DNA from: Methylophilales bacterium
GTDB taxonomy: Bacteria > Pseudomonadota > Gammaproteobacteria > Burkholderiales > Methylophilaceae
NCBI GenBank assembly: GCA_019823025.1
Contig: CP081940.1
Span: 62,001-126,000, forward strand
Direction: 5' to 3'
Length of the DNA stretch: 64,000 bases
In this document: in pieces, positions 1-64,000 of the stretch
Layout: every line of letters begins with the position of its first letter
Numbering within the stretch: position 1 is the stretch's first letter
Program-made: the position numbers and the translations under genes
The notes under the pieces: model-generated
What the model saw: the letters and a program-made list of their open reading frames with translations, nothing else
What the model was told of the DNA's origin: nothing
Database searches by the model: none

Positions 1-2
1 TT

Positions 3-197
3 GACCAGGATGGTCAAAGTCAGTTGGTGGCTCAGTGGTCAATTAAATCCAACGACAAAACAATCTTAAATAAAAGATCCACATTTACAGCTCAAGCCTC
101 AACAACGGATATTGATAAAATGGTCCAAGCACAGAGTGAGTGTCTGACTCAACTTGGTCAAGAAATAGTAGTAAATCTCAAACCCTTACTTAAGTAA
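3..197 (+). CDS. C-terminal fragment of a PqiC-like transport auxiliary lipoprotein
   Basis: This reading frame is open from the window edge and ends at a TAA at 195-197, leaving 64 residues. The fragment has a W-S-I-K strand, then a Thr/Ala-rich stretch, then an amphipathic helix ending MVQAQSECLTQLGQEIVVNL. This resembles the end of the PqiC/YmbA (DUF330) lipoproteins that serve MCE-type lipid transport systems, where a final helix of the type 'aas.aL..Ls.eIa..L' is usual. The N-terminal signal, lipobox and upstream partners lie outside the window. The family assignment rests on this short tail only. The next gene starts 8 bp downstream. Confidence 0.5.
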   Translation, partial: DQDGQSQLVAQWSIKSNDKTILNKRSTFTAQASTTDIDKMVQAQSECLTQLGQEIVVNLKPLLK

Positions 198-205
198 AAA
201 ATACC

Positions 206-925
206 TTGGAACAAGTCCGTATTTCAAAAATATTATCCGAGCTTGGCTTATGTTCCAGAAGAGAAGCTGACGAATATATAAAGCAAGGCCAGGTTTTGCT
301 TGATGGAAAGGTGGTTAATGAGCTAGGAACCAAGGCTTACCGCTCACAAAAGGTTGAGCTAAATAAGAAGGGCAAGCTTAAACAATCAAAAAAATTAACC
401 ATTCTGCTCAATAAGCCCGTGGGTTATATTTCTCACCTGGATGACGATAAAGAATTTAAACCTGCCTCAGACTTAATAAATCAAGATAATTATTTCTCCA
501 ATGAGTTAAACAATCGCGATCCCTTATTTAATAGGGAGGGCTTAGCTCCTGCTGGCCGGCTAGATATTGACTCAACAGGACTGTTAATTCTGACTCAAGA
601 TGGCACGATGGCCAAAAAAATTATTGGCGAGAATGTCGTTGTTGAAAAGGAATATCTAGTGAAGGTGCAGGGCAATTTAACTGATGAAAACTTAAGACTT
701 TTAAACCATGGACTCACTTTAGATGGTTATAAGTTAAAACCTGCAAAAGTATCCTGGCAAAATGAAGACCAACTCAAGTTTGTACTCATTGAAGGACGTA
801 ATCGTCAAATTAGAAAGATGTGCGCCATGGTTAACCTTAAAGTCACTAGTCTTAAAAGGGTGCGTATTGGGGATATCAAATTAGGGAATTTGCCACTAGG
901 GCAATGGCGTTTTTTAAAAAAATAA
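206..925 (+). CDS. RsuA/RluF-family rRNA pseudouridine synthase
   Basis: This 239-residue protein isomerises uridine to pseudouridine in structured RNA. An N-terminal S4 RNA-binding domain (residues 5-52, with CSRREADEYI) is followed by the catalytic domain. LNKPVG lies at 68-73. The catalytic aspartate is probably D120 in GRLDIDSTGLL, and the family motif EGRNRQIRKM lies at 196-205. The C-terminal sequence, ending in PLGQW, is most like RluF (23S U2604 and tRNA-Tyr U35 in E. coli), but RluB/RluE-type specificity cannot be excluded. An insertion at about residues 78-113 sits between LNKP and GRLD. The start is a TTG at 206; no in-frame ATG precedes the S4 domain. The gene converges on the peroxiredoxin gene with a 7-bp gap. 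Confidence 0.85.
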   Translation: MEQVRISKILSELGLCSRREADEYIKQGQVLLDGKVVNELGTKAYRSQKVELNKKGKLKQSKKLTILLNKPVGYISHLDDDKEFKPASDLINQDNYFSNELNNRDPLFNREGLAPAGRLDIDSTGLLILTQDGTMAKKIIGENVVVEKEYLVKVQGNLTDENLRLLNHGLTLDGYKLKPAKVSWQNEDQLKFVLIEGRNRQIRKMCAMVNLKVTSLKRVRIGDIKLGNLPLGQWRFLKK

Positions 926-932
926 CTAGCGT

Positions 933-1760
933 TTAGTTTCTGACGCGGTTTCGTCGGGCATCATTCCCATCATAATGACCAGGTTGCTTGATGGTTCTTA
1001 GGAATGTCTCAAAAACATTGTATTCATCAACCTCATATTTTTCTTTTATATCCTCGTCGGGAATGTCATTTGAAACAATAACATCATCACCAAACTCCCA
1101 GTTTGCCGGAGTAGAGACGTTTAGTTCTGAAGATACTTGAAGCGCCTCTAATGTTCTTACAATTTCACTAAAGTTACGGCCAATATTCTTAGGGTAAGTC
1201 AACATCGCTTGAATATTCTTTTTAGGGTCAATTATAAACACTGCTCTGATGGTTGACTTATTTTCACCTCCCAAAGAACTAGCATTTGGTAATGCTTTTG
1301 GATGATACATCCCATAAAGTGTTGCAACCTCTAAATCTGGATCAGAAATAATAGGAAAATTAACATCAGTATCACCTTCTGTCCCTAGAAAAAGATTTTT
1401 TAAATCATCCGTTGTGGTTGTTTTATTTTTATAATTATTAATCACCTCAACCCATTCAAGGTGATCTTCAACTGAATCTGCACTTAATGTGAGTATTTTT
1501 GCATTTTTTTTCTTAAGTAATGGTTGTAATTTTGCAGCTTCTGCGAGTTCAGTTGTGCAGACAGGTGTGAAGTCTCCAGGATGAGATAAAAGAATAATCC
1601 ATTGATCTTGACTCCAATCATAAAAATCTAATTTACCTAATGTCGTATCAGCTTTGAAATTAGGTGCTTTATCACCAATTTGAAGCGCATTTGCTTGAAG
1701 GGTAAGTAACACAAAGAAAAAAACTAATAATTTTGTAATTAGGTAAAAAGATAATTTCAT
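933..1760 (-). CDS. Exported one-cysteine peroxiredoxin (Prx6-like)
   Basis: This is a thiol peroxidase of the AhpC/TSA superfamily, Prx6 branch. The peroxidatic cysteine is C68 in HPGDFTPVCTTE and is the only cysteine in the 275-residue protein, so a separate thiol must recycle it. Residues 1-25 (Lys near the start, a phenylalanine/leucine-rich core, then ANA) look like a cleavable Sec signal peptide, which is unusual because most Prx6 proteins are cytoplasmic. About 20 extra residues (near 119-138, TTTTDDLKNLF) interrupt the usual fold, and a basic C-terminal extension ends RRNRVRN. The gene starts 2 bp after kbl ends on the same strand, so it probably belongs to the tdh-kbl operon. Periplasmic location is inferred. 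Confidence 0.85.
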   Translation of the reverse strand: MKLSFYLITKLLVFFFVLLTLQANALQIGDKAPNFKADTTLGKLDFYDWSQDQWIILLSHPGDFTPVCTTELAEAAKLQPLLKKKNAKILTLSADSVEDHLEWVEVINNYKNKTTTTDDLKNLFLGTEGDTDVNFPIISDPDLEVATLYGMYHPKALPNASSLGGENKSTIRAVFIIDPKKNIQAMLTYPKNIGRNFSEIVRTLEALQVSSELNVSTPANWEFGDDVIVSNDIPDEDIKEKYEVDEYNVFETFLRTIKQPGHYDGNDARRNRVRN

Positions 1761-1762
1761 AT

Positions 1763-2956
1763 TTAATTTTGAAGTTCATCTCTGATAGTTGCGAAAGCAT
1801 TAATCGCCTTATCTAAATCTTCTTTGGTATGTGCAGCAGAAATTTGCGTTCTTATTCTAGCCTTACCTTTGGGTACAACAGGGAAGAAGAAACCAATTGC
1901 ATAAATTCCATGCTCAAGGAGCTTTTGACTCATAGTCTGAGCTAGGTTTGCATCACCCAGCATCACAGGGACAATAGGGTGATCCCCGTCATTAACCTCA
2001 AAACCTGCTTCTTGCATGCCTTTTCTGAAATAGTGGGTATTCTCCTCTAATGTGTCTCTTAGTTTTGTTGAAGATTGTAAGATTTCTATCGCTTTAAGTG
2101 TTCCTGCACAAATTGAGGGAGCTAATGTATTTGAAAATAGATAGGGTCTAGAACGTTGTCTTAGCATATCAATAATTTCTTTCCTGCCAGAAGTAAAACC
2201 ACCAGATGCACCACCTAGAGCCTTACCGAATGTACTAGTAATGATATCAACTCTATCAATAACATTGCAGTATTCATGAACTCCTTTTCCTGTTTTACCC
2301 ATAAACCCAGTTGCGTGACAATCATCATGATGAACCATCGCATCAAATTCATCAGCAAGGTCACATATTTTATCCAGTTGAGCGATTGTTCCATCCATTG
2401 AAAATACACCATCTGTTGTGATTAGAATTCTTCGTGCACCTTTTTCTTTAGCTTCAATGAGTTTTGATCTGAGGTCATCCATATCATTATTCTTGTATCG
2501 ATATCTTTGGGCCTTTGACAGCCTCACGCCATCAATAATTGATGCATGATTTAATTCATCAGATATCACCGCATCCTCAGCACTTAGGATTGTTTCGAAC
2601 AAGCCACCATTTGCATCAAAACAGGCAGCATAAAGAATAGTTTCTTCCATCCCTAAAAATTCACTGACTTTTTTTTCTAGTGTCTTATGAATTGTTTGCG
2701 TACCACAAATGAATCTGACTGAGGCGAGCCCATACCCCCAATGATCATAACTATCTTTGGCTGCTTGGATAATTCTTTTGTCATTGGCTAACCCTAAATA
2801 ATTGTTGGCACACATATTGGTTACATGCTGGCCATCCTCAAGCGAAATATGATTTGCTTGATTTGAGTTAATGTTCCTTTCACTTTTCCAAAGACCTGCC
2901 GACTTTATTTCCTCTAAATCACTAGCTAGACTTTCTCTTACTTTCTCAAAACTCAT
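1763..2956 (-). CDS. kbl: Glycine C-acetyltransferase (2-amino-3-ketobutyrate CoA ligase)
   Basis: This PLP enzyme of the alpha-oxoamine synthase family cleaves 2-amino-3-ketobutyrate with CoA into glycine and acetyl-CoA. It is 397 residues long, normal for Kbl. The PLP lysine is K245 in [14 protein letters not shown], the cofactor aspartate lies in HHDDCHATG (around 211), and NNYLGLA (51-57) is the substrate-side motif of the family. An AAGGA Shine-Dalgarno sits just before the ATG. The gene follows tdh with a 14-bp gap, so the two genes form the complete threonine-to-glycine pathway. BioF-type paralogues share the fold, but the tdh linkage and closeness to Kbl make this call secure. Confidence 0.96.
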
Positions 2957-2970
2957 TTGATTCCTTTAAT

Positions 2971-4005
2971 TTAATTAATCCAATCAAGAATAACTTTTCC
3001 AGATTGTCCTGACCTCATAACATCAAAACCTTCTTGAAAATCTTTATATGAAAAACGATGCGTAATTATTTTTTCAAGAGGTAACCCAGATTGAACCATC
3101 ATTGAACCCTTGTACCAGGTTTCGAATATTTCCCTGCCATAAATTCCTTTGATTGTAAGGCCTTTAAAAACCACCATATCCCAATCAATACCTGATCCAG
3201 GTGGCATTATTGCAAGCATAGCGATATGCCCACCATTAATCATTAACTCTAGCATCCCACTAAATGCAATTGGCGATCCTGACATTTCAAGACCAACATC
3301 AAAACCCTCATAGATTCCAACAGATTCCATTAGTTTCTTATCAATTTTTTGCATGGTTACATTTATTGTGATGACGCTTGGCAGGATTTTTTTTACAAGT
3401 TTTAATCGATATTCATTAAGGTCAGTAATAACAATATTTCTGGCCCCAGCATGTTTAGCAACCATTGCTGCCATGATCCCAATTGGCCCTGCACCCGTTA
3501 TTAAAACATCCTCTCCAACCATATTAAAGGATAAAGCTGTATGAACAGCATTACCGTAAGGATCGAATACGGATAATAGATCGGTTGGTATATCCCGACT
3601 AGGTTTAAAAACTACTTTTGATGGCACTGACAAATACTCTGCGAAAGCACCTGTTCTATTAACACCAACACCAATGGTATTTGGACAGAGGTGGATTCTT
3701 CCCCCTAGACAATTCCTGCACCTGCCACAAGTAATATGCCCTTCACCAGAAACAATATCTCCAATTTTTAAATCAGTTACATTCGAACCAAGCTCTACTA
3801 TCTCACCAGAATACTCATGTCCTGTAGTCATTGGGATAGGTATAGTTTTTTTTGCCCATTCATCCCAGTTGTATATGTGGATATCTGTTCCGCATATAGC
3901 AGTCTTGTGTATTTTAATTAATACATCATTGTTGCCAAGATCTGGCTCAGAAACATCCTCTAACCAAATACCCTCTTTGGCCTGACTTTTAACTAATGCC
4001 TTCAT
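2971..4005 (-). CDS. tdh: L-threonine 3-dehydrogenase
   Basis: This zinc-dependent MDR-family dehydrogenase oxidises L-threonine to 2-amino-3-ketobutyrate with NAD+. The catalytic zinc ligands are C38 in AICGTD and H63-E64 in TGHEYSGE. The four-cysteine structural zinc loop is C93, C96, C99 and C107, and the Rossmann motif is GAGPIGIM. The length of 344 residues is close to the E. coli enzyme (341). It is the first gene of the minus-strand tdh-kbl-peroxiredoxin unit. A GGAG ribosome site precedes the ATG, and a TATAAT lies about 30 bp upstream of the start. Confidence 0.97.
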
Positions 4006-4032
4006 GTAACTCCATTTAAAAATTTAAACCTA

Positions 4033-4038
4033 ATTATA
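4033..4038 (-). promoter_or_regulatory. Candidate -10 box for the tdh operon
   Basis: A perfect TATAAT reads on the minus strand 28 bp upstream of the tdh ATG, in the 255-bp gap between tdh and the divergently oriented DUF465 gene. The best upstream match, TTGTAC, gives only a 15-bp spacer, so the -35 element is uncertain. AT-rich DNA produces such boxes by chance. Confidence 0.3.
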
Positions 4039-4260
4039 TGACAAATAAGCTATGTACAAAAAATATGTTTGGTTTTCTCTACTATTTAATCAGTATTTAA
4101 TGACAGCTTTTACAAATGATTGTTCAAGATTTTTATTGTAAATAAAAAGCTAGAATTAATAAAAAAATCGGTATAAAGTATAAATGTAATTAATATATAT
4201 ATAGGTTCCAGTAAAAAAAAGTTTTTATGTAATTTTTTAATCAATTTTCGGAGGTGTTTT

Positions 4261-4404
4261 ATGGATATAAAGCAGTTGAAAAGTAGACATAAAGAGTTAG
4301 ATGAAATCATCGAATTAAGCTTCAAAAATTATGTGCCTGATCTAAAGATAAGAAAATTTAAGAAAGAAAAGTTAAGAATTAAAGAGCAACTAGAAAAAAA
4401 TTAA
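4261..4404 (+). CDS. Small DUF465/YdcH-like protein
   Basis: This is a 47-residue highly charged helical protein: MDIKQLKSRHKELDEIIELS, then KNYVPDLKIRKFKKEKLRIK and a short tail. The pattern 'LK.RH.eLD..I' followed by 'd..i..lKkeKL.lKe' matches DUF465 (YdcH), a small alpha-hairpin family of unknown function common in Proteobacteria. A strong Shine-Dalgarno, GGAGG, lies 7 bp before the ATG. The family usually has about 55-75 residues, so this member is short. It stands alone, divergent from tdh and 179 bp before the gmhA-like gene. It is likely a real gene missed by length cut-offs. Confidence 0.75.
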   Translation: MDIKQLKSRHKELDEIIELSFKNYVPDLKIRKFKKEKLRIKEQLEKN

Positions 4405-4552
4405 ATCTTAACCTACAAAATTCTAGGTATTCAAAAAAGTAAGTATAAATTTTTACGTTCATTAATTTTTTAAATTTATCAACTTATCTTTTTTTTATAT
4501 AAAAAATATAAATAGACACTTTTTTAATGTAATTTTTTAAAATATATAACCC

Positions 4553-4579
4553 AAAATATCTAAAATATCCAAAATATTC
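4553..4579 (+). repeat. Three 9-bp tandem repeats before the gmhA-like start
   Basis: AAAATATCT, AAAATATCC and AAAATATTC lie in direct succession and end 4 bp before the ATG at 4584, exactly where a Shine-Dalgarno should be. None is visible there. The repeat is in frame with the gene (it would encode K-Y-x units), but the open frame upstream contains no conventional start codon. Confidence 0.6.
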
Positions 4580-4583
4580 AAAA

Positions 4584-5159
4584 ATGTATGAAAAAATAAT
4601 TGAAGAGCATTTTATTGAGCATAAAGCCACCCTTGACTCAGTTGCTGAGTTGGGTGAGTCAATTGAAAAAGTGGCACATCTATTAATTCGTTGCCTAAAA
4701 AATAATGGAACTATTTTTTGGTGTGGCAATGGAGGTAGTGCCTCAGATAGTCAGCATTTAGCAGGTGAGCTTGTTGGTAGGTTTGTTGGAGACAGAAGAC
4801 CGCTCAAGTCAATTGCTTTAACTGCAGATTCTTCGGTTACAACCTGTATAGTTAATGATTATGGATACGAGCATATTTTTTCTAGGCAAGTTGAAGGATT
4901 AGGCTCAAAAGGAGATATATTAATTGGTATTTCAACTTCTGGAAACAGTCAAAATATTTTAAATGCTTTAAAAGTTGCTAATCGAAAACATATGACGACA
5001 ATTTGTCTGTTAGGCAAAGGCGGAGGGAAAGCATCCAGCATTGCAAAACAATCAATTATTGTTCCTTCAGAATCCACTGCACGAGTTCAAGAGATGCACA
5101 TATTAATCGGTCATATACTTTGTGACCTGATTGAAGAAGGATTACATCTTAAAGAATAA
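4584..5159 (+). CDS. gmhA: Sedoheptulose-7-phosphate isomerase-like SIS protein
   Basis: This SIS-domain sugar isomerase has 191 residues, the usual GmhA length. GmhA converts sedoheptulose 7-phosphate to D-glycero-D-manno-heptose 7-phosphate, the first step to ADP- or GDP-heptose. Diagnostic segments are CGNGGSASDSQHLAGELVGRF (around 47-67), GISTSGNSQN (around 113-122) and the C-terminal VQEMHILIGH helix with the active-site His. No hldE/gmhB-type partners occur in the window, so the gene may serve a surface-glycan heptose here or the general LPS core pathway. It opens the glycan island. The ATG at 4584 has no clear Shine-Dalgarno and follows 9-bp repeats. Confidence 0.88.
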   Translation: MYEKIIEEHFIEHKATLDSVAELGESIEKVAHLLIRCLKNNGTIFWCGNGGSASDSQHLAGELVGRFVGDRRPLKSIALTADSSVTTCIVNDYGYEHIFSRQVEGLGSKGDILIGISTSGNSQNILNALKVANRKHMTTICLLGKGGGKASSIAKQSIIVPSESTARVQEMHILIGHILCDLIEEGLHLKE

Positions 5160-5242
5160 TTTTTTTGTGTTTAAGATTTACATCAACCTAAGACATTACT
5201 CATCTTTAATTTAGCCTATTTTTACCTCATAAACTTGTATTT

Positions 5243-5295
5243 ATTTAAATTTATGATTAGAATAGTTTTGTTCAATGTTGAACATAAATTTAAAT
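5243..5295. promoter_or_regulatory. Nested inverted repeats upstream of the EPS regulator
   Basis: A perfect 13-bp inverted repeat (ATTTAAATTTATG at 5243-5255 and CATAAATTTAAAT at 5283-5295) flanks a second dyad, GTTCAA-TG-TTGAAC (5270-5283). The element ends 45 bp before the MarR-type regulator gene, a sensible place for an operator of an autoregulated wing-helix protein. The arms are AT-only for most of their length, which raises the chance of coincidence. The inner GTTCAA/TTGAAC dyad is less AT-biased. Confidence 0.4.
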
Positions 5296-5340
5296 TATAT
5301 TAACAATAATTTAGCCAAATTATAGAGTAATTAGATAAAA

Positions 5341-5679
5341 ATGAATTCTCCATCTAAGATTCAGCATCCAGATATTCACTTTAAGATAATGAACTTGATT
5401 CATAATAATCCTGACATCACTCAGCGTGAATTAGCAAAAAAGACTGGAGTTAGTTTAGGCTCCATTCACTATTGTCTTAAAGCTTTAGTAAAAAAGGGCT
5501 GGGTTAAGGCTGGAAATTTTAAAAGAAATCCAAATAAGTCTATTTATTTATATTTATTAACTCGGGAAGGGGTTTCGCAAAAATCTAAATTAGCTTTAGA
5601 TTTTTTGCGTCGTAAAAAAATAGAATTCGATGCATTGAAAATAGAAATTAAAAAGCTCTCAGAGGAAATAGATGGATAA
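5341..5679 (+). CDS. MarR-family EPS-associated transcriptional regulator
   Basis: This 112-residue winged-helix protein matches the architecture of the 'MarR family EPS-associated' regulators found at the head of exopolysaccharide loci. The helix-turn-helix is NNPDITQRELAKKTGVSLGS (around 22-41), followed by the recognition helix SIHYCLKALVKKGWV and a wing with NPNKSIYLYLLT. The C-terminus is a charged coiled-coil-like helix (RRKKIEFDALKIEIKKLSEE) likely used for dimerisation. It overlaps manC by 8 bp, so the two are probably translationally coupled. The 181-bp gap upstream carries nested inverted repeats, so autoregulation and control of the downstream island are plausible. Local control of the island is inferred. 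Confidence 0.85.
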   Translation: MNSPSKIQHPDIHFKIMNLIHNNPDITQRELAKKTGVSLGSIHYCLKALVKKGWVKAGNFKRNPNKSIYLYLLTREGVSQKSKLALDFLRRKKIEFDALKIEIKKLSEEIDG

Positions 5680-7105
5680 ATCTAAACTCATGAAAATTCA
5701 TCCAGTTATACTATCTGGTGGATCAGGAACAAGGTTATGGCCCTTGTCACGAAGAGATTACCCGAAGCAATTTCTAACTTTAGAATCAAAAAATTCTTTG
5801 TTGCAAGATACTATTTTGCGTTTGAGAGGCTTAGAAAGTCTTGCAGATCCAATAATTGTTTGTAGCGCTATCCACCGTTTTTTAGTAGCTGATCAGTGCC
5901 AACAAATTAATATTAAAAATCCAACAATATTATTAGAACCAGTTGGGAGAAATACCGCACCTGCAATTGCTGCAGCTGCATTTCAATCACTTACAGAAGC
6001 AGATGATGCTTTATTGCTTGTTTTATCAGCTGATCAAGTGATTAAAGATATTGATGCATTTCATCAAACAATAAATATTGCATTGCAGGAAGCACAAAGA
6101 GGAAAATTAGTAACTTTCGGTATTAAACCAACAGCTGCTAATACCGGTTATGGTTATATTAAATCTTCAAAAGACTGTATTAATGGTACTTACAAAGTTG
6201 AAAGGTTTGTTGAAAAGCCTAATAAAAGAAATGCTCAGGTTTTTTTAAAGCAAGATAATTACCTTTGGAACTCTGGCATATTTATGTTTAAGGCTGCTAG
6301 GTTAATTGATGAACTTATTGTCCATTCGCCTGAAACTGTTTTTTCAGTTAATGATGCTGTTAAGAAAGCTGAGAAAGACCTTGACTTTATTCGTCTTGAT
6401 AAGAAGGCATTTGAATCATCCCCAAGTGAATCCATTGACTATGCATTGATGGAGAAAAGCAAAGAGGTTGTTGTCATTCCTATGGATGCGCAGTGGAATG
6501 ATATTGGAGCTTGGGATGCACTTTATGATATCGGTAAAAAAGATACAAATGGTAATGTGATTAAGGGCGACGCTATTATCCAAGATACAACTAATACTTA
6601 TGTCAATTCTAATTATCATATGGTTGCGACTATTGGAGTAGATAATTTAATTATAGTAAATACGCCTGATGTAACTTTCATAGCCACTCAAGATAAAGCA
6701 AAAGAAGTTAACTCTATGGTTAAGCTTCTAAATAGTAAACAACGAGATGAAGCTGTAACAAATCAAAAGGTTTATTGTCCATGGGGTTGGTATGATTCAA
6801 TTGAAAAAGGTTTGAATTTCCAGGTAAAAAAATTATTTATTAAACCTGGCGCAAAGCTATCTCTACAAATGCATTACAAACGTGCGGAACATTGGGTAGT
6901 AGTGAGAGGAACAGCGACGGTAGTTAATGGTAAAGATGTTCTTACATTAAAACAAGGTGAGTCATCTTACATCCCAGTTGGGCAAAGACATAGTTTAGAA
7001 AATAAGACAAAAGAACAGTTGGAAATTATTGAAATACAAAGTGGCATGTACTTAAAAGAGGATGATATTGTGAGATTTGAAGATCTTTATGGGAGGGTTA
7101 AGTGA
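5672..7105 (+). CDS. manC: Mannose-1-phosphate guanylyltransferase / mannose-6-phosphate isomerase
   Basis: This bifunctional type II PMI-GMP makes GDP-mannose. The N-terminal nucleotidyltransferase domain has GGSGTRLWPLSR (16-27) and the sugar-binding FVEKP (179-183). The C-terminal cupin isomerase domain (about 370-470) has QMHYKRAEHWVVVRGTA with its metal-binding histidines. The length of 477 residues is typical of the ManC/AlgA/XanB family. An internal ATG at codon 7 could also serve as start, but the first ATG at 5672 allows the coupling overlap with the regulator. No phosphomannomutase (ManB) or GDP-mannose-modifying enzyme (Gmd, RmdA) is in the window, so GDP-mannose may be used directly or the partners lie elsewhere. 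Confidence 0.95.
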   Translation: MDKSKLMKIHPVILSGGSGTRLWPLSRRDYPKQFLTLESKNSLLQDTILRLRGLESLADPIIVCSAIHRFLVADQCQQINIKNPTILLEPVGRNTAPAIAAAAFQSLTEADDALLLVLSADQVIKDIDAFHQTINIALQEAQRGKLVTFGIKPTAANTGYGYIKSSKDCINGTYKVERFVEKPNKRNAQVFLKQDNYLWNSGIFMFKAARLIDELIVHSPETVFSVNDAVKKAEKDLDFIRLDKKAFESSPSESIDYALMEKSKEVVVIPMDAQWNDIGAWDALYDIGKKDTNGNVIKGDAIIQDTTNTYVNSNYHMVATIGVDNLIIVNTPDVTFIATQDKAKEVNSMVKLLNSKQRDEAVTNQKVYCPWGWYDSIEKGLNFQVKKLFIKPGAKLSLQMHYKRAEHWVVVRGTATVVNGKDVLTLKQGESSYIPVGQRHSLENKTKEQLEIIEIQSGMYLKEDDIVRFEDLYGRVK

Positions 7106-8109
7106 AAATATTAGTAACGGGTTCAGCAGGCTTTATTGGATCAGCGTTATCACTTAAATTACTTGATAAGGGCAATACGGTAATTGGTATTGATAACCAT
7201 AATAATTATTATGATCCTAAACTTAAGGATGCTCGATTAGCAAGACATATTGATCATAAAAATTATACTCATTTCAGAATGAATCTTGAAGATAGAGAGG
7301 CTATAACAAAGCTATTTAAAGACCACCAATTCGAAGGCGTAGTTAATCTAGCTGCACAGGCAGGTGTTAGGTACTCTATTGAGAATCCATCAGCATATAT
7401 CGATTCTAATTTAGTAGGCTTTGCAAACCTTCTAGAGGGTTGCCGACATAATAAAGTAGAACACCTCTTATATGCTTCATCAAGCTCTACTTATGGCCTT
7501 AATACTAAGCAGCCATTCTCTACCCACGAAGCGGTTAATCATCCTGTGAGCCTTTATGCAGCAACAAAAAAAGCTAATGAGTTAATGGCGCATGCGTATA
7601 GCCATTTATATAATTTACCAACTACAGGGTTAAGGTTCTTCACAGTCTATGGGCCTTATGACAGACCTGATATGGCATTGCAAAAATTTACTAGAGCAAT
7701 CATGAATAATGAAGTTATTTCTATATTTAATTATGGTAAACATAGAAGAGACTTTACCTATATTGATGATGTTATTGAAGCCATCATTAGAATTTTAGAT
7801 AGCCCAGCACAACCAAACCCAGACTGGAATAGCAACAAACCGGACCCATCAACATCTAGTGCGCCATATAGAGTTTATAATATTGGTAATAATAACCCAG
7901 TTGGGCTAATGGAGTTTATTGAAACATTAGAAACCTCGCTTGGGGAAAAAACAGAAAAAAAACTACTTCCCCTTCAACCCGGTGATGTCCCAGACACTTA
8001 TGCAGATATAGATGATCTTGCAGAAGATTTTGGCTACAAGCCAACCACGAACATTCAAAAAGGCCTAGAAAACTTTGCTAAATGGTACATGGAATATAAC
8101 AATGTGTAA
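7102..8109 (+). CDS. UDP-glucuronate 4-epimerase-like SDR epimerase
   Basis: This extended short-chain dehydrogenase has 335 residues. The N-terminal NAD motif is [11 protein letters not shown] (7-17). It is followed by [18 protein letters not shown], a signature of the UDP-glucuronate 4-epimerase (CapI/LspL/GAE) group. The catalytic Ser is in SSSSTYG and the YxxxK pair in YAATK. The product would be UDP-galacturonate. Substrate is inferred from family resemblance; UDP-glucose dehydrogenase is not in the window. The GTG start at 7102 overlaps the manC TGA by 4 bp. A low-complexity Asn/Pro/Ser stretch (around 235-252, [15 protein letters not shown]) sits before the C-terminal substrate domain. 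Confidence 0.85.
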
Positions 8110-9172
8110 AAAAATACTTATCACTGGCGGTGCTGGTTTTATTGGCTCTGCAGTAATTCGGCACATTATTAAAAATACCAATCACTACGTGGTTAATATT
8201 GATAAACTTACCTATGCAGGTAATTTGGAGTCCTTAAAGTCTATAGAAAATGATTCAAAATATGTATTTGAGCACGTAGATATTTGTAATGCCAATGAGA
8301 TGAATCGAGTTTTTAACGTACATCAACCTGATATTGTAATGCATCTGGCAGCTGAATCTCATGTAGACAGATCAATAGATCTTCCTGGTGAATTTATTCA
8401 AACCAATATTTATGGTACCTATGTAATGCTTGAAGAAGCTAAAAATTATTGGTCTTGCTTAGAGGGTTCTAAAAAAAATAACTTTAGGTTCCATCATGTT
8501 TCTACTGATGAGGTATATGGAGATTTGGAAGGAACAGATGATCTTTTTAATGAAGAAACATCATATGCACCTAGCTCACCATACTCTGCTTCAAAAGCAA
8601 GCTCAGATCATTTAGTAAGGGCATGGCAAAGAACTTATAAATTCCCAACTTTAATTACTAATTGCTCAAATAATTATGGCCCTTATCAATTCCCCGAAAA
8701 GCTAATACCTCTTACTATTTTGAATGCATTAGAAGGTAAAGGCTTACCAATTTATGGTGATGGTAAACAAATTCGAGATTGGTTATATGTTAATGATCAT
8801 GCAAAAGCATTAATTCATGTCGCCATGACAGGGGAAACTGGTGAGACATACAATATTGGTGGACATAATGAAATCCAAAATATCGAAGTTGTTAAAATTA
8901 TTTGTAGTATTTTAGATGATTTAAAACCATGTGAGCATCGAGGGATTGGTAAATATGAACAGCTCATTACTTATGTAAAAGATAGATCTGGGCATGATAC
9001 AAGATATGCAATAGATGCCTCAAAGATATCTAATAAGCTTGGATGGAGGCCAAATGAAACATTTGCATCTGGAATCAAGAAAACTGTTGAATGGTATTTA
9101 GAAAACACTGCTTGGCTTGACCATGTTAAAGATGGAAGTTACATGGGAGAGCGATTAGGAGTTGTAAAGTGA
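8102..9172 (+). CDS. rfbB: dTDP-glucose 4,6-dehydratase
   Basis: This is the second step of dTDP-L-rhamnose synthesis: dTDP-glucose to dTDP-4-keto-6-deoxyglucose, using bound NAD+. With the ATG at 8102 the protein has 356 residues, typical for RfbB. The motifs are TGGAGFIGS near the N-terminus, [12 protein letters not shown], the active-site [11 protein letters not shown] with the Thr-Asp-Glu triad, and [12 protein letters not shown] with the YxxxK pair. An upstream in-frame ATG at 8075 would add nine residues ahead of the beta strand; the 8102 start gives the usual N-terminus and an 8-bp overlap with the preceding gene. It is the first gene of rfbBACD. Confidence 0.96.
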
Positions 9173-10053
9173 CGAAAGGAATAATTTTAGCAGGTGGATC
9201 AGGCACACGCCTTCACCCTCTAACCAAAGTGGTATCGAAGCAACTCATGCCAGTTTATGATAAGCCAATGATCTATTATCCCTTATCAGTATTAATGCTC
9301 TCTGGGATACAAGAGGTTTTAATTATCTCCACTCCTGAAGACCTTCCAAGGTTTAAAAAGCTTTTAGGGGATGGGTCTGATATTGGTATGAAGTTTAAAT
9401 ACATTATTCAACCCAGTCCTGATGGACTGGCTCAAGCATTTATACTTGGTAAAAATTTTATTGGTGATGAAGATGTATGTTTAATATTAGGCGATAATAT
9501 TTTTTATGGTCATGGCATGATTGACATATTATCTAACGCTGTGTCAAATGCTAAAGAAAAAAATATAGCAACAGTGTTTGGATATCACGTCCAAAATCCA
9601 AATTGTTATGGTGTAGTAGATTTTGATCAAACAGGAAAGGTTCTTAGTATCGAAGAAAAGCCTGAAAATCCAAAAAGTAACTACGCAGTAACGGGGCTTT
9701 ATTTCTACCCAAATGATGTAATAAAGAAAGCTCCAAAAATAGAGCCATCTAAGAGGGGGGAATTAGAGATAACCACTATAAATGAAATGTACTTGAGTGA
9801 AAAACGTTTAACTGTCAAGTTACTAGGGAGAGGTTTTTCTTGGTTAGATACAGGTTCACATGAGAGCTTATTAGAAGCCTCAGCTTTAATTGAAGTCATC
9901 GAGAGGAGGCAAGGGCTTAAAGTGGCTTGTATTGAAGAAGTTGCTTATAGGAATGGGTTTATAAGTAAACAACAATTTATAAAACTGGGGCAATCTATGG
10001 CAAATAACCAATACGGGCAATATATTTTAAGTCGTTCAAAGGAGTTGTTGTGA
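9169..10053 (+). CDS. rfbA: Glucose-1-phosphate thymidylyltransferase
   Basis: This enzyme makes dTDP-glucose from glucose 1-phosphate and dTTP, the first committed step to dTDP-L-rhamnose. It has 294 residues. The nucleotide-binding signature is [19 protein letters not shown] (8-26), followed by [13 protein letters not shown]. The metal-site aspartate is in ILGDNIFYG, and VEEKP-type sugar binding appears as [20 protein letters not shown]. The GTG start at 9169 overlaps the rfbB stop by 4 bp, and the stop overlaps rfbC in the same way, so expression is coupled. Confidence 0.97.
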
Positions 10054-10604
10054 GGTATATTCCCCAATTAATACCTGATGTAATTATTATCGAACCAAAG
10101 GTTCATATAGATAATCGTGGCTATTTTATGGAAACTTTTAGACAGGATTTATTTGAAGAAACTGTAGGGTACAAAGTAAATTTTATTCAGGATAATGAGT
10201 CAAAATCAAAAAAAGGTGTATTGAGAGGCATGCACTACCAACTTCCACCCTATACCCAAGCCAAGCTTGTTAGAGTCATTGAAGGGAAAATTCTTGATGT
10301 AGCTTTAGACATAAGAAGGTCTAGTCGTACCTTTGGCAAGCATATTGCAACTGAGCTTTCAGCAGATAACAAGCGACAGATGTTTTTGCCACACGGATTT
10401 GCACATGGGTTTATTGTTCTTAGTGAGAGTGCAACCTTTTCATATAAAGTCGATAATTATTATGCGCCAATGTTTGATAGAGGCATTGCATATAACGATA
10501 GTAAATTGGCCATTGATTGGAAGTTATCTCCGGAGCTTTTTCATCTTTCAGAAAAAGATAAGCTAAATCCCAATTTAATTGATGCCAAAGAAATATTTAA
10601 ATAG
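10050..10604 (+). CDS. rfbC: dTDP-4-dehydrorhamnose 3,5-epimerase
   Basis: This cupin-fold epimerase inverts C3 and C5 of dTDP-4-keto-6-deoxyglucose. It is 184 residues long, the normal size. Characteristic segments are [15 protein letters not shown] (23-37), [20 protein letters not shown] with the catalytic base His in [26 protein letters not shown], and [14 protein letters not shown]. The tyrosine acid is expected near VDNYYAP. GTG start at 10050, overlapping the rfbA stop by 4 bp. Confidence 0.97.
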
Positions 10605-10613
10605 TTAAGAGTT

Positions 10614-11504
10614 ATGAAAATTTTAATTATTGGTAAAGATGGGCAATTAGGAAAGTCCATTCATAAAATTCTTAAATTAAATGATAATTTTAAAAAAAGT
10701 TTTGAAAATTTTATTTTTATTGGCAGAGAAGATTTAGACATGAACAATATGGATAGAATCCATGGTTATTTTAAAAATAAAAATTTTGATCTAATTATCA
10801 ATTGTGCTGCATATACAGCTGTAGACCAAGCGGAGCATGAAGTTGACTTTGCTAAAAATATAAATCATTTTGCTGTTAAGCAGCTCGCTAAAATAGCTTA
10901 TAAAAAAAATGCAAAATTAATACATATATCTACAGATTTTGTATTTGATGGAGAAAGTGACAATCCATATACAGAAATAGAAAAGACGAATCCCTTAAAT
11001 ATCTATGGAAAGACTAAACTTGCTGGTGAGAAATCAATACAAAAAATAATGCCAACAAATGCGATTATCTTAAGAACCAGTTGGCTTTATTCAGAGTTCG
11101 GTAATAATTTTTTTAAGAAGATTATAAGTTTAGGTAAAGACCAAACTGAAATAAGTGTGGTAAATGATCAAATTGGCTCCCCAACTTACGCATCTGATTT
11201 AGCTTTTTTAATTTTAGAAATTCTTAATAATGACGAATTTAGAAAAAAGAATCCAGTCACGCAGATTTATCATTTCTCAAATAAAGGGCAGACAAGTAGA
11301 TATGAATTTGCTAATGAAATTTTAAAAATAGCATCGTCTAATTGCAAAGCAATTTCTGTAGAAACGCAAAAAAATTCAACAATTGCAAGAAGACCAAGAA
11401 AGGTAATATTGGATAATACTAAAATTGAAAAATATTTAAACTTAAAAAATATCTTTTGGAAAGAGTCATTAAAAAAAGCATATTTATTAACTAAGGATAT
11501 TTAA
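10614..11504 (+). CDS. rfbD: dTDP-4-dehydrorhamnose reductase
   Basis: This enzyme completes dTDP-L-rhamnose synthesis by reducing the 4-keto group with NAD(P)H. It has 296 residues. The N-terminal GKDGQLGKSI replaces the usual GxxGQLG cofactor loop. NCAAYTAVDQAEHE is the classic RfbD signature, STDFVFDGE carries the catalytic Thr/Ser, and YGKTKLAGE holds the YxxxK pair. It lies 9 bp after rfbC and has lower G+C than the three genes before it. The next gene starts 16 bp later. Confidence 0.95.
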   Translation: MKILIIGKDGQLGKSIHKILKLNDNFKKSFENFIFIGREDLDMNNMDRIHGYFKNKNFDLIINCAAYTAVDQAEHEVDFAKNINHFAVKQLAKIAYKKNAKLIHISTDFVFDGESDNPYTEIEKTNPLNIYGKTKLAGEKSIQKIMPTNAIILRTSWLYSEFGNNFFKKIISLGKDQTEISVVNDQIGSPTYASDLAFLILEILNNDEFRKKNPVTQIYHFSNKGQTSRYEFANEILKIASSNCKAISVETQKNSTIARRPRKVILDNTKIEKYLNLKNIFWKESLKKAYLLTKDI

Positions 11505-11520
11505 TATTTATTAAAAAAAT

Positions 11521-13320
11521 ATGATTAATAAACTTAAAAATCTATTAAATTTACTAAGCCAAAAGCAACAAAAAAAATTTATTTTTTTACAAATTTTAGT
11601 TGTAATTACAGCTGTATTTGAGCTCATTGGTATTGCTTCAATTGGCCCCTTCATGATCCTTGTCTCAGATTTTTCTGTTCTAGAAGGAGACAATATCATT
11701 GCAAATTTTTACTTAGAAACTGGACTAAATAATCATTTTGAATTTGCATTTTTAATTGGAATGATTGTTTTAATGTTACTACTTATAGGAAGTATAATAT
11801 CAATGTATACAACTTGGTTGTTAGCAATTTTTGGTCAGGAAGTTGGAGTAAAGCTTGGTAGTCGCTTATTTCAATTTTATCTGCATAGAACATGGTTGTT
11901 TCACACAACTTCCAGCAGTTCAAATCTTACAAAGAAAATAACAGTTGAAGTAAACAGAATAACTAACGGAGTTATTACTCCTTTTATGCAACTTAATTCA
12001 AAAATTGTTACTAGTTTTTTTATATCCATCGCTTTGTTAATTTACAATCCTTTAGTTACTTTAGTAGCCTTAATTATTTTTTCATTTTCATATTTTATGA
12101 TTTTTAGATTAGTTCGGTATAGGTTATCAAAAAATGGAGATATGGTTTCTGCTGCCGCAAAAGAACGATTTAAATTAATGGCTGAAGGTTTTGGGGGCGT
12201 AAGAGATATTCTATTATCAAGGTCACAGAAACACTACATAGATAAATTTGAAAAGTCTGGCAATTCATACGCACATTATCAAGGAGAAACATTAGCATTG
12301 GCGCACGTCCCAAGGTATATTATGGAATTAGTTGCATTTGGAAGCTTAATTTTATTTTTACTTTATTTAATAATTAAATATGATGGTAAATTTGACGAAG
12401 TTTTACCTATATTATCAGTTTATACATTAGCAAGTTTTAAGCTCATCCCAGCATTGCAGCATATATATGCATGTACAGTTTTAATACGTGGGCATATTTC
12501 TTCTTTTAGTTTGATTGAGAAAGATCTGAAACAAAGCCTTAGTTTTCTTAAAATACCTATATCAAACAAGAGAAAAAAAATAAAAATAAAGGAGTCAATA
12601 AAATTAAATTGTATTAAGTTCACTTATCCTAAAAAAAATATAGCAACAATCAAAGATATTAATATCAAAATTCCAGTAAATAAAATAATTGGGTTAGCAG
12701 GTGAATCTGGATCTGGTAAGTCAACAATTATTGATATATTAGTTGGTTTGATACAGCCTAGTAAAGGAGAGATATTAATTGATGAAAATCCTTTATCTAT
12801 TGGAGATATTCCAAGCTGGCAAGACGAAATAGGCTTTGTCTCACAGTCTATTTTTTTATCAGATGCAACTATTTTAGAAAATGTAGCATTTACAATTCCA
12901 AAAGAAAAAATTAATAAACGTAAAGTTAGAAGGTCAATTAGATTAGCTGGCCTTGAAAAAGTTATTGATGAATTACCTGATGGAATTGAAACTGACGTTG
13001 GTGAGAGAGGCGTACAACTTTCTGGAGGACAAAGGCAGAGGATTGGGATTGCTCGAGCTTTATATAATGATCCTAAAATTTTAGTTTTCGATGAAGCTAC
13101 AAGTGCACTTGATAGCAATACAGAAAAAGTAATTATGGATTCAATTTTTAACTTCTCTGGATTAAAGACAATAATTATTATTGCGCATAGATTATCAACT
13201 TTAAAAAAATGTGATTTGATTTATTTTATTGATAAAGGCAAGGTGTCAGATAAAGGCAGTTTTCAAACCTTATTAAATAATAATATCAAGTTTAAAAAAA
13301 TGGCAAATTTAATTACTTGA
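11521..13320 (+). CDS. PglK/MsbA-type ABC flippase (fused permease-ATPase)
   Basis: This 599-residue half-transporter has a transmembrane domain (about 1-330, six hydrophobic spans beginning near residue 17) joined to one nucleotide-binding domain. Walker A is GESGSGKST (394-402), the ABC signature is LSGGQRQR (500-507), Walker B is ILVFDEATSALD with D524, and the switch His is in IIIAHRLS. The N-terminal LLNLLSQKQQKKFIFLQILV stretch and overall layout resemble PglK/WlaB, which flips lipid-linked oligosaccharide in Campylobacter. Its place after the rhamnose genes and before sugar-modifying genes suggests export of the island's lipid-linked glycan. Substrate is inferred; lipid A export (MsbA) is less likely in this context. 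Confidence 0.85.
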   Translation: MINKLKNLLNLLSQKQQKKFIFLQILVVITAVFELIGIASIGPFMILVSDFSVLEGDNIIANFYLETGLNNHFEFAFLIGMIVLMLLLIGSIISMYTTWLLAIFGQEVGVKLGSRLFQFYLHRTWLFHTTSSSSNLTKKITVEVNRITNGVITPFMQLNSKIVTSFFISIALLIYNPLVTLVALIIFSFSYFMIFRLVRYRLSKNGDMVSAAAKERFKLMAEGFGGVRDILLSRSQKHYIDKFEKSGNSYAHYQGETLALAHVPRYIMELVAFGSLILFLLYLIIKYDGKFDEVLPILSVYTLASFKLIPALQHIYACTVLIRGHISSFSLIEKDLKQSLSFLKIPISNKRKKIKIKESIKLNCIKFTYPKKNIATIKDINIKIPVNKIIGLAGESGSGKSTIIDILVGLIQPSKGEILIDENPLSIGDIPSWQDEIGFVSQSIFLSDATILENVAFTIPKEKINKRKVRRSIRLAGLEKVIDELPDGIETDVGERGVQLSGGQRQRIGIARALYNDPKILVFDEATSALDSNTEKVIMDSIFNFSGLKTIIIIAHRLSTLKKCDLIYFIDKGKVSDKGSFQTLLNNNIKFKKMANLIT

Positions 13321-13432
13321 AAATGGCTTATGAAAATCAAAAATTTTATTAATTTAATACTGGACTTAAGAGTCAGTAATCACTTGATAATCAATGTATT
13401 GGTCGTTAGAAAAAATTACTTAAGAGGTGTTT

Positions 13433-14446
13433 ATGTTAAATAATAAATCATTATTAATAACAGGTGGTACTGGAACCTTAGGCAAGGCTTTGGTTAAAGA
13501 GATAATTAATCGGTTTCCCATGATTAAAAGACTTATTATTTTTAGCCGTGATGAATTAAAGCAATTCGATATGGCACAAGAGTTCCCTGAAAAAAAATAT
13601 GCTTGCATGCGTTATTTTATTGGAGACATAAGAGATATAGATCGCTTAAGGAGGGCTTTGGAAGGTGTTGATTATGTCATTCATGCTGCTGCATTGAAAC
13701 AAGTGCCTGCTGCTGAATATAATCCTACTGAATTCATTAAAACAAACATTCTTGGCTCAGAAAATTTAATTGAGGCCTGCATTGACAATAATGTAAAAGG
13801 TCTTGTGGCACTATCAACTGATAAAGCTGCAGCACCTATAAACTTATATGGTTCCACTAAACTTTGCAGTGATAAGCTTTTTGTTGCGGCAAATGGTTAC
13901 AAAGGAAGCAGGGTTTTAACTTTCTCCGTTGTCCGCTATGGCAATGTTATGGGTTCACGTGGTTCTGTAATACCATTTTTTATTGAAAAAAGGCGAAAAG
14001 GAGAATTACCAATTACAGACCCCAGAATGACACGCTTTAATATATCGTTGAAGGACGGAGTAGAAATGGTTCTATGGGCCTTGGAAAATTCAAAAGGGGG
14101 CGAGATATTTGTTCCTAAGATACCATCATATCTTATAACTGATCTAGCGAAAGCAATTTCTCCAAGTGCTAAACTAGTAAATGTTGGAATCAGACCTGGC
14201 GAAAAAATTCATGAAGAGATGATCACTGAAAGCGATAGTTTAAATACTGTCGATCTTGGTATTTACTGGGCAATTATATCAAGTTCAGGAAAATATTCAG
14301 TTGAACGATACTGTAAGGAATTTGGGGGAACAGCTGTTGGTGATGGATTTTCTTATAATTCTGGCACTAATCCAGATTTTCTCTCAGTTGAACAGCTTAG
14401 ACAGTTAATTAAAGAGGAGTATGATTCAAGCTTTGAGCCTATGTAA
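13433..14446 (+). CDS. PseB-like UDP-GlcNAc 4,6-dehydratase (inverting)
   Basis: This soluble SDR-type dehydratase resembles PseB/FlaA1, which converts UDP-GlcNAc to UDP-4-keto-6-deoxy-L-AltNAc, the first step to pseudaminic acid. It has 337 residues from the ATG at 13433. The motifs are TGGTGTLGKA near residue 10, SRDELKQFDMAQEF, AAALKQVPAAEYNP, STDKAAAPINLYGSTK (the Asp-Lys-Tyr catalytic group), and RPGEKIHEEM. The tyrosine of YGSTK places it in the short, inverting branch, unlike the long dehydratase at 31790. AGAGGTG before the ATG is a good ribosome site; an in-frame GTG at 13427 lies inside it. It opens a long block of coupled sugar genes. Confidence 0.9.
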   Translation: MLNNKSLLITGGTGTLGKALVKEIINRFPMIKRLIIFSRDELKQFDMAQEFPEKKYACMRYFIGDIRDIDRLRRALEGVDYVIHAAALKQVPAAEYNPTEFIKTNILGSENLIEACIDNNVKGLVALSTDKAAAPINLYGSTKLCSDKLFVAANGYKGSRVLTFSVVRYGNVMGSRGSVIPFFIEKRRKGELPITDPRMTRFNISLKDGVEMVLWALENSKGGEIFVPKIPSYLITDLAKAISPSAKLVNVGIRPGEKIHEEMITESDSLNTVDLGIYWAIISSSGKYSVERYCKEFGGTAVGDGFSYNSGTNPDFLSVEQLRQLIKEEYDSSFEPM

Positions 14447-14492
14447 TATTTTGTCTATAACAAAGCATCAAATAAATTCAAATTTAAATATT

Positions 14493-15659
14493 ATGTCAAG
14501 AAAACCATTTATACCTTACGGAAGACAAGAAATTACCCAAGACGATATTGAAAATGTTGCAAATGTTTTGAAATCTGACTTTCTAACTCAGGGCCCCTGT
14601 GTTCCAGAGTTTGAAAAAAGAGTCTCTGAATATTGTGGTGTTAAACATGCTGTAGCACTCAATTCATCAACTTCCGCTCTTCATATTTCTTGCTTATCTC
14701 TTGGTCTCAAAGCAGGAGACTGGCTTTGGACTAGCCCAATTACTTTTGTTGCTTCAGCGAATTGTGGACTTTATTGTGGAGCAAAAGTTGATTTCATCGA
14801 TATTGACCCTGAAACATACAATCTTTGCCCAAAAGCGCTTAAAAAGAAGCTTATTCAAGCAAAAAAAGTTGGTAAATTACCAAAAATTATAGTCCCTGTT
14901 CACCTCAGTGGCCAGTCTTGTGATATGAAAGCAATTCATGAGTTATCAAAAGAATTTAATTTTAAAATTATTGAAGATGCATCACATGCAATTGGAGGGA
15001 AATATCTTAATGAGCCAGTTGGTAATTGTAAATATAGTGACATTACAGTTTTTAGTTTTCACCCAGTAAAAATTATTACTACGGGTGAGGGCGGCATGGC
15101 ATTGACAAATAATAGCGTCATTGCTGAACGAATATCTATATTACGCAGCCATGGCATTACAAGAGATCCAAAGCTAATGACTCATGAGCCAGAAGGTGAT
15201 TGGTATTATCAACAAATTGATTTAGGTTTTAATTATCGAATGACAGATATTCAAGCTGCCTTGGGGATAAGTCAATTAAAAAGATTGGATAGTTATGTAT
15301 CTCGTCGACATGAGCTTGCTATGAGATACAACAATCTTCTTAAGGATTTACCCCTTATAATTCCTTATCAAAATAGTGATAATTATTCATCTTTTCACTT
15401 ATATATCATTAGACTTAGGGATAGAAAAAAACATAAGCAGACTTTCGAACATCTTAGAAAAGAAAATATTGGTGTTAATTTACACTATATTCCTGTTCAT
15501 ATGCACCCATATTATAGTGAGATAGATACTGAATATCATGATCTTAAACAATCTGAGCTATATTATAAAGACGCGATCAGTATTCCTTTATATCCCGCTA
15601 TGACTGAGTTGGAGCAGGATTTTGTTATAAGTTCTCTGGAAAAAGCATTACAAATATGA
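14493..15659 (+). CDS. PseC-like UDP-4-keto-6-deoxy-sugar aminotransferase
   Basis: This DegT/DnrJ/EryC1-family PLP transaminase resembles PseC, which aminates C4 of the PseB product. From the ATG at 14493 it has 388 residues and starts MSRKPFIPYGRQEIT, the usual start for the family. The PLP lysine is K193 in FSFHPVKIITTGEGG, and the cofactor aspartate is D162 in IIEDASHAIGG. SLALHP-like NSSTSALH binds phosphate. An in-frame ATG at 14421 lies inside the previous gene and adds 24 residues with no family counterpart, so it was not chosen. No PseH-type N-acetyltransferase follows, unlike canonical pseudaminate loci. Confidence 0.92.
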   Translation: MSRKPFIPYGRQEITQDDIENVANVLKSDFLTQGPCVPEFEKRVSEYCGVKHAVALNSSTSALHISCLSLGLKAGDWLWTSPITFVASANCGLYCGAKVDFIDIDPETYNLCPKALKKKLIQAKKVGKLPKIIVPVHLSGQSCDMKAIHELSKEFNFKIIEDASHAIGGKYLNEPVGNCKYSDITVFSFHPVKIITTGEGGMALTNNSVIAERISILRSHGITRDPKLMTHEPEGDWYYQQIDLGFNYRMTDIQAALGISQLKRLDSYVSRRHELAMRYNNLLKDLPLIIPYQNSDNYSSFHLYIIRLRDRKKHKQTFEHLRKENIGVNLHYIPVHMHPYYSEIDTEYHDLKQSELYYKDAISIPLYPAMTELEQDFVISSLEKALQI

Positions 15660-16522
15660 AGATTGAGTTAGGTACAGTTCAGTTTGGGATTCCCTATGGA
15701 ATTGCTAATTCTAAAGGTCAGGTAGAAAAAAAAGAAGCAAAAAATATTTTAGACTATGCCAAAAGCTCAGGGATAAATTCAATAGACACAGCAATAGCTT
15801 ATGGGACAAGTGAGAAATGTTTAGGTGAGATTGGATTGGATGGGTTTCAAGTGATTACGAAGCTACCAGAAATTCCTGATAATTATGGAAATTTAAAATC
15901 ATGGGTTCAAAAGCATATAAAAAATTCATTAAGAACACTTTCAGTAGGATCATTATCAGGTCTTCTCCTTCACAGACCAAGTCAATTGCTTGATTCAGAT
16001 AAGAATGAATTATGGTCGATATTACTTCGGTTAAAGGATGAGGGTCTTGTCAAAAAAATTGGTTTTTCCATTTATACACCTGCTGAATTAGATGATTTAT
16101 GGAATTTATATAAACCTGATTTAATTCAGGCTCCATATAGTATTTTTGATCGACGCCTAGAAACTAGCGGATGGTTAGAGCGTTTATATAATGAAAATGT
16201 TGAGATACATATTCGCTCTATATTTTTACAAGGGTTATTGTTAATGAATAAAAATGCTAGGCCAAAAAAATTCAATAAATGGCTTGAGGTTTGGAATCGA
16301 TGGCATGATTGGCTTGAGGGTAATAATGTTAGTCCACTTCAAGCCGCAGTTTCTTTCTCAATATCAGATAATAGAATTACAAAGGTTACAGTTGGTGTTG
16401 ATAGCCTTGGTCAGCTGAAGGAGGTTATTGCTGCGTCAAATAGTAATATAAATAAATTCCCACAAGACTTAAGTGTTGAAGATACAAAACTTTTAAACCC
16501 ATCTGAATGGGCCTCACTATGA
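15656..16522 (+). CDS. Aldo/keto reductase of a sugar cluster
   Basis: This (beta/alpha)8 NAD(P)H reductase has 288 residues. The AKR tetrad is visible: the aspartate and tyrosine in SIDTAIAYGTSE (D43, Y48), the lysine in VITKLP, and the histidine in GLLLHRPSQL. The C-terminal cofactor region is reduced to ISDNRITKVTVGVDSLGQL. This subgroup recurs in bacterial nonulosonate and flagellin-glycan loci next to SpsF-like and class III aminotransferase genes. The reaction here is unknown; reduction of a keto-sugar or keto-acid intermediate is the simplest guess. ATG overlaps the PseC-like stop by 4 bp, showing translational coupling. Confidence 0.85.
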   Translation: MKIELGTVQFGIPYGIANSKGQVEKKEAKNILDYAKSSGINSIDTAIAYGTSEKCLGEIGLDGFQVITKLPEIPDNYGNLKSWVQKHIKNSLRTLSVGSLSGLLLHRPSQLLDSDKNELWSILLRLKDEGLVKKIGFSIYTPAELDDLWNLYKPDLIQAPYSIFDRRLETSGWLERLYNENVEIHIRSIFLQGLLLMNKNARPKKFNKWLEVWNRWHDWLEGNNVSPLQAAVSFSISDNRITKVTVGVDSLGQLKEVIAASNSNINKFPQDLSVEDTKLLNPSEWASL

Positions 16523-17277
16523 AGGTAATTGCAATTGTTCAAGCACGAATGAATTCAGCGCGATTACCAGGAAAAGTCTTAATGCCTTTGGCAAACAAAC
16601 CTGTTCTGGCTCATATTGTTGAGCGACTATCTTATTGCAAGCTTGTCGAAAATATTTTAATTGCTACTTCTCACGAAGATAGAGATGACCCAATAGCCGA
16701 GTATTGTGAAAATAATAATATTGATTATTATCGTGGAAGTCTTGATGATGTCCTAGATCGTTATTACCAGGCTGCTAAGACTTATCATGCTGAAACGATT
16801 CTTCGCATAACTGCTGATTGTCCTGTAATTGACCCAATAGTTGTTGATGCTGTTATTGCTGGATATCTTTCAAACAAATATGATTTATATGGTCTTGGAG
16901 GTGAATTTCCCGATGGCCTTGATTGTACGGTTTTCTCTTTTAGCGCATTAGAGAAAGCATGGAAGAGGGCTAAATTAAAATCAGAAAGGGAGCATGTTTG
17001 TCCTTATATAGAAAAAAATCCCCAGATGTTTAATAATGGTATGTTGGAATTGTTTAAAGGATTAGATAAGCATCGATGGACTCTTGATATGCCAAGTGAT
17101 TATGAGTTACTAAGTAAAATATTTAATCAGTTATATAGGGAAAACTCACCGTTTCTAACACATGAAATTTTACAATTCATTCAAAGAAACCCAAAATTGC
17201 TAGCGATTAATTCTGATATTGTTCGTAATGAAGGATATCAAAAATCAATACAGAAGGAAAATATTAACAATGGTTGA
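16519..17277 (+). CDS. SpsF-like cytidylyltransferase-family protein
   Basis: This nucleotidyltransferase-fold protein belongs to the SpsF/CMP-KDO-synthetase-like group. From the ATG at 16519 it has 252 residues. The nucleotide loop is VQARMNSARLPGKVLMPL (6-23), followed by RGSLDDVLDRYYQAA and the metal-site motif RITADCPVIDP. RWTLDMPSDYELL is the C-terminal SpsF signature. PseF and LegF, the CMP-nonulosonate synthetases, share the fold, but the sequence is closer to SpsF, whose substrates are mostly unproven. An ATG at 16507 would add four residues; the 16519 start gives the ATGA overlap with the preceding gene. Confidence 0.85.
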   Translation: MKVIAIVQARMNSARLPGKVLMPLANKPVLAHIVERLSYCKLVENILIATSHEDRDDPIAEYCENNNIDYYRGSLDDVLDRYYQAAKTYHAETILRITADCPVIDPIVVDAVIAGYLSNKYDLYGLGGEFPDGLDCTVFSFSALEKAWKRAKLKSEREHVCPYIEKNPQMFNNGMLELFKGLDKHRWTLDMPSDYELLSKIFNQLYRENSPFLTHEILQFIQRNPKLLAINSDIVRNEGYQKSIQKENINNG

Positions 17278-18598
17278 CATCAATACACTTAAAAATGGTA
17301 AGGGGCCCAATCTGTATGAAAAAGCAAAAAAGTTAATTCCCGGGGGTACCCAATTATTATCAAAGAGACCTGAGATGTTTGTACCTGATATATGGCCTGC
17401 TTATTATTCAAAAGCAAAAGGTTGCAAAGTTTGGGATTTGGATGGAAGAGAGTTTATTGACATGTCAATCATGGCGGTTGGTGCATGTATTTTAGGATAT
17501 TCAGATGAGGATGTTGATGGAGCTGTAATTGAATCAATTCATAAAGGTGTGAATAGTTCACTGAATTGCCCTGAAGAAGTTGAGTTAGCGGAAGCATTAA
17601 TTGATTTACATCCATGGTTTGATATGGTTCGTTACGCCCGTGGTGGAGGTGAAGCTCTCGCTATTGCAGTTCGAATTGCTCGAGCTAAAACTAGGAGGGA
17701 TAAAGTTTTATTCAGTGGTTACCATGGTTGGACAGATTGGTATTTAGCAGCAAATCTTGATGATGAATCAGGTCTAGATGGACAGCTAATGCCTGGACTT
17801 GAGCCTAATGGAGTTCCTAGAGAGCTCGCAGGAACAGCAATTCCTTTTCATTTTAATGATATAGATTCTTTAAGGGAGGCGATTAGTGGAAATGAGTCTG
17901 AAATCGCGGCAATCATGATCGAACCTGCAAGAGGGGAGGAGGCACCTGAAGATTATTTGCAAACTTTACGAGAAATTGCATCAGAAATTGGTGCGGTATT
18001 AATTTATGACGAGATAACAAGTGGATTTAGAATGTGCGCAGGAGGTATACATCGAAGATATAAAATATATCCAGATATGGCTGTTTTTGCTAAGTCTATG
18101 GCTAATGGTTATGCAATGTCTTCAATACTTGGAAAAGAAGAGTTTATGCAGGCAGCGCAATCAACATTTATTTCCAGTACTAATTGGACAGATCGTGTAG
18201 GTCCAGCAGCAGCATTAGCAACATTAAAGAAATACCAAAAAACACAAACAGATAAACACATTATTTCTATTGGTGAAAAAACTCAAGAAATATGGAAAAA
18301 TGCTGCTCTAAAAAATAGACTAGATATTGAAGTTAGTGGATTACCAACATTATCGTCCTTTAGTTTTAAAAGCCAGCATGCTATGGATTTGAATACTCGA
18401 TTTGTGGTAGAAATGTTACAAAAAGGATTTTTAGGTTTTAGGCAATTTAAACCATCCTTGGCTCATAGCCAAATTGAATTGAAATTATACAAAAGTGCAG
18501 TAGAGGATGTTTTTAAAACACTATCTAATTTGCCAAATGATAAAATACTTAATTCTGAAAAAGCACACTCCACTTTTAAACGATTAACAACAGAATGA
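17270..18598 (+). CDS. Class III (glutamate-1-semialdehyde-mutase-like) aminotransferase
   Basis: This PLP enzyme resembles HemL but sits in a sugar cluster. From the ATG at 17270 it has 442 residues. The PLP lysine is K275 in VFAKSMANGYAMS, the cofactor aspartate is D247 in IYDEITSGF, and VRYARGGGEALAIAVRIARA replaces the HemL 'NSGTEA' loop, a change typical of sugar-linked members. The 17219 ATG inside the previous gene adds 17 unsupported residues. The chosen start overlaps the SpsF-like gene by 8 bp. It probably transaminates a keto-sugar or an aldehyde of a chain-extended sugar; true HemL function is unlikely from the context and the altered loop. Confidence 0.87.
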   Translation: MVDINTLKNGKGPNLYEKAKKLIPGGTQLLSKRPEMFVPDIWPAYYSKAKGCKVWDLDGREFIDMSIMAVGACILGYSDEDVDGAVIESIHKGVNSSLNCPEEVELAEALIDLHPWFDMVRYARGGGEALAIAVRIARAKTRRDKVLFSGYHGWTDWYLAANLDDESGLDGQLMPGLEPNGVPRELAGTAIPFHFNDIDSLREAISGNESEIAAIMIEPARGEEAPEDYLQTLREIASEIGAVLIYDEITSGFRMCAGGIHRRYKIYPDMAVFAKSMANGYAMSSILGKEEFMQAAQSTFISSTNWTDRVGPAAALATLKKYQKTQTDKHIISIGEKTQEIWKNAALKNRLDIEVSGLPTLSSFSFKSQHAMDLNTRFVVEMLQKGFLGFRQFKPSLAHSQIELKLYKSAVEDVFKTLSNLPNDKILNSEKAHSTFKRLTTE

Positions 18599-18612
18599 GG
18601 TAGGGGAGATTG

Positions 18613-18723
18613 ATGAGCAAAATTAAATGGAGCAAAATAAATTCTTTTGTGATGCATTTATTATTAAGCTATATGAAAAAATTCGTCGATATTAATTTTA
18701 ATATAAGCAAAAATAGGTTTTAG
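18613..18723 (+). CDS. Possible 36-residue small ORF
   Basis: Between the class III aminotransferase and the LicD-like gene there is a 36-codon open frame: MSKIKWSKINSFVMHLLLSY followed by a basic tail. It has a strong Shine-Dalgarno (AGGGGAG, 6 bp before ATG), starts 14 bp after the preceding stop and ends 2 bp before the next ATG. That spacing is what a coupled gene would show. The protein resembles nothing I recognise; a short hydrophobic stretch could be membrane-associated. It could equally be a leader that couples translation of the next gene, or chance in AT-rich DNA. Confidence 0.3.
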   Translation: MSKIKWSKINSFVMHLLLSYMKKFVDINFNISKNRF

Positions 18724-18725
18724 TT

Positions 18726-19523
18726 ATGAAAGGAAAAACAATTTATTTTGGCGCCGCGGGATCGGGACGTGCATATTGTCAGCATACAAAAACATACCCC
18801 GACTTCTTTATTGATAATGATTCAAGTAAGTGGGGAACATTTATCGAGGGGATTGAGATTAAGCAGCCAAGTGTTTTGGAATCTACCATGATAGAAAAAA
18901 TTATAATTACATCAGGATATGTTAAAGAGATGCTGCCACAACTTTTAAGCATGGGGATTGACAGAGATAAAATACATAGTCCAGCAAAATCCTTGTTAGG
19001 TTTTCATATATTTAAAGATCAAATAAATAGAATACAAACAGCAAAAAAACTTTTCCAGATAATGTCAGAATTAAGAGAAAATTGTAAAATTGTGGCGGTA
19101 GGGGGGACTGCTCTTGGGTTTGCTCGAAATAAAGACTTTATTCTTTGGGATTCAGATATTGATCTCTTTGCTCCAATTCGATCAAAGCTTGAAGTGTTTG
19201 AGTTTTTAAAAAACCTTGGGTACAAACCAGAATATGAGCTTCATTCGATCAAAGCAACAATGATTCTTGATAACGGAGTGGAAGTCCCAATTGGTATAGA
19301 TCTATTAGATTGGGGTACAGATACTTTTGTCGATATTTTCGAGGACTATTCATGGGTATGGCCTACAAAAATGTTTACAGAATGTTCAGAAATCGAAGTC
19401 CACGGAGTGAAGCTTAATATACCAAATCCTGTAGATAAATATTTAAGAAAGATATACGGTGAAACATGGCAAACACCAAATCCTAACTTTGCCTATTCGG
19501 ATTATGGTGGTGAAAAGGCATAA
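18726..19523 (+). CDS. LicD-like nucleotidyltransferase-fold protein with an N-terminal Rossmann-like domain
   Basis: This 265-residue protein has two parts. Residues 1-90 (IYFGAAGSGRAYC, FFIDNDSSKWG, GIEIKQPSVL) match the small Rossmann-like module often seen attached to sugar-locus enzymes. Residues 100-265 carry the LicD/nucleotidyltransferase core: GGTALGFARNKDFILWDSDIDLF (126-148), with the two metal-binding aspartates in DSDID. LicD proteins transfer phosphocholine or similar phospho-groups to glycans, so this one may add a phospho-substituent or activate a sugar. Substrate is unknown. It is in line with the surrounding sugar genes and 35 bp before the Nudix gene. Confidence 0.7.
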   Translation: MKGKTIYFGAAGSGRAYCQHTKTYPDFFIDNDSSKWGTFIEGIEIKQPSVLESTMIEKIIITSGYVKEMLPQLLSMGIDRDKIHSPAKSLLGFHIFKDQINRIQTAKKLFQIMSELRENCKIVAVGGTALGFARNKDFILWDSDIDLFAPIRSKLEVFEFLKNLGYKPEYELHSIKATMILDNGVEVPIGIDLLDWGTDTFVDIFEDYSWVWPTKMFTECSEIEVHGVKLNIPNPVDKYLRKIYGETWQTPNPNFAYSDYGGEKA

Positions 19524-19558
19524 AGAAAATTAGCAATTTACAATTAAAGAGATGAAAA

Positions 19559-19990
19559 TTGATAGAAACTCCCTTATTAACAGTAGATAGTGTAGTTTTT
19601 GATGGCAGTGGTGTTGTATTAATCCGGCGTGGATGCGAACCTTTTAAAGGAGAATATGCATTGCCAGGTGGGTTTGTAGATATTGGTGAATCTGTAGAGG
19701 ATGCCTGTATTAGAGAGTTAAAAGAAGAGACGGGCTTAGTGGTTAATAAAAACTCACTACAGCTTATTGGGGTATATTCAAAGCCAGGTCGAGACCCGAG
19801 AAGACATACAGCAAGTATTGCATATTTAGCAGAAGCAGATTTGAGTATGTTGCAGGCTGGAGACGATGCAGCATCAGTAGAATTGGTTATTGATTGGAAA
19901 AGAAAAAGTATTGCATTTGATCACATGAAAATTATTAATGATGCTAGCTTGTTATACGACAATATTACAAAAAATAAGGAAAAAAAATGA
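19559..19990 (+). CDS. Nudix hydrolase
   Basis: This 143-residue pyrophosphohydrolase has a full Nudix box, GGFVDIGESVEDACIREL then KEETGL (around 38-60), with the REL and EE metal ligands intact. RRGCEPFKGEYALPGG before the box resembles ADP-ribose/nucleotide-sugar Nudix proteins. In this setting it may cleave a nucleotide-activated sugar, releasing a sugar 1-phosphate, a role performed by other hydrolases such as PseG in canonical pathways. The start is TTG at 19559; an ATG at 19552 meets a stop after three codons. It overlaps the IspD-like gene by 4 bp. Confidence 0.85.
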   Translation: MIETPLLTVDSVVFDGSGVVLIRRGCEPFKGEYALPGGFVDIGESVEDACIRELKEETGLVVNKNSLQLIGVYSKPGRDPRRHTASIAYLAEADLSMLQAGDDAASVELVIDWKRKSIAFDHMKIINDASLLYDNITKNKEKK

Positions 19991-20706
19991 AAGCAGTCGC
20001 GGTTGTACTTGCCTCCGGCTCTGGAGAGAGGTTTGATGCACAAAATACTCCAAAACATTTAACTCCTATTCTAGGATTACCTATTTTTATTTGGACATTA
20101 AATACAGTCATTAAATCAAAAATATTCTCTTCAATTGTGGTGGTTACAAGAAATCAAGATATCTCAAACACAGAAAAGGCGATTAAGGAATATGTTCCTG
20201 AAAGCTCATCATCTATTAAAGTAACAAGCGGTTCGAAGGAGCGCATGGAGTCTTTTTTTTTAGGTTTAGAGCTTTTAAGAAATTCAAATTTATTAAATCA
20301 AAAAACAATTGTTGGCTTGTTTGATGCAAATCGACCCTTTACGCCAAAAAGTCAATTGGATAAATTATACGAATTAGCTCAAGAATTTGGTTGTTCATGT
20401 CCTGTTCGGCCAGCAGTTAATGGTATAGCAGAAATAGAATTAGAAAGAATTAAAAGTGTGCCAGAAAAATCAAAATATGTTGAATATGTAACTCCAGAAT
20501 TTATTCAGTTCGACAAGCTTTCCCAAGCAACAGAAAGCAGTAATCTTATATTAAGCTCTCTTGTTGAGTATGCATTATTTATAGAAATTAATCCTATTAC
20601 ATGCATTGCTTCTATACTTAACTCGAAACTAACTTTTCCAGAAGATAGGGCTTACCTTGAAGGACTTGCAATAGATAATAATCTTAAAAAAACCAATTCT
20701 TTATAA
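19987..20706 (+). CDS. IspD/TarI-like cytidylyltransferase
   Basis: This 239-residue GT-A-fold nucleotidyltransferase resembles IspD and TarI. VLASGSGERFDAQNTPKHLTPI (8-29) is the CTP-binding loop (consensus AaG.G.Rm....pKqf). TSGSKERMESFFLGLELL matches the 'GG..R..Sv..gL' motif, and LFDANRPFTPKSQL matches 'HDaaRPfv'. Housekeeping IspD would be expected with IspF or in another operon; here the neighbours are a transketolase pair and an SDR, so a CDP-activated sugar or polyol phosphate is more likely. It is the second cytidylyltransferase-like gene of the block. Confidence 0.85.
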   Translation: MKAVAVVLASGSGERFDAQNTPKHLTPILGLPIFIWTLNTVIKSKIFSSIVVVTRNQDISNTEKAIKEYVPESSSSIKVTSGSKERMESFFLGLELLRNSNLLNQKTIVGLFDANRPFTPKSQLDKLYELAQEFGCSCPVRPAVNGIAEIELERIKSVPEKSKYVEYVTPEFIQFDKLSQATESSNLILSSLVEYALFIEINPITCIASILNSKLTFPEDRAYLEGLAIDNNLKKTNSL

Positions 20707-20735
20707 CGAAAAAATAACTAGGAGGTTAGTAGATA

Positions 20736-21569
20736 ATGATTGAGGAAAATAATTGGCTCAGAAGAAAAGCTCTTGAGAGCATATATTATGCTAAATCAGG
20801 TCACCCTGGTGGCGTTTTGTCTGCGATAGATATAATTGACTTTTTATTTAAGAGCGAAATGAACTATAGCATTGATAATTTTGAGAGTTTAACTCGTGAC
20901 CGTTTTATTCTATCCAAAGGTCATAGTGCACCTGCACTTTATGCAGTTGGTGCAAAGGTTGGAATTATTTCTAAAGATAGACTGAATGGTTTAAGAAAAA
21001 TAAATCACGAGCTTCAAGCTCATACGCATCGCCTAACTACCCCATGGGTAGAAGCAAGTACAGGTTCATTGGGTCAGGGGTTTTCTTTTGCAATCGGAGA
21101 AGCTAAGGCGATGAAAATGCAGTCAATCGATAATAGAGTATATGTGATGCTTGGTGATGGTGAATTACAGGAGGGTGAGGTATGGGAAGGAGCAATGTTT
21201 TCAGCTCATCACGAGTTAGATAATTTGTGTGCTATCGTGGATTACAATAAAATGCAAAGCGATAATCTCAATGAAAACATTATCAGACTTGAGCCGTTAG
21301 TAAATAAATGGAAGTCATTTGGTTGGCATGTTATAGAAATAGATGGCCATAAATCTAGCGAAATTAAATTAGCTTTTGATGGTGCACGAAATGTAAAAAA
21401 AAAACCAACAATAATAATTGCAAATACTATCAAGGGGAAGGGTGTATCTTTTATGGAAAATTCTCCTACTTGGCATGGAAGCGTAAAAATGACCAAAGCC
21501 GATCTAAAACAAGCGCTTTTAGAGTTAGGTTCCTCCAATAGTGAGATTGGAGCAATTATTAATGAATAA
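20736..21569 (+). CDS. Transketolase-like protein, N-terminal (ThDP-pyrophosphate) subunit
   Basis: This 277-residue protein corresponds to the first half of transketolase. The ThDP/metal motif is GDGELQEGEVWEGAMFSAHH followed by LDNLCAIVDYNKMQ (around 135-168). SGHPGGVLSAIDIIDFLF and SKGHSAPALYAVG hold the substrate-side histidines. Its partner is the next gene, with which it overlaps by 8 bp. Split transketolases occur in archaea and in some bacterial sugar and antibiotic clusters. Here it likely transfers a two-carbon unit onto or off a sugar intermediate. A near-perfect Shine-Dalgarno, AGGAGG, precedes the ATG. Confidence 0.93.
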   Translation: MIEENNWLRRKALESIYYAKSGHPGGVLSAIDIIDFLFKSEMNYSIDNFESLTRDRFILSKGHSAPALYAVGAKVGIISKDRLNGLRKINHELQAHTHRLTTPWVEASTGSLGQGFSFAIGEAKAMKMQSIDNRVYVMLGDGELQEGEVWEGAMFSAHHELDNLCAIVDYNKMQSDNLNENIIRLEPLVNKWKSFGWHVIEIDGHKSSEIKLAFDGARNVKKKPTIIIANTIKGKGVSFMENSPTWHGSVKMTKADLKQALLELGSSNSEIGAIINE

Positions 21570-22530
21570 AAAACCAGAACTAATTGCGACTAGCGGAGAT
21601 TCTCTGAGGGAATCATTTGGAAAAACTCTGGTTTCATTGGCTAACCAGTATCCTAAAGTCATAGTTTTGGATGCAGACATTGCAGGAGGTACTGGTATAC
21701 ATCATTTTAGAGAAAAGTTTCCGGATAGATTTGTTCAATGTGGTATTGCTGAACAAAATATGATGGCAATGTCTGGAGGAATGGCAGCTGTTGGTTTAAT
21801 TCCGATAGTAACAACATTCGCAGTATTTATGCTTAGAGCTATTGAGCAGGCAAGACTCTCCATTGCATATGCTGATATGAATGTAAAGATTGTTGCTAGC
21901 CACCCAGGGCTAGATACAGGCCCAGATGGAGCATCAGCACAATGTTTGGAGGATATAGCCTGCTTTAGATCTATTCCTAACATGACCGTTATCTCACCTT
22001 GTGACCCACATGAAATGGAGCAAGCTACCAAAGCAATATTGGATCATATTGGCCCGGTATATATGCGAACTGGAAGAAGTGATACAAAAAGAATACTTAA
22101 TGATGAATATAAATTTGAAATAGGAAAGGGAAAAGTTATATATCCTGGAAAAGATTTAACTATCGTTGCTTGTGGGGTAGAGGTATCAAGAGCACTAGAG
22201 GCTGCAGAAATTTTGAGAAATGATGGAATATCTGCGAGAGTTGTAAATATGTCAACCATCAAACCAATTGATGCAGAATTGCTTGAAAAGTGCTCATCTG
22301 AGACAGGTGCGTTTGTTACTGCTGAGGATCATAGTGTAATTGGTGGCTTAGGGGGTGCTGTTGCTGAAGTCTTAGCAAAAAGCAAACCATCACCAATTGA
22401 ATTTATTGGAACTCAAGATGTTTTCGGAGAGTCAGGAGAGCCCGATGAGTTGGCAGAAAAATATGGACAAACTGCAAAATTTATTGTGGATGCAGCAAAA
22501 AAAGTGATTGATAGAAAGAAAGGGAGCTAA
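21562..22530 (+). CDS. Transketolase-like protein, C-terminal (pyrimidine) subunit
   Basis: This is the second half of the split transketolase, 322 residues from the ATG at 21562. The pyrimidine-binding domain has RFVQCGIAEQNMMAMSGGMA, with the activating glutamate in IAEQN. ASHPGLDTGPDGASAQCLED contains the conserved substrate-side histidine, and the C-terminal domain has VNMSTIKPIDAELL. An upstream GTG (21541) inside the first subunit would add seven residues; the ATG overlaps the preceding stop and is preferred. Heterotetramer formation with the N-terminal subunit is assumed from the family. Confidence 0.93.
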   Translation: MNKKPELIATSGDSLRESFGKTLVSLANQYPKVIVLDADIAGGTGIHHFREKFPDRFVQCGIAEQNMMAMSGGMAAVGLIPIVTTFAVFMLRAIEQARLSIAYADMNVKIVASHPGLDTGPDGASAQCLEDIACFRSIPNMTVISPCDPHEMEQATKAILDHIGPVYMRTGRSDTKRILNDEYKFEIGKGKVIYPGKDLTIVACGVEVSRALEAAEILRNDGISARVVNMSTIKPIDAELLEKCSSETGAFVTAEDHSVIGGLGGAVAEVLAKSKPSPIEFIGTQDVFGESGEPDELAEKYGQTAKFIVDAAKKVIDRKKGS

Positions 22531-22532
22531 AC

Positions 22533-23279
22533 ATGAGATTGAAAGGAAAAAAAGTATTGATAACCGGTGGGTCAAGAGGTTTAGGAAGGGCTATTTGTAT
22601 TGCATTAGCAAGTGAGGGAGCTAATATTGCCTTTACATATAGGAATAGTGGCGATGCAGTTAAAAGCTTGATTGAAGAAGTGAAAAGTTATGGTATCGAT
22701 GTTTTAAATTTTCAATGTGATGTAAGAGATCGAAAAGCTTGGAGAAGTGTTGTTGGGGAAATAGAAAATGAATGGGAATCTATCGATTCCTTAATAAATA
22801 ATGCTGGAATTAACAAGCCAACAGATTTTGATAAGATTACTGATTCTGATTGGGATGAGGTTATATCAATTAATTTAAAAGGACCATTTATTGCGTCTCA
22901 AGAGACATTTTCTTTACTAAAGAAAAGCAAAGCAGCAAGTATTGTAAATATAGGATCTACTAGCGGTCAGTACGGTGGGCCAAGAACTGCTCATTACGCT
23001 GCTAGTAAGGCTGGATTAATCTCACTTGGACAAGTAATTGCAAGATTTGGTGCAGATGAAGGTATTCGATGTAATACAATAGCAGTTGGTTTAATTTCTT
23101 CAGATATGGCTGCAGAGGGTTTAAAATCAGCAACTGTCCTAAAAGCAGCAGAATCTATTGTGTTAAAACGACTTGGGTCTTTCGATGAGGTTGCGAAAGC
23201 TGTTGTCTTTTTAGTTTCTGATGAAAGTAGCTATATTACTGCTCAAACAATTAATGTAAATGGTGGTCTTTATTTTTAA
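22533..23279 (+). CDS. Short-chain dehydrogenase/reductase (FabG-like)
   Basis: This 248-residue classical SDR has the cofactor motif GGSRGLGRAI (11-20), NNAG (around 88-91), the catalytic serine in IGSTSGQYGG, and the YAASKAG tyrosine-lysine pair. It ends with VNGGLYF, the FabG-type C-terminus. Its position 2 bp after the transketolase and overlapping the ATP-grasp gene by one base suggests it reduces or oxidises a cluster-specific sugar intermediate, not an acyl-ACP. PtmA-type SDRs occupy comparable places in legionaminate loci. Confidence 0.88.
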   Translation: MRLKGKKVLITGGSRGLGRAICIALASEGANIAFTYRNSGDAVKSLIEEVKSYGIDVLNFQCDVRDRKAWRSVVGEIENEWESIDSLINNAGINKPTDFDKITDSDWDEVISINLKGPFIASQETFSLLKKSKAASIVNIGSTSGQYGGPRTAHYAASKAGLISLGQVIARFGADEGIRCNTIAVGLISSDMAAEGLKSATVLKAAESIVLKRLGSFDEVAKAVVFLVSDESSYITAQTINVNGGLYF

Positions 23280-24508
23280 TGGGAGATGGCCAAAAAACAT
23301 TATTATTTATTGGTGGTGGAATAGAAACTCTTCCTGGAGTAGATTTAGCTAAGAAAATGGGATTGAATGTAATAGTATCTGATAGGAATCTCGAGGCACC
23401 TTGTATGGCAGTTGCTGATGACTGCATTATCGCCGACACATACGACGAGAAGCATACTTTATTAGCTGCAAAAAAATTTCATCATTCCAAAAGAAATATT
23501 GATGGAGTGATATGTATGGCTTCAGATATTCCTTTAACGGTTGCTACAGTAGCTTTTGGATTAAGCCTTCCTGGCATACCAGTCGCTTCAGCCAAAATTG
23601 TGGCCGATAAGCTTTTAATGAAAAATTGTTTTAAGGTTGCTGGACTTCCAATACCTAGATACCAAGAAATACACAGCATTATAGAGCTTAAAGAAAAAGC
23701 TAAAAATTTTGGCTTTCCATTTGTGATTAAACCTGTTGATAGTAGAGGTGCTAGAGGAGTATTTAAAGTAACCAAAAATGTTGATATTGAATGGGCATTC
23801 ATAACCGCAAAATCTTTTTCTCCAACTGCAAGAGTAATGATAGAAGAGTATATGCCAGGCCCTCAAGTAAGTACTGAGTCATTGATCATAAATGGAGATG
23901 TCTTTACTATAGGTTTTTCAGACAGAAATTATGAGTTTCTTGAAAAATACGCTCCAAATATGATTGAGAATGGAGGGGATTTACCAAGCAAACTAAAAGA
24001 AAAAGAACAATCTTTAATTAGGGAAGCAGTTGAAGAAACAGCCAAAGCACTTAATATTAAAAATGGAGTAATAAAAGGAGATATGGTTTTATCAAATCAG
24101 AATCCATATATCATTGAGGTTGCTGCTAGATTGTCAGGAGGTTATTTTTGTTCTCACGAAATTCCATTAAATACTGGTGTAAATTTTGTTGGTAACGCAA
24201 TAAAAATAGCATTAGGTGAAGATATTAAAAAAGAAGAATTAAAAGTTAAATCTAATAATCCTATTTCACAAAGATATCTTTTTCCAAAACCAGGTAAGGT
24301 TATAAAAATAGAAATACCTAAATGGGTTGGTGAAAGCAAATCTGTCATAATGTGTGAAATCAGAGTAAAAGTAGGAGAAATAATACCTGAAGTTACTCAG
24401 CATCCATCCAGAGCAGGTGTAGTCATTTGCAGGGGAAGTAATCTTAAAGAAGCTCAACAAACAGCAAAAAAAGTTGTCGATGAGGTTTTGATTGAAACGG
24501 TTTCTTAA
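23279..24508 (+). CDS. ATP-grasp ligase
   Basis: This 409-residue protein has a PreATP-grasp N-domain (LLFIGGGIETLPGVDLAKKM) and a CPSase/PurK-like ATP-grasp core: FPFVIKPVDSRGARGVFKV (the ATP-binding lysine and flexible loop), EEYMPGPQVSTESL, and the metal-site VAARLSGGYFCSHEIP. ATP-grasp enzymes join a carboxylate to an amine or thiol through an acyl phosphate. A cluster making amino sugars and keto acids offers both partners, so it may attach an amino acid or acyl group to the sugar amine. The substrate cannot be read from sequence. ATG overlaps the SDR stop by one base (TAATG). Confidence 0.85.
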   Translation: MGDGQKTLLFIGGGIETLPGVDLAKKMGLNVIVSDRNLEAPCMAVADDCIIADTYDEKHTLLAAKKFHHSKRNIDGVICMASDIPLTVATVAFGLSLPGIPVASAKIVADKLLMKNCFKVAGLPIPRYQEIHSIIELKEKAKNFGFPFVIKPVDSRGARGVFKVTKNVDIEWAFITAKSFSPTARVMIEEYMPGPQVSTESLIINGDVFTIGFSDRNYEFLEKYAPNMIENGGDLPSKLKEKEQSLIREAVEETAKALNIKNGVIKGDMVLSNQNPYIIEVAARLSGGYFCSHEIPLNTGVNFVGNAIKIALGEDIKKEELKVKSNNPISQRYLFPKPGKVIKIEIPKWVGESKSVIMCEIRVKVGEIIPEVTQHPSRAGVVICRGSNLKEAQQTAKKVVDEVLIETVS

Positions 24509-24523
24509 TTTATTATATCTATC

Positions 24524-25378
24524 ATGAGTTTTTTTATAGCAGAAGTGTCAAGCAACCACTCTAGAGATATTGATAGGGCAATCGAATTTATTGATGCTGC
24601 CTCTAAAATAGGTTGCGATGCTGTTAAATTTCAATTGTTTAAAATTGATAAACTGTTTGCTCCCGAAATTTTAGAAAACTCAAAAGAACATAGAGATAGA
24701 GAAGAGTGGGAATTACCTTTAGATTTTTTGCCTATATTGTCAGATTCTTGCAGAGAAAACGGAATTCAGTTTAGCTGCACTCCATTTTATATTGAAGCTG
24801 TTAAAGAATTAGAGCCCTATGTCGACTTTTACAAAATAGCTTCTTATGAATTACTCTGGGATGACTTACTTATTGCTTGTGCACGTAGTGGAAAGCCTGT
24901 AATTATTTCTACAGGTATGGCGAACTTAAATGAAATAAAGCATGCGGTAAAGACTTTACGAAATATTGATTGTGAACCAACCATACTCCATTGTACATCG
25001 TCTTATCCGACACCTTATACAGAAGCAAATTTATCCGCGATAGAAACTATACGTCAATCATTAGACTGTGCAGTTGGTTGGTCAGATCATACCGTTGAGC
25101 CTGGTGTTATTCATCGTGCAATAAATAAATGGGATGCAAAAGTTATTGAATTTCATTTAGATTTAGACGGCAAAGGTCAGGAATTTAAATCTGGACATTG
25201 CTGGCTCCCAGACCAAATTGGGTCAGTAATTAAACAAGTTAGACATGCGGAAGCCGCGGATGGAAATGGTATTAAAGCACCAACTCCATCTGAGCTATCT
25301 GATCGCCTATGGCGAGCAGATCCAGCTGATGGATTGAGACCATTAAAATCAATCCGGAAGAATTTTTCATCAAAATGA
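24524..25378 (+). CDS. NeuB-family synthase lacking the SAF domain
   Basis: NeuB/PseI/LegI condense PEP with a hexosamine to form nonulosonic acids. This protein has the TIM-barrel core: AEVSSNHSRDIDRAIEFID (6-24), DAVKFQ (32-37), FSCTPF, STGMANLNEI (129-138), LHCTSSYPTP and GWSDHT (185-190). It stops at 284 residues, about 60 short of usual, so the C-terminal SAF/antifreeze-like domain that closes the neighbouring active site is missing. The usual 'IEKH' reads VIEFHLD (207-213), keeping the histidine but not the lysine. The ribosome site and stop are clean and the next gene starts 9 bp later, so this looks like a natural form, not a break. Substrate may differ from that of standard NeuB. Confidence 0.85.
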   Translation: MSFFIAEVSSNHSRDIDRAIEFIDAASKIGCDAVKFQLFKIDKLFAPEILENSKEHRDREEWELPLDFLPILSDSCRENGIQFSCTPFYIEAVKELEPYVDFYKIASYELLWDDLLIACARSGKPVIISTGMANLNEIKHAVKTLRNIDCEPTILHCTSSYPTPYTEANLSAIETIRQSLDCAVGWSDHTVEPGVIHRAINKWDAKVIEFHLDLDGKGQEFKSGHCWLPDQIGSVIKQVRHAEAADGNGIKAPTPSELSDRLWRADPADGLRPLKSIRKNFSSK

Positions 25379-25386
25379 ATTAATAG

Positions 25387-26382
25387 ATGTCTAAAATCCT
25401 TCTTGTATGCTTTCTAAGTCCAGACATAGGTATCGGTCATCTTTCTAGACTTCTTGTATTAGCCGACTCATTGAAAAAAGATAGAAGTATTGTTTCGGAG
25501 TTCTTAATTTTTGGCGATCTAATTAAAAAAAATGAGTTAGCTACTTATAATGTCCATAATTTTTCACTTAAAAAGAACTTTGGTTCTATTATTGAAAATA
25601 TCTTAGATTCAAATAGTTTTGATGCTTTGGTATTTGATCTTTATCCAAAGCATAATATAAATAATCTTGGCAAATTATTCTATAAACTAAAGCAACTAAA
25701 TATATGTATCATAAGTATTGATTCACTTATTGAGTATTGCAATATAATTGATCTAATTTGGGTTCCATCATTTAATTTTGATTGCGATAAACATTCAGAT
25801 TGTACTTGTGAGTTTAAGTCAGGATGGGATAGCTTCTTGATTAAGAAGAGGCTTCAGCATAAGGTCTGGAGACCAGGATCAAAAGTTCTAATCCTAACGG
25901 GTGGGAGTGATGCTGCAAATTTAGTAGAAACGCTTCCTGCTAAATTAGATAGGTTGTTAGCTAATAATATTGAGATCCACTGGGTTAAAGGGCCATTTTC
26001 TAGAACTCCAAAGTTACCAAAAAAATGTCGTCTAAATTGGATTATTCATGACTCCCCAGAGCATCTTGATGCATTAATAGTAAAAAGCAACTATGTAATG
26101 ACAGTATTTGGAATATCTTTCTTTGAAGTACTTCAGTATGGAGTACCAACAGTTGTTTTCTCTCCATATGGTATGAAAGACAATGACGAGTTAAATAGTT
26201 TATTTGAAGAGAATGTAGCTATGGTTACAAAAACAACTGAGCAGGCAATTGAAGGCCTTATTAATCTTATGAAGAATGATAAGATTGCAAAAAAATATTC
26301 AATAAATGCATTAAAAAAAATGTCAATTAATGGAACATCACAACTGTCAAAAAAAATTATTTCGCTTATAGGGCCTAAATGA
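25387..26382 (+). CDS. PseG-like nucleotide-sugar hydrolase / GT-B protein
   Basis: This 331-residue GT-B-fold protein begins with SPDIGIGHLSRLLVLADSL, matching the PseG motif in which the histidine of the G-x-G-H loop is catalytic. PseG removes UDP from the bacillosamine-like intermediate of the pseudaminate path. The C-terminal half has VLILTGGSDAAN, SNYVMTVFGISFFEVLQYGVPTVVF and a final helix, as in GT28-like folds. A cysteine-containing insertion, DCDKHSDCTC (around 136-145), is not typical. It may hydrolyse a nucleotide sugar or act as a glycosyltransferase. It overlaps the GH57-like gene by 4 bp. Confidence 0.75.
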   Translation: MSKILLVCFLSPDIGIGHLSRLLVLADSLKKDRSIVSEFLIFGDLIKKNELATYNVHNFSLKKNFGSIIENILDSNSFDALVFDLYPKHNINNLGKLFYKLKQLNICIISIDSLIEYCNIIDLIWVPSFNFDCDKHSDCTCEFKSGWDSFLIKKRLQHKVWRPGSKVLILTGGSDAANLVETLPAKLDRLLANNIEIHWVKGPFSRTPKLPKKCRLNWIIHDSPEHLDALIVKSNYVMTVFGISFFEVLQYGVPTVVFSPYGMKDNDELNSLFEENVAMVTKTTEQAIEGLINLMKNDKIAKKYSINALKKMSINGTSQLSKKIISLIGPK

Positions 26383-28352
26383 AAGCAAAAGGATATTTGG
26401 TTTTTCACCTCAATCTAGCATTCTCGTCTATTGAGGAAGAGGCATGGGAGGATGTTATTCGAACTTGTTATCATCCATTGCTAAACCTTATAGAAAAAAC
26501 TGGTATTCCAGTTGGTATTGAATTAACAGGCTGGACTTTAAAGCAGATTGAACGTATCGATGATCTCTGGATTAAAAGATTTAAAGCATTATTGAATTCA
26601 GGAAATTGTGAATTAATAGGTAGTGGTTATTGCCAGATAATTGGACCTTTAGTCCCCTTTAAGTCAAATGAATGGAATCAAAAATTAGGAATTAATACTT
26701 ACAAAAAAATTCTCAATCAGAGACCTCAAATAGCCTTAGTAAATGAAATGGCTTTCTCAAGTAGCCTTGTAGATTTGTATGATAAATTTAATTATAAAGG
26801 TTTTATTATGGATCGAGATAATATTAATCTAGCAATAAATACTAAAAAAATATCCAACAAAGTCCCAACGCATGCTAAGGGAGTCAATGTTATGGAAATG
26901 CCTGTATTATGGTCTGATTCAATTTTATTTCAAAAAGTACAGCATTTTGCATATGGTGATTTATCTATAAGTGATTATTTAAATTACCTTAAAAAACGTA
27001 TTGGCAATAACGAAATTCTTCTTCCTATTTACTGTAATGATGCCGAAGTTTTTGATTATCGTCCTGGTAGGTTTAAAGAAGAAAGACCAACTCATCATGA
27101 GGGGGAATGGATAAGGATCGAAACACTACTTAACTTTATTTCCTCAAAAACTGAAATAGAATTTATTTCACCTTCAAGGGCATTAGAAATCAGCACAAAT
27201 AATAATGATAAATATGTCTCAAAGTTAGTTAGTTCAGCTTACCCAATACCAGTTAAAAAACAGGATAAGTATAATATAGTAAGATGGGCTCTTACTGGAA
27301 GAAATGACATTTGGATTAATACTATTTGTCATCGTATTGAACAACATTTCAATAAGTTTAAAAATAATAATTCTTATGATTGGGAAGCATTATGTGAATT
27401 ATGGTCAAGTGACTTACGCACACATGTTACAGACAAAAAATGGAACAAAGCATTAGCTCAAATGAAGTATTTGTTAGATAAAAACTCAATTAATAATTCT
27501 ATTAGAAATATTTTTAAAAAAGAAAAGAAATGCGACACCTTAAAATCTGCTATTGGCCATTACGGTGATTTTAAAATTTGTCTTGATGATGAGGGAATTT
27601 TTCTAACCATCACCACAAAGAGAATAAGGCTAGAATTAAATATAAGAAGAGGAATGGCTATTAAAGGCCTTTCATTTTTATCCCATAAAATGGAACAATG
27701 TATTGGCACATTAGCACATGGACATTTTTCAAGTATTTCATTAGGTGCAGATTATTATTCCGGAGGTTTAATAGTTGAGTTACCTCTTCAGAGAAAGCGA
27801 GTTACAGATCTTGAAAAAGTAAATCCAAAATTCGCTATTAAAAGTAATGGATATATTCAGATTAGTTCAAGAATAAATACTCATATTGGATCAATAGTAA
27901 AAATAATTGAGGTTTCACCAGATACTGAAAAAGTTTTTTTAAGTTATGACTTCTCAAAATGTAAAAAGATTATTGGAAGTGTTAGGCTTGGAATAATAAC
28001 TTTATTGAATCAATTTAGTGATGGCAACACAACGTTATTTTGCGCAAATGGAGGTGAAGATAATGAGCTATTTAATTTGGATGGTGATTTTAATCATACA
28101 CTACCAGCATCAACTCTTGTTTCCTCTTCAAGAGGATTAGGTTGCACAACAGGAATAATTCAACTATCGAATAAAAGAAAAAAATTAAATTTTAAATGGG
28201 ACCCAAGCAAGTATGCAACAATCCCTATGCTTCATAATGAATCCTTTGATAAGGAATCCCTCTCCAGAATATTATTTTCTGTTAAGGAAATTGACGACAC
28301 ATCAAAGGATATATCAAGCATCAGTTCATTTGCTTTACAAATTTCAACATAA
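26379..28352 (+). CDS. GH57-like glycoside hydrolase/transferase
   Basis: This 657-residue protein has an N-terminal (beta/alpha)7 GH57-type domain. LVNEMAFSSSLVDLY places E123 where the family nucleophile lies, and LLPIYCNDAEVFDYRPGRF places D221 at the general-acid position; HHEGEWIRIETLL follows as in family members. The second half (about 380-657) is a beta-rich C-terminal domain. GH57 enzymes cut or rearrange alpha-glucans or alpha-galactosides. No signal peptide is visible, so it would act in the cytoplasm, which is odd for a glycan cluster. Its coupling to the PseG-like gene suggests a role in trimming or transferring the cluster's sugar. Activity is inferred. Confidence 0.7.
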   Translation: MKAKGYLVFHLNLAFSSIEEEAWEDVIRTCYHPLLNLIEKTGIPVGIELTGWTLKQIERIDDLWIKRFKALLNSGNCELIGSGYCQIIGPLVPFKSNEWNQKLGINTYKKILNQRPQIALVNEMAFSSSLVDLYDKFNYKGFIMDRDNINLAINTKKISNKVPTHAKGVNVMEMPVLWSDSILFQKVQHFAYGDLSISDYLNYLKKRIGNNEILLPIYCNDAEVFDYRPGRFKEERPTHHEGEWIRIETLLNFISSKTEIEFISPSRALEISTNNNDKYVSKLVSSAYPIPVKKQDKYNIVRWALTGRNDIWINTICHRIEQHFNKFKNNNSYDWEALCELWSSDLRTHVTDKKWNKALAQMKYLLDKNSINNSIRNIFKKEKKCDTLKSAIGHYGDFKICLDDEGIFLTITTKRIRLELNIRRGMAIKGLSFLSHKMEQCIGTLAHGHFSSISLGADYYSGGLIVELPLQRKRVTDLEKVNPKFAIKSNGYIQISSRINTHIGSIVKIIEVSPDTEKVFLSYDFSKCKKIIGSVRLGIITLLNQFSDGNTTLFCANGGEDNELFNLDGDFNHTLPASTLVSSSRGLGCTTGIIQLSNKRKKLNFKWDPSKYATIPMLHNESFDKESLSRILFSVKEIDDTSKDISSISSFALQIST

Positions 28353-28355
28353 AAA

Positions 28356-29282
28356 ATGAGAAAAATTTTATTTCAGGAAGCAGATTTTTATGGTGCCTCA
28401 AAATTAATTTTTGGTAATAATTCATCATTACCAATTTGTTACAAAGCTACCTGGATGCATGGACTATCTCCAATTTTAAAAAATTTAGTTGATAGCTCAA
28501 TTGTAATTCATTTTAACGAAAGACATTTACCAGTACACCTTGTGAATAATGAAGATACAGTAAAAATTTTAAGCGATCAAAATGTGCAATCTATCGCAGT
28601 AGGAATGCCATTTATCTATACGAAGGCTCATATCGAAAAAAAGAAAAAAATTTTTTTTAATAAATTATTTATGCCAGCTCATTCAATTATTGGAAACCAA
28701 AAAAAAGATTATACCAAGTGGAGGGAAATAATAAAAAAATATAATTGTGACGCCATTTGTTTGGGCTTAAGTGATTATTTTTATATTAAAAATAAAAGAA
28801 TTGACCTCGGAAATATAAAAATTTTAAAAGGGGCTCATGCTAGTGACTTGTCATCATTAACAAGGTTATCCGAAATGTTCTATAGTACAAAAGAAATGAT
28901 TTCAAATGCAGGAGGATCACATCTTTTTTATGCTGCTGCTTCAGGAGTTAAAATTGAGATAATTGATGAGATATATGATTTACGAGATCAAAAGATTATT
29001 AAAAAAAATAGATTAAAACTTATTAAAAAATTCCCAAAAAAACTTCAAAATATATATGAATTACATCTAAAGAAAGATGGAGGTGCTGATGAACATGTTT
29101 TGAGATGGAATAACAAAGGAGTAAAAGAGATTGAAGAATATGCAAATTATATGCTTGGCACTGAACATAGGTCAAGTAAAGGTAAAATAAAAAAATACTT
29201 AGTTGAAGCAAATAATACAAAAAAACTGTTAATGACCGCCAATCTTTTATTAAATAAATTTACTAGTAAATTTAATTTTTAA
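28356..29282 (+). CDS. Unassigned protein, possibly a GT-B glycosyltransferase
   Basis: I do not recognise this 308-residue protein. It has no signal peptide or clear membrane span. MISNAGGSHLFYAAASGVKIEII (around 187-209) resembles the donor-side loop of GT-B enzymes, and TWMHGLSPILKNL and VGMPFIYTKAH could be acceptor-side loops. The C-terminal third is very lysine-rich, as are its neighbours' tails. It lies 3 bp after the GH57-like gene, probably in the same transcript. A glycosyltransferase that attaches the cluster's sugar would fit the context, but this is a guess. Confidence 0.6.
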   Translation: MRKILFQEADFYGASKLIFGNNSSLPICYKATWMHGLSPILKNLVDSSIVIHFNERHLPVHLVNNEDTVKILSDQNVQSIAVGMPFIYTKAHIEKKKKIFFNKLFMPAHSIIGNQKKDYTKWREIIKKYNCDAICLGLSDYFYIKNKRIDLGNIKILKGAHASDLSSLTRLSEMFYSTKEMISNAGGSHLFYAAASGVKIEIIDEIYDLRDQKIIKKNRLKLIKKFPKKLQNIYELHLKKDGGADEHVLRWNNKGVKEIEEYANYMLGTEHRSSKGKIKKYLVEANNTKKLLMTANLLLNKFTSKFNF

Positions 29283-29313
29283 ATCAAAGAAAAATTATGA
29301 AAGGATGTTTTTA

Positions 29314-29388
29314 ATGATAAAAAAATTAATGATCTCAACTTTAGATTTTAATTGTACTTATAGGTTTGTTACGTTGATAGAAAAATGA
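29314..29388 (+). CDS. Possible 24-residue leader ORF
   Basis: A 24-codon frame (MIKKLMISTLDFNCTYRFVT and four more residues) has an AAAGGA ribosome site 8 bp upstream and ends in an ATGA overlap with the GT2 gene at 29385. This geometry would allow translational coupling. No family is recognisable. The gap before the GT2 gene shows no other ribosome site, which favours a coupling role, but chance is possible. Confidence 0.3.
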   Translation: MIKKLMISTLDFNCTYRFVTLIEK

Positions 29389-30122
29389 GTATATCAGTTT
29401 GTTTAGTTACTTTTAACGGAGAGTCATTTATTGAGAGACAACTCAAATCGATTCTTTCACAAACACATTTACCAGATGAAATTATATTATTAGATGATTT
29501 TTCAGATGATAATACCGTCAAAATTGCAAAAAAAATGCTGCAGAATTCTGGTCTAAATTTCATTATTTTAAAGAATATATACAGATTAGGTATTAATAGA
29601 TCTTTTGAAAAATGTTTTTCAAAAGCCACTTCTGAGATTATTGTAATTTCTGATCAAGATGATTTTTGGTTTAAAGATAGGCTTTTAAATATAAAAAATA
29701 ATTTTAAAAAAAACCCCTCCGTCGAATTAATTTCACTTAATGCTTTTGTTGAGGTTTCTGGAATAGTTTCTAAAAAAACGGTTAATGACCATTATCCTTA
29801 CACAAGTTCTACATTAATTAATTTAGCAAAAAATAGATTTACTGGTTGCCAAATTGCCATAAAGAGAAATTTTCTTGAGACTCTATATCCGTTTCCGAAA
29901 GATTTTATATGTTACTACGATCATTGGATATCTCAATTTTCGTTAATAAGAAAAACAACTATGTATATCGATGCTGTTCAAGGCTACTATTGTAGGCACT
30001 CAAAAAATGTAACTAATCTTGTTACCAAAAGATCTCTTGTAAAAATTTTTATACTAAGGTCTATTTTATTAAGTTTAGTGATAAAAAAATATATTGTTTT
30101 AAAGTATAAATCTAAGTTTTAA
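29385..30122 (+). CDS. Family 2 glycosyltransferase
   Basis: This 245-residue GT-A enzyme has SVCLVTFNGESFIERQLKSI (3-22), the nucleotide-binding LLDDFSDDNTV, and the ISDQDDFWFKDRL motif (around 84-96) with the metal-binding aspartates. FTGCQIAIKRNFL and YYDHWISQF are acceptor-domain signatures shared with rhamnosyltransferase-like members, so it may use the dTDP-L-rhamnose made upstream. The C-terminus is short and hydrophobic/basic. The gene ends 4 bp before a pentanucleotide repeat tract. Confidence 0.9.
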   Translation: MSISVCLVTFNGESFIERQLKSILSQTHLPDEIILLDDFSDDNTVKIAKKMLQNSGLNFIILKNIYRLGINRSFEKCFSKATSEIIVISDQDDFWFKDRLLNIKNNFKKNPSVELISLNAFVEVSGIVSKKTVNDHYPYTSSTLINLAKNRFTGCQIAIKRNFLETLYPFPKDFICYYDHWISQFSLIRKTTMYIDAVQGYYCRHSKNVTNLVTKRSLVKIFILRSILLSLVIKKYIVLKYKSKF

Positions 30123-30126
30123 TTTC

Positions 30127-30190
30127 TAAAGTAAAGTAAAGTAAAGTAAAGTAAAGTAAAGTAAAGTAAAGTAAAGTAAAGTAAAGTAAA
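30127..30190 (+). repeat. (GTAAA)12 pentanucleotide tract
   Basis: Twelve uninterrupted copies of GTAAA occupy 30131-30190, preceded by a partial unit TAAA. The tract starts 5 bp after the stop of one GT2 gene and ends 51 bp before the ATG of the next. Every plus-strand frame through it contains TAA, so it cannot be coding there; it is intergenic. Perfect repeats of this length expand and contract by slipped-strand mispairing, so copy-number change would alter the distance between any upstream signal and the downstream gene. Confidence 0.97.
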
Positions 30191-30241
30191 ATGATTAATC
30201 AATTATCCTTTTTATAATCAATTTATTTGATAGACCTATCC

Positions 30242-31123
30242 ATGAAAAAAAGACCATCAATAGCAGTTCTGTTAGCAGCTTATAATGGAATTTTTTGGAT
30301 TGAAAAACAAATAGAATCATTGTTATATCAAAAAGATGTAGATATTGACATTTATGTAAGTATTGATTTATCAAATGATGGAACATTAGAAAAATGTGAG
30401 GAATTAGCATCCACCTATAAGAATATTATTATCCTACCTTATGGCGAATCTTTTGGCAGCGCGGGAAAAAATTTTTTTCGTTTAATAAGAGATGTAAATC
30501 TTAATATTTATGATTATATTGCATTCTCTGATCAAGATGATATTTGGCTTTTAAATAAATTATCATGTGCTGTAGATTACATAATAGAAAAAAAATTAGA
30601 TGGATACTCTTCAAATGTAATTGCATTCTGGGAAAATGGAAATGAAGTAACTATAAATAAAGCTTTACCTCAAAAAAAGTTCGATTATTTTTTTGAGTCT
30701 GCGGGACCTGGTTGTACGTATGTTATTTGTAAGCAGCCAATGGAAAAATTTAAAAAATTTCTAATAAGGAATTGGGAAAGAATTAATCAAGTAGAATCTC
30801 ATGACTGGATGATTTATGCTTTTTGCAGAAATGAAGGTTTTAAATGGGGCATTGATACAAGATCATTGATGAAATATCGTCAACATAAAAATAATTCTTT
30901 TGGCGCTAATTTTGGTATAAATGCCTTTATAAATCGTATTAAAAAAATTAGAAATAATTGGTATCGTAATGAAATAAAAAAAATATTTTCTTTATTGAGA
31001 ATAAATACTAAATATAATTTTACACTTAATAGATTATTTTTAATAAAAAACTTTTGGCATTTGAGACGCAAAACAAGTCATGCTATATTTTTATTATTGA
31101 TGCTTGTATTGAACGTTTTTTAG
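30242..31123 (+). CDS. Family 2 glycosyltransferase
   Basis: This 293-residue GT-A enzyme starts at ATG 30242: MKKRPSIAVLLAAYNGIFWI. VSIDLSNDGT and the FSDQDDIWLLNKL motif give the nucleotide/metal site, and ESHDWMIYAFCRNEG is the acceptor-side signature of the rhamnosyltransferase-like group. A TTG at 30227 would add five residues. There is no Shine-Dalgarno; instead a 12-bp dyad GATAG-AC-CTATC (30229-30240) directly precedes the ATG. The (GTAAA)12 tract lies just upstream, so this is the gene whose expression could vary. It is a paralogue in type, not a duplicate, of the preceding GT2. Confidence 0.9.
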   Translation: MKKRPSIAVLLAAYNGIFWIEKQIESLLYQKDVDIDIYVSIDLSNDGTLEKCEELASTYKNIIILPYGESFGSAGKNFFRLIRDVNLNIYDYIAFSDQDDIWLLNKLSCAVDYIIEKKLDGYSSNVIAFWENGNEVTINKALPQKKFDYFFESAGPGCTYVICKQPMEKFKKFLIRNWERINQVESHDWMIYAFCRNEGFKWGIDTRSLMKYRQHKNNSFGANFGINAFINRIKKIRNNWYRNEIKKIFSLLRINTKYNFTLNRLFLIKNFWHLRRKTSHAIFLLLMLVLNVF

Positions 31124-31144
31124 TAGATTTCACTTAATAAAAAA

Positions 31145-31705
31145 ATGAAAAGAGTATTTGATCTTATATTTTCCGTTTTATTGATACTTCCATGTCTTTT
31201 AATCATTATCTTGATAAGTCCTTTAAATTTTCTTACTTCATCAGGTTCTGTTTTATACTGGTCAAGACGTGTTGGTAAAGATAATAAAATTTATATGATG
31301 CCAAAGTTTAGATCTATGATCGAAGATACTCCACTTATTGAGACACATCTTCTTGAAAATCCTGATTCTTACTTTACTCCTATTGGAAAATTTTTACGAT
31401 TAACTAGCCTAGATGAATTACCTCAAATTTTTTCTATCCTAAAAGGAGATATGAGTTTTGTAGGTCCACGCCCCGCACTCTTTAAACAAAAAAAATTAAT
31501 TACTTTACGATCTAAAAAAGGTTTAGATAAATTGCTACCTGGAATTACAGGTTGGGCACAAGTAAATGGTAGGGATGAGTTATTAATAAATGAGAAAGTA
31601 GAATTTGATTTTGAATATCTTAATAGAAAATCATTTTGGTTTGATATGAAAATAATATGGATGACTATTTTAAAGGTTTTCAATCGAGAAAATATTAGAC
31701 ACTAG
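31145..31705 (+). CDS. PglC/WbaP-type phosphoglycosyltransferase
   Basis: This monotopic sugar-phosphate transferase has 186 residues, the minimal PglC size. One N-terminal hydrophobic re-entrant helix (about 5-30) is followed by KFRSM (54-58), the catalytic Asp-Glu pair D90-E91 in SLDELPQ, and GPRPAL (107-112). It transfers sugar 1-phosphate from a UDP-sugar to undecaprenyl phosphate to start glycan assembly. PglC-type enzymes use UDP-diacetamidobacillosamine or related deoxyamino sugars, which fits the 4,6-dehydratase immediately downstream. It is the only initiating transferase in the island. Confidence 0.93.
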   Translation: MKRVFDLIFSVLLILPCLLIIILISPLNFLTSSGSVLYWSRRVGKDNKIYMMPKFRSMIEDTPLIETHLLENPDSYFTPIGKFLRLTSLDELPQIFSILKGDMSFVGPRPALFKQKKLITLRSKKGLDKLLPGITGWAQVNGRDELLINEKVEFDFEYLNRKSFWFDMKIIWMTILKVFNRENIRH

Positions 31706-31789
31706 TAATTTTTTTTACCTTCATTGATTAATATCATTAGCCCTGTAAAAAGCTTATAATTTCAAGTTAACTAATTAATCAATTTTATT

Positions 31790-33679
31790 TTGATAGATAC
31801 ACTTATTAACTTATCAAGAGCCAAAAAAAAGCTTATTATGCTTTTCGTCGATGCTTGGTTAATTGTATTAGTAATTTTTCTTTCATTTTATCTTCGCCTT
31901 GGTTATTGGTATTTTCCTCAAAGCAACCTAATTTATTTAATTTTGATTTCACCAGTTGTTGCTATACCTATCTTTATAAAATTTGGTTTGTACCGTTCAA
32001 TCATTAGATTCCTTGGCTTTAAGGCTCTATGGATTATTGTCAATGCAGTTACATTGTATTCTCTCGTGTGGGGCATCCTTTTATTTATAGTACCTTTTGA
32101 AGGAATTTTTCCTCGCTCGGTCATAATAATTAATTGGTTTCTATCATTACTATTTGTTGGAGGTTTGCGAATTGTTGCACACTGGATCCTCACAAAAGAA
32201 AGAGATCTTAAAGATAGTAGACAATTAGGCATAAATTGTAAAAAAGTTATAATTTATGGCGCAGGTGATGCAGGTATTCAGTTAACCAGTGCATTAGCCC
32301 TCTCTCATGAATACAATCCAATTGGTTTTATAGATGATTCAAAAGAATTACAAGGTAATGTTATTGCAGGTCTAAATATATATTCAGCAAATGAAATTTC
32401 GAATTTAATTAATAAATATAATGTCGATGAAATACTAGTTGCTATACCTTCAGCTTCTCGAGCCAGACAATTAGAGATTGTTAGTAAATTAGAACTTTTT
32501 CGAGTAACGGTCCGCATGTTACCTGGCGTAGCAGAACTAGCTGAGGGTAAAGTAAGTGTTGGTGATTTAAGAATAGTTAGTATCCAGGATTTACTTGGTC
32601 GCCCCAAAGTATTTCCAAACAAACAGCTATTAGATAAAAATATCCTTGGCAAGGTTGTTTTAGTTACGGGAGCAGGAGGATCAATTGGATCCGAGATATG
32701 TAGGCAAATAGTTCGCTTAAAACCTAAGGCTTTAATATTATATGAGATTAGCGAGTTTGCACTTTATACAATTGAAAAAGAACTTTTTAAAATTAATAAT
32801 TCAATTGATGTTTATCCTTTATTGGGGAGCGTTTTAAATAAAGCTAGGCTATACAGTGTTTTAAAGAAATTTAGAGTCAATACAATCTACCATGCAGCAG
32901 CTTATAAACACGTCCCAATTGTAGAGTTAAACATTACGGAGGGTGTTAATAATAATATTTTCGGCACTCTGAATTGTGTCAACGCATCTATCGAATATAA
33001 TATAGAAACTTTTGTTTTGATTTCATCAGATAAAGCTGTTCGACCGACAAATACAATGGGAGCAACTAAGCGAGTAGCTGAATTAATTCTGCAAGCAATG
33101 GCTTCTAAGCAATCTGTTACAAAATTTTCTATGGTACGTTTTGGTAATGTTCTTGATTCGAGCGGCTCTGTAATACCTTTATTTAAACAACAGATAAAGG
33201 AGGGCGGGCCAATAACAGTAACCGATATTAATATTTCGCGGTATTTTATGTTGATACCTGAAGCTGTAGAATTAGTAATTCAGGCAGGTGCTATGAGTTC
33301 CGGAGGTGATGTTTTTGTTCTAGATATGGGCGAGCCAGTGAAAATTAAAGAGTTAGCTGAGAAGTTGGTAAGACTTTCTGGTCTAAAAGTAAAAGATAAG
33401 ATTAATCCTGATGGGGATATTGAAATTAAGTATATAGGCTTGAGACCCGGAGAGAAACTTTTTGAGGAGCTTTTGTTAGGAGATAATGTAAGCAATACAG
33501 ACAATTCAAAGATAATGCGTGCGGAAGAGGATATGATTGCTTGGGATAAGCTTGAGCTTATTTTGGAAGAATTAATAAATGCAGTAAATGATAATGACAA
33601 CGAAAAACTTCAAGAGCTTTTAAAAAAACTTGTCCCTGATTTTAATCCACAGTTTAAGATTAAAGATTTTTTGGATTAA
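31790..33679 (+). CDS. WbpM/PglF-like membrane UDP-sugar 4,6-dehydratase
   Basis: This 629-residue protein has four N-terminal membrane spans (about 15-135), a first Rossmann domain (GAGDAGIQL near 157) and a second, catalytic SDR domain with TGAGGSIGSE (293-302). The catalytic segment SSDKAVRPTNTMGATKR (413-429) has methionine in place of the usual tyrosine, as in the long, retaining WbpM/PglF/FlmA enzymes that make UDP-4-keto-6-deoxy-GlcNAc. The start is TTG at 31790; an ATG at 31838 would remove the NLSRAKKK segment that family members share. Its product would feed the PglC-like transferase. It is the last gene of the island. Confidence 0.93.
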   Translation: MIDTLINLSRAKKKLIMLFVDAWLIVLVIFLSFYLRLGYWYFPQSNLIYLILISPVVAIPIFIKFGLYRSIIRFLGFKALWIIVNAVTLYSLVWGILLFIVPFEGIFPRSVIIINWFLSLLFVGGLRIVAHWILTKERDLKDSRQLGINCKKVIIYGAGDAGIQLTSALALSHEYNPIGFIDDSKELQGNVIAGLNIYSANEISNLINKYNVDEILVAIPSASRARQLEIVSKLELFRVTVRMLPGVAELAEGKVSVGDLRIVSIQDLLGRPKVFPNKQLLDKNILGKVVLVTGAGGSIGSEICRQIVRLKPKALILYEISEFALYTIEKELFKINNSIDVYPLLGSVLNKARLYSVLKKFRVNTIYHAAAYKHVPIVELNITEGVNNNIFGTLNCVNASIEYNIETFVLISSDKAVRPTNTMGATKRVAELILQAMASKQSVTKFSMVRFGNVLDSSGSVIPLFKQQIKEGGPITVTDINISRYFMLIPEAVELVIQAGAMSSGGDVFVLDMGEPVKIKELAEKLVRLSGLKVKDKINPDGDIEIKYIGLRPGEKLFEELLLGDNVSNTDNSKIMRAEEDMIAWDKLELILEELINAVNDNDNEKLQELLKKLVPDFNPQFKIKDFLD

Positions 33680-33686
33680 TCACAAT

Positions 33687-34337
33687 TTAGTTTAAGATTA
33701 TTTCAAGTTCTGAGAATGACTCAATTGACTTAATTACATCAATTTTTGACCAATCTTGAGTTTGGCCGTAACCATATTTAGCCCTAATAAATTTTAATTT
33801 ATGAGCGTTTGCGCTTAATCCATCATTTACTGTGTCACCAACAAAAAAAGAATTCATAAATATATTATCTGTATTTATAATATCTTTTAACATATTATCT
33901 TTATTCCTTGTCGGAAATCGAGTGTCACTACATTGTATTGTATAGAAATAGCTGGCCCATTCAAAATGTTCAATCAATTTGATCGTAGGTGCTTTCCTCT
34001 TATTTGTTGCAATAGCCATGGGAATATTCATTAAAGCTAATTTCTTTAAAAGATTATGAACACCAATGTAAGGTTGGGTGTGTAAAATAACTTGATCATC
34101 ATGCATTTGAATAAATTGCCTAACAAATTGATCTAGTTGATTTTGATTCCTAGGCCCTAAAATTTCAGATGCTGTATCCCTTAATGGGGGTCCAATCAGG
34201 ATATTTTTTGCAAATTTGATTCGTTCGGGGGCTAATTCATAAGTTATGTTTTGAAAGCATTTGCGTATAGTTTTTTCAGAATCAACAAGCGTTCCATCAA
34301 AGTCAAAAATTATTGCTTTACTCAAAGTTGCACCCAA
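33687..34337 (-). CDS. HAD-superfamily hydrolase, Gph-like
   Basis: This 216-residue phosphatase has all HAD motifs: FDFDGTLVDSEKTI (nucleophile Asp at the first D of DxD), the threonine motif AIATNKRKAP, and the metal-site FVGDTVNDG. The capping helical domain is of the phosphoglycolate-phosphatase type. Substrate cannot be set; a separate canonical gph exists at 58167. The start is TTG at 34337, overlapping the upstream gene by 16 bp, or TTG at 34325; no ATG is available. It is the last gene of a three-gene minus-strand unit with trhO and the oxidoreductase, and ends 7 bp from the WbpM-like stop (convergent). Confidence 0.85.
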   Translation of the reverse strand: MGATLSKAIIFDFDGTLVDSEKTIRKCFQNITYELAPERIKFAKNILIGPPLRDTASEILGPRNQNQLDQFVRQFIQMHDDQVILHTQPYIGVHNLLKKLALMNIPMAIATNKRKAPTIKLIEHFEWASYFYTIQCSDTRFPTRNKDNMLKDIINTDNIFMNSFFVGDTVNDGLSANAHKLKFIRAKYGYGQTQDWSKIDVIKSIESFSELEIILN

Positions 34338-35326
34338 TCATTTTTTTCAATACTAAGTTGAATGCTTTCAAGTGTTTTTACATTCCACAATGTGTCTTCA
34401 TTTGATAATTTGGCAGGTATATCTGAACTAACAACTTTATTGAAATGATTAATCTCTAAATTAAAGTGATTAGCTGCTGGGACAACCTCTTCAGTTAAGC
34501 CAGAACTTTCTGTATTGATAATTATTTTTGCTTGTTTGTCCTCCGATTGCCATACTATTGGACATTTAACCCTTCCTAAAGGTCCAAATACCTCAAATTC
34601 TGATCTTCGCGTACATTCAAAACTAATATCAAACGTTGCCCTTTTTGAGTTACCAAAATCAATTAAGCCACTTGTTGAAATATCTGCACCATAGTCATTA
34701 AGTTTAGCAATTGCTTTAACTCTCACAGGGTTTTCTTTAAAACATTGTCTTATTGTATGAATTGCATAAGGACCTATGTCCCAGAGTGCGCCACCTCCTT
34801 CAGCCATCGGACGATTTATACGATAAAACCTCGCAGGTTGAATTGGAAATGAAAACATTGAGTGTCCGTAGTTTATTTCACCTAAAATATTTGATTTAAT
34901 TGTATTCATAATTCGATCAAATTGTGGATGAAAAGCATACATAAATCCTTCCATAATTTTGACGTTATTTTTAGCGGCTTCTTCGATTAAAGTTTCTACT
35001 TCTTCAGATTTTATCGTCATGGGCTTTTCAATCAAAACATGCTTTTTTGCTCTTATTGCTTTCAAGGCGAACTCAGTATGTTCCTCGTTTGCGAGTGGTA
35101 TATAGATTACATCGACTTTTTCATGACTGATGACTTGATCAAATCCATCGAAACAGGATACTTTATCTTCATATTCTGGTAGATTCTTTATTAAGCATTC
35201 TTTAGATGCACCAGGCCTTCTACTGCCAATCGCTATCAACTCACCCATGTTTGATTTTGCAATCGAAGGCATAAGACGCTGGTTAACTCTTGCTGCACCT
35301 AAAATACCCCATCCGATCTTTCTCAT
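34322..35326 (-). CDS. Gfo/Idh/MocA-family oxidoreductase
   Basis: This 334-residue NAD(P)-dependent oxidoreductase has an N-terminal Rossmann domain (KIGWGILGAARVNQRL, 3-18), the EKPMTI motif (around 98-103) carrying the active-site lysine, and the C-terminal beta-sheet domain with EGGGALWDIGPYAIHTIRQ, in which the aspartate and histidine are catalytic. The last motif is typical of the dehydrogenases acting on sugars or inositols and of the glucose-fructose oxidoreductase group. Substrate unknown. It overlaps trhO by 4 bp. Confidence 0.9.
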   Translation of the reverse strand: MRKIGWGILGAARVNQRLMPSIAKSNMGELIAIGSRRPGASKECLIKNLPEYEDKVSCFDGFDQVISHEKVDVIYIPLANEEHTEFALKAIRAKKHVLIEKPMTIKSEEVETLIEEAAKNNVKIMEGFMYAFHPQFDRIMNTIKSNILGEINYGHSMFSFPIQPARFYRINRPMAEGGGALWDIGPYAIHTIRQCFKENPVRVKAIAKLNDYGADISTSGLIDFGNSKRATFDISFECTRRSEFEVFGPLGRVKCPIVWQSEDKQAKIIINTESSGLTEEVVPAANHFNLEINHFNKVVSSDIPAKLSNEDTLWNVKTLESIQLSIEKNDWVQL

Positions 35327-36264
35327 AAATTATCCTTTGTTAAATTTTTATTATCACCAATATGATTTTTACCTTTTGATTTTGATAACATAATTTGTTT
35401 TTGCCTTTCAATTACTCCAGCTTTTTTTTTCTCACTTAGCTTATTAAAGCAATAGGGACAAGAGATGCCTTTAGTATATTGATTTGATTCTATTTCTTTT
35501 GGTGATAGGGGGTGTCTGCAAGCATAACATTGATCATATTGCCCCTCATCTAAACCATGTGTGACTGCGACGCGCTGATCAAAGACAAAACATTCTCCTT
35601 CCCATAAACTTTCTTGTTTGGGAATATTTTCTAAATATTTTAAGATACCTCCTTTGAGATGATACACATCCTTAAATCCTTTCTCTAGCATTAAAGAGGT
35701 TGCTTTCTCACAACGAATTCCACCAGTGCAAAACATTGCGACTTTCTGCTGCTTTTTATCTTCGAGATTTTTTTCCACAAAGGAAGGAAACTCTCTGAAT
35801 GTTTTTGTTTGAGGGTTATTAGAGTTTTTAAAAGTACCAATATCCACTTCGTAATTGTTTCTAGTATCAATAACAATCGTATCTGGATCTTCAATTAGTG
35901 CATTCCAGTCCTCTGGATTAACATATTTACCAACTTTATTTGTTGGACTTATGCCTTTAACTCCCAGAGCGACAATTTCTTTTTTTATTCTCACCTTCAT
36001 TCTATAAAAAGGGTTTTTTGATACCCATGATTCTTTATGTTCGAGATTTTTAAAATTATTCTTAAAAAAGGAATCTTCTTTGATAAATTTAATAAATTTC
36101 TGAATTTTTTTTTCATCCGCAGATATGGTTCCATTGATTCCTTCAGAGGCCAATAAGATTGTTCCTTTGATACTATTTTTTTGACAAAATTTTAAAATAA
36201 ATGCTTTGAGTTGCTCGATATTTTCAAGGCTAACAAACTGATAAAAGGCTATAGTGAGGAACAT
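35323..36264 (-). CDS. trhO: tRNA U34 hydroxylase TrhO (YceA), rhodanese family
   Basis: TrhO hydroxylates U34 of tRNAs using O2, on the way to 5-carboxymethoxyuridine. This 313-residue protein has the N-terminal ferredoxin-like domain (VSLENIEQLKAF, ILLASEGINGTI), the rhodanese domain with DTRNNYEVDIGTF and the catalytic cysteine in MFCTGGIRCEKAT, then a C-terminal cysteine-rich zinc-like module (CYACRHPLS, CPYCFNKL). Length is near the usual 310-350. It is the first gene of the minus-strand trio and diverges from ndk across a 100-bp gap. Confidence 0.95.
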   Translation of the reverse strand: MFLTIAFYQFVSLENIEQLKAFILKFCQKNSIKGTILLASEGINGTISADEKKIQKFIKFIKEDSFFKNNFKNLEHKESWVSKNPFYRMKVRIKKEIVALGVKGISPTNKVGKYVNPEDWNALIEDPDTIVIDTRNNYEVDIGTFKNSNNPQTKTFREFPSFVEKNLEDKKQQKVAMFCTGGIRCEKATSLMLEKGFKDVYHLKGGILKYLENIPKQESLWEGECFVFDQRVAVTHGLDEGQYDQCYACRHPLSPKEIESNQYTKGISCPYCFNKLSEKKKAGVIERQKQIMLSKSKGKNHIGDNKNLTKDNL

Positions 36265-36364
36265 AATTAATATTGGTTAAATTTAATTTATTTTATGCTT
36301 TAAAAATGTTATTTTAACGCTCTTTTAATAGGTTTATTTAATAAATTTTCTGGAGAATTTTAAA

Positions 36365-36769
36365 ATGACACTGGAGCAAACATTATCAATCATAAAGCCT
36401 GATGCAGTTGCAAAGAATGTAATCGGAGAAATATACACAAGATTTGAAAAGGCGAATTTAAAAATTGTAAAAGCTATGATGGTTCATCTCACAAAAGAGG
36501 AGGCTGAAGGTTTTTATGCTGTTCATAAGGAAAGACCCTTTTTTAATGATTTAGTCAAATTCATGACATCTGGTCCAGTCATGATTCAGGCATTAGAGGG
36601 TGATAATGCCGTTTTAAAAAATAGAGAATTGATGGGAGTAACCAATCCTAAGGAAGCAGATGCCGGAACTATTAGAGCAGATTTTGCTGATAGTATTGAC
36701 GCAAATGCGGTTCATGGTTCTGATTCATTAGAAAATGCTAAAATAGAGATTGAATATTTCTTTGGTTAA
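36365..36769 (+). CDS. ndk: Nucleoside diphosphate kinase
   Basis: Ndk equalises nucleoside triphosphate pools through a phosphohistidine. The catalytic histidine is in [15 protein letters not shown], and [13 protein letters not shown] is the N-terminal signature. The length of 134 residues is a few shorter than the usual 140-143; the missing part is only the C-terminal tail. A GGAG ribosome site precedes the ATG. It begins a plus-strand run (ndk-rlmN-ispG-hisS) seen in many Betaproteobacteria. Confidence 0.97.
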
Positions 36770-36775
36770 GCTTTT

Positions 36776-37867
36776 TTGGATAATTTACTCGATTTTAACT
36801 GCAATGAATTAACCGAATATATCCAAAAATCCGGCCATAAGCCTTATCGGGCTAAACAGTTATTAAAGTGGATTTATCATTTTGGGGAAAGAGATTTTTC
36901 CAAAATGACTGATTTAGCGATTACATTTCGTGAATCTTTGATTAATAAAGCTAAAATTGAAATTCCTGCAATAGAATTTGATCATCTGTCTTTTGATGGA
37001 ACACGCAAATGGTTATTAGATATGGGAACTAAAAATGGTATTGAAACTGTTTTTATTCCAGAAGAAAATCGTGGCACGCTGTGCATTTCATCGCAAGTAG
37101 GTTGCGCATTAGAATGCACATTCTGTTCTACGGGTAGGCAGGGCTTTAATAGAAATTTAACATCTGCTGAGATTATTGGGCAATTATGGCTAGCCAACAA
37201 CAAACTACGTGAGCAAGAAAATTATATGCTATTAAGCGGTGATGAGCGCATCATCACGAATGTCGTGATGATGGGGATGGGAGAGCCTTTAGCTAACTAC
37301 AGGCATGTCGTTCATGCATTAGAAATGATATTAGACGATGCTGTCTATGGTTTAAGTCGAAGAAAGGTGACATTATCAACAAGTGGCCTAGTTCCTGCGA
37401 TTGATAAATTAAGTCTTGATTGTCCAGTTTCCCTTGCCATTTCTCTTCATGCGTCAAATAATGAACTGAGAGACATAATTGTTCCAATAAATAAGAAATA
37501 TCCTCTCGATAAACTTATGTCTTCTTGCGTTAGATACATTGAAAGGGCACCCAGAGACTTCGTGACATTTGAGTATGTCATGTTGGAGGGTATCAATGAT
37601 TCAGCTGAACAAGCTAAAGAGCTTATCAAGCTAATTAAGGATGTTCCATCAAAGCTTAATTTAATTCCATTTAACCCATTTCCGAAAAGTGGATACAAGT
37701 GCTCAAAAAGGACAGTTATAAAATCTTTTCAAGAAATTTTAATGGATGCGGGTGTAGTCACGACAATTAGAAAAACTCGTGGAGATGATATCGATGCTGC
37801 CTGCGGACAACTTGCAGGGCAAGTTCAAGACAAAACTAAAAGAACACAACGGCTCAAGCTAATATGA
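36776..37867 (+). CDS. rlmN: 23S rRNA/tRNA adenine C2-methyltransferase
   Basis: This radical-SAM enzyme methylates C2 of A2503 in 23S rRNA and A37 in some tRNAs. Its [4Fe-4S] cysteines are C110, C114 and C117 in [12 protein letters not shown], and the methyl-carrying cysteine is in the C-terminal DAACGQLAG motif. GMGEPLANY is the SAM-binding GGE-type motif. The 363 residues match the family. The start is TTG at 36776, 6 bp after ndk. The 3' end overlaps ispG by 4 bp, with no pilW/rodZ genes between as in many relatives. Confidence 0.96.
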
Positions 37868-39075
37868 TAAAAAAAAATACGACTCAAGTGATGGTAGGTG
37901 ATGTCGCGGTAGGCGGTGGAGCTCCTATTGTGATTCAGTCAATGACAAACACCCATACATTTAATAAAAAAGAAACGGTAGCCCAAATATTGGAGCTCTG
38001 GAGCGCTGGCTCAGAGATCGTTCGAATCACAGTGAATGATGAAGAATCAGCGAAGGCAGTGCCTGATATAAAAAAAGAGTTACTTGATAATGGATGTAAT
38101 GCGCCAATTGTTGGGGATTTCCATTTTAATGGACATAAATTATTAGAAAAATATCCTGCTTGCGCAAATGCCCTTGATAAATACCGAATTAATCCAGGTA
38201 ATGTTGGTAAAGGCAGTAAGAGAGATGAACAGTTTTCAGCAATGATTAAAACAGCAATACATTTTGATAAGCCGATTCGAATTGGTGTAAATTGGGGAAG
38301 CTTAGATCAAGATCTTTTAAGGAGTTTAATGGATGAAAATGCAAAACTAAAAAATCCATTAACATCACAATCAGTGATGAAGGAGACTTTAATTAGATCA
38401 ACCATAGACAGTGCTAATGCAGCAGAGGAACTGGGGCTAGCAAATAATAAAATAATTGTCTCTTGCAAGGTGAGTGATGTTCAGGATTTAATTGAGGTCT
38501 ATACCAGCTTATCAAAAAGATGTAGTTACCCCTTACACTTAGGCCTTACAGAGGCTGGTATTGGGTCTAAAGGGATTGTTTCCTCGGCAGTATCCATGGG
38601 GTATCTTTTACAACATGGGATAGGAGATACAATTCGAATTTCATTAACCCCCGAGCCAGAAGAATCAAGGACAAATGAAGTCATTGTTGCGCAAGAGTTA
38701 TTACAAACCATGGGCATACGCTCTTTTTCACCTCTTGTCATTTCATGCCCAGGTTGTGGAAGAACAACCTCAACCTACTTTCAAGAATTAGCTGGTGAAA
38801 TACAAAGTCATTTAAGAAAGGCTATGCCAGATTGGAAAAAGAAATATAATAATGTTGAAGATATGAGCGTAGCAGTGATGGGTTGCGTTGTTAATGGCCC
38901 TGGAGAGTCAAAAATGGCTAATATTGGTATCAGTTTACCAGGAACAGGTGAACTCCCTGTAGCGCCTGTTTATGAAAATGGAAAAAAAACCGTTACATTG
39001 AAAGGTTCGTCAATAAGTGAAGACTTTAAAGGTATCATTGAAAAATATATTCAAAACAATTATGAGAAAAAATAA
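37864..39075 (+). CDS. ispG: 4-hydroxy-3-methylbut-2-enyl diphosphate synthase
   Basis: IspG (GcpE) performs the penultimate step of the MEP isoprenoid pathway. The 403-residue protein has an N-terminal TIM barrel ([28 protein letters not shown]) and a C-terminal [4Fe-4S] domain with CPGCGRTT (first two cysteines) and GCVVNGPGE (third cysteine and the glutamate ligand). It overlaps rlmN by 4 bp and lies 7 bp before hisS. Confidence 0.97.
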
Positions 39076-39082
39076 ATCTTAG

Positions 39083-40351
39083 ATGGTTAATAAGATTCAA
39101 TCTATAAAAGGATTTTACGATGTTGCCCCAGATATTCAAAAGGTCTGGCGTTATTTTGAATCAAAGTGCTTGTCAATTTTTGATCAATATGGGTATGAAG
39201 AGATTGGACTCCCAATCATTGAGGCAACAGAATTATTTGAAGCGGGTGTCGGGACGCATACTGATATTGTCGAAAAGGAGATGTATAGCTGGACTGATAA
39301 GCTAAATGAAGACAAGTTAACATTGCGTCCAGAAGGTACGGCAGGATGTGTTAGGGCAGTTATTCAAGGAAGCTTAACCTATAACGGACCTATAAAGCTT
39401 TTTTATAGAGGCCCTATGTTTAGGCACGAAAATGTACAAAAAGGCAGACAAAGACAATTCCATCAACTAGGTATTGAATCGTTTGGTTTTACAGACCCTG
39501 CAAGCGATGCTGAACAAATAATTATGTTGAGTAGGCTATGGAAATCGCTTGGTTTAGAGAAAAAAATTCGCTTAGAAATTAACTCAATTGGTGATATTGA
39601 TGACAGAGAGCGTTACAGAAAAGAATTAATTGATTATTTTGAAAAAAATACAGAGATCTTAGATGAGGATTCTAAAAGAAGGCTGTATAAAAACCCAATG
39701 AGAATATTAGATAGTAAAAATCCTCGTATGCAGGATATGCTTGAAAAAGCACCTAAATTAATTGACTCGATAAATGAAGATGCTAACAAGCATTTTAATT
39801 CACTCTGTCAGATTTTAAAAGACAATCAGGTTAATTTTAAATTAAATAAAAGGCTGGTCAGAGGTTTGGATTACTACAACAGAACAGTTTTTGAATGGAT
39901 TACTAGTGAATTAGGTAGTCAGGGAACTGTTGCGGGTGGTGGACGGTATGATTACTTAGTCGAAAGATTAGGTGGAAAACCAACGCCAGCATGTGGTTTT
40001 GCCATTGGTATTGAGAGAATTATTTTATTGCTTGAGAATACAGATTTTGAAAATAATGATATTAACCCAGATATTTATATTGTAAATTTAGGGAATGAAT
40101 CGAGAGATAAGTCTTTTACTATTGCAGAAAACTTAAGGAATCAAAATTACAAAGTCACTGTAAATCTTGATTCAGCAAGCTTTAAATCACAAATGAAAAA
40201 AGCCGACAAAAGTAATGCAACAATTGCACTCATTATTGGTGAAGATGAGTTAAAAAACAATCTTATCCAGGTGAAACTTATTCGTAAAGATGGCTCTCAA
40301 ACAGAAGTAAAAGAGAAAGATATACTAAGTTTTATTAAACAAAATATTTAA
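39083..40351 (+). CDS. hisS: Histidyl-tRNA synthetase
   Basis: This class II synthetase has 422 residues. Motif 2 is FYRGPMFRHENVQKGRQRQFHQ (around 108-129), the histidine-binding loops are RGLDYYNRTVFEW (HisA-type) and AGGGRYDYLV, and motif 3 is ACGFAIGIERI. The C-terminal anticodon-binding domain covers about 325-422. HisZ, its paralogue without synthetase function, is encoded at 53856. Confidence 0.97.
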   Translation: MVNKIQSIKGFYDVAPDIQKVWRYFESKCLSIFDQYGYEEIGLPIIEATELFEAGVGTHTDIVEKEMYSWTDKLNEDKLTLRPEGTAGCVRAVIQGSLTYNGPIKLFYRGPMFRHENVQKGRQRQFHQLGIESFGFTDPASDAEQIIMLSRLWKSLGLEKKIRLEINSIGDIDDRERYRKELIDYFEKNTEILDEDSKRRLYKNPMRILDSKNPRMQDMLEKAPKLIDSINEDANKHFNSLCQILKDNQVNFKLNKRLVRGLDYYNRTVFEWITSELGSQGTVAGGGRYDYLVERLGGKPTPACGFAIGIERIILLLENTDFENNDINPDIYIVNLGNESRDKSFTIAENLRNQNYKVTVNLDSASFKSQMKKADKSNATIALIIGEDELKNNLIQVKLIRKDGSQTEVKEKDILSFIKQNI

Positions 40352-40356
40352 TAAAA

Positions 40357-41196
40357 ATGAATAAATATATATTAAAAATCAATAATTTATCAATAAGAAC
40401 TAAAGTAGATACTAAACTTAATTTAGTTGATGATATTTCCTTTTCTGTTAAGAGTGGCAAAACAACATGTATTGTTGGTGAATCTGGAAGCGGTAAAAGC
40501 TTAACTGCTCTCTCGATTATTAGATTACTGTCCCCACAATTAAAAATGTCTGGAGAAATTTTATTTAACAACGAAGATATTTGCAAAATGAGTGAGCTTG
40601 AAATAAGAGAAAAGAGAGGTCTTGATATTGCCATGATTTTTCAAGAGCCCATGACCTCACTTAACCCAGTTTTAACAATTGGTTATCAGATCAAAGAGGC
40701 CATAGCCGTACATTCTGATTTACCAAATAATGAGATTAATAATAAAGTTGAAGAATTGTTAATGCTTGTCGGGATTCCTGTTGAAAGAATCAGTAGTTAT
40801 CCTGACGAATTATCAGGAGGGCAAAGACAGCGGGTCATGATTGCAATGTCAATGTCATGTAATCCAAAGTTACTTATTGCTGATGAACCTACCACTGCGC
40901 TTGATGTGACAGTTCAAGCTCAAATCCTCAAATTGTTAGATGATCTAAAAAGTAAGTTAAATATGTCTATGTTATTTATTACTCATGATTTTGGTGTTGT
41001 TGAGGATATTGCCGACGATGTGATTGTTATGTTTAAGGGAAAGATTGTCGAAAGAGGGGAAGTAAATCAAGTGCTCAAAAAACCGAAACATCCATACACT
41101 AAAGCCTTACTAGGATGCGTTCCAGATGCATTAGGAAAAAAACAATTAACTCCAATAGATTATGAAAAGTTAGATAGGGCTATACAAAGACTATGA
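40357..41196 (+). CDS. Oligopeptide/dipeptide-type ABC transporter ATPase (DppD/OppD-like)
   Basis: This 279-residue ATPase has Walker A GESGSGKS (42-49), the signature LSGGQRQRVMIAMSMS, Walker B LLIADEPTTALDVT and the switch histidine in FITHDFGVVED. HPYTKALLGCVPD near the end is the C-terminal signature of the peptide-importer ATPases (OppD/DppD/YejF N-half). It overlaps its partner by 4 bp. No permease or solute-binding protein is nearby, so the membrane part must be elsewhere. Confidence 0.9.
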   Translation: MNKYILKINNLSIRTKVDTKLNLVDDISFSVKSGKTTCIVGESGSGKSLTALSIIRLLSPQLKMSGEILFNNEDICKMSELEIREKRGLDIAMIFQEPMTSLNPVLTIGYQIKEAIAVHSDLPNNEINNKVEELLMLVGIPVERISSYPDELSGGQRQRVMIAMSMSCNPKLLIADEPTTALDVTVQAQILKLLDDLKSKLNMSMLFITHDFGVVEDIADDVIVMFKGKIVERGEVNQVLKKPKHPYTKALLGCVPDALGKKQLTPIDYEKLDRAIQRL

Positions 41197-41993
41197 AGAA
41201 GCTCTTGCAAACAAATAACTTATCAAAAACCTATGTGCAAACTCAAGGATTTTTTTCTAGGGTAAGGACTAATATTCATGCGCTTGATAATGTAAGTTTT
41301 TCTATCAATCAAGGAACGACAATGGCCGTTGTAGGCGAATCGGGTAGTGGAAAATCAACACTTGCAAAAAGTTTAGTCCGCCTTGTTAATCTTGATGAAG
41401 GGAGTGTTAAGTTCAATGGTCTTGATATACTTAACTTAGAAGGAGAAAAGCTAAAAAATGTTCGAAAAGATATTCAGATGATTTTTCAAGATCCCTATGC
41501 CTCTCTAAACCCACGATTAAGCATTTTACAAATTATGGAGGAACCACTCCTTATCCATAATTTTCAAGATAGGGATGCTCGTAGAAAAAAAATTGAAAAT
41601 TTCATTAAGCATGTCGGACTAAAAGCATCTGATTTAAAAAAATATCCTCATCAGTTTTCAGGTGGCCAGAGGCAAAGAATTGGTATCGCTAGAGCACTGA
41701 TTCTTGAACCAAAATTGGTAATTTGTGACGAACCTGTTTCAGCGCTTGATGTGTCAGTCCAAGCCCAGATATTAAAATTATTAAAGGACTTGCAGAGAGA
41801 ATTCGGACTTACTTATTTATTTATTACTCATGACTTAAGAATAGTAAGACACGTTGCAGACGATGTCATGGTAATGCGACATGGAAAGCTCGTCGAAGAG
41901 GGAAAAACTGATATAATTTTCAAAAATCCGAAGAACCAATATACAAAAGATTTAATCCAATCCATTCCAGGATTAGTCTCAAAAAGGAATTAG
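41193..41993 (+). CDS. Oligopeptide/dipeptide-type ABC transporter ATPase (DppF/OppF-like)
   Basis: This 266-residue protein is the second ATPase of the pair. Walker A is GESGSGKST (around 49-57), FQDPYASLNPRLSI is the Q-loop with the DppF/OppF signature, FSGGQRQRIGIARAL is the ABC motif and LVICDEPVSALDVS is Walker B. Peptide importers use such D/F heterodimers; the two genes together look like a split YejF. They sit between hisS and yfgM, a place usually without transporters. Confidence 0.9.
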   Translation: MKKLLQTNNLSKTYVQTQGFFSRVRTNIHALDNVSFSINQGTTMAVVGESGSGKSTLAKSLVRLVNLDEGSVKFNGLDILNLEGEKLKNVRKDIQMIFQDPYASLNPRLSILQIMEEPLLIHNFQDRDARRKKIENFIKHVGLKASDLKKYPHQFSGGQRQRIGIARALILEPKLVICDEPVSALDVSVQAQILKLLKDLQREFGLTYLFITHDLRIVRHVADDVMVMRHGKLVEEGKTDIIFKNPKNQYTKDLIQSIPGLVSKRN

Positions 41994-41998
41994 AATAA

Positions 41999-42622
41999 AT
42001 GGCATTTGATAATGATGAACAACAATCAGAATACTTTAAAAATTTTTATAATTTACACAAAGTTAAAATATTCTCAGCAATAGCAGTACTTCTAGTCGCT
42101 TTTTTTACTTACCAATACTTGGTGAGTGTCAGTGAGTCTAGAGATGAAGAGGCTTCTCAAATTTTCCAGGATGTGTTGGTATCTAAAATCGACAATATTG
42201 ATGAAATCAAATTGAAAGTAGGTTTACTTCAAAATGATTTCAGCAATTCGCCCTATGCAGCCAGAGCAAGTATTTATTATTCTAAGCTTTTAGTAGAGAC
42301 TAGGGATTATTCTGCTGCTGCAAAAGAACTTATTTGGGCTTCAGGTGAAAATATTGAACCATCAATTCAATCTATGGCAAATTATCTTTTAGGTAATTTA
42401 TATTTAGTTGAGAAAAAGCTTGAAGAGGCTCTTGAGGTAGCAAATAAAATCATTACTGAGGGATACATTGGCCTAGCAAATGATTTAAAGGGCGATATCT
42501 ATCTCGCCCAGGGGGATAAGGAGAATGCAATCAAATCGTATGAACTTGCCCTTAACTACTTTGGCGGTCAAGGAGAGCTTCACAAAGTAATTGAGAATAA
42601 ATTAAATTCAATTAGTCAATGA
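41999..42622 (+). CDS. YfgM-like ancillary SecYEG/BAM-linked TPR protein
   Basis: This 207-residue protein has a short cytoplasmic N-terminus with DDEQQSEYFKNFYN, one membrane span (about 25-43, IFSAIAVLLVAFFTYQYL) and periplasmic TPR-like repeats (YFAARASIYYSKLL-type helices, LKGDIYLAQGDKENAIKSYE). YfgM associates with SecYEG and periplasmic chaperones. The position just before bamB matches the conserved hisS-yfgM-bamB-der order. It overlaps bamB by 4 bp. Confidence 0.9.
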   Translation: MAFDNDEQQSEYFKNFYNLHKVKIFSAIAVLLVAFFTYQYLVSVSESRDEEASQIFQDVLVSKIDNIDEIKLKVGLLQNDFSNSPYAARASIYYSKLLVETRDYSAAAKELIWASGENIEPSIQSMANYLLGNLYLVEKKLEEALEVANKIITEGYIGLANDLKGDIYLAQGDKENAIKSYELALNYFGGQGELHKVIENKLNSISQ

Positions 42623-43998
42623 GGTTAATCCCTCTAATATTTCTTACTTCACTCTTATTTGGTTGTTTTATTGGGCCAGTTGAAGACTTTGTTGATCAAA
42701 TGGATGATCAGTATTTTGCAGATGAATTTAATAATATCCCAACTGAAATAAAACCTTATGATAAAAAAGTTTCTATAGAGCTACTTTGGGAGAATAAGGT
42801 TGGTGACAATGATGCACACAATCTAAATCTTATATTTTCTGAAGATTTTGTCATAGCTGCTACTAGTGATGGAAGCTTGCGAAAAATGCAAATGGCAACA
42901 GGTGAAACTGTATGGGAAAAAGAAATTTCTGAAGAGATAATGATCGGTGTAGGAGGGGATTTTGAATATATTCTGTTTGTTACGGAAAAAAGTTATCTAT
43001 GGTGCCTTGATAGTGAAGGTAATGCAATTTGGAAAATATTTGTTGATGGTGAGGTTTTAACCACACCAGTCATTAATAATAAAAAAGCTTACGTTAGACT
43101 TGCTAACTATGAAATTTTACAAATTGATTTAAAGCAAGGTGACATTGATTGGAGGTATGCTCATTCATCACCTTCTTTAACATTCAATGGTACATCATCA
43201 TTAACCTTCTCAGATGGGGTTATTTATGGAGGATTTGGTGCAGGAAAGCTTGTTGCGGTCCACCAAAAAAGTGGCGCATTTATATGGGAGGCAAATATAT
43301 CTCAAATAAAAGGAGTTACAGATATTGATAGACTTACTGATGTTTTAAGTAAGCCAATAATTAACGATTCTGAAGTTTACGCAGTTTCAACTTCAGGTGA
43401 TTTAACATCAATAGATAGAAGAAGCGCAAGTATCATTTGGACTCGTAAAATTTCAAGCTTTAATAATTTTGTTTTTGATGGTTTTGATATATATCTAACT
43501 CATAAGAGCGATTCAATTTACTCCTTAGACTCTAAAAGAAATGGAAAAACAAATTGGCGAAACGCTGACTTACAGTTCCGAAGAATAACTGATCCAATTA
43601 TTGTAGGTGACCAAATTGCAGTTGGTGATTTTGATGGATACATTCACCTTCTAAATTCTGAAACAGGCATTGTTGAAGGTCGAGCTCAAATTACATCTGG
43701 TGTCCCTATAGGAAAAAATATTCACTCTATTGGAGATAATAAAATATTAGGAATTGATCTTGAAGGTAATGTTTTTTATTTGCAAGTAAAAAATGTTTCA
43801 GAAGAGATAATTAAAGATAACATTGATGAACAACAAGACATCGATGAAAATACTATAAAGGAGCCTACTGAACTTAATGAGCCTAGTGTGCCTGATGAGT
43901 CTAGTAAGGCCGTTGAAACTCCAACAAACGAAATGTGTGACGTTGATGAAGGCGATATTAGAAATAAAGGTAATAGAAAAAGAAAAAATTGTTATTAG
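42619..43998 (+). CDS. bamB: Outer membrane assembly lipoprotein BamB, with C-terminal extension
   Basis: BamB is the beta-propeller lipoprotein of the BAM complex. A signal sequence ends in the lipobox LLFGC (C16), and about eight PQQ-like blades follow (WEKEISEEI, WKIFVDGEV, WRYAHSSP, WEANISQI, WTRKISS, WRNADLQF). The propeller ends near residue 393; after it comes a 65-residue acidic, Pro/Glu/Ser-rich tail and a basic end (KGNRKRKNC), making 459 residues against about 380-400 in relatives. The tail is in frame with a clean stop. It could be a natural linker or a lineage-specific addition. Confidence 0.95.
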   Translation: MRLIPLIFLTSLLFGCFIGPVEDFVDQMDDQYFADEFNNIPTEIKPYDKKVSIELLWENKVGDNDAHNLNLIFSEDFVIAATSDGSLRKMQMATGETVWEKEISEEIMIGVGGDFEYILFVTEKSYLWCLDSEGNAIWKIFVDGEVLTTPVINNKKAYVRLANYEILQIDLKQGDIDWRYAHSSPSLTFNGTSSLTFSDGVIYGGFGAGKLVAVHQKSGAFIWEANISQIKGVTDIDRLTDVLSKPIINDSEVYAVSTSGDLTSIDRRSASIIWTRKISSFNNFVFDGFDIYLTHKSDSIYSLDSKRNGKTNWRNADLQFRRITDPIIVGDQIAVGDFDGYIHLLNSETGIVEGRAQITSGVPIGKNIHSIGDNKILGIDLEGNVFYLQVKNVSEEIIKDNIDEQQDIDENTIKEPTELNEPSVPDESSKAVETPTNEMCDVDEGDIRNKGNRKRKNCY

Positions 43999-44034
43999 GC
44001 TTAGTTTAAAAATAAATTAGTTGGTCAAAAAAAA

Positions 44035-45444
44035 ATGAAGAGTATCGTCATAGTTGGCAGACCTAATGTAGGTAAATCGAGTTTATTTAATCGTTTAACG
44101 AAAACTAGGGATGCAATCGTAGCTGATATGCCTGGTCTTACAAGAGATAGGCATTATGGGAAGTTAGAAATTCAAGATAGTCAATTTCTACTAGTTGATA
44201 CAGGTGGGTTTGAGCCAAAGAATAAAGAGGGAATTGTGCAAGAAATGGCTCTTCAAACAAAACAAGCTATTGATGAAAGCGACATTATTGTCTTTATGGT
44301 TGATTCTAGAAAAGGATTGCATCCAACTGATGAACATATTGCTGACATTATAAGAAAGAATGAAAAGCCAAAAATTATTGCGGTAAACAAAGCAGAAGGT
44401 ATTTTAGATGAAAAAGCATTCGTAGATTTTTATTCACTCGGATTTTCAAATTTAATTAGACTGTCTTCAGCTCATGGAGAGGGAATTTCAGCCCTCAAAG
44501 ATTTTTTATTAACGTTTGATGAAAACCGTGAAGAAGAAATTGAGGATGAAAAACATCCAAAAATATCGATAGTTGGTAAACCCAATGTTGGAAAGTCTAC
44601 CCTCATAAATGGCTTACTTGGGGAAGATAGATTTATTGCTTTTGACCAACCTGGAACAACAAGAGATGCAATTTCAACAGAATTTTTTTGGGGGAAAGAT
44701 ACTTATACCTTAACTGATACGGCAGGTATAAGAAAGAAAGGGAAGGTGTTTGAAACGATAGAGAAATTTTCAATTATCAAAACACTTAATGCAATAGAGC
44801 AGTCAAACATTGTAGTTTTACTTATTGATGGAAAGGATGGTCTTTCAGCTCAAGACTTGCATATTCTTGCATTTGTAATCGAAACTGGAAGGTCTTTGGT
44901 TGTAGTTATTAATAAATGGGATTTGTTAGATGACTATGAAAAAGATAAAATAAAAATTCAGATAGATAGAAAACTCTCATTTGTCAATTTTGCTGAGGTG
45001 GTATTTATCTCGGCTATTAATAAAAGAGGCTTTTCAGAAATGATGAGAGCTATCAAAAAAGCATATCAATCATCGCAAAAAAAACTTTCTACGCCACAAA
45101 TTAATTCTGTTCTTGAAAACGCATTAATTTCTCATCCTCCAAAGATTATTAAGGGTATAAGGCCAAAACTGAAATATGCACATCAAGGCGGCTTGAATCC
45201 GCCTCAAATTATTATTCACGGTAATCATTTAAATGAAATAAAAAAAGATTACATTGTCTTCCTGGAGTCTTTTTTTAGAAAATCATTTCAATTAGTTGGT
45301 ACACCAATAAGAGTTTTATTAAAAAATTCTGAAAATCCTTTTGATAAAAAAGATTTAAAACCGAGGAAAACCGGTCTTGTGACAAGAAGAAAAATTAAAA
45401 ACGAATATAGAGAAAAATTGAATAAAAAAAATATTTCTAATTAA
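44035..45444 (+). CDS. der: Ribosome-assembly GTPase Der (EngA)
   Basis: Der has two tandem GTPase domains and a KH-like C-terminal domain and acts in 50S maturation. G1 motifs are GRPNVGKSSL (7-16) and GKPNVGKSTL (around 180-189), with DTGGF/DTAGI G3 and NKAE/NKWD G4 motifs in the two domains. The KH-like domain spans about 355-440, followed by a short basic tail. The 469 residues fit the family. The stop overlaps that of bamD, encoded on the other strand, by 4 bp. Confidence 0.97.
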   Translation: MKSIVIVGRPNVGKSSLFNRLTKTRDAIVADMPGLTRDRHYGKLEIQDSQFLLVDTGGFEPKNKEGIVQEMALQTKQAIDESDIIVFMVDSRKGLHPTDEHIADIIRKNEKPKIIAVNKAEGILDEKAFVDFYSLGFSNLIRLSSAHGEGISALKDFLLTFDENREEEIEDEKHPKISIVGKPNVGKSTLINGLLGEDRFIAFDQPGTTRDAISTEFFWGKDTYTLTDTAGIRKKGKVFETIEKFSIIKTLNAIEQSNIVVLLIDGKDGLSAQDLHILAFVIETGRSLVVVINKWDLLDDYEKDKIKIQIDRKLSFVNFAEVVFISAINKRGFSEMMRAIKKAYQSSQKKLSTPQINSVLENALISHPPKIIKGIRPKLKYAHQGGLNPPQIIIHGNHLNEIKKDYIVFLESFFRKSFQLVGTPIRVLLKNSENPFDKKDLKPRKTGLVTRRKIKNEYREKLNKKNISN

Positions 45445-46247
45445 TCGTAAAGACTATCCCAAATATTCCACCAATCTTTCTTTTTAGCCTGGAGGTCTTT
45501 GGTGTGAAATTGGCTATTAGGATAATTTAATTTAAGTATTTTTTCAGTATCTTTCTGAAGATCATGAATTCCAAGAAACTCATAAGCGCTAATCATAATA
45601 ACTAAAGATTCTTCTTGGTGAATGGTTTGTGGATACTCTTTAAGCACAAACTGTGCTCTATTAAGCGCAGCAATGTAGGCTTTACGTTTCATGTAGTATC
45701 TTGCTACATGAATTTCGTTTTCAGCCATTTTATTCATTAGGTATGTCATTCTGATTATACAATCATCATAGTATTTGCTGTCAGGATATCTCTCTACAAC
45801 AATTTCAAAGGCTTTGAAGCTTTCTTTAAGTGGTGAAACATCACGGTCACTAATGTCTTGAAGGGTGAATTTATCCATTAAGCCTCTATCTACAAATAGA
45901 ACGACTCCTTTTAAATAGAATGCATAGTCAACTGTTGGATGATTAGGGTATAGTCTAATAAATTTATCAAGCATCGCAATAGCCTCAGCATCTTGAGAAA
46001 ATTTATAATATGCATAAGCTAGGTCTAATTTAAACTGTGGAGCAAGCTTTGAATTGGGGTAACGTTGCTCTCCTTTTTCTAGCACTCTAATTGCCGAGGG
46101 CCAGTCACTGCTAGCTGCATAAGCTTCACCTCTGGATAGAATCCACTGAGGTGTTTGACCAGTAGTTTCATCAAATTCAACGGGATCACCAAAAATAAAA
46201 CAACCCGATAAGAGAAAAGTTAGTATTAATGTTGAAATTAATTTCAT
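45441..46247 (-). CDS. bamD: Outer membrane assembly lipoprotein BamD
   Basis: BamD is the essential TPR lipoprotein of the BAM complex. A signal sequence ends in the lipobox LLSGC (C16). Five TPR-like repeats follow (WILSRGEAYAASSDWPSAI, LDLAYAYYKFSQDAEAIAML and onward), and FIRLYPNHPTVDYAFYLKG is a BamD signature. It has 268 residues. It diverges from rluD across only 38 bp, the usual bacterial arrangement of bamD and rluD. Confidence 0.96.
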   Translation of the reverse strand: MKLISTLILTFLLSGCFIFGDPVEFDETTGQTPQWILSRGEAYAASSDWPSAIRVLEKGEQRYPNSKLAPQFKLDLAYAYYKFSQDAEAIAMLDKFIRLYPNHPTVDYAFYLKGVVLFVDRGLMDKFTLQDISDRDVSPLKESFKAFEIVVERYPDSKYYDDCIIRMTYLMNKMAENEIHVARYYMKRKAYIAALNRAQFVLKEYPQTIHQEESLVIMISAYEFLGIHDLQKDTEKILKLNYPNSQFHTKDLQAKKKDWWNIWDSLYD

Positions 46248-46285
46248 AGGTTGATTAATGATAATGATGATGTAAATTATACCTT

Positions 46286-47251
46286 ATGAAACAAGAAAAA
46301 TTAGAGTTAATCATCCCAAAAAAATTAACAGGAAAAAGAATAGACATTGCACTTCAAGAATTGATGGCAGACTATTCAAGAGCAAAGCTCCAAGCTTGGA
46401 TTAAATCAGGATTTATTTTACTTGATAGCAAAAAAATCTCATCAAAAGACATTGTTTTAGGCGGTGAGATAGTCAGCGTCGAAGTTCAACAAGATGAAAA
46501 AATACTGCAATTCGAGCCAGAAAATATTTCACTTAATATCGTCTATGAGGATGAAAATTTATTTGTAATAAATAAAAATCAGAATATGGTTGTTCACCCA
46601 GCAGCTGGAAACTGGAGTGGCACTATATTAAATGCAATCTTGTTTCATTTTCCTAAGAATAAATCTTTACCTAGATGTGGAATTGTTCATCGTCTTGATA
46701 AGGATACAACAGGTTTAATGGTGGTTGCAAAAGATGAAGTAACCCAATCAAATCTCATTAAACAATTGCAGTCAAAAAAAGTATTTAGGGAATATAGGGC
46801 AATTGTCTGGGGTCAGGTGCTTGTAAATAAGTCAATTGATCTTCCGATAGGGCGACACCCATCAGTTAGAACAAAAATGGCCATAAATAAAAATAATGGA
46901 AAGAATGCTGTTACCCATTATGAAGTTCTTGAACGGTTCATAATGCATAGTTATTTGAGGTGCAAGCTTGAGACTGGAAGAACACATCAAATAAGAGTTC
47001 ATATGAATCACAATACATCTCCTATTGTTGGAGACCAGACTTATGGGCTCAAGAAAATCATCCCTACAAAAGAAATATCATTAGCATTGAAGGATGCGAC
47101 TATTAACTTTCCCAGACAGGCACTTCATTCAAGTTCATTGGGCTTGATTCATCCAAAGACTAAAGAGAATATGCGTTGGGATATCGATCTCCCTGAAGAT
47201 ATGAAAACACTTCTTGATCTAATAAGGCATGAAAGCTCAATTTCTAACTAA
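46286..47251 (+). CDS. rluD: 23S rRNA pseudouridine synthase RluD
   Basis: RluD makes pseudouridines 1911, 1915 and 1917 in helix 69. The 321-residue protein has an N-terminal S4 domain (ALQELMADYSRAKLQAWIKSG) and the RluA-type catalytic domain with GIVHRLDKDTTGLMVVAK, the catalytic aspartate being that of HRLDKDT. RTHQIRVHM and HSSSLGLIHP complete the active-site signatures. The stop shares its last base with the pgeF start. Confidence 0.96.
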   Translation: MKQEKLELIIPKKLTGKRIDIALQELMADYSRAKLQAWIKSGFILLDSKKISSKDIVLGGEIVSVEVQQDEKILQFEPENISLNIVYEDENLFVINKNQNMVVHPAAGNWSGTILNAILFHFPKNKSLPRCGIVHRLDKDTTGLMVVAKDEVTQSNLIKQLQSKKVFREYRAIVWGQVLVNKSIDLPIGRHPSVRTKMAINKNNGKNAVTHYEVLERFIMHSYLRCKLETGRTHQIRVHMNHNTSPIVGDQTYGLKKIIPTKEISLALKDATINFPRQALHSSSLGLIHPKTKENMRWDIDLPEDMKTLLDLIRHESSISN

Positions 47252-47958
47252 TGCTTAATACTATAGATAACATAAATGTATTTGAGCCCGAATGGGATGT
47301 CCCCAAAAATATTTTCGCCTTACAAACAATAAGAAATTCTGACTCCGGTAAGGAGCCCTTAAAAAAAAATAAAACAAAACCATTAACTAATTTTGGTCTT
47401 GAATTTATTAATAAAAAGGCAATACGGTTAAATCAATCACATAGCAATATTCCTATTGAGTTACCATCTGATGAACGAGATGCTGATGCTTCATACACAA
47501 CACAGAACAAAGTGATCTGCTCAATAAGAACAGCTGACTGTATGCCCTTATTGGTTACAGATGAAGAGGGAAGTTTTGTTGCTGCTATTCACGCAGGCTG
47601 GCGAGGACTGACATCTGGAATTATTGAAAATACCTTAAAAAAAATTAATGTAAAAGGCAAATTTATAGTTTGGATTGGTCCGCATATTAGCCAAGATTTT
47701 TTTGAGGTAGGTGCTGAAGTAAGAAATATTTTTTTGGAAAATGACCCATTTTCCGCAGAGGCATTTAAAAATGGAGCTAACGGGAAATATTTTCTTTCTA
47801 TGCTCAAAGTAGCTGAGCTTAAGTTATTTTACTTAGGTGTAGAAAAAATATACATTACGAAAAATTTTTGCACTTACAAAAATGCTAATAATTATTACTC
47901 ATATCGCAGAGATGCTTCCAAAGAGAGGATGACCTCCTTAGCATGGATAGAAGAATAA
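47251..47958 (+). CDS. pgeF: Purine nucleoside phosphorylase-like multicopper-oxidase-fold protein (YfiH/PgeF)
   Basis: This protein of the YfiH/LACC1 family has 235 residues. The zinc/active-site signatures are TADCMPLL (Asp-Cys), AIHAGWRGL (His) and the C-terminal YKNANNYYSYRRDASKERM. Family members act as purine nucleoside phosphorylase/adenosine deaminase (LACC1) or as a peptidoglycan-editing factor in E. coli (PgeF). Placement directly after rluD is the conserved arrangement. Exact activity here is unknown. Confidence 0.93.
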   Translation: MLNTIDNINVFEPEWDVPKNIFALQTIRNSDSGKEPLKKNKTKPLTNFGLEFINKKAIRLNQSHSNIPIELPSDERDADASYTTQNKVICSIRTADCMPLLVTDEEGSFVAAIHAGWRGLTSGIIENTLKKINVKGKFIVWIGPHISQDFFEVGAEVRNIFLENDPFSAEAFKNGANGKYFLSMLKVAELKLFYLGVEKIYITKNFCTYKNANNYYSYRRDASKERMTSLAWIEE

Positions 47959-48016
47959 TTTTATTTCATCTTACCTAACTTCAAACTATAATAGATTACT
48001 TTTTTATGGATAAACA

Positions 48017-48793
48017 ATGGCTTTATACTGGATCATAGCTGTTTCATTCGCTGGAGGATTAATGAGCCTCCTACTTGCAAGTATCATTTTTAAGAATGCT
48101 AATGTTGCTTTAGCAAACAATTTAGTGAGTTTAGCTGTAGGGACTCTATTAGCTGCCTCATTTCTTGAAATAATTCCTCATGCAATGGAGGCTTCAAATA
48201 ATAATTTCCATGATATTAGTTTTACGGTATTGATTGGAATTTTGATACTTTTTATTCTTGAGAAGTTAATGATATGGCGTCATTGCCATGGTTCTCACTG
48301 TCACAAACATACAGAATGCGACTCACAATCAAAGCAAAGTAAACCCAGTGGGAATAGCGGTATTATTGTGATTGGTGATTTATTTCATAACTTTGTTGAT
48401 GGTATATTAATTGCGAGTGCATTTTTGGTTGATATTAAACTTGGTTTGATTACTGCGCTTTCAATGCTACTTCATTGTTTACCGCAAGAAATGAGCATAT
48501 TTTCAGTGCTTTTACATCAGGGTGTATCAAAGTTTAGGGCGTATATGTGGAACATTGCATCGAGTTTTGCCACACTATTGGGTGGGCTTTTATCTTTTTA
48601 TATTTTAAGTATTATGGAGAACCTCGTTCCTTATGTTTTAGCAATAGCTGCGTCAAGCATGATATATGTTGCAATATCTGATCTTATTCCAGATCTTCAT
48701 GAGAAAACTGATACAAAAGACTCTCTTAAGCAAATATCATTTATTTTGATTGGAGTGGCTATCATCTATTTTCTTCATGATTCAATTCATTAA
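48017..48793 (+). CDS. ZIP-family divalent metal transporter
   Basis: This 258-residue membrane protein has about eight spans. The metal-binding pair of helices has DLFHNFVDGILIASAF (TM4) and LHCLPQEMSIFSVLLHQG (TM5), the latter a variant of the ZIP H-x-x-P-H-E motif with Gln for the second His. A histidine/cysteine-rich cytoplasmic loop (RHCHGSHCHKHTECDS, around 93-108) probably binds zinc. The group is GufA/ZIPB-like, likely importing zinc or iron(II). Confidence 0.9.
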   Translation: MALYWIIAVSFAGGLMSLLLASIIFKNANVALANNLVSLAVGTLLAASFLEIIPHAMEASNNNFHDISFTVLIGILILFILEKLMIWRHCHGSHCHKHTECDSQSKQSKPSGNSGIIVIGDLFHNFVDGILIASAFLVDIKLGLITALSMLLHCLPQEMSIFSVLLHQGVSKFRAYMWNIASSFATLLGGLLSFYILSIMENLVPYVLAIAASSMIYVAISDLIPDLHEKTDTKDSLKQISFILIGVAIIYFLHDSIH

Positions 48794-48808
48794 AATAAGG
48801 ATTATTTT

Positions 48809-50200
48809 ATGAAGGTAGTCACTAGATTTGCTCCAAGTCCAACAGGGTACCTTCATGTTGGAGGTGTCAGGACGGCACTATTTTCATATGCTTTCGCGAA
48901 AAAAAATAAGGGCGATTTTTTATTAAGAATTGAGGATACAGATATTGAGAGATCTTCTGAAGATGCTATCAATGCCATATTAAACGGCATGAAATGGTTA
49001 GGGCTTGAGCATGATAAAACAATACAATATCAAACAAAACGCTTAGATTTATATAAAAAATATATTAACACCATGATTAAAAGTGGGGACGCATACTATT
49101 GTTATGCCTCCAAAGAAGAGCTTGATAATCTGAGAGATGACCAAATAAAAAAAGGTGATAAGCCACGTTACGACGGTCGTTGGAGACCGGAGAATGGTAA
49201 AGCCTTACCTCAACCTCCTAAAGATATTTCTCCAACAGTAAGATTTAAAAATCCTAAAACAGGAATTGTTAAATGGGTTGATTTAGTTAAAGGTGAAATC
49301 AAGATAAATAATGAGGAGTTAGATGACTTTATCATTGCTAGGTCAGACGGAACACCAACTTATAATTTTTGTGTAGTTATTGATGACTGGGATATGGAAA
49401 TATCACATGTAATCAGGGGAGACGACCATATTAATAACACTCCGAGACAGATTAATTTGCTTAATTCTTTAAAAGCTCCAATTCCAAATTACGCTCACCT
49501 ATCAATGATTCATGGGCCAGATGGCCAAAAACTCTCAAAAAGACATGGGTCGGTTAACGTTATGCAGTATAGGGAAGATGGTTATCTACCCGAATCCTTA
49601 AATAATTATCTTGCTAGACTGGGTTGGTCACATGGTGACGATGAAAAATTTTCTATGGAAAGCTTCTGTGAATGGTTTGATTTTGAGCATGTCACATCAT
49701 CATCTGCTCAATTTGATAGGGCAAAGCTGGATTGGCTGAATGGTGAGTATATTAAAGAATACGACATAGACAAGTTAACAGAAATGGCCGCTTTAAAGCT
49801 TAATGAAATTAATTGCTCAACTAACAATATCGAAATTATCCGCAATGCCCTTAATTTATACAAGGACAGAGAAACGAATCTTAATTCACTTTTTAAAAAT
49901 ATTGTTTATTTTTTTAAAAAACCGGATCGGGATGTTGAATTGGAGGCAAAGTATATAAATGAAGTAAGTAAAAAAAGTATTAAAGCATTAGTTGATAGCC
50001 TTGAACGCATAAAGTGGCAAGAGGAGGACATTAATCAATGTATTAAAGATTTTGTAAAAAACAATGGGTTAAAGTTTCCTGAAATTGCAATGCCACTCCG
50101 AGTGAGGTTAGCAGGAAATCTTAATACACCTAACATTGGGAGTATAATATTTGTCTTAGGTCTTGACGAGTTAAAAGTTAGGGTCAGCGACTGCCTTTAA
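48809..50200 (+). CDS. gltX: Glutamyl-tRNA synthetase
   Basis: This class I synthetase has 463 residues. The HIGH-type motif is HVGG in [19 protein letters not shown] (9-27) and the KMSKS-type motif is KLSKRHG (around 240). [10 protein letters not shown] and the C-terminal anticodon-binding helical domain (330-463) are in place. It is discriminating GluRS-like in length. Confidence 0.97.
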
Positions 50201-50222
50201 ATTCTATAAAGAAAATATTAAT

Positions 50223-50432
50223 ATGCATTTACAGGACAATTTTTTAAACAAAGTGATAGAAGAAAATATTTCTGTCTCAATATATTTGTTAAATGGAATA
50301 AAATTGCAAGGAAATATCCACTCGTTTGATCAATCTGTCATTGTGTTAAACGGCCAAGCCCCACAGCTTATCTACAAACATTCTATTTCAACTATTGTTC
50401 CATCCAAGAAAGTGAGCATAACTCAATCATAG
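50223..50432 (+). CDS. hfq: RNA chaperone Hfq
   Basis: Hfq is the hexameric Sm-like RNA chaperone for small-RNA regulation. The 69-residue protein has the Sm1 strands ([24 protein letters not shown] region) and the Sm2 motif [12 protein letters not shown] (around 51-62), with the Tyr-Lys-His of the proximal poly-U pocket. The C-terminal tail is almost absent. It opens the conserved hfq-hflX-hflK-hflC set and lies 2 bp before hflX. Confidence 0.95.
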
Positions 50433-50434
50433 AA

Positions 50435-51556
50435 ATGTTTGAAAGACCCAAGAATGGTGAAAGTGCGATATTAGTTAGTCTTAATATTGACGATATTGAT
50501 CATAAAGAAAATACGAGTGAATTTAAACTCCTTGCCTCCAGTGCGGGTTTTAAAGTTGCTGAATTAATTGAGAGTCAAAGAAAGTTCCCTGATGCTAAAT
50601 TTTTCATCGGTTCAGGAAAATTAAAAGAATTACAACAAATCAAGACTTTAGAAAACATAAAAACAATCATCTTCAACCATGAACTTACTCCCTCACAGGA
50701 GAGAAATATTGAAAAAGCGACTTCTATGCGAGTTTATGATCGAACAGCCTTGATTTTATTTATATTTGCAATGAGAGCAAAAAGTCATGAGGGCAAAATG
50801 CAAGTAGAGTTAGCTCATCTAAACCATCTGTCATCAAGGTTAACAAAAGGTTGGAGTCACCTAGAAAGGCAAAAAGGAGGCATAGGAGTGCGGGGGGGTC
50901 CTGGCGAAAAGCAAATCGAACTTGACCGAAGAATGCTTGGGCAGAGAATTAAGCAGCTTAAAATTAAATTAACAAAACTTGAAAAACAAAGAGCAAATCA
51001 ACGAAATGCTCGAAGAAGGTCAAAAGTATTTACTATTGCGATTGTTGGTTACACCAATGCCGGTAAGTCCACTTTGTTCAATAAACTAACGAGTGAGAAA
51101 ATATTGGCTGAAAACAAGTTATTTGCAACACTTGACACCACCTCACGTAAATTATTTATTGAGCATGGGCATGATCTTGTTATTTCGGATACGGTAGGAT
51201 TTATCAAAAAATTACCGACGACACTCATTGAAGCATTCAAGTCAACATTGGAAGAGTCATCAGATGCAGACTTACTTTTGCACATTGTTGATATAAGTAA
51301 CGCAAATAAGGCTGAACAAATTGTTCAAGTAGATAAAATCTTGAACGAGATTGGTGCAAACAATATTCAACAGATACTAGTATTAAATCAAATAGACAAA
51401 ATAAAGCTTAACGCTGGATATGATAGAGATGAGTATGGTAAAATCAACCGGGTTCAGTTGTCAGCTATTAACGGTGATGGAATTGAATTTTTAAAGAAAG
51501 CCATTGTCGAAAGAAGTCTAGATTTTATCAATCAAAGAAATGGAAAATATGCTTAA
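50435..51556 (+). CDS. hflX: Ribosome-associated GTPase HflX
   Basis: HflX splits stalled or heat-damaged ribosomes. The 373-residue protein has the N-terminal HflX domain, the glycine-rich linker GGIGVRGGPGEKQIELDRR, and a G domain with GYTNAGKSTLFN (G1, around 206-217), DTVGFI (G3) and NQID (G4). It overlaps hflK by 17 bp. Confidence 0.96.
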   Translation: MFERPKNGESAILVSLNIDDIDHKENTSEFKLLASSAGFKVAELIESQRKFPDAKFFIGSGKLKELQQIKTLENIKTIIFNHELTPSQERNIEKATSMRVYDRTALILFIFAMRAKSHEGKMQVELAHLNHLSSRLTKGWSHLERQKGGIGVRGGPGEKQIELDRRMLGQRIKQLKIKLTKLEKQRANQRNARRRSKVFTIAIVGYTNAGKSTLFNKLTSEKILAENKLFATLDTTSRKLFIEHGHDLVISDTVGFIKKLPTTLIEAFKSTLEESSDADLLLHIVDISNANKAEQIVQVDKILNEIGANNIQQILVLNQIDKIKLNAGYDRDEYGKINRVQLSAINGDGIEFLKKAIVERSLDFINQRNGKYA

Positions 51557-52790
51557 ATTATTCGGATTTGTTGGAAACAAAATTTCAAATGTAATTAGAA
51601 ACGCTAATAATGATGGTCCGCCAGATTTAGACGAATTAGTGAAGGATCTAAAGTCTAAGGTTAACAACGTTTTTAAACTAAAACCCAAAAATACAAGCAA
51701 TGGTAATGGCTCTCAACCTCCATCAAATAACTCTGGGGATTCAGGAATTATAAAACCCCTACCAATAATCATTGTCATCTTTCTTGTGTGGTTGGCAACT
51801 GGGTTTTATATCGTAGACCAAGGCTCCAGGGGCATTGTCCTAACATTTGGTAAAAATACAGGAATCACTCAACCCGGACCAAGATGGCATATTCCCTATC
51901 CAATTGAAACTGTTGAAATTGTCAATCAAGAGCAAGTTAGAACTATTGAGGTAGGCTACCGCTCACTTGGTGAGGGAGCAACTCAACAACTGAAAGAATC
52001 TTTAATGCTAACGGGTGATGAAAACATTATCGATCTTCAATTTGCAGTCCAATACAATTTAAAGTCAGTCGAGGATTTTCTTTTTAATAATCGTTCAGTT
52101 GAGAGCTCCGTGAGAGGAGCAGCTGAAACAGCAATCAGAGAGGTTGTCGGAAAGAGTGATATGGATTTTGTTTTATACGAGGGCAGGGAAGAGATTGCAA
52201 TAAAAACAAAATCATTGATGCAGTCAATTCTTGATCTATACCAAACAGGCATTAATATTACGAGTGTGACAATGCAGAATGCACAGCCACCGCAACAAGT
52301 TCAAGCGGCATTTGATGATGCAGTTAAGGCAAAACAAGATCTTGAAAGACAAAAGAATGAAGGTCAAGCATATGCTAACGATATAGTTCCAAAAGCAAGA
52401 GGTACCGCTTCAAGACTAACAGCCGAAGCTAATGGATATAAAATATCAATTGAAAACGAGGCATTAGGTAACGCTAGCCGTTTTGATCAGATTTTAGCTG
52501 AATACATAAGAGCGCCTGAGGTAACTAAAAAAAGGTTATTTTTAGAAACTCAAGAGCAAATCATGTCAACAGTAAGTAAAATTATTATCGATCAAAAAGG
52601 TTCAAACAGCCTTATATATCTTCCGCTTGATAAAATTATTCAGAATTCAAGCAAAAATAACAATGAAGCTCTCGATCCAAGTCAGGCATCAAGCCAAACA
52701 GACCCTGATATATCTGCATCAGATGTCATTAATTCATTAACAGATCGTTCTAGAGGAGCATTTAGAGCGCGTGAAAGGGATATAAGGTAA
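51540..52790 (+). CDS. hflK: Membrane protease-modulator HflK (SPFH family)
   Basis: HflK and HflC form a large periplasmic complex that modulates FtsH. The 416-residue protein has a Gly/Asn-rich cytoplasmic N-terminus, one membrane span near 75-95 (PIIIVIFLVWLATGFYIVDQ), and the SPFH domain with FGKNTGITQPGPRWHIPYPIE. Coiled-coil and Gln-rich regions follow (AFDDAVKAKQDLERQKNEGQ). The C-terminus (DRSRGAFRARERDIR) is the basic tail common in Betaproteobacteria. Confidence 0.96.
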   Translation: MENMLKLFGFVGNKISNVIRNANNDGPPDLDELVKDLKSKVNNVFKLKPKNTSNGNGSQPPSNNSGDSGIIKPLPIIIVIFLVWLATGFYIVDQGSRGIVLTFGKNTGITQPGPRWHIPYPIETVEIVNQEQVRTIEVGYRSLGEGATQQLKESLMLTGDENIIDLQFAVQYNLKSVEDFLFNNRSVESSVRGAAETAIREVVGKSDMDFVLYEGREEIAIKTKSLMQSILDLYQTGINITSVTMQNAQPPQQVQAAFDDAVKAKQDLERQKNEGQAYANDIVPKARGTASRLTAEANGYKISIENEALGNASRFDQILAEYIRAPEVTKKRLFLETQEQIMSTVSKIIIDQKGSNSLIYLPLDKIIQNSSKNNNEALDPSQASSQTDPDISASDVINSLTDRSRGAFRARERDIR

Positions 52791-52795
52791 ATATT

Positions 52796-53665
52796 ATGGG
52801 AAAATTATCAAGAGTACTCGTATCAATCATCGTTCTACTAATTTTACTCAGCCTATCGACGTTCACCGTTGATCAAAGAGAGTTTGCGTTAGTTTTTAGA
52901 TTAGGTGAGATTGTCTCTGTTAAAAAAGAGCCTGGCCTCTACTTTAAAACACCAATAGTTGAGAATGTTAAGTTCTTTGACAAAAGGATATTAACCTATG
53001 AATCAGAGCAGCCAGATAGGTTTATAACGAGTGAGAAGAAGAATGTACTGGTAGATTCATATATTAAATGGAGAATCATTGATCCGTCTAAATATTACGT
53101 TTCAGTTAATGGCGATGAAAGACAAGCTGAGCGAAGAATCACTCAAACAGTCAATGATGGACTTCGAGCTGAATTTGGTAAAAGGACAATACAAGAGGTT
53201 GTATCTGGTCAAAGGTCAGAGATTATGGGTATCTTGCAAGAAAGAGCAGACAGTGAGTCAAGACTCATAGGTGTTGAGATTTTAGATGTAAGATTAAGAA
53301 GGGTAGATCTGCCTGAAGAAGTCAGCCAGTCTGTATACCAGAGGATGAATGCTGAAAGGAAATCTGTTGCGAACGAACTAAGGTCTCAAGGTTTTGCTGA
53401 TTCAGAGAAAATCAGAGCTGTTGCCGAGAAAGAAAGAGATATTATTATTACAGAGGCTTATAAAGACGCTCAAAAAATTAAGGGTGAGGGTGACGCGAGT
53501 GCATCTAGAATCTATGCTGAAGCTTTCTCAAAAAACCAGGATTTCTATGATTTCTTTAGAAGCCTTGAGGCTTACAGAAAAAGCTTTAAAGGAAAGGATG
53601 ATATTTTAGTTCTCGATCCTAACTCTGACTTTTTCAAATTCCTAAAAAGCCCTGATAGCAAGTAA
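52796..53665 (+). CDS. hflC: Membrane protease-modulator HflC (SPFH family)
   Basis: HflC is the partner of HflK. The 289-residue protein has an N-terminal signal anchor (VLVSIIVLLILLSLSTFTV), the SPFH signature FALVFRLGEIVSVKKEPGLYFKTP, and a coiled-coil with SQGFADSEKIRAVAEKERD. It lies 5 bp after hflK. Confidence 0.96.
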   Translation: MGKLSRVLVSIIVLLILLSLSTFTVDQREFALVFRLGEIVSVKKEPGLYFKTPIVENVKFFDKRILTYESEQPDRFITSEKKNVLVDSYIKWRIIDPSKYYVSVNGDERQAERRITQTVNDGLRAEFGKRTIQEVVSGQRSEIMGILQERADSESRLIGVEILDVRLRRVDLPEEVSQSVYQRMNAERKSVANELRSQGFADSEKIRAVAEKERDIIITEAYKDAQKIKGEGDASASRIYAEAFSKNQDFYDFFRSLEAYRKSFKGKDDILVLDPNSDFFKFLKSPDSK

Positions 53666-53854
53666 TTGAGTGAGTCTATTGTTCTGGCAATTGGTCTTGT
53701 TTTAGTTATCGAGGGCTTGTTCCCACTCTTTTTTACACAAATTTGGAAAGACGCGTTTATTAGAATAACAAATCAAAAAAATGGTCAAATAAAGTTCTAT
53801 GGACTTTTATCAGTGATTATTGGCATAATGATTATATTTATTGGAACCAACTAA
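53666..53854 (+). CDS. DUF2065 small membrane protein
   Basis: This 62-residue protein has two hydrophobic helices (SIVLAIGLVLVIEGLFPLFF and GLLSVIIGIMIIFIG) joined by a polar loop. It matches DUF2065, a small family found between hflC and hisZ/purA in Proteobacteria. Function unknown; an FtsH/HflKC link is suggested only by position. The start is TTG immediately after the hflC stop, with no other start available. Confidence 0.88.
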   Translation: MSESIVLAIGLVLVIEGLFPLFFTQIWKDAFIRITNQKNGQIKFYGLLSVIIGIMIIFIGTN

Positions 53855-53855
53855 A

Positions 53856-54815
53856 ATGAATCAATGGCTTCTTCCTGAAAACGCTGAAGATATATTCCCA
53901 AAAAAAGCAGCTGTTATTGAATCAAAAAAGAGACTCCTTATAGATCTCTATTTAAAAAATGGATATCAACTTATTTTTCCTTCTATGCTTGAATTTTCTG
54001 ACTCTCTAAATGCATATGGAAGAGATCTTGATCTCGAAACCTATAAAGTTGTTGATCAAATGACAGGAAAGATGATGGGGGTCAGTTCAGACCTTACGAC
54101 TCAGGCTTTTAGAATTGACTCCCAAATGGCAGAGAAAGGCATTAACAAATTATGTTATGCAGGTTCAGTATTAAGGGCAAACTCCACTAATAAAAAGCCT
54201 CGTGAGCTATTACAAGTTGGTGCAGAATACTTTGGTGATCTAAGTATTAATGCCGACTTGGAAATACAAAAGCTACTGATCCAATCTTTAAAAGTACTTG
54301 ATATTAAGGATGTTGTCCTTGATATTAATCATCTTGATGTTTATAACTCATTGAAGAATGAAGTCGACTTGTCACCAAGTGAGAGTTTAAGCCTGGGTAA
54401 TGCGATGATGCTAAAGGATAAAAACGAAATAAATAAAATTCTCTCAGAAAAAAATAATAGCGATATCACAAAAAAACTTGTATCTCTAACAGACCTTTAT
54501 GGAGACGAGTCAATTTTAAAGGATCTTAATACATTATTACCAGATCAGGTTGTTGCGAATAATGTGACTAAATCACTTACTAGTATTTGCGAAAATTTAA
54601 AGGAAATGAATGTAGAAATTAGCTTTGATTTTTCTGATATAAGGGGGTATCAATACCATACGGGCATTGTGTATTCAGCTTACGCACAAAAATTTAATAC
54701 AGCAGTTGCACAAGGTGGTCGTTACGATAATATGAATAAGTTTGCAGGTGATATGAGGCCAGCGACTGGGTTTTCTATCGACTTAAGATTTATCATTAAC
54801 AACCTTTTAAATTAA
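53856..54815 (+). CDS. hisZ: ATP phosphoribosyltransferase regulatory subunit HisZ
   Basis: HisZ is a HisRS paralogue that activates the short-form HisG in histidine synthesis. From the ATG at 53856 it has 319 residues: LLPENAEDIFPKKA at the start, SSDLTTQAFRI and YFGDLSINADLEIQKLL as the domain core, and QGGRYDNM and ATGFSIDLRF near the end. It is shorter than many HisZ proteins (about 380), mainly in the C-terminal region. A TTG at 53841 inside DUF2065 would add five residues. Its presence implies a short HisG elsewhere. Confidence 0.92.
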   Translation: MNQWLLPENAEDIFPKKAAVIESKKRLLIDLYLKNGYQLIFPSMLEFSDSLNAYGRDLDLETYKVVDQMTGKMMGVSSDLTTQAFRIDSQMAEKGINKLCYAGSVLRANSTNKKPRELLQVGAEYFGDLSINADLEIQKLLIQSLKVLDIKDVVLDINHLDVYNSLKNEVDLSPSESLSLGNAMMLKDKNEINKILSEKNNSDITKKLVSLTDLYGDESILKDLNTLLPDQVVANNVTKSLTSICENLKEMNVEISFDFSDIRGYQYHTGIVYSAYAQKFNTAVAQGGRYDNMNKFAGDMRPATGFSIDLRFIINNLLN

Positions 54816-54827
54816 GAAAGTATCAAT

Positions 54828-56150
54828 ATGGCTAAAAATGTAGTTGTCATTGGAACACAATGGGGAGATGAAGGTAAGGGAAAAATTGTTGATTGGTTAA
54901 CAGACCATGCATCAGCGGTTACAAGGTTTCAAGGAGGCCATAATGCAGGTCACACCCTCGTTATTGGGCAAGGCTCAAGTCAAAAGGAATACAAACTTAA
55001 TTTAGTTCCTTCTGGAATCATTCGAGAAGGAATTGAATGTTACATAGGTAACGGCGTAGTTCTCGATATCAATCATTTAATGAAAGAGGTTGAAGGACTT
55101 GAGAAAAATGGTATTACCGTCAAAGGCAGGTTAAATGTAAGTGCTGGTTGCCCTTTGATTCTTGATTATCACGTCGAGCTTGATAGAGCTAGAGAAGCCA
55201 TTCGGTCGAAGAATAAAAAAATTGGTACGACTGGTAAGGGTATCGGCCCTGCCTATGAGGATAAAGTCGCTAGAAGAGCATTTAAGGTTTACGATTTATT
55301 TTTAGACCCAAAGGATATTTTAAGCAGGCTTAGAGAAACGCTTGATTACCATAACTTTGTTTTAACAAAATATCTCAATTCATCATCGATTGACATAAAT
55401 AAACAGTTTGATTCCATGATGAGTCAATCTGAATTTATTAAACCTTTTGTCTGTGATGTGTCACAAAAACTTTATGAAATAAATAAATTAGGCAAAAGTA
55501 TTTTATTTGAGGGGGCCCAAGGTGCATTGCTTGATATCGATCATGGGACATACCCCTTTGTAACTTCTTCTAATTGTGTATCTGGCCAAGCATCAGCTGG
55601 AACAGGCGTAGGCCCATCCATGCTCAGCTATGTACTCGGTATAACAAAAGCCTATACCACTAGAGTAGGCGGGGGTCCGTTTCCAAGTGAATTAGACATT
55701 GATGATGAAGCCGCACCTGGTTTTCAAATGTCTACAAAAGGGAAGGAATTTGGTACGGTGACTCAAAGAACGAGAAGGTGTGGGTGGTTTGATGCCGCTG
55801 CATTGAGGCGATCTGCTATGGTTAATGGTTTAACTGGGCTTTGCATTACAAAACTAGATATACTCGACGGTATTGAGACCCTAAAAGTCTGTGTGGGTTA
55901 CAAAAATGGTAATGATCAAATAGACCTGTTGCCCCTAGGTGCTGATCAAACCGAAAATTGCGAACCAATATTGATTGATATGCCTGGATGGTCAGAAAAT
56001 ACATTTGGAACTAAGAGTTGGGATGATCTTCCAAAAAATGCGCAAAATTATATTTCTAAGCTTGAAGAGCTATGTGATGTCCCAGTTCATATAATATCTA
56101 CAGGACCTGAAAGAGACGAAACTATTCTCATTAAGCACCCATTTGATTAG
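54828..56150 (+). CDS. purA: Adenylosuccinate synthetase
   Basis: PurA joins IMP and aspartate using GTP on the path to AMP. The 440-residue protein has the GTP-binding loop [16 protein letters not shown] (10-25) with the catalytic aspartate, GHNAGHT with the catalytic histidine, [29 protein letters not shown] and the aspartate loop [20 protein letters not shown]. Thirteen bases follow hisZ, matching the common hisZ-purA order. Confidence 0.98.
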
Positions 56151-56165
56151 GTCAGTTTTTAATCT

Positions 56166-57485
56166 ATGATTAAAAAAGTTAACTCAATTATTTCAGCAAC
56201 ATGGATTTACACGGCAGATAAAGATAATACACTTCTTGATGATCATGCAATTGTGATCTTGGAAGATGAGATTTTTGATATCCTTCCCACAAAAGCTGTC
56301 TTTGATAAATATGAAGCAGACGATGTGTTTGCATTATCTGATCACATTATTATCCCAGGGCTTATCAATAATCATTCGCATGCGGCAATGTCTTTATTAA
56401 AAGGCTACGCAAATGACCTTCCATTAAAATCATGGTTAGAGGATCATATTTGGCCAGCAGAAAAGCAGCATGTATGTGAGAATTTTGTTAAAGATGGCTC
56501 ATTAATTGCAATAGCTGAAATGATCAAGTCAGGTACAACAACGTTCAATGATATGTACTTTTATCCCAGCCAGACAGCAGAGGCTGCCGTTGAAATGGGA
56601 ATGCGTGCGAATATTGGATTAGTGGTAATGGAATTTCCAACAAACTACGCATCAGACCCAGAAGATTATTTAAAAAAAGGCTTTGATTTTAGAGATGAAT
56701 GGAGGAGTGAAGATTTAATTTCAACTTCTTTAGCACCCCATGCACCATATACAACTTCGGATAAAACATTGAGTCTAGTGGGGACTTATGCAGAACAGCT
56801 AAATTTACCTATCCATACCCACCTGCATGAGACTCGGGAGGAAATTGAAAATAGTATCAGCCAATTTAAGGTCAGCCCAATTCATAGATTTAGTTCTTTA
56901 GGCTTATTGGGTCCAAATTTAGTTGCAGCGCATTGCGTTCACGTTGATGAGCAGGATTTACATTTATTAAATCAGAATAATGTTAATGTCGTCCATAATC
57001 CTTCATCAAATCTTATCTTGGGAAGTGGAATTGCCGATATATCAAAAATGCTTGATTTGGGTATAAATGTTTCCATTGGAACTGACAGCTCAGCGAGCAA
57101 TAATAGACTAGATATATTGGAAGAGTTGAGAATGGCAGCGCTTTTAGGAAAAGGTATAAATCAAAAACCTGAAATTTTAGATTCGAATCTTATCTTAAAA
57201 TTGGCAACTTATAACGCTGCTAAATCTATGAATAAAGGTAAGCTTCTTGGTTCTATTGAGTTAAAGAAAAAAGCAGATATTGTCGCTATCAATTTAGATT
57301 CAATCCTTTCCCAGCCTGTATATAATCCACTCTCAAGCCTTCTCTATAACGGTAATCAAGGGGGTGTAGAGTATGTTTGGATCAATGGAACATTAAAGCT
57401 TAATGCAGGTCAATTAGAAAATATTGATTTAGATAAATTAACTAATATAGCAAAGTCATGGCAAACCAAAATAAAAACAACGTAG
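56166..57485 (+). CDS. mtaD: 5-methylthioadenosine/S-adenosylhomocysteine deaminase-type amidohydrolase
   Basis: This TRZ/ATZ-family zinc amidohydrolase has 439 residues. Metal and active-site motifs are NNHSHAAM (HxH, 71-78), HTHLHET (around 217-223), AAHCVHVDEQD and GTDSSASNNRLD. The family deaminates MTA/SAH or 5'-deoxyadenosine and related nucleosides; exact substrate not certain. It overlaps ubiG by 28 bp, so the two are coupled. Confidence 0.92.
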   Translation: MIKKVNSIISATWIYTADKDNTLLDDHAIVILEDEIFDILPTKAVFDKYEADDVFALSDHIIIPGLINNHSHAAMSLLKGYANDLPLKSWLEDHIWPAEKQHVCENFVKDGSLIAIAEMIKSGTTTFNDMYFYPSQTAEAAVEMGMRANIGLVVMEFPTNYASDPEDYLKKGFDFRDEWRSEDLISTSLAPHAPYTTSDKTLSLVGTYAEQLNLPIHTHLHETREEIENSISQFKVSPIHRFSSLGLLGPNLVAAHCVHVDEQDLHLLNQNNVNVVHNPSSNLILGSGIADISKMLDLGINVSIGTDSSASNNRLDILEELRMAALLGKGINQKPEILDSNLILKLATYNAAKSMNKGKLLGSIELKKKADIVAINLDSILSQPVYNPLSSLLYNGNQGGVEYVWINGTLKLNAGQLENIDLDKLTNIAKSWQTKIKTT

Positions 57486-58174
57486 ATCTCGAAGAAATTG
57501 AAAAGTTTAACTTACTAGCCCATAAATGGTGGGACCCAACTAGTGAGTTTAAACCACTTCACGAAATTAATCCCTTAAGATTAAATTTTATAAAGTCATC
57601 GGTGAACCTTAAAGGGAAAAAAGTTTTGGATGTTGGTTGTGGCGGCGGAATTCTTTCAGAATCTCTTGCTAGTGCAGGTGCCGATGTGACTGGAATAGAT
57701 CAGGGTGACAAGGTTATTCAAATAGCTAAACTTCATGCAAAGGAAAGTGGCGTTAAAATTAAATATAAACATATAAACATCGAGGACTTTTATAAGAATA
57801 CGGACGAAAGATTTGATATTATTACTTGTTTAGAGATGTTAGAGCATGTCCCTGATCCTAATTCAATAATTAATACGTGTTCAAAGCTCCTCAAACCCGG
57901 CGGAAAGATATTCTTTTCAACAATTAATAAGAACTTAAAAGCATTTTTATTTGCAATTATTGGGGCAGAATATATTCTTAATTTGTTACCTAAAGGCACG
58001 CATGAGTACAAGAAATTCATAAAACCGAGTCAATTGAAGGCTTGGGCAAGCGGAAATAATCTATCATTTGATTCAATTATAGGTATGACATATAACCCCA
58101 TTACACAGAAATATAAGCTATCTCAGGACACTTCCGTGAATTATATTGTTGAAGCATCTTCAGCAAATGATTAA
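57458..58174 (+). CDS. ubiG: Ubiquinone O-methyltransferase UbiG
   Basis: UbiG performs the two O-methylations of ubiquinone synthesis. The 238-residue protein has FNLLAHKWWDPTSEFKPLHEINPLRLNFI (around 17-45), the signature N-terminus, and the SAM motif VLDVGCGGGILSE (55-67), with CLEMLEHVPDP further on. Presence of ubiG indicates aerobic ubiquinone respiration. It overlaps gph by 8 bp. Confidence 0.96.
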   Translation: MANQNKNNVDLEEIEKFNLLAHKWWDPTSEFKPLHEINPLRLNFIKSSVNLKGKKVLDVGCGGGILSESLASAGADVTGIDQGDKVIQIAKLHAKESGVKIKYKHINIEDFYKNTDERFDIITCLEMLEHVPDPNSIINTCSKLLKPGGKIFFSTINKNLKAFLFAIIGAEYILNLLPKGTHEYKKFIKPSQLKAWASGNNLSFDSIIGMTYNPITQKYKLSQDTSVNYIVEASSAND

Positions 58175-58814
58175 AAAAGTTTTATTTGACTTAGATGGTA
58201 CATTAATAGATTCAGCCCACGACTTGGTGCAAAGTGCAAATGATCTATATGCAATACATAATCATTCGCTTATTACATTTGAGGAGGGTCGTGCGGTTGC
58301 ATCTAATGGAATAAAAGCCTATTTAAACTTACGATTTCATGAAGCAACTGATGATTATTCAGCGCTCACAAATGAGTTTATCAAGATCTATAAAAGTAAT
58401 ATTTTAAATAACCCAATCCTTTTTGATGGCATTCATGACCTCATTAATCTGCTGGATAAAAAAAAAATAGGGTGGGGTATTATCACAAACAAACATCGGT
58501 GTTTCGTTGAGATGATCTTGCCATTTATCAACCTTGATCAAAGATGTGAAATTTTAATATGTGGTGATGATGGCATTTCTCCAAAACCATCACCTGATAT
58601 GTTGATTTCTGCATGTGAATCTCTAAAAGTAAAATCTAATGAAGTGGTTTATGTTGGTGATGCACATAAAGATATAAGCGCTTCAAAAACCGCAAATATG
58701 TTTGCAATTCTTGCATGCTATGGGTACTTGAAAAAAGAAGACAAAATAGAAAGCTGGGGTGCAGATGCCGTCATCAATCATCCTTCAGAAATTGCAGCTT
58801 TAATAAAAGTTTAA
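58167..58814 (+). CDS. gph: Phosphoglycolate phosphatase Gph
   Basis: This HAD phosphatase has 215 residues from the ATG at 58167. Motif I is LFDLDGTLIDSAHDL with the nucleophilic aspartate, the threonine motif is GIITNK, and the metal-site motif is VYVGDAHKDISASK. It removes phosphate from 2-phosphoglycolate and follows ubiG as in many Betaproteobacteria. An ATG at 58146 within ubiG would add seven unsupported residues. The stop overlaps that of recR on the other strand by 4 bp. Confidence 0.93.
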   Translation: MIKKVLFDLDGTLIDSAHDLVQSANDLYAIHNHSLITFEEGRAVASNGIKAYLNLRFHEATDDYSALTNEFIKIYKSNILNNPILFDGIHDLINLLDKKKIGWGIITNKHRCFVEMILPFINLDQRCEILICGDDGISPKPSPDMLISACESLKVKSNEVVYVGDAHKDISASKTANMFAILACYGYLKKEDKIESWGADAVINHPSEIAALIKV

Positions 58815-59410
58815 ATTATTTTTTTACGTTCAACAATTGATTGAGCTAGGGTACCAGAATCGACATATTCGATTTCACCTCCCATCGGGAGACCACGAGC
58901 TATTCGTGTGATATTTATTTTGCTTTCTTTAAGAAGTTCAGCTATGTATTGTGCTGTTGTATTACCTTCCGTTGTAAAGTTAGTTGCAAGAATTATTTCA
59001 TTGATTTCACTTTTTTTAATTCTTTCAAGCAACTTATTAATATGAATTTCTTTAGGTCCAACTCCATCGAGGGGTGAAAGCCTTCCCATTAAAACAAAGT
59101 ACATGCCTTTGTAGGAGCGTGTTTGTTCAAGCATAAGAAGATCAGTTGGCATTTCTACAACGCAGAGAGTGTATGAAATTCTGTTTGGTGAGGCACATAT
59201 TGAACATATCTCCTTTTCAGAGAAATTGTTACAAAGTTTACAATGACCAAGTTTATTTAGCGATTCTTCAATTGAGCTAGCTAGTTTGTGAGCTCCCTTC
59301 CTATCTCTTTGCAGTAAATAATAGGCTAATCTAAGCGCTGACTTAGGCCCAACTCCAGGAAGGCATTTTAATGACTCTATAAGATTTTCTAGTGTGTTAT
59401 TAGTCTGCAT
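58811..59410 (-). CDS. recR: Recombination protein RecR
   Basis: RecR works with RecF and RecO at single-strand gaps. The 199-residue protein has an N-terminal helix-hairpin-helix (LKCLPGVGPKSALRLAYYLL), the zinc module C57-C60-C69-C72 (CKLCNNFSEKEICSICASP), and a Toprim domain (LCVVEMPTDLLMLE, LATNFTTEGNTTA). It follows ybaB by 4 bp in the conserved dnaX-ybaB-recR operon. Confidence 0.97.
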   Translation of the reverse strand: MQTNNTLENLIESLKCLPGVGPKSALRLAYYLLQRDRKGAHKLASSIEESLNKLGHCKLCNNFSEKEICSICASPNRISYTLCVVEMPTDLLMLEQTRSYKGMYFVLMGRLSPLDGVGPKEIHINKLLERIKKSEINEIILATNFTTEGNTTAQYIAELLKESKINITRIARGLPMGGEIEYVDSGTLAQSIVERKKII

Positions 59411-59414
59411 ACTA

Positions 59415-59723
59415 CTAAAAAGGCAAATTCATTCCCGGAGGAACTAAGCCTCCCATTTTTTGTGAGGAGGTACTCTCAACCTTGCCTAATGCATCTTTAA
59501 AAGCAACCATTATCAAGTCTTCTAGCATCTCCTTATCTTCAAGAAGAGAGGGATCGATATCAATTTTTTTAATTTCATGTTTGCAGGAGATAGTTATTTT
59601 AATCATACCGTTACCCGCTGCCCCTTCTACATCAATACTCGCAAGTTCTGCCTGGGCTTTTTGGAGATTTGCTTGCATCATTTGTGCTTGTTTCATTATA
59701 TTACCCATGCCACCTTTAGCCAT
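59415..59723 (-). CDS. YbaB/EbfC nucleoid-associated protein
   Basis: This 102-residue DNA-binding protein has the coiled MKQAQMMQANLQKAQAELAS helix (10-29) and the VEGAAGNGMIKITISCKHE strands that define the family. Homodimers bind DNA and affect nucleoid structure. It is coupled to dnaX (1-bp gap) and recR (4-bp gap). A Gly/Met-rich tail ends PPGMNLPF. Confidence 0.95.
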   Translation of the reverse strand: MAKGGMGNIMKQAQMMQANLQKAQAELASIDVEGAAGNGMIKITISCKHEIKKIDIDPSLLEDKEMLEDLIMVAFKDALGKVESTSSQKMGGLVPPGMNLPF

Positions 59724-59724
59724 A

Positions 59725-61314
59725 TTATTGTCCTTTATTATTTAATGGTTGAATGCTTGTTGGAACTACTTGTGCGTCAAAATTTTCAATTAAATCCTTT
59801 ACAAATCCATCTTTCATCATAGCAGATTCAGTTTCCTTTAATAGCTTAGATTTTTCTTCAGATGTCTTAATAGCAGGGGTTTTTTTCACTTCATCAACTA
59901 AAATTTTTACTTTAATTTTTTTATTAAAATGATTTATTAGTGATTCTTCAAGTTTTTCGACATAGTTACTTTGCATCAAATGACTTTTATTTGAATCTAA
60001 GGTAAGTTCAAATATATAATTTTGATAGGCTTTAAATTCACATTCTTGTGCCAATGCATTAGCAATTCCAAGTTTAAGATTTTTAACTAGATTGTGCCAA
60101 TTACCATCAAATTCTAAAGTCTCTTTAACTTCTTTTTTTACTTCAATTTGAGAGCTTTTTTTTTCCTCGGTCGGTTGAATCGGGGGCGTTGCTCTTTTTT
60201 CTGACAAATTAGATTCTAATTTGTCAGTTTGCAAGGAAGGGAAAAAGGCTAACATTCTTAGCAAAGTCGTATTAAATCCGATTAACAAGTCAGGCGCTAA
60301 ATAAATATCTTTTTTTCCATTTATAACAATTTGATAGAGAAGCTGAAGTGTTTCTGGGGAATACAATTTACTTAGTTGTTTAATTTCATTATTGCTTTGC
60401 AAATCTTCGTTACTTTCGGGAGCCACTTGATAAACTGAAATCTCATGAATTAGTTTAGCAAGATCAATTAATGTGCTATCTAGTGCAATATTTTTATCAT
60501 TCATTCCATGAGCAATTTCAATAAGCTCTCCACCCTTGTTCTCTGATATTTTAAACAAGATATCTATTAGAAAATTATTATCAACGACACCTAGCATTTC
60601 GCTTACTTTATTTTCTGATATTTCACTTCCAGAATATGCAATCGCTTGATCAGTTAGTGAAAGTGCATCCCGCATACTCCCTCTTGCTGATTTTGCAATG
60701 AGACCTAATGCTTTTTTTTCGGATTTTATTTTTTCGTTCGTCAATATCATATCAAGATGATTAGAAATTTTTTCAATAGTCATTTGTTTTAAATTAAACT
60801 GTAAACATCTTGATAGTACCGTGACAGGTACTTTTTTTGGATCAGTTGTTGCCAGGATAAACTTGATGTGTTCAGGAGGCTCTTCAAGTGTCTTTAGCAT
60901 CGCATTAAAGGCACTATTAGAGAGCATATGTACCTCATCAATGATATAAACTTTAAATCTACCTGAGGTGGGAGCGTATTGCGAGTTCTCTAAAAGCTCT
61001 CTCATTTCGTCAACTTTTGTATTTGACGCTGCATCCACTTCGATTAGATCTACAAAATTTCCTTTATCTACCGAGATACAGGAAGAACATTCTCCACATG
61101 GTTTTGATGAAATACCTTTTTCACAGTTGAGTGATTTTGCTAAGATCCTTGCTAATGTTGTTTTACCTACACCGCGAGTACCAGTAAATAAATAAGCATG
61201 GTGAAGTCTTTCTTGGTCAAGTGCGTTAACTAGGGCTTGCACCGTATTTTCTTGACCCACAAGAGTGTCAAAATTTTTTGGACGCCATTTTCTAGCTAAT
61301 ACTTGGTGTGACAT
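59725..61314 (-). CDS. dnaX: DNA polymerase III subunit tau (and possibly gamma)
   Basis: DnaX loads the sliding clamp. The 529-residue protein has Walker A GTRGVGKT (45-52), zinc ligands C64, C73, C76 and C79, Walker B IIDEVHML (around 124-131), SRC sensor 1 region LSRCLQFNLKQ and the collar domain III (about 245-375). Domains IV/V after residue 390 are much shorter than in E. coli (643 residues in total). A nine-adenine run crosses codons 384-387, and a shift there would end the product at 390 residues, giving a gamma-like form. It is the first protein gene after the SRP RNA. Confidence 0.96.
   Translation of the reverse strand: MSHQVLARKWRPKNFDTLVGQENTVQALVNALDQERLHHAYLFTGTRGVGKTTLARILAKSLNCEKGISSKPCGECSSCISVDKGNFVDLIEVDAASNTKVDEMRELLENSQYAPTSGRFKVYIIDEVHMLSNSAFNAMLKTLEEPPEHIKFILATTDPKKVPVTVLSRCLQFNLKQMTIEKISNHLDMILTNEKIKSEKKALGLIAKSARGSMRDALSLTDQAIAYSGSEISENKVSEMLGVVDNNFLIDILFKISENKGGELIEIAHGMNDKNIALDSTLIDLAKLIHEISVYQVAPESNEDLQSNNEIKQLSKLYSPETLQLLYQIVINGKKDIYLAPDLLIGFNTTLLRMLAFFPSLQTDKLESNLSEKRATPPIQPTEEKKSSQIEVKKEVKETLEFDGNWHNLVKNLKLGIANALAQECEFKAYQNYIFELTLDSNKSHLMQSNYVEKLEESLINHFNKKIKVKILVDEVKKTPAIKTSEEKSKLLKETESAMMKDGFVKDLIENFDAQVVPTSIQPLNNKGQ
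60156..60164 (-). other. Candidate programmed slippage site in dnaX (A9)
   Basis: On the coding (minus) strand nine adenines read GAA-AAA-AAA-A at codons E384-K385-K386-S387, just after domain III. A -1 shift (or one added A in the transcript) reads K-L-S-N and then TGA, ending at 390 residues. A +1 shift meets TAA after five codons. E. coli makes gamma by a -1 shift at A AAA AAG, and Thermus by transcriptional slippage on nine adenines. No clear downstream hairpin was seen. Confidence 0.55.
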
Positions 61315-61341
61315 TTATACGCTTAATTTTAATTGAAAAAA

Positions 61342-61440
61342 ATGGCGAGCCAGACCCCCGGCACTTGTATCCTTAGTTGTGGCTGCTTGCTTCCGCATCT
61401 GACCAGGTTGGCTAAATCGCAATGCGAGGAGGCCCGCCAT
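61342..61440 (-). ncRNA. ffs: Signal recognition particle RNA (4.5S, bacterial small type)
   Basis: Read on the minus strand, the 99-nt segment contains CCTGGTCAGATGCGGAAGCA then AGCAGCCA, the conserved apical loop and Ffh-binding internal loops of SRP RNA (GGTCAG...GGAAGcaaGCAGCCA). The ends ATGGCGGGCC and GGCTCGCCAT pair to form the long hairpin, and a run of seven uridines follows, so the hairpin end can double as the terminator. It lies 28 bp upstream of dnaX, as ffs does near dnaX in several Proteobacteria. Boundaries are estimated from the stem. Confidence 0.93.
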
Positions 61441-61479
61441 TTTTGATTTTACCTTACTTTATAATATTTTTTTATTAAT

Positions 61480-61857
61480 TTAGCCACAATGCTTTACAGG
61501 GTGATCTTTAAGATAATCCCATTCTTCATCTGTATAAATTCTTGATCGAATAATGAAGCGCAAACCTGTCGGTCTTTCCAAGGAAAATTGCCCCCCAGTT
61601 CCTTTGATAGCATCAAGGGTAATATGCGTGTGCTCCCAATATTCAAATTGTTCAGCACTCATATAAAAGGGTGTATTTCTTACTATACCAATTTCAACAT
61701 CAGCATTACCTAAATAGAATTCTCCTTTGGTATAGCACATAGGGGCGCTTCCATCACAGCAACCACCTGACTGATGAAACATAAGCTCACCATGCTCTGC
61801 TGTAAGCTCATCAATGAGTTTATCCGCTGAATCTGTTGTCGATATTCTGGTTATCAT
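61480..61857 (-). CDS. DUF779 protein, aldehyde dehydrogenase partner
   Basis: This 125-residue protein belongs to DUF779, a family almost always encoded beside NAD-dependent aldehyde dehydrogenases. MFHQSGGCCDGSAPMCY (around 27-43) contains the invariant Cys-Cys and further cysteine, suggesting metal binding. WEHTHITLDAIKGTGGQFSLERPTGLRF is the second signature. It probably follows the dehydrogenase in one transcript (59-bp gap). Biochemical role unknown. Confidence 0.93.
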   Translation of the reverse strand: MITRISTTDSADKLIDELTAEHGELMFHQSGGCCDGSAPMCYTKGEFYLGNADVEIGIVRNTPFYMSAEQFEYWEHTHITLDAIKGTGGQFSLERPTGLRFIIRSRIYTDEEWDYLKDHPVKHCG

Positions 61858-61916
61858 TAGTTAAATTAAGGTCAAGATATAAATTTGACCTTAAAAATTT
61901 TACCTAATATTTCAGT

Positions 61917-63440
61917 TTAAAAGAATCCTAGTTTGGTTTCTGTATAACTAACTAGTAAATTTTTTGTTTGTTGATAATGGTCAAGCATCATTTTATGTGT
62001 CTCTCGACCGATACCGGAAGATTTGTAGCCACCAAATGCTGCATGAGCCGGGTATGCGTGGTAACAGTTAGTCCAAACTCGCCCAGCTTGGATACCCTTA
62101 CCCATTCTAAATGCGGTATTACCATTTCTTGTCCATACACCCGCACCTAAACCATAAAGTGTATCATTCGCAATCTCTAACGCTTCCGCCTCATCTTTAA
62201 AGGTAGTTACAGATACTACTGGACCAAATATTTCTTCTTGGAAAATGCGCATTTTATTACTGCCTTTAAATACGGTGGGCTCAATATAGTAACCATCTGC
62301 ATGCTCACCTTCAAGCATAGTTCTATTACCACCAGTGAGAAGTTCAGCACCTTCTTCTTGACCAAGCTTAATATATGAAAGTATTTTTTCCATTTGCTCG
62401 CTAGATGCTTGTGCCCCAATCATTGTTGATGCCTCTAAAGGACTCCCCTGGGTAACAGCTTTTACTCGCTCAAGTGCTCTTTCCATAAATTGATCGTATA
62501 TAGATTCTTGGATTACTGCACGTGATGGACAGGTACATACTTCACCTTGGTTTAAGGCAAACATCGTAAACCCTTCTAATGCTTTATCAAAGAAGCTATC
62601 ATCTTTATCCATAATGTCTTCAAAGAAAATGTTTGGTGACTTACCACCTAATTCAAGTGTGACGGGAATAATATTTTGTGAAGCATACTGCATGATTAGG
62701 CGACCAGTTGTTGTTTCACCTGTGAACGCAATTTTTGCTATACGTGAAGAGCTTGCTAAAGGCTTTCCTGCTTCCAATCCAAAGCCATTTACTACATTCA
62801 ACACTCCAGCAGGAAGAAGGTCTCCAATAATCTCTATTAACTCCATAATAGAAACAGGAGTTTGTTCTGCTGGCTTAAGCACAATACAGTTACCTGCGGC
62901 TAAAGCTGGCGCTAATTTCCATACTGCCATAAGGATAGGGAAGTTCCATGGAATGATTTGCCCGACAACACCTAAAGGCTCATGAAAATGGTATGCCATT
63001 GTCTCATGATCTATTTCTCCAATTGAACCTTCTTGAGCTCGAACTGCACTTGCGAAATACCTAAAATGATCGATTGCTAGAGGTATATCAGCAGCCATTG
63101 TTTCTCTTATTGGCTTTCCATTATCAATTGTTTCAGCAAGCGCAATAGTCTCTAGATTTTGTTCCATCCTATCAGCTATTTTGAGAAGAATGTTTGCGCG
63201 TTCAGTTGCACTTGTTTTACCCCAGCCATCTTTTGCAGCATGTGCAGCATCTAAAGCTAAATTTATATCTTTTTCATTTGATCTCGCTACCTCACAAAAA
63301 GGCTTCCCTGAAATAGGAGTAATATTTTCAAAGTATTTACCATCAGCTGGTTTGACCCATTTATTGTTTATGTAGTTATCATACTTTTCTTTGCCATAAG
63401 GGCTTTTTACGCCTAAGTTTTTCAATGTATCGAAAGCCAT
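61917..63440 (-). CDS. NAD-dependent aldehyde dehydrogenase (ExaC/AldB-like)
   Basis: This 507-residue enzyme oxidises aldehydes to acids. The cofactor region is [20 protein letters not shown], the general-base glutamate is in [11 protein letters not shown], and the catalytic cysteine is in [11 protein letters not shown] (around 303). CSGVWTRN-type [18 protein letters not shown] and the C-terminal [18 protein letters not shown] are those of the ExaC/acetaldehyde dehydrogenase II group, which usually partners DUF779. An AGGAGA ribosome site precedes the ATG. In a methylotroph it could handle formaldehyde or other short aldehydes; this is inferred. Confidence 0.93.
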
Positions 63441-63646
63441 GATTTCTCCTGTTTAGATTTTGATTATATTGGATTAAATTTTGTTTATTATTTACAGTAG
63501 ATTAATACTAATATCGCTATAAATCAAGCGCTTTAAAATCTAAAACTCTTATAGGTCATATATATGAATTTTAAACAATAGTTTTGCTTAATATTGTATT
63601 TTTATTAAATATGAGCTGGGTTAGATATATAATTCATAAAAAATAC

Positions 63647-63737
63647 GGAAGGGTGGATGAGTGGTTTAAGTCGCACGCTTGGAAAGCGTGTTTAGGGTAC
63701 CCCCCTAACGCGGGTTCGAATCCCGCTCCTTCCGCCA
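63647..63737 (+). tRNA. tRNA-Ser (anticodon GGA)
   Basis: The acceptor stem GGAAGGG (63647-63653) pairs with TCCTTCC before the discriminator G and an encoded CCA (63735-63737). The anticodon stem CACGC/GCGTG holds the loop TTGGAAA, so the anticodon is GGA (reads UCC and UCU). A long variable arm (TTAGGGTACCCCCCTAA) and the T-arm GCGGG-TTCGAAT-CCCGC are those of serine tRNAs. The 207 bp between it and the aldehyde dehydrogenase contain no gene I can support. Confidence 0.97.
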
Positions 63738-63847
63738 CTTATAAATAAATATATCTAATTTTATGAATAGCTTACCAAAGTAATTAGCAAAAATTTATAA
63801 AATAAAATAGATTTAGCAAAGTGCCGATTAAAATATTAAATAAAAAT

Positions 63848-64000
63848 TTATTTGCAATTTTCTCTGCTGTTAACAAAACCAACACTTATTACTTGATCAA
63901 GAGGATAACTTGAAAAATAAAATTTTTCGCGGTATTCAATAGATGAATATATAGAAACTCTCTTACGATTTAAAATTTTTTTAGAAATACCCTTTTCAAA
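63848..64000 (-). CDS. C-terminal fragment of an unknown protein
   Basis: An open frame enters from the right edge on the minus strand and runs 50 codons to a TAA at 63848-63850. It reads RVSIYSSIEYREKFYFSSYP and ends in GFVNSRENCK. No family is recognised and no start is in the window. It may be a real gene end facing the tRNA, or chance: AT-rich DNA gives many stops, so 50 open codons are mild support. Confidence 0.35.
   Translation of the reverse strand, partial: FEKGISKKILNRKRVSIYSSIEYREKFYFSSYPLDQVISVGFVNSRENCK

Follow-up and report, generated by a model that had tools for sequence, protein, structure and literature searches.

Pseudaminate-type genes joined to a split transketolase and an ATP-grasp ligase in a Methylophilales bacterium: a possible PseH-less route to a nonulosonic acid

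Introduction

Flagella and cell surfaces are coated with nonulosonic acids, which are usually predicted from PseB-PseH or Leg gene lists. This raises the question of what is made by a locus that begins like a pseudaminate cluster and continues with enzymes of a different kind. Such a locus is found in the genome of a Methylophilales bacterium (assembly GCA_019823025.1, contig CP081940.1), of which we analysed the 64,000 nucleotides from position 62,001 to 126,000; this whole stretch is called the window, and positions are counted from its first letter. A sequence-only reading had reported PseB-, PseC-, PseG- and NeuB-like genes next to a two-subunit transketolase, and had proposed one rebuilt pathway to a chain-altered or aminoacylated keto-acid sugar. 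In the literature searched (open-licence papers) no published account of the gene set was found, and in an excerpt of PMC12342839 transketolase stands in the pentose phosphate table, apart from the flagellar nonulosonate cluster.

Results

Gene content of the locus

Positions 13433-28352 of the window are filled by 15 genes on one strand (Table 1). These limits had been given correctly: the PseB gene starts with the ATG at 13433, in a reading frame open from a GTG at 13427, and the last gene ends at 28352. All 14 junctions have gaps of at most 127 nt, and 7 of the 14 are overlaps, a number that depends on the starts chosen. The earlier statement that nearly all genes are coupled by overlaps is thus about half true, while the single strand and the short distances hold. 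The split transketolase, aldo/keto reductase, class III aminotransferase, SDR, ATP-grasp, Nudix and two cytidylyltransferase-like genes (SpsF-like and IspD-like) are present as listed; the LicD-like and GH57-like genes had been left out.

Table 1. Genes of the locus with their positions in the window, model scores and occurrence in related loci.
Product	Position	Strand	Class	Evidence and remarks
PseB, UDP-GlcNAc 4,6-dehydratase (inverting)	13433..14446	+	core	TIGR03589 498.7 bits, cut-off 407.75
PseC, aminotransferase to UDP-4-amino-4,6-dideoxy sugar	14493..15659	+	core	open from 14421; TIGR03588 552.8 bits, cut-off 423.5
Aldo/keto reductase (AKR)	15656..16522	+	accessory	PF00248 117.3 bits; 1/75 loci
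SpsF-type cytidylyltransferase, candidate CMP-sugar synthetase	16519..17277	+	core	open from 16507; PF02348 109 bits; 32/38 loci
Class III aminotransferase (AT3), glutamate-1-semialdehyde-aminomutase-like	17219..18598	+	accessory	start uncertain, ATG 17270; PF00202 136.2 bits; 2/75 loci (L027, L048)
LicD-like nucleotidyltransferase-fold protein	18726..19523	+	accessory	PF04991 48.5 bits, residues 123-159; 1/75 loci (L050)
Nudix hydrolase	19559..19990	+	accessory	TTG start; PF00293 72.8 bits; 0/75 loci
IspD-like cytidylyltransferase	19987..20706	+	accessory	PF01128 70.9 bits; 1/75 loci (L050)
Transketolase N-terminal subunit (TKN), 277 aa	20736..21569	+	core	top PDB match 6yak, E 3.4e-76; 56/62 loci
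Transketolase C-terminal subunit (TKC), 329 aa	21541..22530	+	core	loop DADIAGGTG; top PDB match 6yaj, E 5.1e-92; 56/62 loci
FabG-like short-chain dehydrogenase (SDR)	22533..23279	+	core	TIGR01830 227.5 bits, below cut-off 297.75; 57/62 loci
ATP-grasp ligase, L-amino acid ligase C-terminal domain	23279..24508	+	core	PF02655 and PF18603 (LAL_C2); proposed PseH replacement
Short NeuB, 284 aa, predicted PEP condensation	24524..25378	+	core	PF03102 202.9 bits; short copy in 18/18 carrier genomes
PseG-like nucleotide-sugar hydrolase candidate	25387..26382	+		TIGR03590 53.8 bits, cut-off 153.55
GH57-like protein, mutarotase-like C-terminal domain	26379..28352	+	core	

Compared with the pseudaminic acid pathway (PseB-C-H-G-I-F), the locus has PseB and PseC proteins above the curated cut-offs of the equivalog models, as well as a NeuB-family synthase, a PseG-like protein and a cytidylyltransferase. 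It differs by the absence of PseH, by scores below the PseG, PseI and PseF models, by the short NeuB, and by the addition of the transketolase pair, the SDR, the ATP-grasp ligase and the GH57-like protein. PseH was rightly called absent: with a cut-off of 93.1 bits, no match in the whole genome scores above 24.7 bits. The PseG-like protein is a weak match (Table 1), and the NeuB-like protein, which lacks the C-terminal domain and whose sole Pfam domain is the NeuB domain, stays below both models (NeuB, 182.9 vs 399.65 bits; PseI, 167.4 vs 340.25 bits), as does the SpsF-like protein with regard to PseF (22.3 vs 205.7 bits). The set is indeed not the canonical one. In the wide sense, in which a NeuB-family synthase together with a candidate CMP-sugar synthetase marks a nonulosonic acid pathway, both proteins are found here, and there is good support for counting the gene set among such pathways.

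Recurrence of a core gene set

Via the ATP-grasp protein 75 loci were gathered, from records that span several phyla by title; 62 of them had enough upstream and 69 enough downstream sequence, and the 38 with sequence spanning 9 kb on both sides served as denominator for PseB, PseC, NeuB and SpsF. TKN, TKC and SDR were all located within 5.5 kb of the ATP-grasp gene in 55 of the 62 testable loci, a clustering that exceeds chance. The GH57-like gene was linked in 61/69 loci, and among the 38 loci NeuB was linked in 30, PseB and PseC in 26 each and SpsF in 32. The recurrent core therefore consists of PseB, PseC, SpsF, short NeuB, TKN, TKC, SDR, ATP-grasp and GH57. The AKR, AT3, LicD-like, Nudix and IspD-like genes do not recur (Table 1) and are local extras, so that the same combination is found across genomes with regard to the core only, and the view of the whole set as one rebuilt pathway is not supported. 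The GH57-like protein belongs to the core by its recurrence, yet it has no place in the scheme proposed below; in fold searches with its model, GH38 mannosidases came first by Foldseek and GH57 by VIA-align.

These counts also bear on the assumption of two pathways side by side, in which PseB, PseC, NeuB and SpsF would lead to a nonulosonic acid while the transketolase, IspD-like, SDR and LicD-like proteins would make and transfer a CDP-alditol phosphate, for example ribitol phosphate. The LicD-like, Nudix and IspD-like genes directly precede TKN in the window, and LicD-like and IspD-like genes do so in L050 as well. However, LicD and IspD each occur in only this one of the 75 loci, the transketolase, SDR and ATP-grasp genes being mostly together without them, and PseB and short NeuB are present in carrier genomes even when unlinked. 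A CDP-alditol route was thus rejected as the general meaning of the transketolase, and two parallel pathways appear quite unlikely to us.

Genome-wide association with PseB and NeuB

In 18 carrier genomes, i.e. 17 from the 75 loci and the own genome of the window, PseB over cut-off and a short NeuB were found in all 18, and PseH over cut-off in none. The PseG model was likewise reached in 0/18, with weak matches in 12/18. The 18 include L029, L037 and L039, where neither NeuB nor PseB lies in the stretch examined around the transketolase, SDR and ATP-grasp genes, yet both are encoded elsewhere in the genome. The association was also seen in a sample of 289 genomes from the class of genome G160, where PseB occurred in 8 of 9 ATP-grasp carriers vs 64 of 280 others; with the two seed genomes left out, 6 of 7 carriers had PseB (Fisher p 0.001). 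The carrier G419 had no PseB at the threshold used. PseH is rare in this class sample, only 7 of the 72 PseB carriers giving a match at E 1e-15 and 2 a match over cut-off; its absence beside the ATP-grasp gene is therefore uninformative in the 289 genomes (Fisher p 1) and was not used as proof of a replacement.

The split transketolase and its exchange for another ThDP enzyme

Both transketolase halves resemble the split transketolase of Carboxydothermus hydrogenoformans (6yaj/6yak), with which they share the two chains and the domain order and which provides their best PDB matches. They score 300.1 and 295.3 bits with PRK05899.2-5, the cut-off of 488 applying to the whole protein. However, the LSKST loop of the Carboxydothermus enzyme reads IAGGT in the window and the His of its GASHQ motif is Ala, and the pair of the window is located in a sugar locus. 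In the comparison with transketolases the Arg and His equivalents are retained in the pair, and the Ser of the phosphate loop is replaced by Gly.

Of 21 module sequences, 19 carry the AGGTG loop of TKC unchanged, and none of 11 C domains from other transketolases does. The loop was used as the mark of the module because the tree of 32 transketolase C domains, whose midpoint root falls on a very long branch and in which many forks are weak or open, gave no single clean clade, so that monophyly of the module transketolases was not retained. GPDG was dropped from the signature, since it also occurs in L014.

It could be argued that the cluster is an ordinary pseudaminate-type one, in which the transketolase pair merely supplies central intermediates, as most transketolase motifs are kept in TKN and TKC and a split transketolase is their best match. 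However, a second, full-length transketolase is encoded in the same genome (G000:C1:1068923, 543.6 bits), so that the pair is not the only transketolase of the organism and was rejected as its central enzyme. Moreover, the TKC loop is altered in a conserved way and the pair is linked with PseB and NeuB too regularly, so that an ordinary cluster seems extremely improbable.

Six loci lack the transketolase. In two of them (L026, L086) an acetolactate-synthase-like ThDP protein adjoins an SDR instead; in the other four (L030, L036, L043, L051) neither ThDP enzyme was found in the stretch examined. Acetolactate synthase produces hydroxy-keto acids, and the exchange hence fits a ligase that uses carboxylates.

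A similar variation between two-subunit and one-chain ThDP enzymes is known from branched-chain sugars. According to an excerpt of PMC4753412, Pau11/Pau12 are homologous to AviB1/AviB2 and have been proposed to add a C-4 acetyl branch, which Pau7 reduces, while YerE, a single TPP flavoprotein, attaches the branch of yersiniose. Compared by description only, and as far as this excerpt goes, these systems share with the window a ThDP carboligase of either form in sugar biosynthesis, in the Pau case with a partner ketoreductase; they differ in that they act in branched octose pathways, whereas the set of the window is accompanied by PseC and by a ligase of the carboxylate-amine type. By analogy with AviB1/AviB2 or YerE, the transketolase pair might add a two-carbon (hydroxyacetyl) branch to a nucleotide sugar at a keto group, with reduction of the branch by the SDR and amidation of a carboxylate of the product by the ATP-grasp ligase. 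The combination of ThDP enzyme and reductase corresponds to that known recipe (PMC4753412, excerpt), and the exchange of ThDP enzymes is seen here too. But the only 4-keto sugar known from the core genes is the product of PseB, which is aminated by PseC, and the amide ligase would be left without a job. We regard a branched sugar as unlikely.

The ATP-grasp ligase

The ATP-grasp protein contains the domains PF02655 (53.3 bits, cut-off 23.2) and PF18603 (50.6 bits, cut-off 29.4). Its structural model (pLDDT 95.9) aligns with the L-amino acid ligase 3vot at TM 0.83/0.86 and also matches the L-amino acid ligases RizA and BacD, while the lowest-E-value Foldseek match is 4dim, annotated as GAR synthetase and not as peptide ligase. 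With BL00235, RizA and BacD it has the fold and the LAL_C2 domain in common; it differs from them in sequence (approximately 16-22% identity) and in its linkage to nonulosonate genes. From this model, the protein would act as carboxylate-amine amide ligase in place of PseH. An L-amino-acid-ligase-like protein in genomes without PseH over cut-off agrees best with a keto-acid sugar that is acylated or, as suggested earlier, aminoacylated.

The ligase could act elsewhere, namely by amidating the C-1 carboxyl group of the finished keto acid, with the transketolase and SDR making the amine or alcohol partner. The carboxylate that ATP-grasp ligases require is present in nonulosonic acids, and the short NeuB departs from the NeuB and PseI models. 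In this case, however, the amine made by PseC would have no acylating enzyme in genomes lacking PseH over cut-off, and we consider C-1 amidation very unlikely.

Discussion

We propose, with slightly less than even confidence, that this locus serves surface polysaccharide and contains a recurrent variant, without PseH, of a pseudaminate-type nonulosonic acid pathway, with acylation by a carboligase, an SDR and a ligase. PseB and PseC would yield UDP-4-amino-4,6-dideoxy-AltNAc, as their family membership over cut-off indicates, and the reactions that follow, like the product, are what we infer from the gene set. The 4-amine would be left unacetylated by PseH. The ThDP carboligase, here the split transketolase and in L026 and L086 probably the acetolactate-synthase-like enzyme, would move a two-carbon unit onto an acid acceptor, and the SDR would reduce the resulting ketone to a hydroxy acid; with the enzymes of L026 and L086, a related acid that bears a methyl group would be expected. 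Its carboxylate would be activated with ATP by the ATP-grasp ligase and joined as an amide to the amine made by PseC. The divergent PseG-like protein may then release the sugar from the nucleotide, the short NeuB would condense the freed sugar with PEP to an unusual nonulosonic acid, and the SpsF-type enzyme would form the CMP sugar. AKR, AT3, LicD, Nudix and IspD may serve local decoration.

More generally, and somewhat more tentatively, such loci may stand for a class of nonulosonic acids that is widespread but undescribed. A polyhydroxy acid would be built by a reductase together with a ThDP carboligase of either kind, split transketolase or acetolactate-synthase-like, and an ATP-grasp ligase instead of an acetyltransferase would link it to the amino sugar before the short NeuB closes the keto-acid skeleton. 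These nonulosonic acids would be destined for flagellins in many Alphaproteobacteria and for surface polysaccharide here, the genes being partly phage-carried. Cultured carriers exist, among them Alphaproteobacterium SO-S41 (L088), which has the flagellin-linked form, and Solidesulfovibrio carbinolicus DSM 3852 (L021, plasmid pDCAR1), so the reading is open to test. If it is true, the PseB-PseH and Leg gene lists misname a recurrent branch, and genomes with PseB, PseC and NeuB are called pseudaminate makers despite other acyl steps. ThDP carboligases and amide ligases would then gain a role in the acylation of nucleotide sugars.

Gene content and genomic setting

The 15 genes of the block, all on the + strand, are separated by gaps of at most 127 nt and overlap at 7 of 14 junctions, a count which depends on the start codons chosen. 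In profile searches, PseB and PseC scored above their curated cut-offs, and those of the PseG, PseI and PseF models were not reached by the block proteins. As rmlBACD and a PglK-like ABC transporter lie upstream, and two family-2 glycosyltransferases, a sugar phosphotransferase and a WbpM/CapD-like protein downstream, the setting is, judged by gene content, a surface-polysaccharide locus. Directly after the block, a 308-aa protein without Pfam match at E 0.1 and without NCBIfam match is a candidate glycosyltransferase for the CMP sugar.

Coordinates of the block, the module and related features
Locus	Feature	Position	Details
Window	Gene block, + strand	13433-28352	PseB, PseC, AKR, SpsF-type cytidylyltransferase, class III aminotransferase (AT3), LicD-like, Nudix, IspD-like, transketolase N (TKN), transketolase C (TKC), FabG-like SDR, ATP-grasp with LAL_C2 domain, short NeuB, PseG-like, GH57-like
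Window	308-aa protein	28356-29282
Window	Polysaccharide locus	5672-34337
L013	Module	8426-15704	IMG/VR contig IMGVR_UViG_3300017963_000283, 63881 bases; methyltransferase, TKN 49%, TKC 56%, SDR 34%, ATP-grasp 42%
L013	MptE-like protein	18728-20197	PF01973
L029	TKN, TKC, SDR, ATP-grasp	7352-11233	nonulosonate genes absent in fetched stretch
L037	TKN, TKC, SDR, ATP-grasp	7323-11227	nonulosonate genes absent in fetched stretch
L039	TKN, TKC, ATP-grasp	8063-11227	nonulosonate genes absent in fetched stretch
L026	Acetolactate-synthase-like	8305-10005	566 aa; 514.2 bits vs TIGR00118 cut-off 538.35
L086	Acetolactate-synthase-like	4295-5989	564 aa; 404.9 bits vs TIGR00118 cut-off 538.35
L021	Distant split transketolase pair	22122-23853
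L018	Distant split transketolase pair	12354-16651
L061	Distant split transketolase pair	12961-14700

The own genome, a single contig of 1,336,408 bases of which the window covers positions 62001-126000, contains a second, full-length transketolase at position 1068923. The locus is flanked by kbl-tdh-gmhA and by HAD-oxidoreductase-trhO-rlmN; in G001, G003 and G006 of the same genus, the same flanks enclose different polysaccharide cassettes, and TKN, ATP-grasp, short NeuB and GH57 are absent between them (approximately 40 kb each inspected). At E 1e-80, a search of 398 other relatives, in which no more than a few candidates were scored for each genome, did not find the ATP-grasp. TKN matched at E 1e-50 in 7/148 other relatives, and the ATP-grasp is absent from all seven stretches around these matches. 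From these same-genus flanks and the lack of the ATP-grasp in the relatives searched, the cassette looks acquired. The same-genus loci L106-L111 show the entire polysaccharide locus swapped between fixed flanks within the genus.

Recurrence of the module

Seeded with the aligned ATP-grasps of the window, of phage contig L013 and of plasmid locus L021, a search of genome_contigs returned 75 loci, a set that is not exhaustive because the search was pattern-based. Their gene content was scored by tblastn with the window's proteins, and their taxon labels comprise Chloroflexota (Anaerolineae), Nitrospinota, Verrucomicrobia (Chthoniobacteraceae), Acidobacteria, Deltaproteobacteria, Phycisphaerales, Neomarinimicrobiota, Alpha- and Gammaproteobacteria, many of the records being MAGs that may be misbinned. 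Upstream sequence of at least 3.5 kb was available for 62 loci, of which 56 had TKN, 56 TKC, 57 SDR and 55 all three; the downstream sequence reached at least 2.2 kb in 69 loci, and GH57 was present in 61 of these. The 38 loci covering 9 kb on either side contained SpsF (32), NeuB (30), PseB (26) and PseC (26), with NeuB or PseB in 32. AKR (1), AT3 (2), LicD (1), IspD (1) and Nudix (0) were rare or absent in the 75 loci. The module is real and recurrent, and tied to PseB and a short NeuB; no description of it was found in the open-licence papers searched.

The closest relative of the block is L050 from Neomarinimicrobiota (TKN 69%, TKC 72%, SDR 63%, ATP-grasp 56%, IspD 51%, LicD 50%). Plasmid pDCAR1 of Solidesulfovibrio carbinolicus also carries related genes (NeuB 58%, SDR 55%, TKN 56%, TKC 51%, ATP-grasp 43%, GH57 34%, PseB 54%, PseC 41%). 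No transketolase was found near the related ATP-grasps (32-33% identity) of two capsule-like plasmid loci, H2 and H3, a small contrast with 3/314 plasmid records inspected. Sugar loci in L021, L018 and L061 contain further split transketolase pairs, which are more distant and lack the AGGTG loop.

Link to nonulosonate biosynthesis

The 18 carrier genomes, made up of the own genome and 17 drawn from the 75 loci, all had PseB over its cut-off, compared to 1/14 control genomes and 72/289 genomes of the class of G160. All 18 likewise had a short NeuB, with open frames of 288-307 aa. This includes the Acidobacteriota-type carriers L029, L037 and L039, where PseB and NeuB lie outside the fetched 21 kb, yet in the genome of all three. 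PseG gave weak matches in 12/18 and exceeded its cut-off in 0/18; PseH exceeded its cut-off in 0/18, with weak matches of its fold family in 17/18. Among the 289 class genomes, PseB occurred in 8/9 ATP-grasp carriers and, without the seeds G160 and G162, in 6/7 against 64/280 others (Fisher p 0.001). The module very probably belongs to a nonulosonate pathway. ATP-grasp and PseH co-occurred in 0/9 of these carriers (Fisher p 1), which is uninformative as to a replacement because PseH is scarce among all PseB carriers of the sample (7/72 at E 1e-15, 2/72 over cut-off); this point counts against the reading proposed below.

Proposed mechanism

TKN and TKC were both missing in 6/62 loci. Two of these, L026 and L086, contain an acetolactate-synthase-like ThDP enzyme and an SDR between NeuB and ATP-grasp; tblastn detected no such gene in the rest of the 75 loci, the window, L013 or L021, and neither type of ThDP enzyme was seen in the stretches covered of the other four. 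This swap of the split transketolase suggests that the step consists of a ThDP-dependent transfer of two carbons and a subsequent reduction of the ketone. Acetolactate synthases produce hydroxy-keto acids, which agrees with a ligase requiring a carboxylate. The ThDP enzyme and the SDR would build an acyl group, which the ATP-grasp would attach as an amide in the PseH position; as a whole chain, this is the best-supported mechanism, and we propose it tentatively.

The same exchange of two-subunit and single ThDP enzyme exists in branched-sugar systems, where, according to PMC4753412, Pau11/Pau12 are AviB1/AviB2 homologues, YerE is a single flavoprotein and Pau7 a ketoreductase. For this reason, a branched-chain sugar is kept as a rival outcome of ThDP enzyme and reductase.

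Flagellar and phage settings

Many alphaproteobacterial loci encode SpsF as a fusion with a PseG-like domain, for example L091 (CTP_transf_3 plus PseG, the latter with 95.8 of 153.55 bits). ORF family C2, one of the single-linkage clusters, among which there are some spurious frames, occurs in 32/75 loci; its sole scanned member, from L091, is a flagellin adjoined by FlaF and FlbT. On the viral contig L013, the module adjoins phage-type genes, namely a DNA methyltransferase, a RuvC-like resolvase and a PAPS-reductase-like gene. A phage may alter the glycans of its host by means of this module.
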